Source of the DNA: Heterohyrax brucei
Lineage: Eukaryota; Chordata; Mammalia; Hyracoidea; Procaviidae
Assembly (NCBI GenBank): GCA_028571685.1
Contig: CM053148.1
Location: forward strand, 88,186,001-88,250,000
DNA: 64,000 bases
Reading direction: 5' to 3'
The notes below the pieces were generated by a model. That model ran no database searches and was not told where the DNA came from. It saw only the letters and a program-made list of their open reading frames with translations. A program made the position numbers and the translations under genes. Each line of letters starts with the position of its first letter. Within the stretch, counting starts at the first letter, position 1. Below are positions 1 through 64,000 of this stretch, in pieces.

Positions 1-118
1 GGCCCACTATCAGGAGTACTTCCCCTGGGAAGCTGTGCACCGATGCCAGTGCCTAGTCCACACTTCACAGCAACTTTGGAACACTTTTTCTGGGATGGCC
101 ATCACTGCTGGTGTACTA
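1..118 (+). mobile_element. mariner DNA transposon, end fragment
   Basis: This stretch matches the subterminal sequence of the mariner at 58468-59766 (shared 'agtact..cccctgg' and 'ctttttctgggatggc' blocks) and of the copy at 32901. The transposase would read on the minus strand. The element is cut by the window edge on the left and passes into an RTE tail on the right. Seen: the similarity. Inferred: mariner family. Confidence 0.75.
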
Positions 119-325
119 ACCTCATGAAAGACATTATGTTTAGTAAAGTCAGGGCTGAGTGAAAAACAGGAATATCCTCAACAAGGTGGAATGACATAGT
201 GACTGCAACGGTGGACCCAAACATAGCAACGATGGTGAGGGCAGTACAGGCACTGGTGATATTTGTTTCTTTTGTACATATGGTCACTAGAAGTTGGAAC
301 TACCTCAAAGACACCTAACAAAAAT
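119..325 (+). mobile_element. RTE-class LINE, 3' end
   Basis: Matches the last ~200 bp of the RTE copies at 15484-15725 and 28985-29740: 'cctcaac..ggtgg', 'gtggctgcaac'-like and 'aacatagcaacgat' blocks, ending in 'cacctaacaaaa'. The last word is the usual RTE tail. No intact frame remains. Confidence 0.75.
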
Positions 326-399
326 ATGAAGGAACAACCTTTTAGGGATCCTAACAACAGAAAAGATGTTTTTAAGTGCTATATCTGCTAACACAAAGC

Positions 400-520
400 T
401 TAGCAATTTGGATCTGCCAGGTGCTTCTTGGAAACTCGATTCAGCAGTTCTATTCTGTCCTAAAGGGTTGCTATGAGTTGGCTTCCACTCAGTGGCAGTG
501 GGTTTGGTTTTTTGGTTAAA
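400..520 (+). mobile_element. AfroSINE, 5'-truncated
   Basis: Holds the SINE body ('ccaggtgcttcttggaaact') and tail ('ggcagtgggtttggtttttt'). The tRNA-related promoter part is mostly lost. Confidence 0.85.
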
Positions 521-1142
521 CCTCTTCCAGACAGTTTCTGAACTGCAATTGTAGCCTCCCAACTGCGGTGAGACTGCTGAAAATACTTTCTGCTCCTCAA
601 ACTCGGCTTTCTCATTACTGGAAAAAAAATGAAAATGCCTTGGAAGAAAATAAAGCTAAAAGCTAGAATTTCCTCTCTGCCTTTTTCTCTTGTTGAAAAG
701 CTTGTACCCTGAATTCCTCAGTGTCCTATTAGTGTTCCAGTGCCTGTAAATGGATATACATTCCCTGTTGTTCTAAATGGGATGCTTGTTCTCAAACTAC
801 TCTGTCACACCTGGAAGTAGCTGTCAAGTGTGCACTGTTTGATATGTACCCTAGGAACTCTAATTGGGAGAACACTCTGTGGATTTTGTTAACTATCATT
901 TATATAAAAGATGATGCTCCAGGAACAACTTAGTGACACGTTCTAATACATTCACTTCTAAATAATGGATGTTGTTTGGATGTTATTTTATTTTGTATAA
1001 ATGAATTTTGAACAGGTGCTCATTTTCAAATTGACCACTTGTTAATTAAATTACTACAAATATTTTTTTTTTATTGTGACAGTGTTGCATGATTTGTCTG
1101 TGATATTGCACAGACACACTATACATGATACAAATAGAACAT
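521..1142. other. Unassigned AT-rich stretch
   Basis: No gene, RNA or clear repeat seen. No long open frame on either strand. Confidence 0.5.
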
Positions 1143-1303
1143 AAGTCCTGGTGGAGCAGTGGTTAAGAGGTGTGGCTGCTTATCCAAAGGTCAGCAGTTT
1201 GAATCCATAGACAAACACTGGAAACCCTATGATGCAGTTCTATGTTATTTTATAGGCTCACTACAAATTGGAATGGATTTCATAGCAATGGGTTTGTTTG
1301 TTC
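1143..1303 (+). mobile_element. AfroSINE
   Basis: Starts with 'cctggtggagcagtggttaa' and ends with 'gcaatgggtttg'. Nearly full length but diverged; 'caaacactggaaaccctatg' replaces the usual body. Confidence 0.85.
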
Positions 1304-1305
1304 TA

Positions 1306-1530
1306 CCAATACCTGAAGAGACTCTGAGTGGTTAGTTAACACACTTAACTGTTAACTAGAAGATTGTGCCTTTGAGTCCACCCAGAGGATCCTTACAAGA
1401 AAGAACTGGTGATCTATTTCTGAAAAATAAGCCACTGAAGATTTTATGGAGCACAGTTCTACTCTAAGGATATGAAGTTGCCATGATTTGGGATTGACTC
1501 AAAGGCAATGGTTTTGATCAGCCAAAGCCA
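1306..1530 (+). mobile_element. AfroSINE, long variant
   Basis: Directly follows the previous copy. It carries the extra middle segment of the long subfamily ('actggtgatctatttctgaa') before 'ggagcacagttctactct' and the tail. Two head-to-tail SINEs. Confidence 0.7.
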
Positions 1531-2460
1531 AGTGCCATCGAGACCTTTATCAAACACTTGACTATAAAATAGTTGTATGCACAGTTACTGATTTGGAGAA
1601 TTTTGATCGCCTACAGTTGATTTGTAATGCTAACTAGTCTGACTTCTGCATCGTGTTGCCTTAAGCGAACATTTGTTTCATGATGTGGTCAAAGAACCTG
1701 AAAGAACAAAAAGATTATGTTGAGCAAACAGAATATGTTTCCTACGAGAATACAAAGTTGTCATTAACCCATTGCCGTGTAGTTTAGTCCAACTCAAAGA
1801 ACTGTGATTAGGGAGAAATAGAAAACTCACCTCTAAATCACGCTGATTTCCAATGTTCGAAGTATCAGTAATTACATATGGTCATCGTGGTTAGGTCAGT
1901 TTGCAACACATCCAAACAATGACGTTTTCTACTAAAAAAATTAATAATTCAACACTGTAAGAGAGAACTACAAACTGGTAGAAATTTGATGGAACTAGGT
2001 GACACGAATGCATGCATTTGTGACTGTGTTTATATCTATATGTGTGAAAGTACCCACATACGTATAGCTTCCATCCTAATTTAGTCAATCGGAAATTGTG
2101 AAAATAAATTGTTTAAAAAATTTAAGATGGGCAAGTACACTTTCCGTGAATTTCTCAAACACATGGTTTTAAGTCCTTTTTTCTCCCTCAAAATACATTT
2201 GCAACACTTCAACTATTAGCTTTAGGAAATCAGAATTATAACCATAGAATCCTTGGATAATATATTGAAATTCAAATCCCAATGCAATTAAATTGCATGT
2301 CCTATTGGAGTTTTTGACCATGTGTTCTTCAAGAAATCATGAATTCAGAACTTTATTTAAACTGTTGGTACATAATCTTAAAAAAATGAATTTTATTTTA
2401 TTCTGTAAGGAGTTGTATCTTGATTCATACTTTCAGCTTGGCTAACTGTATTTCCAAATA
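1531..2460. other. Unassigned stretch
   Basis: AT-rich, with no recognisable gene or repeat. Short minus-strand frame at 1891-2088 has no recognisable content. Confidence 0.5.
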
Positions 2461-2885
2461 AACTGTTGCTGTTGTGGTTAGCTGCCATCAAGTCATTTCT
2501 GACTTGCAATGACCCCATGTACAACAGAAGAAAACACAGCCCTGCTGTGTCATGCCCACTGTGACTGTTGTGCTTGAGCCCATTGTTAAGCCACTGCAGC
2601 AGTTCGTCTTGTTGAGGGTCTTCTGCTTTTCCAATGACCCTTTACTTTACCAAGCACTATGTGCTGCTCCAGAGACTGATCCCACCTGAAAACATGTCCA
2701 AAGTATATAAGACATACTCTCTCCATACTTGCATCTAAGTAGTATTCTGGTTGTACTACTTCCCAGACAGATCCGTTTGTCCTTTTGGCAGTCTGTGATA
2801 TGTTCAATATTCTTCTGCAATACCATATTCAAAGGTGTCAGTTCTTCTTTGGTGTTCCTGGGGCACACTGTGTTCACTGTTATTC
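2461..2885 (-). mobile_element. RTE-class LINE, 3' end (minus)
   Basis: The reverse-strand tail ('gttgctgttgtggttagc..gccatcaagt') is followed by the end of the RTE reading frame in reverse. Homologous to 10728-11130 and 24548-24930 ('acatgtccaaagtata', 'tgcatctaagtagtattctgg'). The frames at 2586-2877 on the minus strand are its broken coding remnant. Confidence 0.8.
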
Positions 2886-3800
2886 ACAGCTTGTTATGAT
2901 CCACACACAAGAATTTCCTTTGCATTATCAATAAAACACAGGTAAAGTCTTTCTGATATTCTCTGCTTTTAGCCAAAATCCATCTTTTCTTCTTTTTTAA
3001 TTCTCTTTCATGAATGGCTGGGAAATGCATATATTTTTGTTTCATATGAATTTTGCTTTATCTTATTAAACCATGGCATGACATGATATTGTAATTAAAC
3101 CAATAAACATTTAACACTGTGACACTTTAAGTTTAACAAAAATTTATATTTTTGGAAAGAAATATTCTGAAAGCAGGAGGTATCCTTCAGTGTCAAAAAA
3201 ACTAGATCACTTCTACATAAAATATACACGTGTACGATGCTTAATGTGACATTTGATTCATTAACATTTCCAGAGGCTGGATGATTTAACATATTCAAAT
3301 TGCTTTAAAAATGATAATACCATATGATAGTCTATCATAAGCAAGCAAGTCATATTGTGACACATAATGTAAATATAATAACGGGATCACTGAATCAAGA
3401 GAGAGGCTTAATGTGACATTTAGATCCTCTCAGTGTTTGTAGGGCCATAATCTTTTTTTTTTATTCCATGGATAATAAAAATTCCTGTACCTAATTTTCA
3501 AATAAGCCTCAAAAATTGCAATCCATCTGTCTCCCTATGGACAAAAGAAAAGAAGTGTGTATTTTTGTTTTTGTCTGTGTTGATACAATTAAAGTAAGTC
3601 ACTAATTATTGAACAAGTGATATGCTAGTATTACAGTTAATCAGTTTATTGATTTCTTTTTAAAGATAAGTAAACATCTGTATTCTACTGTGTGACATTG
3701 TACACTGTCAATCTATCTGACAGAAATAGGTGAATTACTGCACACACTTGTTCATGTGCAAGGGTATAAATTACCACCAATCAAAACTGGCATGTCTTCA
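2886..3800. other. Unassigned stretch
   Basis: AT-rich, with no gene or repeat I can support. Confidence 0.5.
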
Positions 3801-3809
3801 GATAAATAC

Positions 3810-3885
3810 TCTGGGGGTCAGTTCTACTCTGGTCCTTAGGGTCACCATGAGTCAGATCCGACTCAATGGCACTTGGCTGACTGGT
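3810..3885 (+). mobile_element. AfroSINE/RTE-type 3' end, short copy
   Basis: Only the last ~75 bp is present: 'agttctactctgg', 'ccatgagtcagatccgactc' and the unusual tail 'ggcacttggctg'. This tail type, not the usual 'cagtgggttt', is shared by the micro-insertions described elsewhere in the window. Confidence 0.7.
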
Positions 3886-4122
3886 AGCGATTTTCCTAGA
3901 GAAGAGTATATTTATTCTTATTGTCCTATAAATCTACATTTGCCCGTCGTGGCCTACATTCTACATGTTTTCTTAACCCAAACACACTGATCTATTTCTT
4001 TCTTGAATAAACCTATCTTTTTTTCCACAGACATTTAATAAATGTTTATAATTATTTCTTAAACTAAAGTTACTTAAGAATAAAGGTCCACACATTCTGT
4101 TCCTTTGAGCACCATCACAGCG

Positions 4123-4310
4123 TGTATCATGATTGAATTGTGTACCCTCCCCCACAAACGTGTATAGCAATTTGGCTGGCCAGGATTCCTGGTATGGTGT
4201 GATGTGCCTAAAGGTTGTGAATCCTGCCTCTGTGCTGTGAACAGTGATGTGAAATGGATGTCAAAATAGCAATGATAGCAAAGACTATGTATGGGCTGGA
4301 TGGAACAGGG
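4123..4310 (+). mobile_element. MaLR/ERVL-like LTR, 5' half
   Basis: Begins TG and shares the order 'gattgaattgtgt..c-rich..ttggctggcc..gattcctggta' with the copies at 52056 and 61624. The 3' half is not recognisable. Exact family not determined. Confidence 0.6.
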
Positions 4311-5621
4311 ATGTATTGGGCACAATAAAGAAGAATAAATTTGGATGAATATGGAGGGCTTAAAAATGAGGGAAACATTTTAAATATGGAATTGATTTTT
4401 CATTATTGATATAAATGATGCTTTAAATGTGACATTCAAAAAAATTAATCCATTAGTTATTTTTAAAATATTTTTCGAAGTGAAGGATCAGGAATAGAAA
4501 GTTGGAAGTCTATTACAGTAAAACACGTGTGAGGTAATGCATGCCTGGATTAGAGTGGTGGGAAAGGAACATGGCACTTCAACTTGAAAGATTTTCTGAA
4601 TCAGCTTCCAAAGGGTTTGAAAATCTTAATAAGAAATGTTCATGTCTAGGTATTGGGATCGTGTGATAGTTGTTAGGTTTTTGTATTGAGTCAGCCTGCA
4701 GAGCAATCCAGAATGGAAGATGAGCTTTAATAGGAAGCTTCTTGTACCATCTGTCTGACCTGGATACTGTTTCTTTTTGCCCTGACTGCAGTGTCTTTTG
4801 CTTATTTCCTGAAAAACTGATGACGAGAGGGCTTGACTGTGCTATATGGAAGGATGATCAGGACAATTTTGTGGCCATCTCTTCCAGCATCCTCTTCATT
4901 AACTAAGCCACAGAAGCCCAACTCTTGAAGAGAGTTTAAGCTGCCTCCCTGAGAAACATCTAAATAATAACTGTGTTAGTCCAAAATTCCTCCTCCTGCT
5001 TTTAAATTTTAATTTGTTTGTACTCTATTTTAAGTCTCAAATCTCAAGGACTATAATCAACTTGACACAGGAAAAAACAAACAAAAGTATTCTAAAATAT
5101 CTGTTTCCAAACATCACGATGTGGAAAAAAAATGACTAAATTATACGTTTATATATGCTATATTTATGATTTTTCTTATTGCTTCTCTTCCAGGCTAGAG
5201 GATTATGTGTTTTTAGGCTAAGAATTGCGCTACTGACCACTGAAACACCTGAAATTACCTAGCATCTTTCCTAGCAAGTATTTTTTGAATATCAGCCATC
5301 CTAAAGTTACTAAATTGACAAGAACTATATCTTGCTCAAAATAATTACAAGTATTCTAAATATTTTAACATATTAGGAGCAATTAGTTGCTCACTTTGAT
5401 TGCATTTACATACATATACATATTTTATTTTTCAGAACTCTTGAATGGAATACAAGTATTTAAACCTCTGTTACAACTTTGTTGGTTTCAACAAAAGTAA
5501 GGAAATATTTTTTACTTTGGGAAAAAAGCATCCATTATACTAATTGTAGTGAGTTTTGGGGTTTTTTTTATACATATGTGCACTTGTTTGGCTGGCACTT
5601 GACTCAACTATATAGTGAAGC
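4311..5621. other. Unassigned stretch
   Basis: No supported gene or repeat over 1.3 kb; AT-rich. Confidence 0.45.
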
Positions 5622-5632
5622 TATAACATTAT

Positions 5633-5802
5633 AGGAAACCCTGGTAGTATAGTGGTTAAAAGCTGGGGCTTCTAACTCAAAGGTCAAGTAGTTAGAATCC
5701 ACCAGGCACTCCTTGGAAGCTATACAGGGCAGTTCCACTCTGTCCTATAGGGTCACTATGAGTCAGAATGGACTTCAGTGGCAGTGGCTTTGAGTTTTAT
5801 GA
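5633..5802 (+). mobile_element. AfroSINE, full length, with target-site duplication
   Basis: Complete copy from 'aggaaaccctggtagtatag' to 'gtggctttgag'. Flanked by tataacattat (5622-5632) and tataacactat (5803-5813), a 10/11 match that fits a target-site duplication. Confidence 0.92.
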
Positions 5803-5813
5803 TATAACACTAT

Positions 5814-6486
5814 GTGTCAAGCTTAATGGGCATTAGAAAAATCCTTTTTATCAATTCTAAACCAAGTAGATATTGTACAAAGCCAGAAAACATATTACTC
5901 TTTCTGGTTTACTTTTTGATTTGCCTGAGAAATCTGTATCCATATTTTCTCCAGATTCTTTGAGAAGTCTATCATGTCCATTATCAATTGTTGTCTGATT
6001 CAGTTTGTTCTCAGTACACTGAGATGTGTAATGAGATATCAGGAAGTTGTTCTGACTCTATAGCACACAGCGTAAAATCTTAAAAAAAAAAGTTTTTATA
6101 AAAAGTCCGTCTCCGTTCCTTGAGCTTTGGCTAAATTATCATAAATATATCACAATTTTATTAATTTAACATTGAAGTATAGTTATTCCAGACGACTTAT
6201 CTAAGCTCCTAGAGATAATGTTATTAAATTACCAGTATTTCTGAGTTGAGTAAATTCTTTACAGGCTTAGAGTGATTCATTTATGTTGAGTGACCAAAGC
6301 TTAAAATGACTTAATAGTTTAGGCAGTGAAAAAAGGGTCTTACAACTTCTGTCACAACACTGAATGCCATCTGCACAATTAGTGGATGGCCTCCCAGAGG
6401 GAGATCTCTATGTTTACAGGAAGCCAACTATACTTAACACCACACTTGTCACAGTACACTCTGGATAAAGACCTTCTGACTAAAAT
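5814..6486. other. Unassigned stretch
   Basis: No supported gene or repeat. Confidence 0.45.
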
Positions 6487-6645
6487 TTCTGCTGTTGCTA
6501 TTAGTTACTATCAAGTTGATTCTGACTGCTGATGACTCTGTGCAGAGTAACCTGCACAGAGTTTCCAAGACCTTGATCTTTCAGATGCCAATTGCCAAAG
6601 CCTGTCTTCTCAGGTACTCGGCAGAGGTGGTGTGCGAGGGCGGTA
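6487..6645 (-). mobile_element. AfroSINE, diverged (minus)
   Basis: Starts with a reversed tail ('gttgctattagttactatca') and 'gttgattctgactg', then 'agagtttccaag'. Ends in a long-variant segment with 'gcctgtcttctcaggtactc'. Confidence 0.55.
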
Positions 6646-6699
6646 TAGGGGGAACTAGAAAGTAAAGGTTCCTAATGGAATGCTTAGTTGTCTGAACCA

Positions 6700-6868
6700 T
6701 CCACAAAATCCATTGCCAACTGGTTCATTTCAACTCATACAACCCTATGGGACAGAGTACAACTGTCCCATGGAGTTTCCAAGGAGCACATGGTGGATTT
6801 GAACTGCAATCCTTTTGGTTAGCAGACTTAGTACTTAACCAGTGTTTCCAGTAGACCACCAGGGCTCT
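6700..6868 (-). mobile_element. AfroSINE (minus)
   Basis: Reverse complement of a full copy: 'ggagtttccaaggagcacat', 'ccttttggttagcagac' and a final 'ccaccagggctct'. The next ~50 bp (6869-6920) resemble the bases following the minus SINE at 8434-8584. Confidence 0.9.
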
Positions 6869-7266
6869 GCAAATGTGCCCCCCAAGCCCTGTTTCCCTTG
6901 CGTTGGACAGGCTGCTTCCAAGAGCACAGCCTTTTACTGTGTTGCTTAGATATGCTCCCATTCATCCTCAAAAATCCAGCTCAAAAGTCCTGAGCCCTTC
7001 CTCCTAGATAAAATTGACATTGCATTTTTATGTTTATTGTGCAGTTATCCACCATAGCATTTGTAACAACGTATGACAGTTGCTTATTTTCTTCAGCGAG
7101 AGATCATTTACTGAATTTTCTAAAATTTATTCCTAATAGCTGTGCGTCAGCCTTACAACCAGACCACATTTTCCATCAACTCCATTTTCTGATTCTGTGC
7201 CTAGGGCATTCGGCAGCTAGTTGTGGACATGTTTTCCAAGGCAAAGAGAGAGAAAGAAAGCTTTTT

Positions 7267-7611
7267 TTAAAAAAATTATTATTTTATTGAGATTGAGTGA
7301 AAGTGTACAATCCAATTTCAATTTGCATGTCCGCCTATCTGCAGCTCCTTCTGCTCTCCTTGCCCAGTGACAGCACACTCTTCCTCTCTGTTCTATACCT
7401 GTCATATCCTCTTATTAATCTCCTGTCCCCTCCTCTCCACCCTCTCCACTCCCCTCTAGTAAGAGGACAGTAGAATGACATCCTATAGATGCACAGAACC
7501 ATCAAGTGAACACACAGTATTGTCACTCTGATAGACATTTGCCTGAGTGAAATCAGTGACAGCACACATTAGAAAGAAGATCAGTTTAACTGGACTTTAA
7601 CATAACCAGAA
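7267..7611 (-). mobile_element. L1 3' stub with 5' inversion (twin priming)
   Basis: 7267-~7508 is the reverse complement of the L1 3' end (compare 23100-23332): a reversed poly-A region, then 'gcatgtcc', 'acagcacac' and 'ctagtaagagg'. From ~7510 to 7611 the L1 sequence runs in the opposite sense and matches 22450-22535 ('gtgacagcacacatta'). The insert is bounded by aaagctttt at 7258-7266 and 7612-7620. Direct repeats plus a 5' inversion are the classic product of twin-primed L1 insertion. Confidence 0.85.
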
Positions 7612-7620
7612 AAAGCTTTT

Positions 7621-7970
7621 GAGATGAAGATGATAAAATCTGAAGACATTACTCACTTTGAGAAAATGGAATACTTTCTAGTTCCTGTGAGAATTGAGAG
7701 CTGTGCAGTAGCTTTTGGGGTGATGAGACTCCAGGATTGGTGAATATTGTGACACTTCAGAGAGTGTGCCCTACGTACTGGGTTCAGTACTTTGGCTAAG
7801 ATTCCAGTACCTCATGATTGGCAAAAAGGCAGAACACTTGGAAATCTCTGAATGCTCCATGAGTCAGAATGACAGAGGAGACACAGTGACCTGAAGAGAA
7901 GCAGCCCTTCCCTCTTTTCCCAGCACTCAGTACGCCACCTGATTTCTTTGGCTCCCTGGGATTCTCTGGA
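7621..7970. other. Unassigned stretch
   Basis: Nothing recognisable. Confidence 0.45.
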
Positions 7971-8125
7971 GCCCTGGTGGCACAGTAGTTAAAGAGCTCA
8001 GCTTGCTGACAGAGAAGTCATCAGTTCAAATCCATGAGTCACTTCTTGGAAACCCAATGGGGCAGTTCTGCTCTGTTCTATGGAGTCACCATGAATCAGA
8101 ATTGACTCAATGGTGACTTGTTTCC
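7971..8125 (+). mobile_element. AfroSINE
   Basis: From 'ggagccctggtggcacag' through 'cttcttggaaacccaatggg' to 'gaattgactcaatgg'. Confidence 0.9.
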
Positions 8126-8433
8126 CCCCCATGTGATTCATTGCATAGGAGTGTAGAAAGAACCCACTTGTTGGCTCAGCAGGTCTCTAGACTGCTTCAG
8201 CCCTTGCTGCAACCATACAAAAAATTCCCTAGCTGGTGAGCCACATCTCATTTGTCCTGCATATTTCAACCATGAGATTTCTTTGCTTGAACTAGTTTGA
8301 AGTCTCTTAATTGAAAAAACTGAAATATCTGTGCATAGTAAGGTTATGCATGACCCTGTGGCTGTCACCTGCTTCTCATCCTGTCTTCCTACTTCTCGTC
8401 TCAGGTGACTTTCTTTTATGACAGAAACTAAAA

Positions 8434-8584
8434 ACAAAACCTGTTTCTGTTAAGTTGATTCTGACTCATACCAACCCTATAGGACAGGGTAGAACTCATA
8501 GGGTTTCCAAGGAATAACTGGTAGATTCAAACTGGCAACCCGTTGGTTAGTAGCCGTAACTCTTAAACAGTATACCACAGGGCC
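8434..8584 (-). mobile_element. AfroSINE (minus)
   Basis: 'ttgattctgactcatacc', 'ataggacagggtagaactca' and final 'ccacagggccct'. Followed by a ~50-bp segment that resembles the flank after 6868. Confidence 0.9.
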
Positions 8585-8640
8585 CTACAAATGTGCTCCA
8601 GGCCCCAGATTCCATTTACTGCATGGAATGGAGCAGCTTA

Positions 8641-9430
8641 AATTTGACTCATATTCCTTCTCAGTGAGACTTGTATTAAGAAAACATTAAACATGAAAAG
8701 TAAATTGGACCCTATAATTTTCATACACATTTGTGCCTTTTCCTTAGTAAAATTACTGCTGTTAACCCCAAGTCTCTTGACAAGGACCCTGCATATTCTT
8801 GCTTTAATCAACTATTTATTTGATTCATAGGTTTTTACTAAATTATACTAAATGCAAATTGAGTTGTAACTTCAAATCCCGGCTAATGACATTTATGGAC
8901 TAAAAATGAAAAAGTATATAATAGAAATTTTTAAAAATCAGCAAAATGGGATACGTGAAACTACACCTTGAACTTGGAAAAGGGAAGGAGTCAGAATACT
9001 TCCAAGAAAATTGTTTGGAATGCAATCTGCATCTCCTTAGTTTTGCCATCAAGAAAATGAAACAACTGGACTCAGTGCTCACCATACCAAAATTCAGACA
9101 CTAAATGGTAAATTCAGTCCTATTTCATCCACCATCATTTAGACAAAGAAGTCAATTAAGTGGAACATTAAAAGCTGATGAATCAAACAGTGGCATAAAA
9201 TAGCAATTAGAAAATAATCAGTTAATGAAGTAAAATGACAATGGAGAAGTCTTCAAATGACAGCAACAGATCCAGTCTGTTAATGAAAAGTGACATTGAG
9301 AAATAGAAATACCTAATACAGCAGCAGCTATGACTCAAAATATGCTGGTTGGATTTATAGAGAGAATTGGTTTAAAAGGCTTCCAACGCTTAGGGCTTTT
9401 TTCCCCCCTTCTTCCCAATGTTGATTTAAC
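8641..9430. other. Unassigned stretch
   Basis: AT-rich; no supported gene or repeat. Confidence 0.45.
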
Positions 9431-9438
9431 AGAGTTAC

Positions 9439-9480
9439 CAAAAAAAAAAAAAAGAAAAAGAAAGAAAGAAACAGAAAAGA
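9439..9480. repeat. A-rich / GAAA simple repeat
   Basis: A run of A followed by irregular (GAAA)n units. Confidence 0.8.
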
Positions 9481-9615
9481 AGTCTTTAATTTAATCTGCC
9501 CTAGCGAAGACCTTCAAGCAAAAAACTCTCACATTTATAAGGCTATCTTGTAAACACAAATAATTTTTAAATTATTATATTTAGATCAGTTGGATGGGAA
9601 TATAGCAGACACATA

Positions 9616-9785
9616 GAAAAACAAAATCCAAACCCATTGCTATGGAGTTTATTCCCACACATAGTGACCCTATAGACAGAGTAGAACTGCCCCATAGAGT
9701 TTCCAAGGAGTTTCTGGAAGATTTGAACTGCTGACCTTTTTGTTAACAGTTGTAGCACTTACCCACTACGTCACCAGGGTTTCCA
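9616..9785 (-). mobile_element. AfroSINE (minus), with target-site duplication
   Basis: Full-length minus copy ending 'gtcaccagggtttcc'. Perfect 9-bp direct repeats agacacata lie at 9607-9615 and 9786-9794. Confidence 0.94.
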
Positions 9786-10035
9786 AGACACATACAAGTA
9801 TTAGACAGTTTCTCTTGCTTTCTTTCATCTGGGGTTTAGGAGGGTAGAGAAGTTACCATCTGTCACTGTGTAACAGAATGAGATAGAGAGCTAATATGTT
9901 GGCGGATTGAAGAGAGGCAAGGAGTGAAGTTAATTTTTTTTTTTTCCTAATATTTTTACCTTCCCGGAGACTTCCACTATAAATTGTACAGAATAGAAAA
10001 TTATAGCCATCACACTAGTCACGGCTGATGTTGTG

Positions 10036-10430
10036 TTTCAGCTTGTCTAGGCTATGATTCTCATTGCTGTAGTAGATATTGGGCTGCTGACTCTTGCATA
10101 ATATAATGTAACCACTTTCTATGATGTGGTGTAATGGGATCAGCCAATCGCTTTAAAGGGGAGTTGCCTTGGTGACGTGTCCTGCCTTTAGTACATGGAA
10201 CAGTGTTCTCCCAAAGGCAATTCTCTCTAGACCTTGTGGTCTTTTCTTTGTCTGACTTCCAATTCCTGGTACATAAACTTGCAGAAATATCCAGCCTACC
10301 TCCTGGCCAAAAGATTCCAGACTCTCTGGCCCCCAAGGTCCTGCGAACTAGCAGAGATCTCCAGCCTGCCATCTGACTTACAGACTTGTCCCTTGCTAAC
10401 CCCGTATATTGCATGAACCACGTCCTTGAA
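10036..10430 (+). mobile_element. LTR-like repeat, diverged
   Basis: 'ttgtctaggctatgattctc' resembles the 'ggctgggccatgattcc' block of the LTRs at 52056 and 61624. It is followed by the GC-richer, C/T-rich 3' half common to LTRs. TG/CA ends are not clear, so this is a probable solo LTR fragment only. The frames at 10061-10414 are inside it and are not a gene. Confidence 0.45.
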
Positions 10431-10463
10431 TTTTATTGATTACACATATTCATTTTCTTGGTA

Positions 10464-10530
10464 GTTGAATAGTGAAGCACTTGGCTACTAACTAAAAGGT
10501 CAGAAGTTCAAAGCATCTCCAGACCACCCA
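10464..10530 (+). mobile_element. AfroSINE, partial
   Basis: 'ctaactaaaaggtcagaagttcaaa' type sequence matches the B-box half of the SINE; the rest is lost. Confidence 0.45.
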
Positions 10531-10727
10531 GATACTACACAAAGCTAATAAAATTCCCTTGTGAGGCTGAATATCTGAACAAAATAGTTAAGTAAAATAC
10601 TAGCTCACTTAAACATTAATACAATTTCATCTTGTTTCTGAACTTTTTATTTGAAATCATGAGTGATTCTCGAGTAATTACCTTTTCCTTCCTTGTGTTA
10701 CACAAACACCATCTGGAAAGTATTGAG

Positions 10728-11130
10728 TATTTTGTTGTTGTTGTTGTTAGATGTCTTCTGATGGGTTCTGACTCACAGTGACTCTGTGACAGAACAAAAC
10801 ACTGCCAGTCCTGTGCCATCCTCACAATAGTTTCTGTGCTTAAGCCCATTGTTGCAGCCACTGGGTCAGTCCGTCTTATTCAGGGTCTTTCTCTTTTTCA
10901 CTTAGCGTCCTACCATGCAAGATGTCCTTCTCTAGGAACTGGTCCCTCCTGATAACATGTCCTAAATAAGGGAGATGAAGTCTTCTTATCTTTGCTTCTA
11001 AGGAACATTTCAGTTATAATTCTTCTAAGACAGATAGGTTGGCTCTTTCGACAGATCGTGGTAGCAGCACCAGACTCTAACTACATCAATTCTTTGGTCA
11101 CCCTTTTTTGTCGCCCAGCTTTTAAACACA
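10728..11130 (-). mobile_element. RTE-class LINE, 3' end (minus)
   Basis: Begins with the reversed (GTT)n tail and 'gactcacagtgactctgtg'. It then matches the other minus RTE copies: 'tgatgtcc'-like, 'actggtccctcctgataaca', 'cttctaaggaacattt'. Fragment of the reading frame end plus 3' tail. Confidence 0.82.
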
Positions 11131-11520
11131 AATATTTATATTTTTTAGCATTTGTTTTTCTGAATACATTATCAGCCCTGTATTTTCCACTTTCATTCTA
11201 AGATTCTGATGATAAAACATAGCTTTGTAATAATTCCACAGCTCTCTGATGCTCTGCTATTTTTTTTCATTTATTTTCATTCTCCTATTCATCGTGAATG
11301 AATCTCACTAATCTGTCAGAATCTCACTGATTGTATTTTCTGTGTCTGTTTTTGAAAAAGTTTGCTCTCTTTCTCTTAATTTTTAAGTCAGTGATTGTGT
11401 TTTTTCAGTGCTATAAGTTCTTTTGGGTTCTTTCCTGTAACTCCTATTTCTTTGCTCTCTTTTTCAAGTTATTTATTTATTTTTTATTCAAATGAATCAG
11501 CAATTACTGGTAGCAATTTT
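11131..11520. other. Unassigned T-rich stretch
   Basis: Pyrimidine-rich. No repeat family or gene recognised. Confidence 0.4.
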
Positions 11521-11690
11521 AGGGAAATCCTAGTGGTGCGGTGGCTAAGTGCTGTGGTTTGCTAGCCAAAAAGTCATCTGTTCAGCTCCACCAGATGCTC
11601 CTTGGAAACTACAGGGACAGTTCTACTCTGTCCTACAAGGTTGCTATGAGTTAGAATTGACTTGATGGCAGTGGATTTGGGTTTTTGTTT
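11521..11690 (+). mobile_element. AfroSINE
   Basis: From 'ggaaatcctagtggtgcgg' to 'ggcagtggatttgggttttt'. Complete. Confidence 0.92.
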
Positions 11691-11805
11691 TCATTTAAAT
11701 TTTTATTTATGTTTTTATTTTTTTATTATTGTACTTTAGATGAAAGTTTAGAGAACAAACTACCTTCTTATTAAACAGTACACATACTGTCTTAATACTA
11801 CCACA

Positions 11806-11962
11806 ATGGAAACCGTGGTCGCATAGTTCGTTAAATGCTTCGTATTTAAGGTGGTCAGTTCATATCCGCCAGGCACTCCTTAGAAACTCTATGGGACATT
11901 TCTACTCTGACCTCTAGGGTCAGTATGAGTCAGACCCGACTCGACAGCAGTGGGTGGGACAA
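11806..11962 (+). mobile_element. AfroSINE inserted in L1 3' UTR
   Basis: 'ggaaaccgtggtcgcatag' to 'gactcgacagcagtggg'. It lies inside the minus L1 and so is younger than it. Retains several CpGs. Confidence 0.9.
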
Positions 11963-12004
11963 CCTCTCAACACTTTGTGTTCTTGACTTTGGGTTCCCTA
12001 TTAC

Positions 12005-12037
12005 GACAGCACTTGGCTGGCTTGGCTTGGCTTGGCC
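12005..12037 (+). mobile_element. 33-bp SINE/RTE-tail micro-insertion
   Basis: The insert reads GACAGCACTT followed by TGGC/TTGGC units. attac stands on both sides (12000-12004 and 12038-12042). In the L1 3' UTR consensus as I recall it, the flanking words are adjacent, which supports insertion. Confidence 0.7.
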
Positions 12038-12910
12038 ATTACTTGCTTTCCTGTCCCACTCCTTCTTTCTAGCCCTTGCTCCTGAGCTGGCACACTCCTT
12101 TAGTCTCACTTTTGTTTTATGGGCCTGTGTAGACCTTGGCTGGCAGGTGACTTCATCACTGAGCTAAAAAGGTGTCTGGAGGTTTGCTCCTGGAGCTTCT
12201 CCAGTCTCTGTCAGGCCAATAGGTCTGACCCTTTCTTATGAGTTACAATTTTGTTCTACATTTTCTCCAGCTCTGCCTAGGGATCTTCTATTTTGATTCT
12301 TGTCAGAGAAGTTGGTAATGGTAGCTGGGCACCATCTAGTTACACTCTACTACGTCTGGTGGAGGCTGTGGTAGTTATAGCCTATTAGTCTTTTGGACTA
12401 ATCTTCCCTTTTGTCTTTAGTTTTATTTACTGTTGCCCTGATGTGAGGAGACCAGTGGAGTATGTTAGACGACTGCTCACTGGCTTTCGAGACACCAGAC
12501 ACTACTTCCCAAAGTAGAACGTAGAACAGTTTTTTCATAAACTATGTTATGCCAAATAAACAAGATGTTCCCCAAGACCACCGTCCCCACAGCTCTCAAT
12601 CCAGCACTTTGGTTCTTCAGGGAGTTTGGTTGTGTCTACGGAGCTTGCACAATCTTGCCTTGTACAGTTAAGCTGGCTTTCCCAGTATCATGCACTGTCT
12701 CGCCCTTCACCAAAGTCACTGTCTGTATGTTGTCTATTTAGTGTTATTCCATCCCTACCTCTCTCCTCCCTTGTGGCCATCGAAGATTATTTCTTTTTGT
12801 GTGTAAACTTTTCATGAGCTTTCAAAATAGTGGTCTCATGCAATATTTATGAATTAATGAAAAAGCACAGCCTTTTGGAAATACTGAATGGAAAAAGAAG
12901 TTTCCTTCTG

Positions 12911-12971
12911 GCCCCTAGGGTCACCATGAGTCGGATCCGACTCGACGGCACTTGGCTTTGGCTTGGCTTGA
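12911..12971 (+). mobile_element. Short SINE/RTE 3' end with palindrome
   Basis: About 60 bp: 'cctagggtcaccat', the perfect 16-bp palindrome GAGTCGGATCCGACTC (12928-12943), 'gacggcacttggc' and a (TT)TGGC tail. CpG-rich for this window. No clear target-site duplication. Confidence 0.75.
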
Positions 12972-12974
12972 CAA

Positions 12975-14500
12975 ATACACTTCATAATTAAAAGGAAGCA
13001 TGGCATATCCAAGCATTCAACTAAAACAAAATATAAAAAAATGAATAACCGTCAATAACTTTGTCCTTGTTTTCCTATTAATCAGCTTGATTTGATGTGA
13101 ATCATTTTGAGTACATCATATTTTATTATAAATTGTCAAATTTCCATGATTATTAAAGAATTCCTAGAAGTCATTAAAACTCAACAGAGATTCCAGGGAA
13201 TAATAAATGAAAATACCAATATAGTGATGAAAATGTGTGATACGTACTTATTTTGTATTATTGCTGTAGACATTTATTATAATTTCATTCTACTCAATCC
13301 TTTGTGCTTATTAAACAAAATTATGTTAAAATTATGAAAAAATATCGTGTTCTCCATGTCCTAAATTGTCCATGGTAATTTTAGCCAGGCAAAGCCTATA
13401 AAAATTGCATGATATTATTTTACACCATAGGTGGATATAAAAAGACTAATTTTAATAACAAAATCTACCTAATATCAATTTAAATTGTATCTGAAAACAT
13501 ACATTTTGAGATTATTAAAAAAAACTATTCAGCACATAAAATAATAGAAATGTATTTTTCCAACCTTCTTTGTGTTAAAGTAACTGATAGACAATTACAA
13601 AATGATGATTAACATCAGCCTGAAGTAATTTTTGTATTATTAGATTTTATTTTCAAATGATCCATTTAAATGTTAAAGCTGACCAATTAATATATGCTTT
13701 CAAATCATGGCCAATCTACAGATAATGGGGACCGTGAGAATATTTCCATTGAGCTCATAGCTTCTGAGGTAATTTTATAACGAGGGGATATGGTATCACT
13801 GACTACATTCAACTCTGAATACTGTATAAACTGTAAATGAACAATCAGCATTTCACGACTGGTATCTACAAGATTTTGCAGAAGGTAGTGGATAACTTCA
13901 TTGTTCAAGATCAGCAGGTGTTCTCACAAATTACCTCAAGTGATATGCAGTAAAATATGCAAAGAAGTTTCACATTAATTATGAGTGGGATGTGAACTGT
14001 TCTTCCTGAAAAGTAATTTAAAGGTGATTTCACACATACATACATATATGCATATATATATATTTTAGCCTGGTATTTACAGTTACCATATAATCATTAT
14101 CTTGACTGATTAAAACCAATGTACAAAGGGTTTTTTTTTAAAGGCAAAGTGACATTTTAATATCTCAAGTCATCTAAGCATTCAGAGCTTGTATTTTAAT
14201 TTTAAACATGAAAAGTGATCTGTTTGCATCAGTGGTTGTTAGGGGCTATTCTATAGCTTTTGCTTTTTTGTGAAACCTAGAGCACTGTATACACTTTTAT
14301 TTACAGACTGCAGTATTAAAGTATGGAGAAATATTCACAAATGGCTTAATGCCTGTTATATGTGACTTTTGCATGATTTTAAAGAAATCTTGCAAAGTAT
14401 AATTCTGTTTAGAAGAGCATATTACATGTGAGGTGTCAAATATAAAGAAAATAAGAATTTGTAAAGTTACCTAAACTTTTTCATGAAAACAATATTTTGT
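12975..14500. other. AT-rich, SINE-free stretch
   Basis: 1.5 kb without recognisable repeats apart from a short CATA/TA run near 14035-14065. A 67-codon minus frame at 13705-13908 is the only frame of note; see findings. Confidence 0.45.
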
Positions 14501-14523
14501 GTATGTTTTTTAGTCTAGTTTCT

Positions 14524-14566
14524 GTAATGAGTCAGACCCGACTCAATGGCATTGGGCTGGGGGGGC
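14524..14566 (+). mobile_element. 43-bp SINE/RTE-tail micro-insertion
   Basis: Contains 'atgagtcagacccgactc', 'aatggcattgggctgg' and a G run. Flanked by perfect agtttct repeats (14517-14523, 14567-14573). Confidence 0.8.
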
Positions 14567-14626
14567 AGTTTCTTTTAAACTGTGTATTAGAGTTTCATTA
14601 ATTTTTATACTGCTTACTGACTTGTA

Positions 14627-14785
14627 GAAACCCTGGTAGTTTAGTGTTTAAGTGTGACAGCTGCTAACCAAAAGCTTTGCAGTTTGAATCCACCAGGTGT
14701 GCCTTGGAGACTCTATGGGGAAGTTTTATCTTGTTCTATAGAGCTGCTATGAGTTGTAATTAACTGAGTGACTGTTTTTTTTGTT
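14627..14785 (+). mobile_element. AfroSINE
   Basis: 'gaaaccctggtagtttagtg' to 'taattaactgagtgactg'. Full length, diverged. Confidence 0.9.
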
Positions 14786-15483
14786 AGTGTTGTTTGTTTA
14801 AGTTTATAGAATCTGTAATTCATTCAAGAATGGGCTTTGATATTCTGACAATAGTTTATTTTTATTTTTTAAAGTAAATTTAATCTATAATGTTCTAGTT
14901 TTTTGTTGTTTCAATCACTTTAAAAAACAACTATTATTAATCTATACTTACTGTATAATCATCTACTTTTAAGTATCATCTAATTTTAAGAAAAGAAGTT
15001 GTTTCTTGACATTGCCAACAACTTTTTAATGGATGCGGAATTTGGCATAGAACTTTTTTTATAATTTACATAATTTGTCATAAGGATGTATGTGTTTTTA
15101 ACTCTTGTGGTTGACTTGCTAAATTAAGGGGAAAAATAGCTTATTTTCTACTTTAAAATCAAACAAATGTATTTAACGCTGATTCAAACCGGTTCAGAGC
15201 TTTTGTCTCCAGCATAGACACTTCAACTATGATGGCTGAAGCAGAAAAATTCTGTTAATAACAAGTAAATTTGTTGAAAGATCCATAAATTCTTCAGTAC
15301 TCAGGATTTAGAAAGTCAAGTGTTCTATTTATTTCAGTAGAAAATTAAGGTAGTATAGAAAAAAATACCGTACGGATTATTTTTCCTTCAAATCCACACT
15401 TTGTAAGCATAATTAAAAATCTATACACTAAGCATGGTCTATTCATAATGTTTTTACTGGCTAATTCTTTTCAGAAGTGGACC

Positions 15484-15725
15484 ACTGAGTCTTTCTTCCT
15501 TTGGATGTGTTGTCAGTAGGGATCAATCCCTGGAAAAGGACATTATGCTGGATAAAGCAAAGTCAGCAAATAAAAAGAAGGCCCTCAACAAGACAGACTG
15601 ACACAGAGGCTGCAACAGGAGGCTTAAAGATAAAAATGACCTGGTGCAGGGCTGAGCAGTGTTTTATTCTGCTGCGCACAGGGTTGCTGTGGATCAGAAC
15701 TGACTTGATGGTATCTAACAACAAG
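15484..15725 (+). mobile_element. RTE-class LINE, 3' end
   Basis: Matches the final RTE codons and tail: 'ggatcaatccctggaaaagg', 'gccctcaac', 'gtggatcagaactgacttga', ending in 'tatctaacaaca'. The 83-aa plus frame at 15501-15752 is the decayed C-terminal region. Confidence 0.82.
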
Positions 15726-16313
15726 AAATTTGGCCTGATATACGTTCCATAGATCTGATTAGGTTTGATGTTGACAAATGGAAGGCTGGTCGACATGCTT
15801 TTGGCAAGAAATAAAATCACAAACATGAATCTTTTCAAATTACTTTTTAGTTTCTATTGTGTTATCTAAAAATTTCTCATCAAAATTTATCACTTTTGAA
15901 GATAAAACAATCAGTTAGAAAGATCTTCATGTAGGATTTCAAAGATGTTTTTCCAACTCTTTTTAGTATTCTAAATATTCTGTGTTAAAAATGAATTCTA
16001 ACAATAAATATTTCAATTGTGAATTGGCTACATTAAATGTATATTTTTGTGTGATTATATTCACACTGAGCAATGTGTTAGCTGTAGCTGAGACCAGTTA
16101 TTGTCAACCTGATATTAGAGAATGAACCATTTGTGTCTGTAGACATAGCAGGAGTCCTGATCTCTGTGCAATAAAAGCAAATTGAGAAGCTCTTAATGTC
16201 TCTAATTTCAAAAGTAAAGGATGATTAAAAAATTAGTCTTCTTGAAATCTATTGTAAGAGTTTCCAAGCCTAACATTATGAGAAGCCATAAAATTTTTTT
16301 TTTCCTTCCCCAG
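15726..16313. other. Unassigned stretch
   Basis: No repeat recognised. It ends in a branch-point-like cctaac (~16268) and a polypyrimidine tract leading to the candidate exon. Confidence 0.4.
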
Positions 16314-16422
16314 AATCAATTCTGTAGAAGTGAAGACACACAGAAAGAGAATACACTAAACAGTGAACTTGAAAGCAAAAGATAAGAAAACTCCAGGCTG
16401 ACCGAATTCTTTCACATTTTAG
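16314..16422 (+). other. Candidate internal exon (109 bp)
   Basis: Bounded on the left by a strong 3' splice-site pattern (T-run, 'ccttccccag', with cctaac ~40 bp upstream) and on the right by AG|GTAGGT. The segment is repeat-free. Frame 1 stays open for 23 codons and then hits TAA; frames 2 and 3 stop earlier. If spliced, it is more likely a non-coding or terminal coding exon. No product can be named. Splice-like motifs also occur by chance. Confidence 0.25.
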
Positions 16423-16554
16423 GTAGGTTGTTGACGTTCGTAGTAGATGTGTTGGTGGTAGACATGTGGGAATAAAGCAGAAGCCTCAGTGCTTTGCCCT
16501 TTTTCACAAACTGCACTGAGATAATCAATATCAGTTCATTAATCCCATCAGCAT

Positions 16555-16625
16555 AGCCAAGTGCTGTGGAGTTGGAGCCAACTCATAGTGAGACAGATTT
16601 TAGTACAACTGACGTTACAGGAAAA
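16555..16625 (-). mobile_element. AfroSINE/RTE 3' end, short copy (minus)
   Basis: 'gccaagtgctgtggagttgg' followed by 'agccaactcatagtgaga'. It keeps the hairpin arms GAGTTGG/CCAACTC and the CCAAG-type reversed tail. Confidence 0.65.
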
Positions 16626-16934
16626 TAGCTGAACAGTCCCATAGCCCTGTTGAGATAAGAAGCTAATGGAAACTGACAACTTGTCTGGGAAAGGATGGAC
16701 TGGAGGGTCTTTCCTGGGACACTTTTTCTCCAGGGTCCACGGTAGAAATCTTTTACAGCAGGGCTACTTGCTATCGAATAACCCTTCTGTTTAAGGCTGG
16801 CGTCAATAGTGGTTCTGCTCTGAGCTGTACTCTCTCATCTTTACAAGAACAAATGGAGAGAGATGAAAACTATGGGCTAAACTCAAGCATCTCCAATAGC
16901 ATATTTTGACATTTAAAACAAACAAATAAATAAA

Positions 16935-17072
16935 AATTCTGACCCAAAGAGACTGTGTAGGACAGGGTAGAATAGGCCCATAGCGTTTCCAAGGAGCACT
17001 TGGCAGATTTCAACTGCTGAATTCTTGGTTGTCAGCTATAGTACTTAAATACTATACATCAGTGTTTCTATT
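16935..17072 (-). mobile_element. AfroSINE (minus)
   Basis: 'gtaggacagggtagaata', 'gcgtttccaaggagcacttg' and 'atacatcagtgtttc'. Diverged. Confidence 0.85.
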
Positions 17073-17949
17073 ACAGTGAAAGGAACATCTGGAGGGCCAT
17101 AAAACCAGTCAATTATTTGCAGAGGTCAATGGCTCTAGAAGAGGAGAAAATGCAAAACAAATGCCACACAAAACAGGCTGACAGTGTGATAGATCTTTCT
17201 TTTTCTTTTTTTTAAATTTTAATAAAATTATCTTTCAAGTGATGGAGAATTTTTGAAACTCAAGATACTGAAAATTAGCACATAATATTCCTCAAGAGAA
17301 GTAAAGATTTGGCTTAAAAAATGATAATGTAGAAATAGACACACAATCATATAAATAATCTAAGTCCAGGAAGACATAAATGAAAAATGAAAAAATATTT
17401 CAAGTAATAAATGAAATATTTTTTCCAAAATTATAAAAAAAAAGACTGCAGAGTAGGTAGACAATGTCAAAGAGGAGAATTAGAGAAATCCCCCATTCAG
17501 ACACATTTTAGTGACATTTCAGCATAAAATATATTAAAAAATTCAGTTTCCAGAGCAATTGGTTACATGCAAAGAACCAGTTTCAAAATTTATAAAATAA
17601 TTTTTAGCAGCAACACTTTTTGTTACACTACAAGGCACTGATATTTTCAAATAAAGAAATGAGAAGAGCTTTACAAATATGGGACCTTATAAACTTAGTC
17701 GTACAATCAATGCACCTAAAACAGAAGACAGTCATAGGTTCACATGTGCTGTCTGGTTGAACTAAAAAGAAGAGAATTAAAACCAAACAATGTTGTTACT
17801 GAAAATAGAAAATTCAGGCAGAGATTGAAAGTTAAGAGAAGAATTTAAAAGTGTATGCCAAAATTTTTGAAAACCTTACAATAAGTAAAAAAAAAAAATA
17901 GAGAAATATAACAAAATCATCAAATAGCGCTGTAACTACTGCAAAAAAA
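17073..17949. other. Unassigned A-rich stretch
   Basis: A-rich on the plus strand. It could be an upstream part of the old L1 that follows, but I cannot align it. Confidence 0.35.
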
Positions 17950-18126
17950 ATTGTTAAAAATTCTTCTACAAAGAAACAGCCAGCCATAGATGAGGTCTCT
18001 GTTAAACTTTGTAATATATTCCAAGTAAACTTATCCCAATATGTCCAACTATTTTAGGGACAAAAAAACAACAAAAAAAAGAACCATGAAATACCATTGC
18101 TTGAGTTCTGGAAAACATTGACATCA

Positions 18127-18155
18127 CGCCAGCCAGCCAAGTGCTGTTGAGTCAG
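18127..18155 (-). mobile_element. 29-bp SINE/RTE-tail micro-insertion
   Basis: A reversed TGGC tail plus 'aagtgctgttgagtcag'. Flanked by a perfect 9-bp repeat ttgacatca (18118-18126 and 18156-18164). Confidence 0.85.
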
Positions 18156-18362
18156 TTGACATCATAAGCACATAAAATCATTTTTTAAAAAAGTTTATTT
18201 ATACAGATGTTGAAATTCTAAACATAATATGATCAAAGATAAGTCTAATCACATAAAAAATAAAGTACAACTTTACCAAGTAAGATTGCATAAATTATAC
18301 AAGGGAAGATTTATCTATTTAATATAATCTGTAAATGAAATTCACAGGTTATGAATAAGAGT

Positions 18363-18519
18363 CAAAACTTATTGCCATTGTGTTAGTTCTGACTCATGGT
18401 GACCCTACAGGACAGAGTGGAACCGGTCCCCAGGCTTTCCAAAGAGGAGCTGGTGGATTTGAACTGCCTATCACTAGGTTAGCAACTGAGGTCTTCAATA
18501 CTGTGCCACCAGGGCCCTG
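18363..18519 (-). mobile_element. AfroSINE (minus)
   Basis: 'tagttctgactcatggtgac', 'caggctttccaaagaggagc' and final 'gccaccagggccct'. Confidence 0.92.
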
Positions 18520-19316
18520 AATAAACATATAGGCATTAAATTATATGACACAAAAGTATTTATATGTTGACTAGATAGATCAAAATTCAAAAGTAGCATC
18601 ACTCATTCTTGGTTAAGACTCCTAGAAAATTAAGAATAGAAAGAAAAATAAAAAGGCATATTTTTTCAGAGTGTAATTTTAAATGGAATGTTTTTTAGAA
18701 AACACCAAATTAAGAGGAATTCATTTCATATCAGAAAAGAGAGAATGATTCCACTAGCTTAATTCAGTTTTATAGTACATCAAGAGTCTTGATACTTGTA
18801 TTAAAAGAAAGAGAAATGAGTGGAATCAAGATGGCGGACTAAGCACATATCTCCCTAAATACTTCTGGAAACAAAGACTTGAATTCATAATCAAATGGAG
18901 TCTTCTGGTCACCTAGTGAGCCCCAGGACACGGCACAGAGCTGTTAATTTGGACTTCATACCACTGAACAAAAAACCTCCTCTCTTTCACTGACTCCCGC
19001 TGTTGGGTAGTCCTGGCTCTCATGGACTGAAGATGGCCTAGAGAAACATCAGTGATTCATCCTCACAGTATCTTTTCTAGACTTTATTGACTCACATGAA
19101 ACCCCAAAAGCAACAAATCTTGTATAAAATGTAGAAAAGAAATCACACATGGCTTCAGAAGGCACCAAAATGAAACAACCAAGGCGCTTTCTGAAGGAAG
19201 AAACTTTTCTGAAATTATCATAAGGTGAATACAAAAGGATTCTATAGAGAGCCCTCCTAGACCTTATATAAAATGCAGCAGAGTGAAATGAAAAATTAAG
19301 CAAGCTGTTCAATCTG

Positions 19317-20052
19317 ATGAAACACCAGTACTCTGAAATCCAACAGATCAAGAACAAAATCAAAGACATAGAAACTTCAATTCAAAGCCAAGAAAACAGA
19401 ATGGAACAAAAGGAAAAGAGACTTTCTGACTTGGAAGACAGAACTACTGACTCCAGGATCTATGAGGAGAAACCAGAAAAAAGAAACAAGAAAAATGAAG
19501 AACTATTATCAAGCATGTGGGACTCTACTAAGAGGAACAACTTATGATTAATTGGAGTCCATGAACAGGGCAAAACACCTGAAAACACAGAGAGTATTGT
19601 TGCTGAGCTCCTGAGAGAAAACTTCCCAGAAATCATGAAGGAAGGGAACATAGATATCCAAGATGCATATTGAATGCTACTCAGTATAGATTTCAAAAGA
19701 AAGACCCCAAGACATATTATAATCAAGCTTAACAAAAAAGAAACCCAAGCAGAAACTCTTAAAGACAGCAAGACTCAAAGCAAAGCTAACATTCAGAGGG
19801 AAACCCCATAGGCTTCCATTGGATTTTTCAGCAGAAACGATACTGGCACAGAGACAGTAGCATGACACATTCAAAGCCTTGAAGGGGAAGAACTTCCAAC
19901 CAAGAATTATATATCCTGTTAAACTCTCTTTCAAATATGAAAATGAAATTAAGACTTTCACAGAGAAACAGAAACCCACAGACTTTGCAAAAATCAAACC
20001 AAAGCTACAAGAAATACTGAAAGAATCTCTTGGCTTTGGCTTAGAAGAATAA
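19317..20052 (+). pseudogene. L1 ORF1 remnant
   Basis: L1 ORF1 is an RNA-binding trimeric chaperone. The first frame (19317-19547) is a lysine/glutamate-rich coiled coil with the DLEDR motif. It ends at a stop near 19545. The next part reads on with an RNA-recognition-like segment (LRENFPEI, PRHIIIKL) and a C-terminal region ending in LKESLGFGLEE and a stop at ~20050. At least three in-frame stops separate the pieces. Domain order matches L1 ORF1; the family is known, decay is seen. Confidence 0.8.
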
Positions 20053-20164
20053 AACCACTAACTTCATATTTTAGAAGGACATGTTACCCAGAAACCTACT
20101 CAGTTAGGGAAGGCTCCAAACTTAATCCAAGCTTTAATACTGAAAGAAATCATCCAGTGATTAT

Positions 20165-21828
20165 CATGAAAACTATGGTGCCGTCATATTAAAAACAGGG
20201 ATGTACTACAGTCGTTATAGTCCTTCCAGATGGAGAGGAAGTCAATAAGACTGGTAGTAACTAAAATTGGGTTTATACATAGTTTTTTAAGGGGGAACAT
20301 AGGGACAGTCATAAAGCACAACAAAGATGCAACATACCTTATCAAGAAATGTAACTCATTTCTTGTGGTCTCAACAACCACAAAACCAACTCTGCTAAAA
20401 ACTCTCAGCAAAATAGGCATAGACAGAAAATTCCTCAATGCAGTAAGGGTCATTTATACAAAGCCAACTGCTTACATCATCCTGAATAGAGAGAGACTGA
20501 AACAGTTTCCCTTGAGAACAGGAACTAGACACGGTGCCCACTCTCACCTCTCCTATTCTACATTGTATTAGAAGTTCTAGCCAGAGCAAGTAGAAAAGAT
20601 CAAGAAATAAAGGGCATCTGCATAGGCAAAGAAGAAGTAAAGATCTCCCTACTTGCAGTTGATATGATTGTATATGCAGAGAATCCTAAAGAATCCATAA
20701 GTAAACTACTCAAACTGATAGAAGAGTTCAGCAGTCTCAGGATACAAGATGAACATAAGTAAATCAGTAGGATTCCTTTATGCAAACAATGAGACTGTTA
20801 ATGAAGGAATCATCAAGCCAGCCAAGTGCCGTCGAGTTAGATCCAACTCAAAGCAATACCATTTACTATAGCCCCAGGAAGATAAAGTACCTAGGAATAA
20901 ATCTAACTGGAGAAATAACAGATGCTTACAAAGAGAACTATAAGCCATTATTACAAGAAACTAAGAGAGATTTACATAAATGGAGAAACCTATCCTGCTT
21001 GTGGATAGGAAGTCTTAATATTATGAAAATGTCTATTTTACCCAAAGCAATCTACTTACATAATGCAATCCAAATACAAATTCCTGTGTCATTTCTTAAT
21101 GAGATGGAGAAACAAATCACCAATTTTGTTTGGAAAGGGAAGAAGCCCCAGATAAGTAAAGCACTACTAAAGAACAATACACTGGGAGGCTTCTCATTAC
21201 CTGACCTTAGAACCTATTACACTGCCACAGAAGTTAAAACAGCCTGGTACTGCTACAAAAACAGACAGATAGATCAATGGAACAGAATCGAGCCTCCAGA
21301 GATGACACCATCTGCCTATGAGCAGTTGATATTCGACAAAGGCCCTAAGACATTAAACTGGGGTAAAAACAATCTCTTCAACAAATGATGCTGGCAAAAT
21401 CGGATATCCATCTGCAATCAACTGAAACAAGACCTATGTCTTATATCTTATACAAAAACCAACTCAAACTGGATAAAAGACCTAAATATCAAATCAAAAA
21501 TGATAAAGCTCATCCAAGAGAAAGTAAGAACAACAAAACCAAGCCAGTAAGGGCCGAGGTAAAACTTACCCCCAGAGTATTCAATGGAAGTTTTAATACA
21601 CAACATACATGGACTTCAAAATCTGTCAAATCACAAGCAGAAGACGAAATACATAAATGGGAACTAGTAAGAATCAAACACTTTTGCTCATCCAAAGACT
21701 TTATTAATAGAATTAAAAGGCCACCTACAGAACGGGAAAAAATATTCTGCAACTGTATGTCAGGCATAGTGGGGAAGGAGATACAGGCAGCCAAAAAAAA
21801 CACATGTGGACATGCTCACGATCTTTAG
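20165..21828 (+). pseudogene. L1 ORF2 remnant (reverse transcriptase, 3' part)
   Basis: ORF2 normally carries an endonuclease and a reverse transcriptase. Here the endonuclease part is absent and the frame starts inside the transcriptase (LLKTLSKIGIDRKFLNAV at ~20390). The active-site block that is FADD in working L1s reads LAVD at 20652-20663, so one catalytic aspartate is lost. A micro-insertion at 20817-20847 shifts the frame. The longest surviving frame (20780-21388) covers the region after the transcriptase, with YLGINL, FVWKGKKP and WYCYKNRQIDQWNRIE. A further frame runs to 21828. Confidence 0.85.
20817..20847 (-). mobile_element. 31-bp SINE/RTE-tail micro-insertion in L1 ORF2
   Basis: Reversed tail 'gccagccaagtgccgtcgag' then 'ttagatccaac'. 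Flanked by tcaa (20813-20816, 20848-20851). It splits a block that in L1s reads as one run through the I-P-F-T-I-A-P region, so insertion is clear even though the repeats are short. Confidence 0.8.
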
Positions 21829-23343
21829 GTACTAAAGAAATTCAAATCAAAACTACAATGAGCTAATATCTCACCCCAACAAGCTTGTCCGTGATCCAAA
21901 AAATACAAAACAACAAATGCTGGACAGGCTGTGAAGAAAGTGGAACTCTCCTACACTGTTGGTGGGATTGCAAATGGTGCACCCTCTTTGTAAAGCAATC
22001 TGGCACTCCCTTAAAAAAATGCATATAGATGTACTGTTTGACTCAGTAATTCCACTGTTTGGAATATATCCTACAGAATCAAGGCCATTCACACCAACTG
22101 ATATATGCACATGAATGTTTATTGCAGCAGAGTCCACAATAGCAAAAAGATGGAATCAACCAGGATGCCCAACAACAGAGGAACGGATAGGTAAACCATG
22201 GTACATATACTCAATGGAACACTATGCAGTGATAAAGAACAACGATGATTTCAGGAAACACCTCATAATGTGGTTTCAATTGGAGGAAATTATGTTGAGT
22301 GAAAGTAATCAGTGACAAAAGGACAAATATTGTATGAGACCCCTACAGTAAAAACTGAAAAACAGACTTATACATAGAAGAAAAGACTCTTTGACGGCTA
22401 CAAGGGAGGGGAGGGAGGGAGGGCAAGAAGGGGAGAGTTTAGTTTAGATAGTTGATAGAAATTTGGTTGGATGAAATTGGTGACAGCACACATTACAAAG
22501 AAGAACAATATTAAGTGGACTTCAACATAACTTGAGTACTCCTTCCATCTTAACCTAATGTTGCAAAGACAGAGTAGCTGGGGTGGGGGACCAGGTACCA
22601 TGCTCTCAGGTGAAATCTAGGCCAATTGGCACAACTAGAATTTTGCTAAGAGGGCTCTCTGCACCCCACATTGGTCAGTGGCATCTGGGGTCTTCAAAGC
22701 TGCCAAGGTGCCATCTGAGGGAATAGCAAATGGTCCCAACTCAGCAGGAATGGATGATCACTGAGGATCAAACTGACATGAGGAAAAGAGAACCCAGAGG
22801 GCAGAGAAACCCACATGACTGGGTGTCTACATCGACTCATGACCAGAAGAACCTGATGGTGCTTGGCTACCACCAGTGATACCTGGGATGGAGATCACAA
22901 AGTTGAGTCTCACTGGCAACACAAGAATAAAAGAGGGGTGCATCCTGAGATCTCCACTAAAAGATAGCAATTGATGGTCCAGGGGCTTCAGGGTTCCCCG
23001 AGGAGCATGGGCCCTGGCCCTCATGCTGCCCCTGTCCATAAATCACAATGAAGGTCAACTCTTTGGACAGCAATGGATTGGACTTGGTAACACAGAGTGA
23101 CCACATCTTGTGGACACTTCATGGTTCTATGCATCTACAGGATGTCATCTTTCTGACCTCTTACTAGAGGAAGGGGAGAGGAGGAGATAGGAATTTGGGG
23201 GGAGGGTAAGACATGTATGGAGTTGAGAGGAACAGTATGCTGTCACCGGGCAGTGAGAGCAGTGGGAGCTGCATATAGGTGGGCATGCAAATTTATACAG
23301 GAATGTACATTTTCATTCAAACATAATAAAAAAAAGAGAAATG

Positions 23344-25190
23344 GATTAAAATATGCTGTCTACATTTTTTTATGATATGATAAATTGCATATAGAGCCAA
23401 AAATTTCCAAAGATAAATGGTCAAATATTTTAGGAGTGCTTACCCTTGTGAATAGTTATACATGAAAGTTATTTATATTCATCCATGCAGTCAACCAATA
23501 ACTTGCAAAGATAACAAAAGTGATAAAAAAATATCAGGTTATCTTGGACAATATTCTACAAGATCTGTCTAAAAGATGTGTAACACCTCTATAAAAACAT
23601 AAGAAACTTCTTAATAAATATGTATATCCTACTTATAAATTAATAACTTAAAGCTGTCAATTTTTTCCAAATTGATACTTAAGACCAAGAACTTGACATG
23701 TTTTGTCAGAATTTAATGAATTCATAATAAATATTTTCAGAATCCTAGAGGGACATGTACAACCAGTACATTTCTGATGAATAAGGCCCATGGACTTGCA
23801 TTACCAGATATAAGACACAACTGTGACATGGTTCGATTGTATAGGACTGGCACAGTGATGTACATATTACTAACACAACAAATTAACAAGCACACAAACA
23901 AACCCAAATATGTTTAAAGCCATAGCATATGACAAAATTGGTATGTGAGATTAGGAAGAAAAGAATATTCAGCGAATCAAGGTAAAATAATGGTTTACTT
24001 ACATAGAAATTAATTTAAACCTATCTTATGAAATAAAAAGTAAACATTAACAGCATAGTATTTTTAATCTTTAAGATTTTTAGCAGAAAATATGAACACA
24101 CATATATTTTATACCTTGAATACATGTCTTTGATGAGAAAAGCATTGGCTATTAATATTTTTGATTATGTTCATGATTAAGAAATTTTACTCATCAAAGA
24201 CAAATCATACTTTTAGATCATGTTTCAACTAAAAAAAAAACTGATAGGTAAAATGACCATATAAAGAAATTTTATAGGTCAATAGTGAAAGTACAAAAAA
24301 TTCAATAAAAAAAGAGGCCAGAAAAGACACTTCACAGAAGACAAAATACTCATGCCTTGTAAGTATAGGAAAAATCAATCGAAAGCATAGTTATGAGGAA
24401 AACGCAAATCAATATTACAGTTTGATGCAGTCTCCCCCCAAGTGGCAATAACTAAATGTCCAAAAAATGAAGCGTTGAAGGGCATGTGGAAACACAGGAT
24501 CACTAATATGTTGTGTATCGAAGTGAAAATTGAAAAAAAGAACTTTGGAAAGCCCTGTTTATAATGTGTGATTTATTTGAATTCATTGTTGTGGCTTTTG
24601 TACCAATTCTACCCATTGAGGATTTCCCCTATCATTCTTGGGTCTTTAACTTGTCAAAAATACTGTCCTTTCTAGTGGTTGGATTTTCCAAATGATGTGT
24701 CCATAGAAGGTAATAAGAAGTCTCTCCATCCTTGCTTCTAAAGAAGATTCTGGTCATATTGCTTCTACGACTGATGAGTTAATTACCTTGGCAGTCCATG
24801 ATATATACAGTTCTTCACCATCACCACTATTTGAACACATTGCTTCTGCTTCTTGCTTCTTTTTCATTATCCAACTGTTACATGTATATAGGCAAGGTGT
24901 GGGTCCAAAGCAATACCCTATAAGTCTCAATAATCATATTCCTTAAAATCTAAGATTTGCATTTCTATGTAAATAATGATGGGAAATACATGCTTATGTC
25001 TAAGACGAAACATGCATTATAAGATTAATTGTACTATTCATGAAAGCAAAATTTTGAAAACAGTCCAAATGTTTGTCAATGGAAGAATAAATGGAGAAAA
25101 AAATAACTGGCAGAGTAAAATACTGAAAATTCTACAGAAACTGAAAGTATAATGTAGCAATAGGAAAGAAATTGTGGCAGATTAGTAAAG
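23344..25190 (+). mobile_element. Old L1 ORF2 fragment, 3' part
   Basis: Continues the old L1 that ends at 18807. Recognisable points are a decayed LALPDI block at ~23800, an H-F-T-E-D type region at ~24325, and the 'aaaatg..tggaaacac' region near 24465. A last piece (25020-25190) holds 'ccaaatgtttgtcaatgg'. Interrupted by a minus RTE at 24548-24930. Confidence 0.6.
24548..24930 (-). mobile_element. RTE-class LINE, 3' end (minus), inserted in old L1
   Basis: Starts 'attcattgttgtggctttt', then 'atgatgtgtccatagaagg', 'tccatccttgcttctaaaga' and 'ggcagtccatgatata', in the same order as 10728-11130 and 2461-2885. Confidence 0.78.
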
Positions 25191-25193
25191 CAA

Positions 25194-25360
25194 AAACCAA
25201 ACTAAACTCACTACTGTTGAGTCGGTTCTGACTCATAGCAACCCTGTAAAACAGATTAGAACTGTCTCACAGAGTTTCCAAGGAAAACTTCAGAGATTTA
25301 AACTGCCAACCTTTTGGTTAGCAGTCATAGCACTTAACCACTACACTACCAGGGTTTCCT
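25194..25360 (-). mobile_element. AfroSINE (minus)
   Basis: Full length: 'tgttgagtcggttctgactc', 'cacagagtttccaaggaaaa' and final 'ctaccagggtttcc'. Confidence 0.94.
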
Positions 25361-25432
25361 GTAAGGAAAAAAGGAGTCCAATAAAGTACATAATGTATAC
25401 TGACTATTTCATAAAATTAAAAACATCTCAGA

Positions 25433-26336
25433 TGTCGGGAGCCAGCCCCAACAATTTACAGGGTCCCGCACGAAGGAAGGGAGAGGCGTCTGCAGGAAAA
25501 TGAATTAAGAGAGACAGGAAAGAGTTTTTTGGTTTAAGGCAGCCCGACCAAGAGAGAGAGCTGTTTGTCTTTATTATTTTTATAGATGAGGTGACATCAT
25601 TTTCACCCTATTTTCTTCATCATATAAACTATTAGTTAACAAGAAACTGACCCATCATTATTGGCTAACAGGAAACTGACCCCTCGTGGTCTTCATTCTC
25701 TAGTTAATTACCAAGGGTTTTTGGATAATGGCCTGAGGCAGGTGTTCACGGTGATAAATGTCAGTGAACACAATGAATGGTTTTATTCATACCTCAAAGT
25801 GGAAGGTACAGAAGGGAAAACTCCTCAAAGCTTTACCATTTGGCTGTCTCCATTTGTTTCTCTAAGTCTTTATTTATCTCTTCCTGTGCAGATAGTAAGT
25901 GTCTGCCATCCCCTAATCAAGCCCAGCTGCTCTAATAAAGATGTTTCTTCAGTGTTTATCAGTTCACCATGCCAGCTATAATGAACCTAAAAGTTTATTT
26001 ATTCTTTCTGCTGTAGGGAGTGAGATGCTTGTGTAGTTTTAATGGCTATGTGGAGAATTGTCCTTTACAAGCCTTTCAAGAGTTACCTTGTAAACCTGTG
26101 TATGTGGAGAAAAGGGAGGGGGAAACACAATTAGAGGGAAGTCAGCGAGGCTGGGCAGGCCTCAGTGCTATCTGGCATGCTGTACTGAAATCCATTCCTC
26201 TGATCTCTTATTCCCCAGAAGTTTTGGGTCAGATTTTCCTGATATAATTTCATAAACTGAGGGGGTTGTAAAGCCCCTCTTAGAAGGCATCATCCTTGAT
26301 CCCCATGTTGGGAGGGGAGGGAGTCCGCTCCCGACA
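25433..26336 (-). mobile_element. Solo ERV LTR, 904 bp (minus orientation)
   Basis: Bounded by a perfect 10-bp inverted repeat, TGTCGGGAGC at 25433-25442 and GCTCCCGACA at 26327-26336. The 6-bp flanks ctcaga (25427-25432) and cttaga (26337-26342) differ by one base. A 6-bp duplication is typical of betaretrovirus-like (ERV2/class II) elements. On the minus strand a TATAAAA-like box and AATAAA lie together near 25565-25585, followed by a U5-like region up to 25433, so transcription would run leftward. No internal viral genes remain. The frames at 25661-26247 are chance frames. Confidence 0.85.
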
Positions 26337-26342
26337 CTTAGA

Positions 26343-27090
26343 TATTATATATAGTAGTTATTTTAGATAAAAAGCAATGATACAAGCAAACCAAAGCAGC
26401 CAGACTTACTATGGTGGAATAGAAACCAGGCTACAAGTTACCTCAGCTGGGTAGAATTAGATAGTTAAGATAATAGAGCTAATCTAGGTTAAAGATGATT
26501 ATTACTGAGATCTGAATTATTTTTTTAGTAGTGGATTCCTTTTCATAAAAATAAATATGATGTCATTTTGACTTCTTATTTTGGCTAAGCTACATAAAGA
26601 ACATAGAAGTGGTCAGTCATATTCTTAAAACAAGGTAAAGAAAAAAACCTGTACGAATTGAAAATCTTTCTTTTTCTTTATTTTAAATCCATCAGAGAGT
26701 TTAGATCACAAGGAAGGCATGCCACACTGAAATTTGGAGAGGCAAGTGAATGTGGAAAATCACAGACATCAGCTTACCCTGAGCAGAAGTCCCTGGACCC
26801 ATGAACTAGTAGAATCGCTAGCATGGTGATTTTGAAGAATTACCATCAGCCGTGTGGACTAGGTTGAGAATGGGTAACTCCTTAGAGCTGCCTTCTTAAG
26901 GGGCATCCACATTTTCATGGTACTCATGTAACAGGAGCCTCGGCAAGTTCTGTTTCTGATAAGCCAAGACAGATACCCTCCTTCCTTTGACAGGGAGAGG
27001 GAAAAACCACAGATTTGAAGTACACGTAGAATGTATCTACAAGAAAGATCCACTTTCCTGAAAAATGGTTTTCCAGTGCCTTTGACCCAC
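26343..27090. other. Unassigned stretch
   Basis: No repeat or gene recognised. The 77-aa minus frame at 26859-27092 shows no known motif. Confidence 0.45.
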
Positions 27091-27092
27091 AA

Positions 27093-27248
27093 GGAAACCC
27101 TGGTGAGCTAGTGGTTAAATACTACTGCTGCTAACCAAAAAGTCAGCAATTCAAATTCACAGGCATTCCTTGGAAACTCTATGGAGCAGTTCTACTCTGT
27201 TTGTAGAGCTGCTGTGAGTCAGAATTGTCTCAGCAGCGTCAGGGAGTT
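27093..27248 (+). mobile_element. AfroSINE
   Basis: 'ggaaaccctggtgagctag' to 'gtgagtcagaattgtctcag'. Short tail. Confidence 0.93.
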
Positions 27249-27523
27249 CATTAGCATAACTCCACTCTTTCCCGCCTTATGTAAAACTAAAAATACACCA
27301 GTTGCCCTCCTGTCCTTTCAGAATCCTGTATTCTAGAGTGGAACTGAACCTTCCAAGGCACCTCTATGTTGAGTTTCAACTTCCAATCCTTCAACTATTA
27401 GTTAAATACCTTGGCTGGCTGGCTAACATTTGTAGCACCTAGGGTCTCAAGTAAAGAAGGGGGTAAATGAAATGTTAAGAAACACTTGTGAATGTCAAAT
27501 TCCGGTTCTAAACACTGATTTAA

Positions 27524-27566
27524 TCCAGCCAGCCAGCCAAGTGCCGTCGAGTCAGATCTGACTCAT
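27524..27566 (-). mobile_element. 43-bp SINE/RTE-tail micro-insertion with palindrome
   Basis: Reversed (CCAG)n/CCAAG tail, 'tgccgtc' and the perfect palindrome GAGTCAGATCTGACTC (27549-27564). Target-site duplication not clear. Confidence 0.75.
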
Positions 27567-27654
27567 GAGAATTCTGTCCAGCTTTCCACAACTGCTACCA
27601 CATCACCTGGGCTCTAGCATAACAACTGTGAATTATGCAAACACTGTCTAAAGA

Positions 27655-28330
27655 GATCTGTCTTGGTTTCTTATTGGTATTGTAACACAAATACCACAAG
27701 TGAGAGACTTTAAAAGACAGGATTTGCTTTTGGTCTCCACAGTTCAGGAGGCTCGATGTCTGAATCCAGGGCTGTGGCTGCAGTGGAAGACTCTCTCTCT
27801 GTCGGCCCTGAGAGCAGATCCCGGTCCCTTTCAGCTTCTGTAGCCCTGGCACTCCTAGGTTTATTGGTCTTCTTCATGTAGCAACCTAGCTTTCCCTCAT
27901 TTGTGCTGTTTCTTTTTGTTGTTGTTATTGTTGTTGTTTTGTTTTGTTTTCTCTCCACTCTTTTTGTAACTCAGAAGTAATTAGGATTAAGACAGACCCT
28001 TTACTGATATGATCTTATTAGGATATGAGAGAAAATCCAACTCCTAAATGGAATTACAGCCCCATGTATTACAAAGACGAGTATTGAAAAACCAAAAAAA
28101 TAAAATAAAATAATAAAATAAAGAAAGAAACTCACTGCTGTCAAATAGATTCCAACTCATAGTGACTCTATAGGATGGAGTAGAACTGCTCAGTAGAGTT
28201 CTTAAGGTGTGCCTGGCAGATGGGAACTGCCAATCTTTTGTTTAGCAGACATAATAATCACTACAACACCGGGGTTTTCATGATAGGTGTAAGGGGTTAG
28301 AATTCCAATACAATTGGTTAGGGTGGAGGG
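27655..28330 (-). mobile_element. MaLR/ERVL-like LTR (minus), split by a SINE
   Basis: 'tattggtattgtaacacaaataccacaagtg'-type start, then 'ctctctctgtcggccctgag'. This is the reverse complement of the 3' half of the LTRs at 52056 and 61624. An AfroSINE interrupts it at 28126-28280. The 82-85-aa minus frames at 27595-27958 are inside the repeat. Confidence 0.6.
28126..28280 (-). mobile_element. AfroSINE (minus)
   Basis: 'aaactcactgctgtcaaata', 'tataggatggagtagaactg' and 'acaacaccggggtttt'. Confidence 0.9.
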
Positions 28331-28984
28331 TAATGGTACCATTCAATTTATAAGAAGAAATTTGTTAGGAAGCCTAAAGACAACAGGCAAAACAAAACAA
28401 GATCTTTAGAGGAATTTAAAGCCTCTGACATTGAAAGCTATGAATAACATTAAAGACTATCTACCTATCTCCTAGCCAAATTAACATAAAACCTCCAGCA
28501 GTAAAACCTATTTATCTCAGATTCTGTTTCACAGTACATCTTCTCTGGCTTTCTACAAAACAATGACAGACTATGCAATGTTATTAATACTATGTGTTAG
28601 CAAAATTTGCTGAAAATAATTCAAAAACAGTTGCAGGCATACATCAACAGGGAATGTCAAAATTCCAGGCTGAATTCAAAGGCAGACTTGGTAGGTAGAA
28701 TATCATGGCTGATGGATCTTGGCTGAATGTCAAGATCTCTACCTGTGTTTTTTTTCTTTTGTGATGTGAAGGTGTTGGACTGTATGGATCATAACAAATT
28801 ATAATATTATGAAAAATGAGAATTCCCGAACACTTTTCCTGGCTCACATGGTACTTGTACACGGATCCAGAGGCAATCATGTAAGCAAATTAAAGTGATA
28901 CAGTACAGGAGACTTACAATCAGAAAAACATGTGCACCAAGATTTTATTCTTTCAAATTACATATTCCATTTGCAGGCTGAACA
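28331..28984. other. Unassigned stretch
   Basis: No supported repeat or gene. Confidence 0.4.
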
Positions 28985-29740
28985 AATAATACCAGAAGCT
29001 ACACTGGCTGCAGAATGCTGCATCAGGAAGACTCATTAACAACCTACAATATGCTGATGACATAACCGTGCTTGCCAAAAGTGAAGACAACTTGAAGCGT
29101 GATCTACTAATGAAGGTCAAAGACTACAGCCTTCAATAAAGGATTACACACGAACAATAAGACTACAAAAATGCTCTAAATGAGACGAGTAATCAACATC
29201 ATGATGAATGGTGAAGAAATGGATGTTACCAAGGATTTCACTGTACTGGGATCAACGATCTACGTCTGTGGAAGCAGCAGTCAAGTAATCAAATGGTACT
29301 TCGTACAGAGGAAATCTATGGCAAAAGAGCTCTAAAATCTGAAAGAGCAAAGATGCAACTTTGATGGCTAAGGTGAGATTGACTCAAGCCTTGGCCTTTT
29401 CAGTCACTGTGTATATGTGTGAAAATTGGAAACTGAAAAAGAAGACCAAAGAAGAATTGCTGCATTTAAGTCCTTCTAGTGAGACTTAATTTTACCTCTT
29501 TTGGGCACATCATCAGGACAGGCCCACGGCTGGAAACGTTCATAATGCTTATTAAAGTAAAAGGTCAGTGAAAACCAGGTAAACCCTCAATGCCGTGAAC
29601 TGACAGAGTGGCTGCCACATGGACTCAAACATAGTGACAATTCTGACGCTGGCACAGGAATGGGCAATATTTCCCTCTTTCACACACAAAGTCACCATGA
29701 GTCGGAGATGACTTGATGGTGACTAACAATATACTAAGAA
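28985..29740 (+). mobile_element. RTE-class LINE, 3' 750 bp with YADD motif
   Basis: The most complete RTE copy here. The frame at ~29036-29120 reads INNLQYADDITVLAKSEDNLKRD. This is the reverse-transcriptase active site of RTE/BovB-type LINEs, with both aspartates kept (YADD at 29050-29061). Downstream are the C-terminal coding blocks ('ggaagcagcagtcaagtaat', 'gggcacatcatcagg') broken by stops. The 3' tail is 'atgagtcggagatgacttga' and 'ctaacaata'. Truncated at the 5' end and inactive. The tail is homologous to the AfroSINE tail, which suggests that this LINE type mobilised the SINEs. Confidence 0.88.
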
Positions 29741-29884
29741 GTCAGGGAGAGAAAACAAAACAAATATACAAAAACAAAACAAACACGAGACAAAAGATCA
29801 ATGAAAGCAATAGAATAGACTCAATATAATACAGATTTGGAAATACCAGAAGACAAGGATTTTAAAATAGCTAAGATTAATATT

Positions 29885-30075
29885 CACTGCCTGACTGTTA
29901 GTTCTTGGTACTATAGTGGTTTGCATGTTGCTGCAATGGTGGAAGTTATGCCATCATTATTTTAAATGCCAGCATAGTGGACTGGTTTTAGCAATCCTGC
30001 AGGACCAAAACAGACTAAGAAGAAAGTCTTGTGTGATCTACTTCTGAAAATTAGCTAATGTGAATATCTGCTTTC
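29885..30075 (+). mobile_element. AfroSINE/RTE-related long variant, diverged
   Basis: 'ttggtactatagtggtttgc' at the start and 'gtgatctacttctgaaaatt' near the end match the long SINE subfamily. Decayed. Confidence 0.5.
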
Positions 30076-30335
30076 ACCATTTTGCTCTTTTAAGATCCAT
30101 CTATATGGAATCAAGCTGAGAGCAACAACTGGAAAGGCTAGATAGGAATCTTAGAGGGCAAGGAGTTTGTGTTAATGCAGGAGGGGTAACTCAGAAAAAG
30201 AGGGTAAGAATGGTTGCACAAAACCAAGAATAGTATCAATATCACTGAATCTTACACGTAGAAACTTGAATTGGCATATGTATTTGCTGTGTATATACTC
30301 AAAAACAACAAAATAAACTATTAGAAAAATAGTTT
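30076..30335 (+). mobile_element. L1 3' end (plus)
   Basis: Homologous to 41590-41800: 'tggaatcaagctgagag', 'aaaagagggtaagaatgg', 'tatcactgaatcttacac', then an A-rich tail 'caaaaacaacaaaataaa'. Interpreted as an L1 3' UTR end from memory. It splits the SINE/RTE segments on each side. Confidence 0.6.
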
Positions 30336-30486
30336 TTATGGGATACAAATAATGAATATTGTCTGATACAGTGTTAGAAGATGATCTTCCCAGGATGGAA
30401 GTATTTTACAATAGGTGCAACAATGGACTTAAACTAGGATCACACTATTTGCTGACTTGATGGCAAATAGCAACTAACAATATAAT
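30336..30486 (+). mobile_element. RTE-derived short element
   Basis: 'attgtctgatacagtgttag' and 'ttgctgacttgatggc' followed by 'aactaacaatat'. It looks like an RTE 5'-region segment joined to an RTE tail, so either an internally deleted RTE or the end of the SINE started at 29885. Confidence 0.5.
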
Positions 30487-31623
30487 TAATTTCTTATGAT
30501 CCTTAATGGATAGAGTAGATATGACACAAGAGCAGATGGATAAGGGAAACCTGGAGATGGAAACTCAAAGAAGTGATTGAAAGAAAATGATAAATAATAA
30601 CAACACTTTGACACAAATGATAAATGCCTTCAGTAGGTAAATAGGTAAGCTAGACATGGCCAAATAAAGAATATGTAAGCACACAATATAAGTTAAAAGG
30701 TATTGAAATTCAAGGAGAAAATAAAATGAAAATAATAGAGTAGAATATTGAAGAAACATGGGACTTCAAAAGTGTAACACAGTTAATTGGAATACTGGGA
30801 AAAAAGATAGATTAGACAAAAAGAAGTGTTTGAAGTAACAGTGGGCAAATATTTTTCAAAATTAACTACAGACATCAAACAATAATCAAGAAGTTCAAAG
30901 AGCAGTGAACAAGACAAATACAGTATTATGTCAAAACCACAAAAAACCAATTGCAAAGGAAAAAAAAAAACCTAGGGATGCAGGATGCCATATCGGTGGA
31001 GGAAGAAGAATCAGAATGTCAGTGAATGCCTCATCAGAACTCACAGAAGCCACAGAGAAGGGTCACTGCAACCAACCTCCTCTTCTTATCCTCCTTGCCA
31101 ACATACAAACTTGACATTACCTGTTATTTCTGTCAAGAAGACAATTGCAAGTATTGATTTGGTACTTGGACTTATCGATGATCAGTCAACGAATTGATCC
31201 ACACAACCTGTCTTACACAGTTTCAAGACTTGTCTGGTTTACATTAATTCTCTGTGGAGGAGATACCACTTAACATGACTGAGTCAACATTCTTAAGAAC
31301 TGCAGGCTTTAATCTCTTGGCAAGCAATTATTAAATTACATCAATAAATTTGTTCTAAAAGGAAATTGAGGAAATACAATAGGAACTGGGCTCAGCAAGT
31401 TCATTAGCAATTAGCAGGACAAAGTGTTCTGCTAACAGCTGGTGACAAGTGAGGGAAGCTGATTTATACTTAGATAAACATGGTGCACTCTGAAGATAAG
31501 GAATTGAATATTCCCAGTATGCCGTGAATGGTACAACATGGACCGTGCCATAAAGCAGTTCAGGCAAATGACAGCTATACTTAATTCCAGGCATTTCCTT
31601 TTAAAGAACTTATTCTTCAAGAA
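30487..31623. other. Unassigned stretch
   Basis: A-rich to 31000. Frames at 30905-31197 and 31355-31620 show no known motif. Confidence 0.45.
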
Positions 31624-31780
31624 GAAACCCTGGTAGCCTAGTGGTTAAGTGCTATCTTTGCTATGTCTCCAGGAACCCAATGGGAACTCTGTGGGGCAGT
31701 TCTACACTGTCTTACAGGGTCACTGTAAGTTGGAATAGATTTGAATGGCACTAGGTTTCCTTGGGTTTTTTGGGGGGGGT
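31624..31780 (+). mobile_element. AfroSINE
   Basis: 'gaaaccctggtagcctagtg' to 'ggcactaggtttccttgggt'. A middle part is shortened. Confidence 0.9.
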
Positions 31781-31796
31781 TATTCCTCAAGACAGA

Positions 31797-31915
31797 ATTA
31801 AAAACCCACTGCCATTGAGTCTATTTTGACTCAAGGAGCGCCTGGCAGACTTGAACTGTTGACCTTTTGGTTAGCAGATGTAACACTTAACCCACTATGC
31901 CATTAGGGTTTCCAA
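31797..31915 (-). mobile_element. AfroSINE (minus), internally deleted
   Basis: 'aaacccactgccattgagtc' runs straight into 'tcaaggagcgcctggcagac', so ~45 bp of the body is missing. Ends 'gccattagggtttcc'. Confidence 0.9.
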
Positions 31916-32013
31916 TATTCAAATAGCATTGTTAAATACTCATATGTTTTAAAAAGAATTGTCCCTTCTATCAAGAAATTCTGGCTTTGGATGTGATGTT
32001 TCTATTCTAGTGG

Positions 32014-32168
32014 GGAAATCCTCGCAGCATAGTGGTAATAAGTTATGGTTGCTAATGAAAAGGTCAGCAGTTCAAGTACACCAGGGTCTGCTTGGAAACG
32101 CTATGGGACAATTCTACTCTGTTCTATAAAGTCGCTGTGAGCGGGAATCGATTCAATGGCAATGGATG
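32014..32168 (+). mobile_element. AfroSINE
   Basis: 'ggaaatcctcgcagcatag' to 'cgattcaatggcaatgga'. Confidence 0.9.
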
Positions 32169-32204
32169 GGTATTCCAGTGGGTGTGGAGTGAGGGGATGG
32201 AAAG

Positions 32205-32580
32205 TTGTAGGGTCTCTTAGTTATTTAGCTTTTGCTATTACAGAAATACCAGTGTGGATGGTTTTGACAGGCCAATTTATATTTTTACAGCTTAGGAGGC
32301 TAGAGGTTTGAAATAATGGTGCCAGTTCTATGGGAAGTCTGTCTCTCCCCCTGCGAGTTCTGACAAAAGGTCCTTGTCTCCCAATTTCTGCTTCCTTTGA
32401 CACCGCTGTGTGGCTTGGTATCTGGTTTCCTTTGCCTCTTTGTTTAATCTTTTTTACATCTTCAAATAGGTTATCTGAAGATATACCCTGGACTAATCCT
32501 GCCTCCTATAACAGACATATTAGAATTTGCAACATGTACTGGGGAGGGAGGGCATACTTTAATCCTTAACACAGGGAAAA
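32205..32580 (-). mobile_element. MaLR/ERVL-like LTR (minus), partial
   Basis: 'attacagaaataccagtgtgg' style opening and 'gtctgtctctccccctgcga' match the reverse complement of the LTR family at 52056-52560. Frames at 32221-32569 are chance. Confidence 0.55.
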
Positions 32581-32606
32581 TCCTTGACTGTGATTACAAA
32601 TTAAAA

Positions 32607-32818
32607 CCCAGAAACTAAACTCATTGGCACTGAGTCAGTTTTGATTCATAGAGACCCTGTAGGACAGTGCAGAACTGCACTTATGGGGTTTTCAAGGCTA
32701 AATATCTTTATGGAAACAGACTGCCACATCCTTCTCCTGAGAAGGGGCTGGCAGGTTCAAACCACTGGCCTTTTGGTTAGCAGCTGAGCACTTAGCCACT
32801 GAACCATCTAGGTACCTT
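32607..32818 (-). mobile_element. AfroSINE, long variant (minus)
   Basis: Carries the extra block 'ggaaacagactgccacatcc' found also at 34975 and 37079. Ends near 'gaaccatctaggtacctt'. Confidence 0.85.
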
Positions 32819-32900
32819 CACTATAAACTACAGATACTGCTTGTGGTATAAAATGTTTAGGTTGAAACATTGAAGTAAAACAGGAAGGTGAGGGTATATA

Positions 32901-33860
32901 TGAGGACTGCTAATTAAGTTTGCAAACTCATCTAGAAAAAGTGCTGCATACCTCATTGCAGAATATCACTATGGTCACCTTCAAAGTACTCCCCTTGGGA
33001 AATGTTTTAAGCAGGCAGTTCTGCTCTAATAGAAACACTAGAATATCAATAGCTTTAACAAAGGAAAGTTTATGCTTACACAATCCAGTAGGTTACAAGT
33101 CCGAATTCAAGGTGTCTGCTCCAGGAGAAGGCTTTCCTTCTGTCTGTTGGCTCTGGAGGAAAGGCCTTATATTGTATCAGTCTTTGTTCAGGGAGCATGT
33201 TGGCACTGGAATCTCAGGGGTGAAACACGTACTCTTCTCCCAGTGCTGATTTTTGATGCTGTGAGGTTCCCAAATCTCTCTGCCAAGATTTTTCCCTTTA
33301 TAGCTCAACAGACTGTCCCAAGAAACAAAACAAACTTATACATTGGATTTTGCTCTACCAACCCAACTGCTGCTCATCCACCTTTATTAACATCAGAGGG
33401 GCAAGTTTTCAACAGGGAAGATCATCACACAATACCAGGAATTATGGTGCAGCCAAACTGTTACAGATTTTTTAGGGAACACATTCAATCCATGACAGGA
33501 AGCTATATACCAATACCAGTGCCAGTCCACCCTACAAAGCAGTTTTGAAATTCTTTTTCTGGGATGGCTATCAGAGCTGTTGTTGTATTACCCTTGATTT
33601 CCTGAACAGTTACTTCTTTACTGGCTAAAAACTCCATCAGAGACAACTATACAATTAAGTTTGTGAACTTGCCACCTTATCACTGTGTGAAAAGACCATT
33701 CCAGAAAGAGTTCCAAAATTCCTTTGAAGGGTGGACTAGACACTGGCATCACTGCATAACTTCCCAATGGGAATACTTTGAAGGTGATTATAGTGATATT
33801 CAACAAGGAGGTAGGTAGCACTAAGAACAATTAATTTCACAGACTTAATTGTTGGACCTC
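32901..33860. mobile_element. Composite mariner remnant with inverted ends
   Basis: TA-flanked. The left terminus ('tgaggactgctaattaagtt', 32901) and subterminal block match the mariner at 58468. After the LTR at 33003-33497 the mariner sequence resumes ('agctatataccaatacc' to 'aaaaactccatcagagac', ~33645). A second terminal-repeat-like word follows ('caattaagtttgtgaac'). The last part (33700-33860) is the same left-end subterminal region in reverse, ending 'gttggacctcg'. So two left ends face each other. No transposase frame remains. Confidence 0.72.
33003..33497 (-). mobile_element. MaLR/ERVL-like LTR (minus), inserted in mariner
   Basis: 495 bp from TG (33003) to CA (33497). The reverse complement begins 'tgtcatggattgaatgtg' and follows the family at 52056. 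Flanks ggaaa (32998-33002) and ggaag (33498-33502) fit a 5-bp duplication with one change, and the mariner sequence reads on across the site. The 109- and 158-aa plus frames at 32920-33548 run through the LTR and are not genes. Confidence 0.82.
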
Positions 33861-33870
33861 GTAGACCACA

Positions 33871-34639
33871 CAGATACCTCTGGACCTTTCTCTTAGAGAA
33901 ATGATTAAATACATTTCTTCTAAAGCTCTAGTATTTATATTTTAAGCTATATACAAATATTAATCTTAAGGTTAATAGAATTTTTCCATTTTATAGTTTT
34001 TGATATACAATTTCACTTGGAATTCCCTGTGCAGATTTTTGAAAAGGCATATCAGGAAAAACAATTGTTGATAATGTAGAAAGCCATGCCAAAGGTCTTA
34101 CCAGACTGATTACATAATGTGAAGATAATGATAATTTTTACAGAGTCCCATTACTTTAAACTAAGTGCAGTTCAGATTTTGGGCTTAGTAGATGACATTT
34201 CCAAAGAAGAAATAGTTTTATTTTAATATTTTATTTTTTATTATTTTATTTTTTAATATTTATTTTAATATTTTAATATTCTATTTAATATTTAATATTC
34301 TAGATCATTTCCCTACTAGAATGTAGTTCTGATAAATGAGGAATTTTTGTCTGCTTTATCCAGTGCTGTATCTTTGGCATCAGGTACATATTAAGTGCAT
34401 ATTAGAAATTCAGTAACCATGAAATAAGTGAAATAGTCCAGTTGGATATAGAGCAGAAATTTAGTTGTGTTACACATGGACTCTTAGATTCACACACAAA
34501 TGTGGCCCAAGCAAGTTAAAAACATTAGACATAATACCCTGCAACTTAATGAGATTGTAATAGCTGCAAAGGGGTACAGAAGGGATTCAATCTGTTAAAA
34601 AGAATCTAAGCATAGATAATGCCTGGTTTTACGTACCTT
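33871..34639. other. AT-rich stretch with TTTTAATATT simple repeat
   Basis: 34212-34305 is a degenerate run of T-rich TTTAATATTT units. Nothing else recognised. Confidence 0.55.
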
Positions 34640-34812
34640 GTGGAAACTCTGGTGGTATTGTAGTTAAGTGGTATGGCTGCTAACCAAAAGGTTGGCGGTT
34701 CAAATCTTCCAGTCATTTCTTGGAAACTCCAAGGAGCAATTCTGTTCTGTCTTGTAGGGTCACTGTGAGTTGGAATTGACTCGATGGTGAAGGTTTTTTG
34801 TTTTTTTTGTTG
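34640..34812 (+). mobile_element. AfroSINE
   Basis: 'ggaaactctggtggtattg' to 'gactcgatggtgaaggtttt' and a T-rich tail. Confidence 0.94.
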
Positions 34813-34974
34813 GCTTGTTTGTTTATGCATCTTGCATTCTTTCAACAACTAAGCAAAACACATTGTAATTTCTAGTAACCACAAAGTGGAAGGTATAAAG
34901 GTAGAGTGTAGTTACCATAAACTTCATTTTTGTGATGTGGCACAGGAGATCATTGGCCTCTTATCATGATTTTG

Positions 34975-35180
34975 CTGTACTACTTCTGTGCCATCAAATT
35001 GATTCTGAGTCACAGGGACCCTGTGGGACAGGGTGGAATTTCCCAATAGGATTTTCCAGCCTGTAATGTTTGAAGAAGCAGACTGTCACACTTTATCCTA
35101 CCTAGTAGTTGATGGATTAGGACTCCTTACCTTTCGGGTTGTAACTAAGTGATTAACTGCTGTGCCACCAGGGTTCCTTT
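34975..35180 (-). mobile_element. AfroSINE, long variant (minus)
   Basis: 'atcaaattgattctgagtca', the long-variant block 'gaagaagcagactgtcacac' and 'gccaccagggttcc'. Confidence 0.85.
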
Positions 35181-35444
35181 GTAAACAGATTGCTCTGCCA
35201 TCCACAAGAAATTTCTCTTCCCCTTTTCAGAATGGGAAGTTATGTCAGCCAGATTAATAGTTTAGAGAGACCCCATTGGACAGCTGGAACCTCTCAGTGC
35301 TATGTAAATAATATCTTGTGAAAGTGTGCTCTGATGTCCAATGAATCTATATTTCCATTTATTCAGTTTGTCACATAACACACATTAGTGAATACTGTGT
35401 ATCTGAGTCTACACAACGATGTTTACCAAAGCCAAAAATCAAGT

Positions 35445-35746
35445 TTGTTGTTACTGAGTCAAATCCAACTCCTAGTGGCCTTACAAAAACCAAAACCCAC
35501 TGCCATCGAGTCTATTTTGACTCATTCTGGCCTTATAGGACAGAGCAGAACTGCCCCATAGAGATTCCAAGGAGTGTCTGGTGGATTCAGACTGCTGACC
35601 TTTTAGTTAGCAGCCATAGTTTAACCACTATGTCATCAGGGTTTCCTGTAGGACAAAGTAAACTTGTCCCAAAGAGTTTCTGAGGAGCAGCTGATGGATT
35701 CAGTTGTTGATCTTTTGGTTAGCAACCTAGCTCCTAAGGACTGCAC
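35445..35746 (-). mobile_element. AfroSINE (minus), split by a younger AfroSINE
   Basis: Left part 35445-35481 ('gttgttactgagtcaaatcc') and right part 35647-35746 ('gtaggacaaagtaaacttgt', 'ttggttagcaacctagctc') together make one SINE. The inner copy lies between. Confidence 0.85.
35482..35646 (-). mobile_element. AfroSINE (minus), inner copy
   Basis: 'aaaccaaaacccactgccat' to 'gtcatcagggtttcc'. Less diverged than its host copy. Confidence 0.93.
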
Positions 35747-35861
35747 AGACTGAGATCCTAGAAGGTCACAGTAAATGTCAAATTCCTTACATTCATGGAG
35801 CATTGCAACGGAAGGCAGGGAACCACCATAAAAAGAAACAGACAAAAAATAATGTCCTTTA

Positions 35862-36016
35862 ACAACAACTCCCTACCATCGAGTTGATGCTGACTCTTAG
35901 CGAACCCACAGGACAGAGCAGAACCACCACAAAGGATTTCCAAAGCATGTCTGGTGTATTAGACAGCTAACTTTGGGGTTAGCAGCAGAAAGCTTAACCA
36001 CTGCACCACCAGGGAT
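35862..36016 (-). mobile_element. AfroSINE (minus)
   Basis: Starts with an RTE-like reversed tail 'aacaacaactccctaccatc' and ends 'gcaccaccagggattc'. Confidence 0.88.
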
Positions 36017-36499
36017 TCAAATGGGCTGTAGAAAGTGCTGAATAGGAAGCGTGGACTGGTTTTATATAGACATGAGAATGCTTGCTAAATTCTGACTAAG
36101 GGAGTTAGGGAACTCTTTACTCAGGAGACAAATAATGTGGTAAACATTCACGAATTTCACAAGTCTTCTATTGAGTATTTGGCGACTTTGCTGTCCCTAG
36201 GGACAGCAGTGTCAAAGCTGACATGAGAACATGGTGTTTCCGGGGAGAATTCCCCCTCCCTAAGCTTCAGTAACTTTCTTCAGCAAAGATGAAGCTGAAA
36301 GAGACTGTAGAGAAGTCATCACATGTCTTGCAATCAGCCAACATTTCACATTAGAGGCAGGAAATGACTGGTCAGTCTAATGAAGAAGGAGAGACCACAC
36401 TGGGCAATAGCTGAACAACTATGGTTGAGGTCACTGGGGTAAGTGGGCTACGCTTGTGAAAGAAGTTGAGTTGACAAAAGGTGTGTTACGTGTATTTTT
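36017..36499. other. Unassigned stretch
   Basis: Nothing recognised. Confidence 0.4.
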
Positions 36500-36735
36500 A
36501 AACCTATTGTGTGACCTACTATCTGATAAAGCTAACGTTTATCACATACTAGGCCATACAATATACAAATTCAATTCTAGATCTAAGTACAATATTATGT
36601 TCATTTTAAAGATAGGAAAAGCTAGTACTGAAGACAAAACCAGCCTGCCCAGTGTTCCATGACTGGTCAGCAACACAGCTGGGACTCACACCCACCCAGA
36701 AGATCTGACTCTGAGTCCTTGTAACCATCCCTCTG
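36500..36735 (+). mobile_element. MIR-type SINE
   Basis: 'attttaaagataggaaaa' followed by 'gtcagcaacacagctgggac' and 'gatctgactctgagtcctt' gives the MIR core and 3' order (ancient mammalian tRNA-SINE/CORE). Confidence 0.7.
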
Positions 36736-36787
36736 AGCTTACATTCACAGCTAAAATATTTTTTTCAATATAATCAGCATGATTTTT

Positions 36788-36838
36788 GCCCCAAACTCAC
36801 CACTGTTGAGTCAATTTCCAGCCATAGTGACCCTAATA
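36788..36838 (-). mobile_element. AfroSINE fragment (minus)
   Basis: 'ccaaactcaccactgttgag' and 'agccatagtgaccct' only. Confidence 0.75.
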
Positions 36839-36849
36839 AACAATAAAAT

Positions 36850-37078
36850 GTCTGCCTCTCTATATAGACATCTGTATGTACATGTAAACATATATGCATA
36901 TATAACCATATATGTGTATATATAAACCATATATGGGTGTATATATATGTGCATATATATAAAATCATACATATATAGATACACATAAATGCATTCATAC
37001 ACAAGTATGTATGTTATACATACATGTGTATATATACATATTTATGTATGTATTTATATACATGTATATACATATATA
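36850..37078. repeat. AT-rich (CATA/TATG)n microsatellite
   Basis: About 230 bp of TATATG, CATATA and related units. It ends exactly at the tail of the minus SINE at 37079, so it may have grown from a SINE tail. Frames at 36774-37004 are translation of the repeat. Confidence 0.9.
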
Positions 37079-37255
37079 AAACCAAACCCAATGTCACTGA
37101 GTTGATTTCAATTCATAGGAAGCCCATGGGGTTTCCAAGGCTATAAACTTGTATGGAAGCAGACTGCCACACCTTTTTCCCGTGGAGCTGCTGGTGACTT
37201 CAAAGTGGCAACCTTGGGTCAACAATTCATCTCTTTTCTGCTGTACCAGGGCTCC
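37079..37255 (-). mobile_element. AfroSINE, long variant (minus)
   Basis: 'aaaccaaacccaatgtcact', 'ggaagcagactgccacacct' and final 'gtaccagggctcc'. Confidence 0.88.
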
Positions 37256-38503
37256 AGATATAAAGTTATATAAAACCTATGGAGTGCAATTCTACTCTTC
37301 ACTAGGAGCCCTCCAACTGGTTGCTTCTGTCTTGTTTGGGGTGGTGATAACATGGATTTTTGACAAATCATCATCCTGAGCATTTAAGATCCATGCATTT
37401 TGCCCTTAGAAAATTAGATCTAAATAAAAGTTATCACCTTTAATATTATTAATATTACATCAAACTGATGTAGGGAACTAGGAAATAATATCTGAAACTT
37501 CAAGAATTCATGAGGTGCTGATGTTACATAATTATTCCTACTTTGCAAATATGCCATATATATTATTTTACTTAACAACAATAATAACAAGTTAGATCCA
37601 TTTTCAGCTAATTTGTACTTTTCATAGGGAGTTTCTGTTTTGTTACTAAAGATTATTTCCATTGTTGACATCTCAATATATATATTTTCACTAAGGTGAC
37701 TATTGGCTTAGCAATGTAGAGTCCATGTATTACCAGGTATATTTCAGAGAAGATTTTGAAATATTTTTGGTTCTTGTTTTTCATGTGAAATTGGCATTTT
37801 GCACTAATTGTGCAAATATAGCTTTCTAATGAATGTTCTTTCATTTTTTTAAATAGATTTTTAAGGAATTTTATGAAAAATTTTACTAACAGTAATCCCA
37901 CCGGTTGTGAGAAGACTTAATGCATTTTCTCCCAGAATATAAAATGTATATAAGATTATTTCTAAATTTTGATTATTTTCAGTTTAACCTATATGTTTTA
38001 TTAAAATGTTCATAAGTAAATACTTTTTTTAAGTATCCTAATTATCTATGTGCAAATTAAAATTATCTACTTGCCAAAGGGCAAGCATGTTCAGTCACAT
38101 TGCTTTACCAGTGCCTGTTAATGGGAATAATAAAATCTGAAATTACATAATGAAGAACATTTTACTACAACATGGCATATAAGAAAATTACAAAAACCCT
38201 TTTGAAAATTACATGGTATTGCCACCTCAGTCAATATATTTGCTGTTACTAGGAAAAAAAAAAACTTATTTAGATTCAATGGATATTACAGGAAAAAATG
38301 ACCTATTCTAGAAGAGTTTCTAAGTATTAACAATAAACACTTTGTGTTTTAAGAAGACACGGTTTCAGCCTTACGGAACCTAGTACTGAACTATCCAATA
38401 ATGCTGACTCCTGAGCCCCGGACTGTGTAGAAAGATAAACTTATGGGAGTGGGAAGAAGGAAAAGGAAAAAACAATCAACTCACAAGACAATGGAATTAT
38501 AAA
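37256..38503. other. AT-rich, SINE-free stretch
   Basis: 1.2 kb with no recognised element. Frames at 37420-37901 are AT-rich and without motifs. Confidence 0.5.
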
Positions 38504-38514
38504 GAACCCCCATT

Positions 38515-38538
38515 GCCAAGCCAAGTGTCGTTGAGTTG
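38515..38538 (-). mobile_element. 24-bp SINE/RTE-tail micro-insertion
   Basis: GCCAAGCCAAGTGTCG then TTGAGTTG. Flanked by perfect 11-bp repeats gaacccccatt (38504-38514, 38539-38549). The shortest case. Confidence 0.88.
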
Positions 38539-38699
38539 GAACCCCCATTAGCGACCTTGCATTATAGGGACAAGAGAAATGAAATCCAAAGATTTGCAAG
38601 TTTTTGTGTCTTCACCTGCTGCCAGCATTTTCAAGAAAAGCTCAGGCTCAGAAATTAATTTCAAGCAGTATTTGCTTCACAGTGAGCATAACAGTTATA

Positions 38700-38862
38700 T
38701 AAACCAAACCAAACCTATTACTGTGGAGTTGATTCTGAGTAGTAGCAATCCTATAGAGTAGAACTGACCCCCAGAGCTTCTATGGACCGCCAGGTAGATT
38801 TGCACTGCTAAACTTTGGGTTAGCAGCTGCAGCGTTTCATGAGTACATCACTAGGCTTTTCA
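38700..38862 (-). mobile_element. AfroSINE (minus)
   Basis: 'aaaccaaaccaaacctatta', 'agcaatcctatagagtagaa' and 'catcactaggctttt'. Confidence 0.9.
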
Positions 38863-39959
38863 ACAGATGTATAAGGAGTCACACAAATACAGAAAAATAT
38901 ATTTTCTTTGGCGATAGACATTCTCCACAAATCGATTAGATGCTCCACAGATTACATTTGGCCAAAAGACATGCATAAAAATTATTTAAAATGTAAGGGG
39001 AAATTAGCTAAAAATGGGGAGAAGAAAAACCCATCAAAAGTAAATTTCAGAAACTTCAGATATTTGGATTATAAATAAAATGAAGTAAATTAAAAAGAAA
39101 AAAGCTAGCCTTTTTTCTTTTTTAAAAAAAAAATCTAAGAAAGGACTAGCATCAAAATATACTGGATAGTTCTCCAAATAAGTTGATAGAAATCATGTGA
39201 CAATTATTATAATTAAAATTGAGAACATAAAGGATATTGTTAACCATTTTAAAAGCAGAAATACTTTCTTTAGATTATTGGATTTAAAGTCCATATTTTA
39301 GAGAAAAGTTGAGATGTGTACTCGATTTTATCTGAGTAAATATGAGAATTAGTATTTCAGTGGTACCTTTCAAAAACACAAACACAACTTTATAGTGAAA
39401 AAAAGAAAGAAAAAATAAATACTTGATGTATTCTAAAGAATAAATCAACAGAGCAAACGAGTAGTACAGAAAAAGAAGGGTTGATTTTGCAGGTGAACTC
39501 ACTTGCTGTTACTTTTGCTCACAGAAAAGCAAATTTCCAGAAGTCTGCAAATGAAGTAACTATCCTGCTCATTGCCTTTCCTTCCCTCTAACCTTCATCT
39601 TCTTACTCACAAGTGGCACTCCCCACTGTCCCTTCTTTTATTCTTCCATCTTCAGGGTAAAAGGGTGAGATCAGAAAGAAAAAGACCATGAGGAAACCAG
39701 TAGGGTCATCATTTCCGTTCAGACATGCAAGTGGGTACAACTGAGTTTAATCTATCATCTCCAGAGGGAGCTATAACTCACAACACTCCAAAAGTACCTG
39801 AAAATGGATATCTTTGCTGGTGGAGAAGGGTGGGGTGGAAGCTTGGGGAAATAGCTCCAAGAAAGCGGTTTTTAGAAGATTTCATATTAAACTGAGTTTT
39901 CATTTGGTGAGGCAGAGAACACTAAATGTAACAATAAGAATTCTCAGTATTAATATCTA
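38863..39959. other. Unassigned stretch
   Basis: No repeat recognised. Confidence 0.4.
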
Positions 39960-40135
39960 GGTCAGCCTGTCAAGTTAATTTCTGCTCATAATCATCTAAC
40001 ATGATGGAATAAAACACAGTTTCCTATGCAGTACTACTTAATGGGAGCAGATGCCTAAGTACTTTCTCTATGGACAATCGGATGGGTTTAAAATGATGAT
40101 CTCTCAGTTAGAAGACCAGAATTGAACACTTTCTC
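39960..40135 (-). mobile_element. Possible old AfroSINE long variant (minus)
   Basis: 'cctgtcaagttaatttctgc' and later 'gatgggtttaaaatgatgat' follow the long-variant order weakly. Confidence 0.35.
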
Positions 40136-40512
40136 AGTTAATTTGTATCAATTTAGTGAACACTTCTTTTAATTCTCCTGTAGAGAATTAAGTTGAAAAT
40201 GTATGACTCTTTTTTGTCAATTTTAAAATAAAAAATACTTTCAACTATTTTATATCCTATCAGATGTCAGATTATATAACAGCAAAAGAAAAAAAGTGTT
40301 GTATGTAATTTTAAATGTAATTTTAAACAAAATGTTGGTTTTCACGGGAATCTTGTGTTAATGGAATAATAAAAAGGTTAAAGAAAGTATCTACTTTGAT
40401 TTCTTATAAATGTCCATTTTGAGTCATAGATATTTCCATTATCACTGTTTCCCATTCAGCTGAACATCTGTTTTCCTAGACTGCTTTATTTTTATTTTTT
40501 TTCTCTAATAAG

Positions 40513-41030
40513 GATTATGAACTTGGACAGCGATCTCAGAAAAAGGCAGTGACTGTTTACAAGACATCGCTTCCCGTTTGGAGATGCTTCAGGACACCAG
40601 GGTGTATGAAGACGTTTCCAGGCTACAAGCGTGAAAGATGACAGATGCTTCTGTAGCTCTTCAGATTATACCTGAAGGTCACATGCCTTTGTGTACCTGC
40701 CAATGTTTAGACAGCAAGACAAGCAAAATAGACTGGAGAATATTTTTTGAGTTGCCGATAAAATGCCTAAGATGTATGTGAATCAAAGAATATAAAGCAG
40801 TCCTTTTTTTTTTTTTTAATATAAAATATAACAAGAACTACTTTATAAATCATCTATAAGTGTTATTTTGGGACAACTTGTATTGCATCCACTGAGATTC
40901 AAGACATATCAAAGAAAGAAAGAAATACAATACTCTTCTATTTACTAGCCAGTTTTACAGTTGATTTCTTTGCCTATTTGATCAATTCAATTCTCTTAAC
41001 AACTGAATAAAGATTGTTATTTGAAAAAGC
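40513..41030 (+). other. Candidate terminal exon with poly-A signal
   Basis: A T-rich tract ending 'ttctctaataag' precedes 40513, with ctgaac ~50 bp upstream as a possible branch point. From 40513 the frame is open for 42 codons (DYELGQRSQKKAVTV..KRER) to TGA at 40639. The rest is repeat-free, and AATAAA is at 41006-41011 followed by a GT-rich 'gcagtgtag'. It lies in the most SINE-poor kilobase of the window. This fits a last exon of a coding or long non-coding transcript, but I do not recognise the peptide and no upstream coding exon is evident. Confidence 0.3.
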
Positions 41031-41189
41031 TGCAGTGTAGCTTAATCTGTTTTTCTAATATGCAACAGGCATTGAAGTTTACAGTTTAGATGAAAAGTTT
41101 TTCAAATTCCTGGTGCTTGTATGCATGGTCATGACTAAGACAGGATGTATGTTTTAAAAATGAAGTTATGAGAAAATAAAAATGTTGGC

Positions 41190-41280
41190 CCGGTGCCAAT
41201 AGTTAATATGGCTAGCTGGTAACCAAAAGTTTAGAGGTACTAGTCTACCCAGTGATACCTGGGAAGAAAGAAACACTTGT
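41190..41280 (+). mobile_element. AfroSINE, partial
   Basis: 'ggctagctggtaaccaaaag' and 'tacccagtgatacctgggaa' match the 5' half of the long variant. Confidence 0.5.
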
Positions 41281-41436
41281 TGATGTGCATCTGGAACATA
41301 ACCTATTAAAAACTCTAAACTAAAAATACTCCTGAAGTCTTCTTTAAATCAAATAAGATTTCATCTTAACTAGTGAAGAATATTTGCCTTGAGCATTGTG
41401 CTGTTTTAAGAACTGTTTACACATATACTGTACCAA

Positions 41437-41585
41437 GGAAACCCTGGTGGAGTAGTGGTTAAGTATTAAATCTGCTAGCCAAAAGGTCAGCAGTTCGAAT
41501 GCACCAGATGCACTTTGAAAACTCTATGGAGCATCCTTACTCCATCCTATAGGATGGCTATGATTGGAATTGACTCAACAATTTT
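41437..41585 (+). mobile_element. AfroSINE
   Basis: 'ggaaaccctggtggagtag', 'aaggtcagcagttcgaatgc' (B box kept) to 'gattggaattgactcaac'. Confidence 0.93.
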
Positions 41586-41589
41586 AGTA

Positions 41590-41800
41590 TATGATATAAA
41601 ACTGAAACTATCTGTATGGCATCATATCAATACAAACTCAAGAGTTTAGGTAAGATGCTTAATGGGCAACGAGTTTAGGGTAAAGAGGGTGGAACAATTT
41701 AAAAAAGGAGGGTGAAAGTTGTGACATCTCTTGACCAAAGTGATTAACGTTCTGAGTTGTACTGGCAGAAATTGTTAAATTGGTGTCATGTTTGATTATG
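41590..41800 (+). mobile_element. L1 3' end (plus)
   Basis: Second copy of the element at 30076-30335: 'ttaatgggcaacgagttta', 'aaaaaggagggtgaaag' and 'agaaattgttaaattggtgt'. Confidence 0.6.
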
Positions 41801-41892
41801 TATAGTCTCAGTAACCACGGATGTCCTTGCACAGGATATCCTGGGACATTAATAGGCAGAGGGAAAAAAAGATTTTACGTCACATGCTTCAA

Positions 41893-42050
41893 AACCAAAA
41901 AATCCAAACCTGTTACCATCAAATACGTTCTGACTCACAGTGACACTATGGGACAGAGTAGGACAATCCCAAGGAGTTCCCAAGGAGCGACTGATGGGTT
42001 TGAACTTCTGACCTTCTGGTTAATGGCCTGAACTCTCTTAACGACTGTCG
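41893..42050 (-). mobile_element. AfroSINE (minus)
   Basis: 'gttctgactcacagtgacac', 'atgggacagagtaggacaat' and 'gaccttctggttaatgg'. Confidence 0.9.
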
Positions 42051-42361
42051 TATGCTTTGTTTACAACAAGTCACACTCAAATACCAGGCACAGAAACACA
42101 CAAGGACGGCACCTACAAGCTCTGTGGGTGAGACAAGAAGGTTACTCTTCTCTCCACCAGCTAGTCTTTCTTGCCTTCACAAACAAGCATCCTGTCTGTT
42201 TTGTTATCTGAAGCTTTGAGTATTTTAAGACAAACAGTTAAGGGACAGGAGAAAAAGTGAGATTGAGCAGCACAAGAAGAAAGAAAAGAGGGGAGCAGGG
42301 AGGATGCTTCATTGACTACCAAAACTAGACTGCATCCTTAAATACAGAAAACAAACAAGAA

Positions 42362-42440
42362 AACTGAGGGAGCACAGTTCTACTGTGACACTCATAGGGT
42401 CATGGTGAGTTGAAATCAATTCAATAACACCTGGTCATTA
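42362..42440 (+). mobile_element. AfroSINE long variant, 5'-truncated
   Basis: Only 'gggagcacagttctactgtg' and the tail 'gagttgaaatcaattcaata' remain. Confidence 0.8.
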
Positions 42441-42484
42441 TTTTAAAACCATCCTCAACAGGTTAGTCGGTAATACAATATGCT

Positions 42485-42640
42485 TAGAAACCGTGGTGGC
42501 ATAGTGATTAAGTGATATGGCCACTAACCAAAAAGGTGGCGGTTAGAATCCACCAGGTGCTCCTTGGAAACTCTATGAAGGCAATTCTACTCTCACAGAG
42601 TTGTTATCGGTCAGAATCAACTCAACAGCAACAAGTTTCA
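42485..42640 (+). mobile_element. AfroSINE
   Basis: 'gaaaccgtggtggcatagtg' to 'aatcaactcaacagcaacaa'. Confidence 0.94.
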
Positions 42641-42671
42641 ATCTTATTGTTTATTTTTTTAATGCGACATT

Positions 42672-42832
42672 TGGAAACCCCAGGGGCATAGTGGTTAAGA
42701 GCTGTGTCTGGTAAGCAAAAGGTCAGCAGTTCAAATCTAGCAGATGCTCCCTGGAAACTCTATGGGACAGTTCTGCTCTGTCATCTAGGGTCACTATGAG
42801 TTGTAACCCACTCAGCAGCATTATTTGTTTAT
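42672..42832 (+). mobile_element. AfroSINE
   Basis: 'ggaaaccccaggggcatag' to 'ccactcagcagcattatttg'. Confidence 0.94.
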
Positions 42833-42839
42833 TTATTTA

Positions 42840-43066
42840 GTGATACATTTAGGTAATTGAGTGGCACAAATTGTTTGTAATCCTCTAGTAACATAAAGTT
42901 GTTAAGTTTAGTCACTTCTAGCAGCACTGCTAAAGAAGGGCCTGGTAATCTGCTTCTGTAACAACTGCAGCCAAGAAAAGCATAAGGATGAGTTCTATTC
43001 TGTAATACATAATGTTACCAATAAATTGGAATCAACTCTATGACAATGAGTTTGGTTTTATTTTTA
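42840..43066 (+). mobile_element. AfroSINE, long variant
   Basis: Has 'gcctggtaatctgcttctgt' and 'aactgcagccaagaaaagc', the long-variant middle. Tail 'gacaatgagtttggtttta'. Confidence 0.8.
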
Positions 43067-43105
43067 TTGCTTTATATTGGATTTAGCAACACCTTCCACA
43101 GAAGT

Positions 43106-43270
43106 AGAAACCCTGGCTGCGAAGAGGCTAAGTGCTACAGCTGCTAAACAGAAAGTCAGCAGTTCAAATCCACCAGGTGCTCCTTGGAAACTCTGTGCAG
43201 CAGTTCTACTCTCTGTATAGAATCACTTTGAGTCAGAGTTGACTCTTCAGCAGTGGGTGTGGTTTTATTG
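43106..43270 (+). mobile_element. AfroSINE
   Basis: 'gaaaccctggctgcgaagag' to 'agcagtgggtgtggtttta'. Fifth same-strand SINE in 900 bp. Confidence 0.95.
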
Positions 43271-43489
43271 GTTCATAAGAATGGTTTTTAAAGAAATATT
43301 TTGTAGATTTCAGTAAACAATGGAAATTTATTCCTTAGATACTTCTTGATTAATCATTCAAATTATTTTGAAGATTATGTTTAACTCTTGACTAGGACAC
43401 ATGATGTGCAAAATTACATATTTGTAACTCTTTTTTTACAAGTTCAAATTTCCTTCCAAATTTAAGTCTCACTTAAGTTTTATGATACC

Positions 43490-43640
43490 TATAGTTCACT
43501 TGGTAGATATTATTGCTATCCCTTTTCCTGATGAGAAAAAAAAGAACTGAAGGTCTCATCTCCTAACCCTATGTCATCCTTATGGAATTCAGATTTATGA
43601 TCTTCCTGCGTGCTTTATAATTTGGCAGATGGCGTGTGCC
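43490..43640 (+). mobile_element. Possible MIR fragment
   Basis: 'tattattgctatcccttttcctgatgag'-like order and 'ggaattcagatttatgatct' suggest a MIR core, weakly. Confidence 0.35.
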
Positions 43641-43785
43641 ATTTTTTAGGACCTAATTTTAGGGCATATAAAAATGAAGATTAATGGTCAAGTACAGAAT
43701 ATTGGGGCAAGTCCAGGAAAAACAATTTTGTTATCTGTCACTTACTTCAGAAAATTACTCTTCAACCCTTCTTATAACATAGTGT

Positions 43786-43988
43786 TCAACTGCAATTCTC
43801 TGTTCTGACTCATGGAACCAACCGTGTGTGTCAGAGTAGAACTCTTCTCCAAAGTGTTTTCAGTGGCTGATTCCTTAGAAGTAGATCTCCCGGTTTTTCT
43901 TCTGAAGTAACTCTGGGAGTACTTGAAAGCTCAGTGTTATAATTAGCAGCCGAGAACATTAACCATTTGCATTGCCCAGATTCCTCTA
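43786..43988 (-). mobile_element. AfroSINE, long variant (minus)
   Basis: 'tctgttctgactcatggaac', the long middle ('cttagaagtagatctcccgg') and 'gcattgcccagattcctc'. Confidence 0.75.
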
Positions 43989-44102
43989 GAGTATTCACCA
44001 CTTACTATTTTGTTAGAAAACAGTACTTTATCTAATCATACAAAGTTATCCAATTCCGTAGACGCAGACTTTTCTTTTTTTAAGTTTCTATTCTTATATC
44101 AA

Positions 44103-44147
44103 AAGAGTCAGAATTTACTTAAAGGCAATGGGTTTGGTTTTGGTTTT
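44103..44147 (+). mobile_element. AfroSINE tail only
   Basis: 'agagtcagaatttacttaaa' then 'ggcaatgggtttggttttgg'. About 45 bp, strongly 5'-truncated, with the ordinary tail type. Confidence 0.75.
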
Positions 44148-44498
44148 GTCTCTTGCAAAATTTTAGTGTTTTAAACATCCTTGATGAATAGATGCACTGT
44201 TTAAATTTGCATGACTGACATCACTAAGTCCTCTTACTACTTGTGTATTTTAAAATAGCTGTATTATTTTAAGCATACATTCATATTTATCTACAGATAT
44301 GGTTTGTCATACAGATTTATGTGTGCATATTTTAAATGAATTTTATGAAATAGATATGTATACTGTGTACAACACTTATGTATTCTATATCAAAAGTCGG
44401 CAAGCTGTAGTCCAGGAGCTAAATTCAACTAACTACCTAATTTTTAAAAATAAAGTCAGTAATGGAAAACAATATATCTGGCATAGTTGATAGGCCTT

Positions 44499-44944
44499 GT
44501 AGATACACTAAGGCTTGTAGGACACTCCAGATCATTCTTGCTTTATGTATAGCCACGAGGTCTAAGGCAATACAACCTTCTGGTTATATATGCAAAAATA
44601 ATCTCTATAGGTAATCTTTTGGAATTAAGACCCCAGTATTGCATACCGTTTCTTGTGAGTCCTTAATCACTTAATGACGTGCTCCCACAGTTTTCTTATA
44701 CAAACTCACACCCCACCAAAAAAAAAAGAAAAAAAAGATAAACATAGGTAAGTTTGTTAAAGGAATTTCCAATGCAACCACAAAACCAAGACTACTCACA
44801 AGAAACGGTATGCAATACTGGGGTCTTAATTCCAAAAGATTACCTATAGAGATTAAGTATATTTTTGCATATATAACCAGATCTTGTGGCTATACATAAA
44901 GCAAGAATGATCTGGAGTGTCCTACAAGCCTTAGTATATCTACA
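44499..44944. repeat. Large imperfect inverted repeat (hairpin)
   Basis: The left arm 44499-44660 is matched in reverse by the right arm 44794-44944, with a 133-bp spacer. Long exact blocks include 'aaggcttgtaggacactcca', 'gatcattcttgctttatgta' and 'cagtattgcataccgtttct'. The left arm has about 20 extra bases near 44555-44580, and the right arm has a small extra 'tata'-like piece. The arms match no repeat elsewhere in the window. Confidence 0.9.
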
Positions 44945-46490
44945 GACTGATCAGTACTATGATTTACTTGGCATTTCTACACTTTTCAGTCTTTAGGAAA
45001 TGTTTAGAGATGTCTCCAGAGAAACAGTTTGACTGAAATCAGTGATATGCATGTATCCATAACCTTATTGCTATCATAAGTCTAAACATAACTTCAGGGA
45101 CCTCAGCTGGGATTAATATTTTATTCCAAATTTGATACAGCTTCTCCAACAGTCTTTGTGACATCTCACTGAGTTACTTTGCTGAATCAGCCTGGCCAAG
45201 ATCTTTCTGGATCAACTGTTGTGTAACATTGTCAACCAGCAACTACAAACAGGTCATAGTGGCTTCTCTTCGTAGCTATAGCAGATGGGATATTTCTGTG
45301 CAACAGATGTGAAAAAGCTCACATGGTACTAGAGCAATATCCAAATGAAGATCAGTTAGGGTTCCAAGAGCACTTAGTGTCATCAGTTAACAAGAAGGTT
45401 GGTTAAGACTAAGTCCTAAAGAGGCTAAGACTTATTTTTTCACAAATTTGTCACGTCTACACCATGAGTCTATTTGACTTAGTGTTACCTGTTCAAACGT
45501 TCTTCGAATTTTATGTTTCATTGCTGTAGTGGATGAGCATACACCACATCAACAGCTTCTGCATGTCTCACTTAGTGACATACCCAGCATTCTTTTAGTT
45601 GTGCAGCCATCATCTAGCTTCTTTTCTGAGTAGTTTCTCCCCTGTAACAGAGGTTCACTTCCCTCTAAGGTTCTCACTTAATCTTTCAAGTTGCTAGTTA
45701 TCAACCTGATCCCACAAGATAGTTCTTAAAAGAGCATAATGCTAAAGGTAGTAGGTTTTTCTGTTTTTATTTTTAGTAAAGTTAAACTACAGTTTGGTTT
45801 TAGGAGACTTCAGGGGATATTTTTGGTTTAAGGTGTAAAGATTACCTCAGGTCAACAGTTACAAGGGTTCAGCCAACCTTCATGGCTCTAGGAACTCTGG
45901 GGCTCTTGGCAATTTGAGGTGAGGTTCTGTGTTTTCCTCCTTTTGACCAAAGTTCTTCTAGAGAATCTTTGATTAGAATCCTCAGGTATCATTAGCAGTA
46001 CACGGGCACAAGCCAGTACTTTTGGTCTCTTGGAAAAATAGGCAATTATTCATGGAGACAATTGACCACATATTCCATGTCCTTCCTGTATCCCAGAGTC
46101 TTCTCATTCTTCTGTTGCTGCTGGTGAATAAAGACCAATTGTTGTGGGTTGGTTTTACAGAGCAGATGTTTGGAAGAAAACAGGAAATTGGAATGTGTTA
46201 CTGAATAATGATAGTCTGCAAAATAAATATGCAAGTTGTTAAAGGTCTTGCAAATAGTTTCAAAGCCCTACAAGTCTTAAATATGAATTGGTGACTATTG
46301 ATTGAAAAGTGTACCTTTAAAATATGAAAAAGTATATGGTCCCTTTACAGAAACACTTCATGACTTCAAAATAATGAATGGATAAAATTAAACAAACAAA
46401 ACAGATTATCGCACAGGTTTGTTGTTCCAACAGAATTAGGCACGGCTGTGCTAAAGTAAAAGTCCCTGAATCATGAAAATGGTTTGCTTT
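44945..46490. other. Unassigned stretch
   Basis: 1.5 kb without recognised repeats or long frames. Confidence 0.45.
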
Positions 46491-46494
46491 CTGC

Positions 46495-46680
46495 TACTAA
46501 CCAAAAATGATGGGCAGTTTGAATCCACTGAGCAGTACTTCCTAAGAAAAGGGCTGGCATCAAGGCAGGAGGATGATCTGTTTCCATAAATAGAACCAGG
46601 AAAAAACCTTGGGCCTTTATTCTACTCTGCAACATGTAAGATCATCCTGAGTCTCCATGGGTTTTTGTATTTAGCTTGGT
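46495..46680 (+). mobile_element. AfroSINE, long variant
   Basis: 'cagtttgaatccactgagca', 'aagaaaagggctggcatcaa' and tail 'gtttttgtatttagcttgg'. Confidence 0.7.
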
Positions 46681-46727
46681 GTTGAAGGACAGGATGCTTG
46701 TGAATAGGAAGAGTCCATAGTTTACTG

Positions 46728-46905
46728 GAAACTTTGGTAGTATAGTGGTTAAGAGATACAGCTCCCAAGCCAAAGGTCAGCAGCTGAAATCCACGAGGAG
46801 CTCCATGAAAATTCTATGTGGCAATCTACTCTGTCCTATAGGATTGCTTTGAGTAGAAATGAATTAGACTGCATGACAGCATATTTTGTTTTGTTTTGTT
46901 TTGTT
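46728..46905 (+). mobile_element. AfroSINE
   Basis: 'ggaaactttggtagtatagt' to a (GTTTT)n tail. Confidence 0.92.
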
Positions 46906-46954
46906 TTTGTTGTTCATTGTATTCTAACCAGAGCCTACGTTCTCTACAAACCAG

Positions 46955-47100
46955 GTTCAGTTGCTACTAATCTATTCTAATTCATTGAGATTCCGTGTAT
47001 ATAAGTAGAACTGTGTTCAATAGAGTTTTCAGGTTATTTTTGTTGTTTGTTATGTTTTGCTGTCTTCTCACCAAAGACTTCCCCAGATGCTTGCTAACCT
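46955..47100 (-). mobile_element. Possible diverged AfroSINE (minus)
   Basis: 'agttgctactaatctattct' and 'aagtagaactgtgttcaata' follow the minus SINE order weakly. Confidence 0.35.
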
Positions 47101-47849
47101 CCTCAGGTCCCTACAAGGAATATAATCTTTCCATTATCTTATGTCCCACTACACTGAACCAAGAAAGCTGGTTCCTAGCCAACACTGAAGATACACGTCC
47201 ATGTTAGATGGTTTGACATCTCATGCACAACTGATGTCCATAGTGGAAGATAAGAACACATCTAAGTGTTGTCTAGAGAACCTAGACAGGGTAATGAGTG
47301 TCCATACTTGCACCTATTCCTGCCTAATTGGCATTCACGTGAAGCATAAAACTTCTAGAGTTCCCAAGTAGGGGGAAATGAAACAAATATACTTTCTCCT
47401 TCCATACACCTTGATAATGATTTTGTGTGTTTAGGAAAATTAACTGTTAGATTGGCAGGATGAGATCTAGTTTAGAATGTCTTTATGAAGTAAATGATTT
47501 CATACTTCATGGGAGGATTGGATTAACTATGGGGAAAACTTGCTAGTTAGTCCCCATTTCAAGTTTAATATGGGGGTAATAAGCACATAACCACAAAATG
47601 TAGGATAAAATTAACATTTAGTTAGTGGTCAGATAATATGGACTAGAGCCAGAGAGTATTTAAGCATGAGTGGAATGTGAATGGCCACACAAAGAGTCTG
47701 AAAAAACAGTCTAATCTCAAGATTAAATTTTTTAATGACATTTTCTGTTTAGGAGTCTATTAATTGACCTTTTTTTTTTTAAATAAAGGAGGATGGAAAT
47801 AGACTGAAAATTGATAAAAATTAAAATTAATAAGAGTTTAACAATCATA
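47101..47849. other. Unassigned stretch
   Basis: No recognised element. Confidence 0.4.
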
Positions 47850-48180
47850 GCAGTCATGAATAGAACTTTCACTAAGCCCCCAACATTGTTTCTTGTACTT
47901 GTATAGGTTGTGTCTTGTAATTCTCATAAAGATCTTAGCATTCTACCTTAGTGCCATTGCATTGGCTCAGACACGTGACAACCTTATCCATGTCACAACA
48001 AAATGCTGGCCTGTGACAGTTTCATCATCTTTGGTATGCTATGGTATTTCATACCATAAACATCTTATGAGAGCATCATTATAAACATTTTATATAAGAA
48101 AACAAATTCTGCAAGAGCCCAATTAAATAGTTTAAATTCAAGTAAATTTATGAGTGAGAGGGCTGGGATTTAAATCACTG
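47850..48180 (+). mobile_element. Probable MIR-type SINE
   Basis: 'cttgtaattctcataaagat' and, at the end, 'gagggctgggatttaaatca' fit MIR order, with an unmatched part between. Confidence 0.5.
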
Positions 48181-50080
48181 ACCTGTACATCTAAAATGTT
48201 GATTGTTCTGGTACACAAATTGAATGTCTGAATGTGCCAGACACCTTGCTATGTCCTGGGAAACATGTGTGTGACCCCGTTCTTTACGTAATCCCACACA
48301 GTAGAGGAAGATTTCAAGGACAAGAATCTTGTCACTTAAATCTTCAAGGATGAGTAAAACTTTAGTTGGCATCAGTGTAACTGTGAGAAGATACAGATGG
48401 TAAAAAGAAGAAAACAGGTACTTGAAAGGCAAATCAAGAACACGTGATAGGAGATAAGATGCAGTATTATAAAACATTACGAAGTATAAATGCTGTCGGC
48501 AGGAGCTAGGTTTGCAAGTTGCTGCAACAATAACTGATGAGAGGTGAAGGTATTACCGGGAAGACCCTATCACAGGAACCAAAGGTCAAGGGCTCCGAAC
48601 TGGCTGACAGCACGGGAGAGGCTATTATATTTAGTAAATGAATGACGGTTGGTTACCTATGAGGAGTGGGATTGCAGTCAGAGTGACATTTGGAAGTGAG
48701 TGAGTGATAATATGATACGAAAGGAGGAGGAAAGACAGAATCACTAAACTATATCAAATTTTAAATAATCATTTTTCAAAACTTTTAAATAAATTACATT
48801 ATGACCCTCAGAGATTTCCAACCAAATAGGAGTGAAAAGTCTGAATTTTCTTTAACACTACTTCCAATATCTGAGTTTTGAATGTCACCTTACACTGTTT
48901 AATCTTTATGTTCGTTTGACCATGTATTTTATACTATCCACTGATTCTTGAGATTAAATATTTTCTTTTAATTCTAATATAATGTTACATATATAATGTT
49001 TAACTAAAATGTTACACACTGGATTTTTCCATCTCCTCTCAGGTGTCCCTGTTTTGTTACTAAAGCTGAGGATAAAAGATGTACTGAGAAACTGAGCTTA
49101 CAGAATCCAAGATTGGAAGGAACATTAGTGTCCATGTATCCATTTGCTTAGTTTTCTCTCTTACATTCCCATCAAGGTATGGGGAGCTGAAATCATCTTA
49201 AAGAAAATCTTAAAGAAATTTACTGGGCAAGGCTCACTTAAGAAAAATACTGTGCCAGTAAGGTCATGAGAACTGACTGCTTAGCAATATCCCAAGAAAA
49301 AATAACAAGATGTGGCTGTCCTTGGGTAAGGCCATTATTAGATCAGAGGTTTTGAGAACTAGGGAACACGGATGCGTGAGAAAGACCAGAATTAAGAATA
49401 AACAAAGAAGTGTGAACTGTGTAAAAGTCTGCTTGAAAAAGAAATAAATATCTCAGCTTGACTGGGTCCCTCCTGATGTGAGCATCTTTCTTTAAGCTCC
49501 CACACCCTCCCTTCAGTCCTGTTCACCTGTAGACAGATGGCTGGCTCCAGTCACCGAGGTATGCTCCAGCTGTTTTATATTACATGAAGCATGGAATTAG
49601 AATCTAAGTAGGTAAAACAATGTTATATTTAACGATTAGTTACAGAGAAATGTAATACTAAATGAATAAATATCCCATCCTACGACCCTGCAAAATGAAG
49701 ATGAAGTGAAGAAGATGATTCCATCTTATTTACTTACTGCTAGATGTTCTACTGTAGACATTTATCAATGGATCAAGTGCAGACTCAAGCTTTAACTGGT
49801 TCCTAAGTGGAGGAGCTAATCCCAATGGGCAACATTACTGACTGTTCCCTGAACATTGGTCTAGACTATGAGTACATGGAAGTGAATACAGTCACTGGTT
49901 GATGATTAAGGCCACAAACCTGATCTCCTGATATGAAGGACCTGGTAAACAAGAAAGTGTAGAAGGAAGGGATGAGGGGATTTCGGTAAGCAACATAAAC
50001 AGTAAATTTTGTAAAGATTATTTTACGAGCTTTTTCTGAATAGATACATGACTTAATTTTACTCAGCCTACAAAACAGTT
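48181..50080. other. Unassigned stretch
   Basis: 1.9 kb with no AfroSINE. Around 49085-49150 'gattggaaggaacattagtg' is typical of an ancient interspersed repeat. No gene seen. Confidence 0.45.
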
Positions 50081-50082
50081 TT

Positions 50083-50243
50083 GGAAATCCCTTGATGTAA
50101 TGCTTAAGAGCTACAGCTTCTAACCAAAAGGTTGGCAGTTCAAATCTAGTTGGAAATCCTATGGAACCCTTCTACCTTGTCCTATGGGGTCACTATGAGT
50201 CTGAACAGATTCAATGGTAGTAAGTTTGGGTTTGGGGTTTTGC
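50083..50243 (+). mobile_element. AfroSINE
   Basis: 'ggaaatcccttgatgtaatg' to 'ggtagtaagtttgggtttgg'. A (TG)n tract follows its tail. Confidence 0.92.
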
Positions 50244-50248
50244 ATTCT

Positions 50249-50249
<1 letters not shown>

Positions 50250-50287
<38 letters not shown>
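50250..50287. repeat. (TG)n microsatellite
   Basis: About 19 TG units directly after the SINE tail. Overlapping frames are artefacts. Confidence 0.95.
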
Positions 50288-50290
<3 letters not shown>

Positions 50291-50502
50291 TGTCACCTTA
50301 AAGAATGGGTTGGGCTCTGTATCTATTCTCTGTTTAAATTCTAACTGGGTGTGGAGAAAAAAAATCAACAAATTATTTTAGAAATTTATTCAGTCAATGC
50401 ATTTTCTCTCCTCTCAGTCCTGAAAAATATCAATAAACAGGTAGCAAACATAGCTGGGACCTTTTCCTTTTCCTTTTTGTTTCCAACAGTCTTCACCCCA
50501 AA

Positions 50503-50688
50503 TAAAAATCAAACCAACCAACCAAACAAAAAAACACAGTGCTTTTCAGTTGATTCTCACTTATAGTGACCCTATAGGACAGCATAGAACTGCTCCATAG
50601 AGTTTCAAAGTAGCATCGGGAGGATTCGAACTGTCAAGCTTTTGGTTGGCAGATGTAGAACTTAACCACTATGCCACCAGGATGTCCT
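50503..50688 (-). mobile_element. AfroSINE (minus)
   Basis: Starts with (CCAA)n-rich tail 'aaccaaccaaccaaac', then 'atagtgaccctataggacag' and 'gccaccaggatgtcc'. Confidence 0.94.
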
Positions 50689-51108
50689 CACCGCAAATAG
50701 GCTTATTCATATATGGACTTATTGCTTCAGATAATTACCAAATACATTGCTATGTATAGAACATTCAGAATACTCAAGTCTCCAGATGTACTCCGGAGTA
50801 TTTGTATTGGTGCTTGGGAGCTCTTCATTCAGTGAACTGGCATCTACATCAGTTAATATACACCTGGTTGTTACCGATGCTTAGACTTCAATTTGATTGA
50901 ATTATTTCACTAGTCTCTACTTCGCACAGAGGGATCCAAGAAACTCTGAAAGTATGTGTTTTTAAGGGAAAACTCCTGTAGTGACAGGTAAATTTGGTCT
51001 GATTGGGTGGATATGGGACACAAAAGAAACGGAAGAGAAAGAAAACGACTTAACACGTTTCTTCAGATAAACAGACCACTGTTCAGACTTCATTTACAGC
51101 TGAGGAGC
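50689..51108. other. Unassigned stretch
   Basis: No recognised element. Confidence 0.4.
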
Positions 51109-51624
51109 TGTTGGGAGCCATGGCCCACATACCTCCTGTAAGCCTTAGATCTCGCTGCCTGCAAAACAGCGTGGTGCTGAGGGCCACACCCTTGTTTACC
51201 CGCTTGATGGCCTGCCCTGTGTAAGGCTTTGCCTGGAGACTAGGCAAGCCCCCCTGTGATTGGATATTGTTTGCCCTATCAGAAGCCCGCCCAGTGTAAG
51301 GCTTTGCCTGGAGACTAGGCAAGCCCCCCTGTGATTGGATATTGTTTGCCCTATCAGAAGCCCGCCCAGTGTAAGGCTTTGCCTGGAGACTAGGCAAGCC
51401 CCCCTGTGATTGGATATTGTTTGCCCAATCAGAATACAACAGGCAACACTATTTAAGCCGGGTGACCAGGAAATAAAGCGGAAGAAGGATCTTGAAATCG
51501 TGTGTGGTGGTCCGTGTGTCTGTTCTCTACCTGCTGGACGGGTGGGGTCTCGGACAAGGAGCGTAGCTCCAAACATGGAAGCAGAGAGTACAGCACCGCC
51601 ACGGTAAAGACAAGTACCCCAACA
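51109..51624 (+). mobile_element. Solo ERV LTR, 516 bp, with U3 tandem repeats
   Basis: Starts TGTTGGGA and ends CCCCAACA (inverted-repeat ends). The U3 holds three 75-bp units (51219-51443). Then come a CCAAT box ('gcccaatcag'), a TATA-like 'ctatttaag', the poly-A signal 'aataaag' at ~51472 and a CpG-containing R/U5-like region. Promoter, poly-A and ends are in the right order for a plus-strand retroviral LTR. The high CpG content and perfect repeats suggest it is younger than the other LTRs here. Flanks do not give a clean duplication. No viral genes are adjacent. Confidence 0.85.
51219..51443 (+). repeat. 75-bp tandem repeat x3 in LTR U3
   Basis: Units start at 51219, 51294 and 51369 with 'gtgtaaggctttgcctgg'. 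Units 1 and 2 are identical over 75 bp. Unit 3 matches for the first ~57 bp, then has CCCAATCAG where the others have CCCTATCAG, and diverges. Each unit contains gattgg (an inverted CCAAT box). Looks like a duplicated enhancer block. Minus-strand frames of 118 and 159 aa here are translations of the repeat. Confidence 0.97.
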
Positions 51625-52055
51625 CAGATAGCTTAGAGAAACAATCATGGATGTAGTATTAAAAACATAAACCACATGGGAGACAGTTGTGGATACCTCT
51701 TAGACACAACAAAGATCTCATGGATTTGTCTATTAATTTGAAGATTTAGGATCATAGCCTTATGGGGCAACTAGGTGAATTTTCACAATATAAAGACAAT
51801 GTTTTATATCCTAGTTTGGTAAGCAGTGGCTGGGGGTGTTTTAAAAAGCTTTTAAGCATGTCAGTAGCCACCTAAGATACCATTATTGGTCTGTACACAC
51901 CTGGAAGAAGAGAGAAAGAAAGAATTCTAGAATAATAAATAAGCCTATGAAACCAATAGTCTACTTGAACGATGGCATATGCCCACATCAAGATGGGAGA
52001 AGCTATATGGCACTAGGCTACTATTATCAGCCATTCCCACCCAGGGCTTAGCAGG
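51625..52055. other. Unassigned stretch
   Basis: No recognised element. Confidence 0.4.
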
Positions 52056-52560
52056 TGCCATGGATTGAACTGTGTCTCCCCCCAAATGTGTGTAGCCGTG
52101 GAGCTGGGCCATGATTCCCAATATTTTATGATTGTCTTCCATTTTGTGATTTTCCTATGCTAGGATGGTAAATCTCTTAATAGGATCACCTCTCTGTTCC
52201 ACTGTAAAGGGAGTTTCCCTGAACCATGGCTTGCACCACCCTTTATCTTTTATCCTCCAAGAGATAAAAGGAAAGGGAAGCAAGCAGAGAACTGGGAATT
52301 TCACACCATCAAGAAAGCAGTACTGAGAGAAGAGCACATCCTTTACACCTGAAGTTCCTGCTCCAAGATGCTGCCTGACCAAAGACAGATGCAGTACAAG
52401 GACTTTCCTCCAGAGCCGACAAGGCAGAAAGCCTTCCCTGAGGCAGACATTCTGAACATGGTGTTGTAGCCTACCGGACTGTGTTAAGAACAAACTTTCC
52501 TTTGTTAAAGTCATCCACTTTGTGGTATTTCTGTTAGAGCAGCACTAGCTGACCAAAGCA
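52056..52560 (+). mobile_element. MaLR/ERVL-like solo LTR
   Basis: 505 bp from TG ('tgccatggattgaactgtgt') to CA ('gctgaccaaagca'). Best copy of the family also seen at 4123, 27655, 32205, 33003, 61624 and 63205. 5-bp flanks gcagg/gtagt match only partly. The minus frames at 51945-52514 are not genes. Confidence 0.75.
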
Positions 52561-53871
52561 GTAGTAGGTGAATCCAGGTAGACTGGGAGGAAAACGTAGA
52601 ACAAAGCTCAAATTCGTGAAAGCTGGCCAGACTTGTAAGACCAGTAGAGACTAAATGAATTCCCAAGACTATGTCTTTAAGCTTAGAAGTCAAACTACCC
52701 CCAGAGGTCACTTTACACTCAAATGACAAATGAGTCCTTAAAATAAATCTCAGATATGAATACAGCCTTTCTCAATATAATCATCTAAATTAAACCAAAG
52801 AGTAAACAGTTACCCTAGATCAAGTATGAGAAGGGAAGGGGTGAAAAAGAAGTTAGAGTAATAGAAACAGAAGAACCCAAACGGAAATAATGACGATGCT
52901 GCTGTACTGTGAAAAATCTGTCCAACACTACTAAGCAATATATAAATTGTTAAGAATCTAATTTCTTGTGTAAATTTCCACCAAAAATGCAATTTAAGAA
53001 AGAAAAAAAAAACAAACAAACAAGAAAGACTTTCACCAAAAAGAGTATGTGGGCACATGAAACAAGAACAAAAATAAAATATAAATATAAAACTTTACCT
53101 GCAATTATTTTCTTTTTGGAACACTGGCCTGACAACAAGCACTGCCAGTGATGGAAAATTTCAGAGTATTCTAACTATCAGGTTATGGATGCCCCATTCT
53201 GATGCCAGGAAAATCGTAGATGAGCTGAACAGGGAGAAGGTGGAATCACCATCTGTGCTCAGTGGTGCTGTTTCTGTTCCTATTCATCCATGCAGAAGAG
53301 CTAGTATCTTCTGTGTTTGCCACACTATGCTGAAAATGCTGCATGCTTAGGGAAAACAAAAATTAAAAAGTGACCTTCGGTATTATTTTTACTTGTGAAG
53401 TATCTGACCTGTGATAGGCAGCCTCTGTGAATACCTCAGAGGTCCCACCTCCTGGTTGTTATACTTTTGTGTAATTGCCTCCCATTGACTGTAAGATAAT
53501 CTGTTAGATTCTCTACTATGATGAATTCCTTTACAAACTTTAAGCACTTCAAATATCAACAGTAAACATCACCAGAAATAAAAGTACTGTAATATGGGTT
53601 TGATCTCTTCATTTAATTCCAAGTTTTCTAAGAATTAAAAGGTGTGTGAATTTTCTCTCAGTGGCAACCTAACGGCTTTGACCAAAGCTCCTGTTAATTA
53701 AAGTAAACACTGCTAATCAAAAGAAGAAAAACAAAAACAAAGACAAAAAGCATCAAACTGAAACCAAAACAGAGCCAAAAAGGAAGCAAGGATTTGCAGA
53801 GCCAAGGTCTAAAGTGTTACAATGCTACTATTCCTGCAGACAGAAAAGGCACCTAACTAAGTAGTGAGAAG
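52561..53871. other. Unassigned stretch
   Basis: No AfroSINE. 53410-53515 ('gtgataggcagcctctgtga', 'ttgtgtaattgcctccc') resembles an ancient MaLR-type LTR piece, not certain. Confidence 0.4.
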
Positions 53872-54200
53872 TAAAGATGTCACCTTGAAGATTAAGGTGC
53901 ACCTGAGCCAATTCGTGGCATTTTCAACAGCCTCAAGTACATGTGAAAGCTGGACAATGAAAAAGGAAGACCAAAGGAGAACTGAAGCCTTTGAATGGTG
54001 ATGTTGGCAAAGAATATTGGATATATCACAGACTGTCAAAGGAACACACGAATCTGTTTTGGAAGAAAAACCAGAATGCTTCTTAAAAGCCAGGATGGAG
54101 AGACTTTGTTTCATATGCTTTGGACGTGTTATCAGGAGGGATCAGTACCTGAAGAAGGACATTATGCTTAGCAGATAGACAGTGAAAAAAGAAGAAAAAG
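53872..54200 (+). mobile_element. RTE-class LINE, coding fragment
   Basis: 'aagatgtcaccttgaagatt', 'tgtgaaagctggacaatgaa', 'ggaagaccaaagg' and 'atcaggagggatcagtacct' give the RTE C-terminal coding order. Broken frames; 3' tail missing. Confidence 0.85.
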
Positions 54201-54527
54201 CATAACGCCAGTTAATGGGTATATATCATAGTGCAATGTATGTATACGTATATAGTGGTTATACCAAAGAAATGTGAGATATTTTCTTTTGCTTCATAGC
54301 CTGAACAACTCTTGTTATTAATAATCTTCTTCATTTTTTGCTGATACAGTAGTGTTTACATCTAGTAACTAATTCTGTTGTGAATTTGTAATATATTTGA
54401 ATCCATTTTATTAACATCTTTTTAGAAATGTGTAATAAGAGTTACATCTATCATTAAATAAGGTCATGAGTTTTCTCATTAATGTGTAGATATATTCTAT
54501 ATATATTCTGTACTCAAGTCTTTGTCA
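54201..54527. other. Unassigned AT-rich stretch
   Basis: Nothing recognised. Confidence 0.4.
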
Positions 54528-54690
54528 AGTGTTGTTGTTACATGTCCTTGAGTTGGATCTGGCTTGGAACAACTCTACAGGACAGAGTCCAACTTATTCA
54601 TGGGATTCCAAGAAGCAACTGGTGGATTTGAACTCCCAGCCTTTTGGTTAGCAGCTGAGCTCAGGACCCCTGTGGCACCAGGGCTCCATG
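54528..54690 (-). mobile_element. AfroSINE (minus)
   Basis: (GTT)n start, 'ctacaggacagagtccaact' and 'ggcaccagggctcc'. Confidence 0.9.
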
Positions 54691-55256
54691 TTGGATACAT
54701 CTATGGTAAATATTTTTCCAGTTCTGCCATTTACCGTTTCATTTCATCACCTTTAATATAGCCTTCTGATGGAAACCTATGCTTATTTTAAAGACATTCA
54801 CTTTGCACATACTTTCTTTTAGGGTATTTTATCTTGTCTAGAAAAAAAAAATCCTGTTGTCAAGATGATGCCCTCTCATGTTTTTTTTCAACTGAGTAGA
54901 ATCTTTCGTCCTTTTTATTTATTTATTTATTTGGTTTGGTTTAAGTTTCCATGTTCAAAGTCCATGATGCCTTTCTGATTCATGTCTGGGTTAGATTCAA
55001 AGTAGAGAATATAGCTTATTTCCTTATATTTTTGTGTAAGGGTCTACTTGGTACAGCACTGTTTATGTGAAATAAGTCACTTGGCCATGGAATCGCTGTA
55101 GAATCTAGTCTAGATTATTAATTGGACCTTGATCAGTTGTTAACAATTAGGTTTATTTCTTGATACATTCAATTCTTTTTATCAACTTTTTAATCAGTGC
55201 ATAATACCACAGTGTTTTAATTGTTGTTTATATTTTAAAGCTATGCTATTAGTTTC
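54691..55256. other. Unassigned stretch
   Basis: T-rich; nothing recognised. Confidence 0.4.
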
Positions 55257-55267
55257 AAACTAATTTA

Positions 55268-55295
55268 GCCAAGCCAAGCCAAGTGCCGTCAAGTG
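55268..55295 (-). mobile_element. 28-bp SINE/RTE-tail micro-insertion
   Basis: Three CCAAG-type units then 'tgccgtcaagtg'. Flanked by perfect 11-bp repeats aaactaattta (55257-55267, 55296-55306). Confidence 0.88.
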
Positions 55296-55306
55296 AAACT
55301 AATTTA

Positions 55307-56160
55307 AGTGAGTATAAAAACCACACAGAGAAAGCACTTGGCCTCCAGCAACCCCACAAGAGAAAGGAGAATCAAGATCAATAGTATAAGGGTGACTTCT
55401 ATGAGGCAGAGGCCAGACAAGCCTCTATTTTCCATCATCTTTACAAATTCTGACACCAGCTATCCCTCATACGACACCCTCTACTTTTCTGGTAGTTTTG
55501 ATAATTAATTGCAATGGTCCTATGGATCTCCCAGTCCAAATGCACAGTTATAGGGCTTATTATAAAGGCAGGAACAGTTACTGCTTAGGCTCAGAAACAC
55601 TCACAGCAGAGACCATATGACTCACAAGCCTCAAATGTTTACTTTCTGGCATTTAGCCTAAAATCTTTACTGGCTTCTGGATTAAAACATTTATATTTAA
55701 TGTAATTATTCTTATGGTTGGATTTAAGTTGGCCTTAAGACTCTTTGGAGTTAGCATCATAGTTCCATGTAAGAATGACTCTAAAGAAGGGTAGAGAAGT
55801 ACTTTTCATCATTAAATTTACAAGGGAGGGCTGGTTACCACAGGTACGAACTAGTCTAACTCACTGAGAGGCATTGATGTTTTGGTTACTTGATTAGAGA
55901 TCGAAAAGACTGAGTTTAAGGGATTGGTGACAATGTTTTAGCTAGAGGTACGCTCATGGACAGTTGGGATTAGCTCAGAATAACACATTTTAACAAGTGA
56001 TTTTATCAGTGGCCTTCAGTCATCTATTTCTGAAGTACCAAAGCCCTTTCTCAACAGTTATACATGAGTGTGATCAAGACTAAATTGATTACACTCGCAC
56101 CTAAGTTAATATGCCAGTGAAAGAGACCATATCTTATCCCTGATACAGTACCTTAACTCT
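55307..56160. other. Unassigned stretch
   Basis: Frame at 55308-55508 shows no known motif. Nothing else recognised. Confidence 0.4.
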
Positions 56161-56171
56161 AAAGACTTCAC

Positions 56172-56340
56172 CAAATCAAAAAGCAAACCCACTGCCATCG
56201 AATTGATTCTATCTCATAGTGACCCTGTAGAACAAAGTAGAACTGCCCCATAGAGTTTCCAAGGAGCATCTGGCAGACTTGAACTGCTGACCTTTTGGCT
56301 TGCAGCCATAGCAGTTAACCATTATGCCACCAGGGTTTCC
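56172..56340 (-). mobile_element. AfroSINE (minus), with target-site duplication
   Basis: Well-preserved copy. Direct repeats aaagacttcac (56161-56171) and aaagactttac (56341-56351) match at 10 of 11. Confidence 0.95.
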
Positions 56341-56351
56341 AAAGACTTTAC

Positions 56352-57628
56352 AGTGCCCATTAATTGATAAGACACCCAAGACTCCACAGAGCATACACAC
56401 ATAAAAGATTTAATAATGATAAATGATTCACTGTAGCAGGAGAAAGAAAGTTCAGCATCATGGGCCTGAGACACTTCCAGAGGCAATTCCCTTGGGTAAC
56501 TTCTTTTTTGGGTGAATTTCCTTTGCCTCCAGAATATGAATACCCAAGTTTTGCATGGAGAGTTTTAGTTTTAGGTGACCTCTGGCACAAATTTACATCA
56601 GGGTCATGTCTGCTCTTCTGATGAGATTGCCAAGCCAGAGAATAAATAACCCTGCAAAATTATTTAATAGCCTAGATACAAGTAAGCAATAGTCCCTGGG
56701 CACCACTAGGGGAATATCAACCTTTATACATCATATTATAAATTATTACTTAGCTTACTAGCACTTACTTTAAATAATAATCATTACCAGTCTTGCAGGC
56801 ATCCCAAGAGACAGACAAAATTCTGTTCCTATCTTACTTTATAAGATATAGAGAGACTCAATTGTAGTAAACAAATTCCAGCTGTTTTTCTCACTGGATG
56901 TACTTTGTCACATAATGTTAATTTGTGTTACATTCTGTCTTGCTTCTGCCATCTATCACATCACTCAGAAACAGTTAGTCTTCTAGACTCATAGAAGGCC
57001 CCATTCTGTAATCACTTAAAGTATCAGCTAGCAGACAGAGCCTTATATTACCTGAGACTGCCTTGCTGTTCACAATATATATTATGATCCTCAAATCTAT
57101 ATGCGTGACTGTTGTTGCTAAGACATGAATCAAATGGATCCCAAAGTCTATGGGTGAATTGAAAATGTTAAAGCTCGTTCTTATGTGAAATAATTAGTTC
57201 ACAACTGTTTGATGATCAATGTTTTCAATTTCTATCTCTAAGATTTTGGATCCTGCTTAGTTTAGAGGTTTTATTTGCCAATGAAGGCTTTTGCTGGAGT
57301 TTTTTTTTTTTTTTTTGTCCTCCAAGAATATAACAACATTTCCAGTAATCTGGCAGTCACATCTGACTATGTTGGAACCTTCATCTTACCAATTCATCAA
57401 GCCAAAAAAGTGATACCTGTTAACTACAAAGTTGAGTTCATTATCAGGGCTACACAGTTTTACTGTAACTACATGGGTTAAGGACAACTGTGTTGAGTCT
57501 CTACAATTCTATGAAAAGCTTCTATATATTACAAAGGCATTCGCCTGATTACAAACAAGATCGATTCCTAAGTGTATCTTTAAGTCAAAGTTGTAATATC
57601 ATTCTTACTTAGCCTCACTGTAGTGCAG
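56352..57628. other. Unassigned stretch
   Basis: Includes a T-run at 57300-57317. No gene or repeat recognised. Confidence 0.4.
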
Positions 57629-57805
57629 GGGAGCCGTGGTGACACGTGGTGACACAGTGGTTAAGTCTTGAGCCACTAACCAAAAGGTTAGAGGTTTGAA
57701 GACATCATCCACTCCTTAGAAACCACGTAGAGAAGCTCTACTCTGTCCTATAGGGTTGCTATGAGTCAGAACCGACTTGAAGGCAATGGATTTGATGTTT
57801 TGGTT
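57629..57805 (+). mobile_element. AfroSINE
   Basis: 'ggagccgtggtgacacgtgg' with an internal 12-bp repeat of 'gtggtgacac', to 'ggcaatggatttgatgtttt'. Confidence 0.92.
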
Positions 57806-57816
57806 TTAATGCAAAT

Positions 57817-57978
57817 GGGACCCTGGTTGCCCAGTGGTTAAGAGCTCAGCCACTAATGAAAAAGTCTGCAGTTCAAATCCATCAGGGGCTCCTTGCAAAC
57901 CCAATGGGGCATTTCTACTCTGTCCTATACTGTTGCATTTTCTATGAGTTGGAATTGACTCAATGTCACGGTTTTGTG
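57817..57978 (+). mobile_element. AfroSINE
   Basis: 'gggaccctggttgcccagtg' to 'ggaattgactcaatgtcacg'. Confidence 0.92.
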
Positions 57979-58085
57979 TGTGTGTACAAGAAATTTTTCA
58001 AGGGTCTTTTTAATGATTAAAAGTTGCACATACAACAAGAGAAGGTGATTGTGATGAAGAATTTGTTGAAAGACAGGATTGGTTC

Positions 58086-58203
58086 AGAGCCCTGGTGGCA
58101 CAGTGATTAAGAGCACAGATTAAGAGCACAGCTACTAACCAAAATGTCATGAGTTCAAATCTACCAGGCACTTCTTGGAAATTCTATGGGGCAGCCTACT
58201 AGG
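58086..58203 (+). mobile_element. AfroSINE, 3' end missing
   Basis: 'gagccctggtggcacagtg' with 'gattaagagcacag' duplicated in the tRNA part. The body stops at 'ggggcagcctactagggta'. Confidence 0.88.
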
Positions 58204-58467
58204 GTATGTATGTGTGTGCATGCATTTTTGCTTTTGGAAGGAAAGATTTCACTAAGTGGATGATATCACTGCTGATACAAACTTAAAAAAAAAAATGTAA
58301 TGAGAAGCAGTGTAGACATTGAGTATCTAAAGTTGCAGATTCCTGAGCTTGCTAAAGATTCATTTCAAATACTTTCTAAACTATGCAGGTATGAAGAGGT
58401 AAGAATACTAAGAACTACCTCTTCTAAGCTTCCTTGCAGGTAGAATGGATGATACTCTTTCAAACCT

Positions 58468-59766
58468 GAACAATCTGACAGGTAAGGTTGTAAACTAGAC
58501 CTAGAAGAAGTGCTACAGGCCTCACTGCTGACTTTCACTACGGTCAACTTTGGAAGTACTCCCCTTGGAAACTATGCACTGAGGCCAGCACCTAGCCCAC
58601 TCTTCAAAGCAATTTGGCAACTCTTTTTGGAAATGACCATCAGAGTTGTATTACCCTTGATGTCCTAAATGTCACCAAAATGTCTTCCTTTCCGTATTTC
58701 CTTTATATCTAGGTAAAGAACAAAGTGGTTGGGGCCAGAGAAGGTGACTAGTGAGGATGTTCCAACATAGTTATTTGTTTACTGGATAAAAACTCCCTCG
58801 GAGACAGTGTCCTGCCAGCCGGTGTGTTGTCATGATGCAAGAACCATGAATGGCAGGCAAAGAGCTCAGGTCGTTGTCATCTAACTTTTGCTGTAGCCTT
58901 TTCAGCACTTTTAAATAGTAAACTTGATTAACTGTTTGTACAGTTGGTACCAGCTCATAATGAGTAATCCTTCCAATATCAAAAAAGTTTAGCAACCTGG
59001 TTTTAATTCTTGATTTGGACTGATGGAAGATTTTGGGCTGTGGAGAATTGGCTGACTTCCGTTGTGCACTTTGACACTTTGTTTCAGGGTCATTTTGGTA
59101 CACCTGTGTTTCATCACCAGTAATAACATGAATCAAAGCGCTGTCCTGCCTCTCCAAAAGATCTTCGCAAACTTTGACTTGCCTTTGGTTTTGCTAATCA
59201 GTGACCTCCTCTGGGACCACTTTTGCACACACCTTTCTCATTCCAAAATTTTAAGCTAAGACTTTCCTAACTGACTTTTTTATCGACGTTTGCGTGGTCT
59301 GCTGTGCTTCTCACAGTTAGCCGATGATTTTGATATACAATATGATGAAGTTTTGCAATGTTTTTGTCAGTTTTGTTTGTTACTGACTGCCCTGGCCTCT
59401 CTTCACCAGCAATACTTTTTCTTCCCCCAGAAAAATGCCTAATCCATTTGTACATTGCTGTTTTCCTTATGGCATTATCCACTAATCTTGGACTAACATG
59501 TCCCTGATTTCACTTCCAATCTTGCCAAGTTTAACAAGAAATTTAACGTTTGTTCTTTGTTCTAATTCAAGCTTGACATTCTTGCAACAGCACTTGAAAA
59601 CACACAAGAATAACAAATGCCACTCAGTGAGACACCACCACACATCAGCACAAACACAGCTAGGAAATTCTGATATACCAAGGTTATGAAACCTCATCGA
59701 GTTGTTTGTACACTGCTGCCAATGTAAGTTCACAATGGCAGTCACGAACTTAACTGACAGACCTCA
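58468..59766 (-). mobile_element. mariner DNA transposon, near full length, decayed
   Basis: About 1.3 kb, the usual mariner size. The right terminus 'aacttaactgacagacctca' (to 59766) is followed by TA, and the left terminus near 58468 is a decayed inverted match. The transposase reads on the minus strand in three pieces in different frames. 59745-59482 holds an LVKLGKIGSEIRDML helix region. 59482-59267 holds MYKWIRHFSGG and a linker. 59157-58771 holds the ITGDET block with the first catalytic aspartate. The HHDN block survives near 58830 in another frame. Several frameshifts and stops; inactive. Confidence 0.88.
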
Positions 59767-60132
59767 TATGCACCTGAGGAGACAAATTTAGAAATGTGTT
59801 ACTTTGTGTCTAGAGTACATCTCTTGGCATCTATTTTGCTAGCATGGATTGCAGCAAAGATGACCTACTTCTGGAGTACTATCCACTGTTGTGATAACTT
59901 CTCATTGGCTGCAGCCTTCCAGATTAAATAAGCACTAACTATAGCCGAGGCTGCATGGATAGGAATACAAAACTGTGGTAGCCGCTTTTAAGTTCTCTAA
60001 CTTCTTCATCATGGCATAAACAATAATTTGCTTGGTGGTGCAATACTTCTGCTTGCTTCTAGGAATTTTTGACAGGTTTGCTTGAGACCTCCAGTCTTTT
60101 TCCTGTTTCTTAACATGTTTATTTGTATTTTA
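59767..60132. other. Unassigned stretch
   Basis: Nothing recognised. Confidence 0.4.
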
Positions 60133-60388
60133 GGGATCTCTGGTGGCTCAGTGGCTAAGTGCTTGGCTGGCAACCAAAAGGTTGTTGATTTGAGCCCGTC
60201 AAGCACCCTCAGGAGAAAAGACATGATTTCCTGTAGCCTGGATACTGTTTTAGAAACCCCACAGGGCAGTTCTACTCTGGTACATGACAATCTGCTCAGT
60301 GGCAGCACTAACAGCAATGCGTTCTTTAATATTTAAAATAGCTATGAAGTCACTATGAGTTAGAATAGACACAATGGCAGGTTTTCTT
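60133..60388 (+). mobile_element. AfroSINE, long variant
   Basis: 'gggatctctggtggctcag' start, the long block 'caggagaaaagacatgattt' and 'cctgtagcctggatactgtt', then a second insert before 'gaagtcactatgagttagaa'. Confidence 0.8.
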
Positions 60389-60423
60389 TTGTTCGTTTGT
60401 TTTGTTTTTTGTGTAGTGAATTC

Positions 60424-60602
60424 AGAAACCCTAGTAGTTACTGCTGAAGTGCTATGACTGCCAAACAAAGGTTAGCAGTTCAAATTCACCAGGCAGGCAC
60501 TCCTTACAAACTCTGTGGGGCAGTTCTACTCTGTCCCATAGGGTCGCTGTTAGTCAGAATCGACTCGATGGCAGTGGGTCTGTTTGTTTGTTTGTTTGTT
60601 TA
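60424..60602 (+). mobile_element. AfroSINE
   Basis: 'gaaaccctagtagttactgc' to 'gactcgatggcagtgggtct' and a (GTTT)n tail. CpGs in the tail are kept, so fairly young. Confidence 0.95.
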
Positions 60603-61623
60603 TAGTGTATTCTGCTGTCTATGATTTAGAGTGCTTTCCAATATACATTCTTAAACAGTTTTGGGGTAACTTCTTTAATTATTGACCCCTGAATTGGGTA
60701 GACTGAATTCTGCACCCTGCTGAAACCCAAGTTGCAACTGATTTCGGTCTCTATTTGTTTATTATTTAATTGTATTTTCTGAGTTTTCATATTTTTCCTT
60801 TGTTCTATACTATATTTCATACCAATAGTCAAATGAGCTTTTGTATATATTCTATACTTTCCTCCCTTACCCCCACCCCCCTGGTATTTAGCCACATACC
60901 TGAAAATTTGACGATGATAATACAGGTGGCAAAGACTTTGTTAATTAAATATAATTTAATCAAGTAAAACACCATGTTATCTTAAAATAATTGTTAAGAG
61001 TAAATTTGGTTCACATTGCTGTTTCTTTCAAAGTATTATTTGTACAGACATTTCAAAACTAGATTTCTCTGACTGAACTTTATACCACTGTTGAAACTTA
61101 TTGTGACATTAACTTAAATTCTATTCCATCTAGTTCACCTCTTGAATACCAGAGTGTTAAAATTTTCGTCTGACATTTAAACTGACTTTTAGAAAATCTC
61201 CTGGAAAATGTCTTCATGATAAATCTCATTATACTAAATATATAGGTAATGGGCCCCCAAAATAACACTCTGTGCTTACCTGTGTCTCTGAGGAAACTCA
61301 CTACTACCTGGATGTGTTTAGAACCTGTAACTGTACTCATGACGCTAGCAGCCTTTTATTCCTGCTGAAGAATTTAAAGTGCATGAAAAATAATTTTCAA
61401 AAGCCAAATGTAATGAAAATCTCCAAAATTAAGCCTTTGGGCAAGGTTTTAAACAGAGTTTTAAGCAGTTACTATGCACTCTCCAATGATGAGGAGATAC
61501 AGTTCAAGGATGAAATATGTCTATATATGTTACCCCTAAAATGTATTTCATCTTGACTCTTTGGTCTATAGAGTCATAAAAAAGAAAAGAAAAGAAAAAA
61601 CAACTAGGTTACATTAAATGACA
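60603..61623. other. Unassigned stretch
   Basis: No element recognised. The 94-aa plus frame at 61272-61556 lacks known motifs. Confidence 0.4.
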
Positions 61624-62098
61624 CTGTTTTTGTGTTTTGAATTATGTCCCCTAAAAAAGTGTGTGTCACTGTGGCTGGGCCATGATTTCTGGTACTGTTG
61701 ATTCTCCGATATGTTGTAAATCCTGCCTCTATGCTGTTAATGAGGAGGATGGGTGGTTGCAGTCTTAGCGAGGCAGGACTGAATTTAGGAGTCTGGAATG
61801 TGTTTTGAGGCAATCTCTTAACATACAAACAGATAAGGGAGCAAGAAGTTTGGGGGACACCAAGCCAGTGCTGGAGAAGAATGTGTCCTTTGGACCCATG
61901 CCTAGGAAGCTCCTTGATGAGGGGAAGAATGGAGACAAGATCCTCCCTCTGACAGACAGAGAAAGGCTTCCTTCCCTTGGGGCTGATGCTATGAAGTTGG
62001 ACTTTTAGTCTTCTTTACAGTGAGGCAGTTAATGTCCCTTTGCTGAAGCCATCCACTTGTAGTTTCTCTGTTACAGCAATACTAGGTGAGTAAAACAA
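61624..62098 (+). mobile_element. MaLR/ERVL-like solo LTR
   Basis: Opens 'tgttttgaattatgtcccct' after TG and runs through 'ggctgggccatgatttctgg' and 'cctctatgctgttaatgagg'. Ends 'agtaaaaca'. Same family as 52056. Confidence 0.72.
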
Positions 62099-62484
62099 CT
62101 GAAAAGCAGACTATTTATAATCTAAGCATGGCCAAAGTTAGAAACCGGGAACATGGTTTTTCATTTTCCTGTGTTGTGACCAACAAGTTGGATAGAGAAC
62201 AGTAGAAAAAGTGAGGTCACTGGAGCAGGGTGCAAGAAGCACTAGCAAAGGAGCCAGCAAGTTCCCTCATTACCGTCCCATTGCTTTTCTTCTTATTAAC
62301 GTCTGGCACTAGAATAGTATATCCCTTTTATAATGGATAAGCAAGTATTGAAATATGTTTATCTAACATACTTACTTCGGATTAAGGTTCCCTTTTGTGT
62401 TGTATAGTTACATGGGCATTAATATTAAACACCTGATGTTATGTATCATCATAAAAGTACCACACAGAATAATTTCACTTCCCT
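62099..62484. other. Unassigned stretch
   Basis: Nothing recognised. Confidence 0.4.
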
Positions 62485-62885
62485 AAAAATCGCCGGCGGT
62501 ATGTCTATTCATCCTCTCCTTCTTCCACTTCTTGCTGGAACCCCTGACAACCTCTGACCTTTTATTATCTCTTTCGTTCTGTCTCTTCCAAAATGCCAGA
62601 AAGCCGAAATCATTCGATCTGTAGGCTGTTCACACTGACTTCTTCCACTACATTAAAGGGCCTGTCGCAGTTTTTCATGGTTGATAGCTCATTTATTTTG
62701 ATTACTGAATAGTATTCCCTTATATGGATGTATCACTCTGTGTTTACCCATTCATCTTTTGGAGAATATTTTTTTTTCCCACTTTCGGGCAGTGATGGAC
62801 AAAACTGCTGTAAGTATTGAGTGGATGGTTTGTATAAACAAAATTATTGGGAAAATTGCCTAGTAGTATGATTACTAGATCCTGT
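62485..62885 (-). mobile_element. L1 3' region (minus)
   Basis: 'tattcccttatatggatgta', 'tacccattcatcttttggag' and 'aaactgctgtaagtattgag' match the reverse of a L1 3' end. Confidence 0.65.
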
Positions 62886-62895
62886 GGTATTATAC

Positions 62896-63058
62896 GGAAA
62901 CCGTGGTTGCATAGTGGTTAAGTGTTACATTTGCTAACCAAAACTTCAACGATTAGAATCTGCCCGGTGCTCCTTTGAAGCTCTATGGGACAGTTTTACT
63001 CTGTTCTATAGGATTGTTATGAGTAGAAATTGACTCCAGAGCAGTGGGTTTGATTTTC
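62896..63058 (+). mobile_element. AfroSINE
   Basis: 'ggaaaccgtggttgcatagt' to 'gcagtgggtttgatttt'. Confidence 0.94.
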
Positions 63059-63204
63059 ACAGAATTTTAAAATAGTATTTCTCATGGAGAAAAAAAGGAA
63101 GATTGGATGACCGTAATATGACAATAAATCACTTTCACACAAAGTAATTATTGATGCATCAAATGTCAAGGAAAGTGACAAGTTTTCGGTTTTATGGCAT
63201 TATT

Positions 63205-63450
63205 GATTTAATTGTGTTCCCCAAATACATGTAGGAGTCCTAATTCCTGTAAATGAGGATGTAATCTAGTACCATTTCATGTAATCAACTCCCATAGTTC
63301 AATATGTCATCAGTTGAGGTAATACCAGTGTAGAGTAGATCTCTAACCTAATCACCTCTGAGTTATATAAAGGGTTCATTTATGGTGATGTAAAATTTGG
63401 CAAGGTATAGTGATTGCACAGCATGACTGATGTAGTCAGTGTTACTTAAT
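63205..63450 (+). mobile_element. MaLR/ERVL-like LTR, 5' part
   Basis: 'ttgatttaattgtgttcccc' and 'gtaaatgaggatgtaatcta' follow the family order; the end is unclear. Confidence 0.55.
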
Positions 63451-63547
63451 TTTACATGTGAAAAGTGCTGATTTGGCAAATGTCATATATACTTTTATAA
63501 TAACAATAATAGTAGTATGAAAAAGAGCATTGTAGGCATAGAGACTA

Positions 63548-63566
63548 CGGCACTTGGCTTGGCTTT
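63548..63566 (+). mobile_element. ~19-bp SINE/RTE-tail fragment
   Basis: 'cggcacttggcttggcttt' matches the tail of the short copies. No clear target-site duplication, so only a candidate. Confidence 0.45.
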
Positions 63567-63574
63567 GATGATGG

Positions 63575-64000
63575 AAACTGGACTAGGATGTCCTTTTCAC
63601 CACTCTAATTCAATATTATACTAGAAGTCCTAGTTAAGATAATAAGGCAAGAAAGGAAAATAAAAGACAACCAAATTGGGAAAGAAGCAGCAAAACTATC
63701 CCTGTTCACAGATGAAGTGATCCTATACATAGAAAACCACAGACAGGAACTTCCCACAAGAAAGTTACTGAAAGTAATAGAAGTGTTCAGAAAAGTGGTA
63801 AGTTACAGCTTAGCATGAAAACAATCAGTTACATTCTTCTACACTAACAAAGAGAACTTCAAAAAAGGATATCAGGAAAAAACATTCGCATTTTCAGTAG
63901 TCACTAAAAGGATAAAATACTTGGAAAACCTAACTGGGGATATAAAAGACTTATGAAAAGAAAACTACACTACTGCAATAAACCAAGAGACTTACATAAT
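63575..64000 (+). pseudogene. L1 ORF2 fragment, runs off the window
   Basis: Matches the reverse-transcriptase region of the L1 at 20530-20960: 'tttcaccactctaattcaat', 'agtcctagttaagataat', 'ctgttcacagatgaagtgat' and 'ggataaaatacttgg'. The active site reads F-T-D-E instead of FADD. The rest lies beyond 64000. Confidence 0.8.

Follow-up and report, generated by a model that had tools for sequence, protein, structure and literature searches.

Short TTGGC-tailed SINE insertions in a mammalian genome and how they may have arisen

Severe 5′ truncation of retrotransposed copies is well known, and the target sites of RTE1_LA and AfroSINE in the elephant are said to have been treated by Gilbert in 2008, a study cited in PMC13295347 and PMC3747384. 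A table in PMC3747384 gives AFRO_LA, PSINE1, SINE2-1_Pca and RTE1 as Repbase names for AfroSINE and for RTE1, the LINE that partners it. A study on Anolis (PMC5389967) describes CR1 as severely 5′-truncated, with many insertions of less than 50 bp that were possibly missed by an earlier BLAST search; RTE1 is given there as complete in 62% of insertions. The elements described here resemble Anolis CR1 in being numerous tiny 3′-end insertions that similarity searches may overlook, but CR1 is a lizard LINE from a different clade and the element here is a mammalian SINE some 155 nt long. Tailless retropseudogenes (PMC5322556) are likewise short truncated retrocopies with target-site duplications. 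They are 3′-truncated, tailless and L1-dependent, whereas the micro-copies here keep the 3′ end and the tail and show an RTE signature.

Copies in the window

An anchored scan of the window (the whole 64-kb stretch of DNA that was analysed) gave 11 CACTTGGC-type copies at a score of at least 11; three score-9 matches were discarded. At the same threshold, 40 first-order resampled window sequences contained a mean of 0.025 copies and the reversed window contained none. The six micro-inserts named in the preliminary description, with their direct repeats, are all present letter for letter. Two are located on the + strand. The 33-bp insert at 12005–12037 has a long (TTGGC)n tail and the repeat ATTAC, which TTT precedes by about 10 nt, and the 43-bp insert at 14524–14566 has the variant tail GGCATTGGGCTGGGGGGGC, the repeat AGTTTCT and a T run upstream. 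The others are on the − strand: 29 bp at 18127–18155 with the repeat TTGACATCA (+ strand), 31 bp at 20817–20847 within L1 ORF2 sequence with the 4-bp repeat TCAA, 24 bp at 38515–38538 with GAACCCCCATT, and 27–28 bp at 55268–55295 with an exact core, the repeat AAACTAATTTA and a T run upstream. In the window repeat search at 20817, another 4-bp match ranked above TCAA.

The remaining pieces lack a clear direct repeat. On the + strand these are a TTGGC-tailed SINE 3′ piece of 70 bp (3808–3877), a 52-bp piece with an exact core and the tail TTTGGCTTGGC (12916–12967), and a 17-bp piece consisting of a core with one change and one tail unit (63547–63563); on the − strand, a 36-bp piece with a changed core (16556–16591), a 40-bp piece with an exact core (27528–27567), and a 22-bp micro-copy (1521–1542), overlooked earlier, which has one change in the core and the tail TTTGGC. 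The length range of 24–43 bp that had been claimed describes the six named inserts but not the pieces of 70, 52 and 17 bp.

The family outside the window

Micro-inserts of this kind are confirmed as real and extend outside the window. The 13-base core GACGGCACTTGGC has 53,713 exact matches in the 3.49-Gb genome, against 7 for the reversed pattern, which bears out the large population that had been suspected; its members may go unreported by repeat maskers. With four exact cores where the genome-wide count predicts about one, the window is above average. Changed-core copies make up 7/11 in the 64-kb window, but a single one turned up in 256 kb of retrieved sequence, and their number is poorly known. 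A 17-base scan of viral contigs gave two matches, and L001, the context of which was examined, has no family sequence beyond the pattern.

The sample comprised 99 distinct copies (the first 100 places listed minus one duplicate), selected by the exact 13-base core at one end of contig C1 (0.2–13.0 Mb); outside this contig end, copies were drawn only from the window. Owing to the exact-core choice and the single contig end, the ages in the sample are biased to the young side. An earlier set (n = 91) was used for the empty-site test, the microhomology null and the mean extension. In the 99 copies, 78 elements are shorter than 50 bp and 90 shorter than 75 bp; three (L024, L033 and L096) are full-length SINEs. 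As lengths span about 17 bp to full length (median 36 bp), 24–43 bp is not a natural class. The mean extension past the core is 21.7 nt in non-full copies (n = 91 set), and survival drops smoothly in a near-geometric manner, although the curve is not perfectly smooth, with small breakpoint pile-ups at 19–20 nt (12/99) and 8–10 nt (14/99). In ordinary SINEs most copies are full length; in the same DNA this is the case for 9/13 older-tail AfroSINEs versus 2/77 TTGGC-tailed copies.

A SINE consensus was built from longer copies of the window, where 36 longer, older AfroSINE copies were aligned. Every copy reaching at least 30 nt past the core (22/22) fits this consensus better than the LINE, and none fits the LINE. 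The three full-length copies match the SINE body, which we take to be AfroSINE. SINE and LINE agree over roughly the final 28 nt ahead of the core, so that the shortest pieces cannot be assigned to either; LINE copies in the retrieved DNA have ATAGGGTCGC.ATGAGTCGGA..CGACTCGA.GGCA in common with the SINE. A 3′ end shared with an RTE LINE of the same genome is a feature of AfroSINE; the LINE here is presumably of RTE type. Because of this common end, and as 5′ truncation is ordinary for LINEs, the pieces could be regarded as 5′-truncated LINE copies. We consider this improbable; the longer pieces run into SINE-specific sequence in all 22 cases, for which reason a LINE origin was set aside for them, and LINE copies with the same 3′ hairpin in the same DNA end in (AAC)n, not TTGGC.

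Similarity to AfroSINE and RTE1 lies in the SINE body, the hairpin shared with the LINE and the RTE-type target signature of the micro-copies. The family differs in that nearly all sampled copies are micro-truncated and in its tail, CACTTGGC(TTGGC)n instead of the CAGTGGGTTT(GGTTT)n of older AfroSINEs here or the (AAC)n of the LINE, and is classed as a variant subfamily on account of the tail. The preliminary description was right in separating the TTGGC tail from that of the full SINEs, but the insert at 14524–14566 departs from this pattern. An all-against-all comparison of the 1.5 to 3.6 kb upstream of the first 71 copies, which looked for common stretches of more than 100 bp with their ends no further than 60 nt from either core, revealed no long LINE parent; it returned one duplicated locus pair (L005 and L010) and two full-length SINEs (L024 and L033).

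Target sites and empty sites

Direct repeats with a score of at least 6 flank 31/99 copies, compared with 4.1 expected from mismatched flank pairs, and repeats with a score of at least 9 flank 19/99 compared with 0.13. The random-site test proposed in the preliminary description therefore gives a large excess of repeats. No repeat with a score of at least 6 is found at 68/99 copies. Within the window, repeats scoring at least 9 occur at 3/12 copies (0.06 expected). At a score of at least 5 the figures are 5/12 and 3.2; taken alone, the 5-bp repeat at 12005 and the 4-bp one at 20817 are therefore no proof.

A T-rich stretch precedes the repeats by about 10 nt. Counted from the first base of the repeat, T occupies positions −13 to −9 in 86/155 instances, whereas its share of positions −25 to −16 in these sites is 0.326 (p 3.7e-9); the peak is at −10 (23/31). 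T is also found at repeat position 0 in 17/31 copies, which agrees with a tail unit beginning in T. A run of T that lies about ten nucleotides before the duplication (the Tn signature) is described as a mark of RTE LINEs and SINEs in PMC13295347. The Tn-TA signature of Bov-B and Sauria SINEs, as given in the same paper, shares this spacing from the first base of the duplication, but the repeat here tends to start with T, not A. At the junctions, microhomology of at least 2 nt is present in 13/24 strict cases of the n = 99 set (0.126 expected, a null taken from the n = 91 set; p 1.3e-6).

Paralogous sites were used in place of the orthologous ones that had been suggested. In the n = 91 set, 18/23 testable repeat-flanked cases have a paralog that is uninterrupted once the insert and one repeat are removed, that is, a pre-insertion site with a single target copy. 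The junction is unclean in the other five, including L015 and L025, which have long repeats (9 and 14 bp) and yet have paralogs with two extra bases. For the insert at 20817, 6/6 paralogous L1 stretches run through uninterrupted, and the single paralog for the insert at 12005 is clean. Together with the excess of repeats over mismatched flanks, these sites support the original interpretation as insertions. They refute the view that the pieces match by chance or are what decay left of full-length SINEs, a reading that older AfroSINEs, abundant in the window, might have suggested and that we consider practically negligible; direct repeats abut the short pieces, and the count of cores far exceeds that of the pattern read backwards.

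In 6/12 repeat-less copies with an empty-site paralog, the paralog has 1–8 extra bases, i.e. target bases were lost. Such losses, the many copies without repeats and the microhomology at junctions would be expected if double-strand break repair had copied short pieces of SINE RNA or DNA with the LINE endonuclease uninvolved. This is very unlikely. Tail units follow the core in most copies, direct repeats reach 14 bp, and the spacing between the T run and the beginning of the repeat is constant. Endonuclease-free repair was set aside on these grounds, the last of which already tells against it.

Proposed mechanism and implications

We think it probable that a TTGGC-tailed AfroSINE subfamily was retrotransposed by RTE-type machinery, with most events stopping early and joining through microhomology. 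The target-site duplications and the T run about 10 nt upstream of them are as expected for RTE-mediated target-primed reverse transcription (TPRT). The template would be RNA of the AfroSINE-related subfamily ending in GACGGCACTTGGC(TTGGC)n. An RTE-clade endonuclease would nick roughly one helical turn downstream of a T run, and reverse transcription would begin within the TTGGC tail. Most events would stop early, at a roughly constant hazard of about 4–5% per nucleotide and usually no more than about 20 nt beyond the core; in general, little would be copied apart from the tail and the 3′ hairpin. Microhomology of 1–4 nt would then join the end of the short cDNA to the other side of the target, with direct repeats, blunt joins or small target deletions as the outcome. 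As none of the 99 copies was recognised as a LINE with a TTGGC tail, we only infer that the enzyme was an RTE. If an RTE broke off every time after some 22 nt, it would be unable to copy its own RNA, which is several kilobases long, and the explanation therefore needs a further twist.

That a LINE-competent enzyme left such short SINE copies would be accounted for if cleaved or degraded 3′ fragments of SINE transcripts, caught by way of the hairpin and tail, had been copied in full by an ordinary RTE. In the simplest predicted 3′ hairpin, the breakpoints at 19–20 nt would be located just outside the stem and those at 8–10 nt mostly in the loop, and tailless retropseudogenes are reported to be truncated in single-stranded regions (PMC5322556). 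In a longer predicted fold, position 19–20 is paired, and a structural cause for the pile-up there is suggestive only. The other breakpoints are spread across the hairpin, stems included, with near-geometric survival. We therefore regard shortened templates as a rather unlikely source and favour early stopping by the enzyme as the presumed cause.

More tentatively, the SINE lineage and its LINE machinery may have moved to near-obligatory abortive retrotransposition, giving tens of thousands of insertions of 20–50 bp; we are inclined to doubt so complete a shift. Initiation would be efficient and elongation would fail, either because the RTE reverse transcriptase was crippled, because the host blocked elongation or because short 3′ SINE RNAs were used. 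In a literature search that covered few subscription papers, we recognised no earlier description of a SINE subfamily made up almost wholly of micro-copies.

If one SINE lineage leaves mostly copies of 20–50 bp, retrotransposition counts based on repeat annotation may be far too low in that genome, and retrotransposons would be the source of many of the small insertions and short duplications that are at present taken as random indels. Should the abortive shift be true, insertional mutations and target duplications would have gone uncounted in surveys based on repeat length. The set of copies would be a natural record, resolved almost to the single nucleotide, of the points at which an RTE-type reverse transcriptase stops and of the way its short cDNA is joined, and the determinants of SINE and LINE truncation would thus be testable from sequence alone.

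Micro-copies in the window

The preliminary description had claimed 24–43 bp AfroSINE-like 3′ ends between direct repeats in at least six places. All six inserts and their repeats are found exactly in the window sequence; the repeats at 12005 and 20817 are unconvincing from the window alone. Eleven copies of the CACTTGGC-type 3′ end reach a score of at least 11 in an anchored scan, with three score-9 matches excluded (mean 0.025 over 40 first-order resampled sequences; 0 in the reversed sequence). The copy at 1521–1542 had been overlooked. None of the 11 copies in the window is a full-length element, the longest being 70 bp; the same window contains 36 longer AfroSINE copies that could be aligned, some of them incomplete. 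The micro-insert at 14524–14566 was counted separately because of its differing tail. It carries a third tail type, GGCATTGGGCTGGGGGGGC, between perfect 7-bp repeats.

With a permissive repeat search, repeats scoring at least 9 flank 3 of 12 window copies (0.06 expected), and those scoring at least 5 flank 5 of 12, near the 3.2 expected. Within the window alone, long repeats are thus convincing and short ones, such as those at 12005 and 20817, are not. The 20817 insert sits within L1 sequence, where solved structures of the human L1 ORF2 protein match a neighbouring 67-residue piece at E 8e-15, and six of six paralogous stretches are uninterrupted. It is this context and these paralogs, not the short repeat, that settle it as an insert.

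Exact cores are about four times as dense in the window (4 in 64 kb) as in the genome on average, and copies with a changed core are far denser (7 in 64 kb) than around the loci of C1, the contig sampled (1 in 256 kb). Two open frames were also seen. The one at 51083–51448 contains about three tandem repeats of the unit RANNIQSQGGLPSLQAKPYTG, a small minisatellite; the other, at 58771–59193 on the minus strand, by eye resembles a decayed mariner-type transposase.

Abundance, length and source

A large population had been guessed, and an exact search of the 3.49-Gb assembly with the 13-base core GACGGCACTTGGC returned 26,862 + 26,851 matches, 53,713 in all, compared with 4 + 3 for the core pattern read backwards. 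The first 100 listed matches (C1, 0.2–13.0 Mb) were all fetched. Locus L067 was removed, its core and 20-base flanks being identical to those of L066, leaving n = 99; L005 and L010, related loci bearing the same insert, were both retained. The micro-insert common to the loci in each of these pairs indicates that, once inserted, some copies were multiplied together with the DNA around them.

The copied part extends past the core by 0–10 nt in 37 copies, 11–16 nt in 10, 17–23 nt in 20, 24–34 nt in 12, 35–60 nt in 11, 61–110 nt in 6 and more than 110 nt (full SINE) in 3. The element including its tail has a median of 36 bp, with 78/99 below 50 bp and 90/99 below 75 bp. Among non-full copies of the earlier n = 91 version of the sample, extension falls off smoothly (mean 21.7 nt, about 4.6% loss per nucleotide). 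Breakpoints pile up at 19–20 nt in 12/99 copies, which start at about CATGAG or CCATGAG; this position would lie just outside the simplest predicted 3′ hairpin. By extrapolation from the sample, the remaining 53,613 matches would be alike.

A LINE in the same DNA, probably RTE-type, ends in (AAC)n and has the last ~28 nt before the core in common with the SINE; copies extending less than 30 nt are therefore not assignable to either, and all 22 that extend at least 30 nt (n = 99) match the SINE, 20 of them its young consensus and 2 its older one, and none the LINE. A loose pattern detected 21 LINE-type 3′ ends. In about 18 of these, judged by eye, LINE sequence continues at least 40 nt upstream, and a reverse-transcriptase-region seed lies 250–1500 nt upstream in 5 of the 19 with enough DNA. 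As LINE sequence runs upstream of these ends, micro-truncation seems characteristic of the TTGGC-tailed lineage.

Insertion sites and junctions

Flanking repeats far exceed those of mismatched flank pairs, the random-site comparison: 31/99 against 4.1 expected at a score of at least 6, 19/99 against 0.13 at 9 and 45/99 against 11.6 at 5. For empty sites, the flanks were joined minus the insert and one repeat and compared with paralogs in the fetched loci and the window, insert-bearing paralogs being excluded. Insert-free paralogs were available for 35 of 97 queries (91 sample copies and the six window inserts). In the repeat class (repeats scoring at least 5, plus two window inserts), a clean uninterrupted site is the commonest state in 18/23. 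The unclean cases are L015, L025, L059, L063 and L083; L015 and L025 have good repeats, yet their paralogs carry 2 extra bases, and the repeat used at L063, TTGGC, consists of tail alone. The site is clean in 1/12 of the repeat-less class. Paralogs carry 1–8 extra bases in 6/12, as expected if a few target bases were lost at insertion, and are short of 1–7 bases of the joined query in 5/12, probably short repeats or tail left in by the cut.

In 13 of 24 strict cases, at least two bases at the junction could come from either the target or the element; simulation gives an expectation of 0.126 (p 1.3e-6). Considered alongside the repeats, blunt join and small deletions, this excess suggests microhomology as the means of joining a short first-strand cDNA at second nicks whose stagger varies.

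Counting from the repeat start, the 31 repeat-flanked sites have an excess of T at positions −13 to −9 (86/155, p 3.7e-9, against a fraction of 0.326 at −25 to −16); at −10, 23/31 have T. According to PMC13295347, RTE-clade LINEs and their SINEs are marked by a run of T lying some ten nucleotides upstream of the duplication, as found here; a similar pattern is cited there from an elephant RTE study. For Bov-B the repeat is given there as starting with A, unlike the sampled repeats, which more often begin with T (17/31). A starting T would fit a tail whose next unit starts with T.

The TTGGC-tailed lineage

The CACTTGGC(TTGGC)n tail had been described as distinct from that of full SINEs, and this holds. 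Across the window and loci L003–L070, which were picked by the new tail (a choice that should not bias older-tail copies), 2/77 TTGGC-tailed copies are full length versus 9/13 with the older tail (Fisher p 5e-8). Tail units range from TGGC to TTTTTTGGC across the sample loci, so the T run is unstable and GGC is retained. Relative to the consensus, non-CpG divergence amounts to 4.2% in the last 16 nt and 7.0% in the last 40 nt, an underestimate since copies were selected for an intact core. We think that the TTGGC-tailed family postdates the older AfroSINEs, which does not require it to be active at present.

Strong 5′ truncation is normal among LINEs. According to PMC5389967, CR1 in Anolis likewise leaves many insertions below 50 bp, which a BLAST search could miss, but CR1 is a LINE and the present pieces are read as a SINE subfamily. 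The literature searched yielded no description of a SINE subfamily existing almost wholly as such pieces. Near-obligatory abortive retrotransposition across the whole lineage is a tentative reading, to which we give clearly less than an even chance; the enzyme, a host block or a short template may be its cause.
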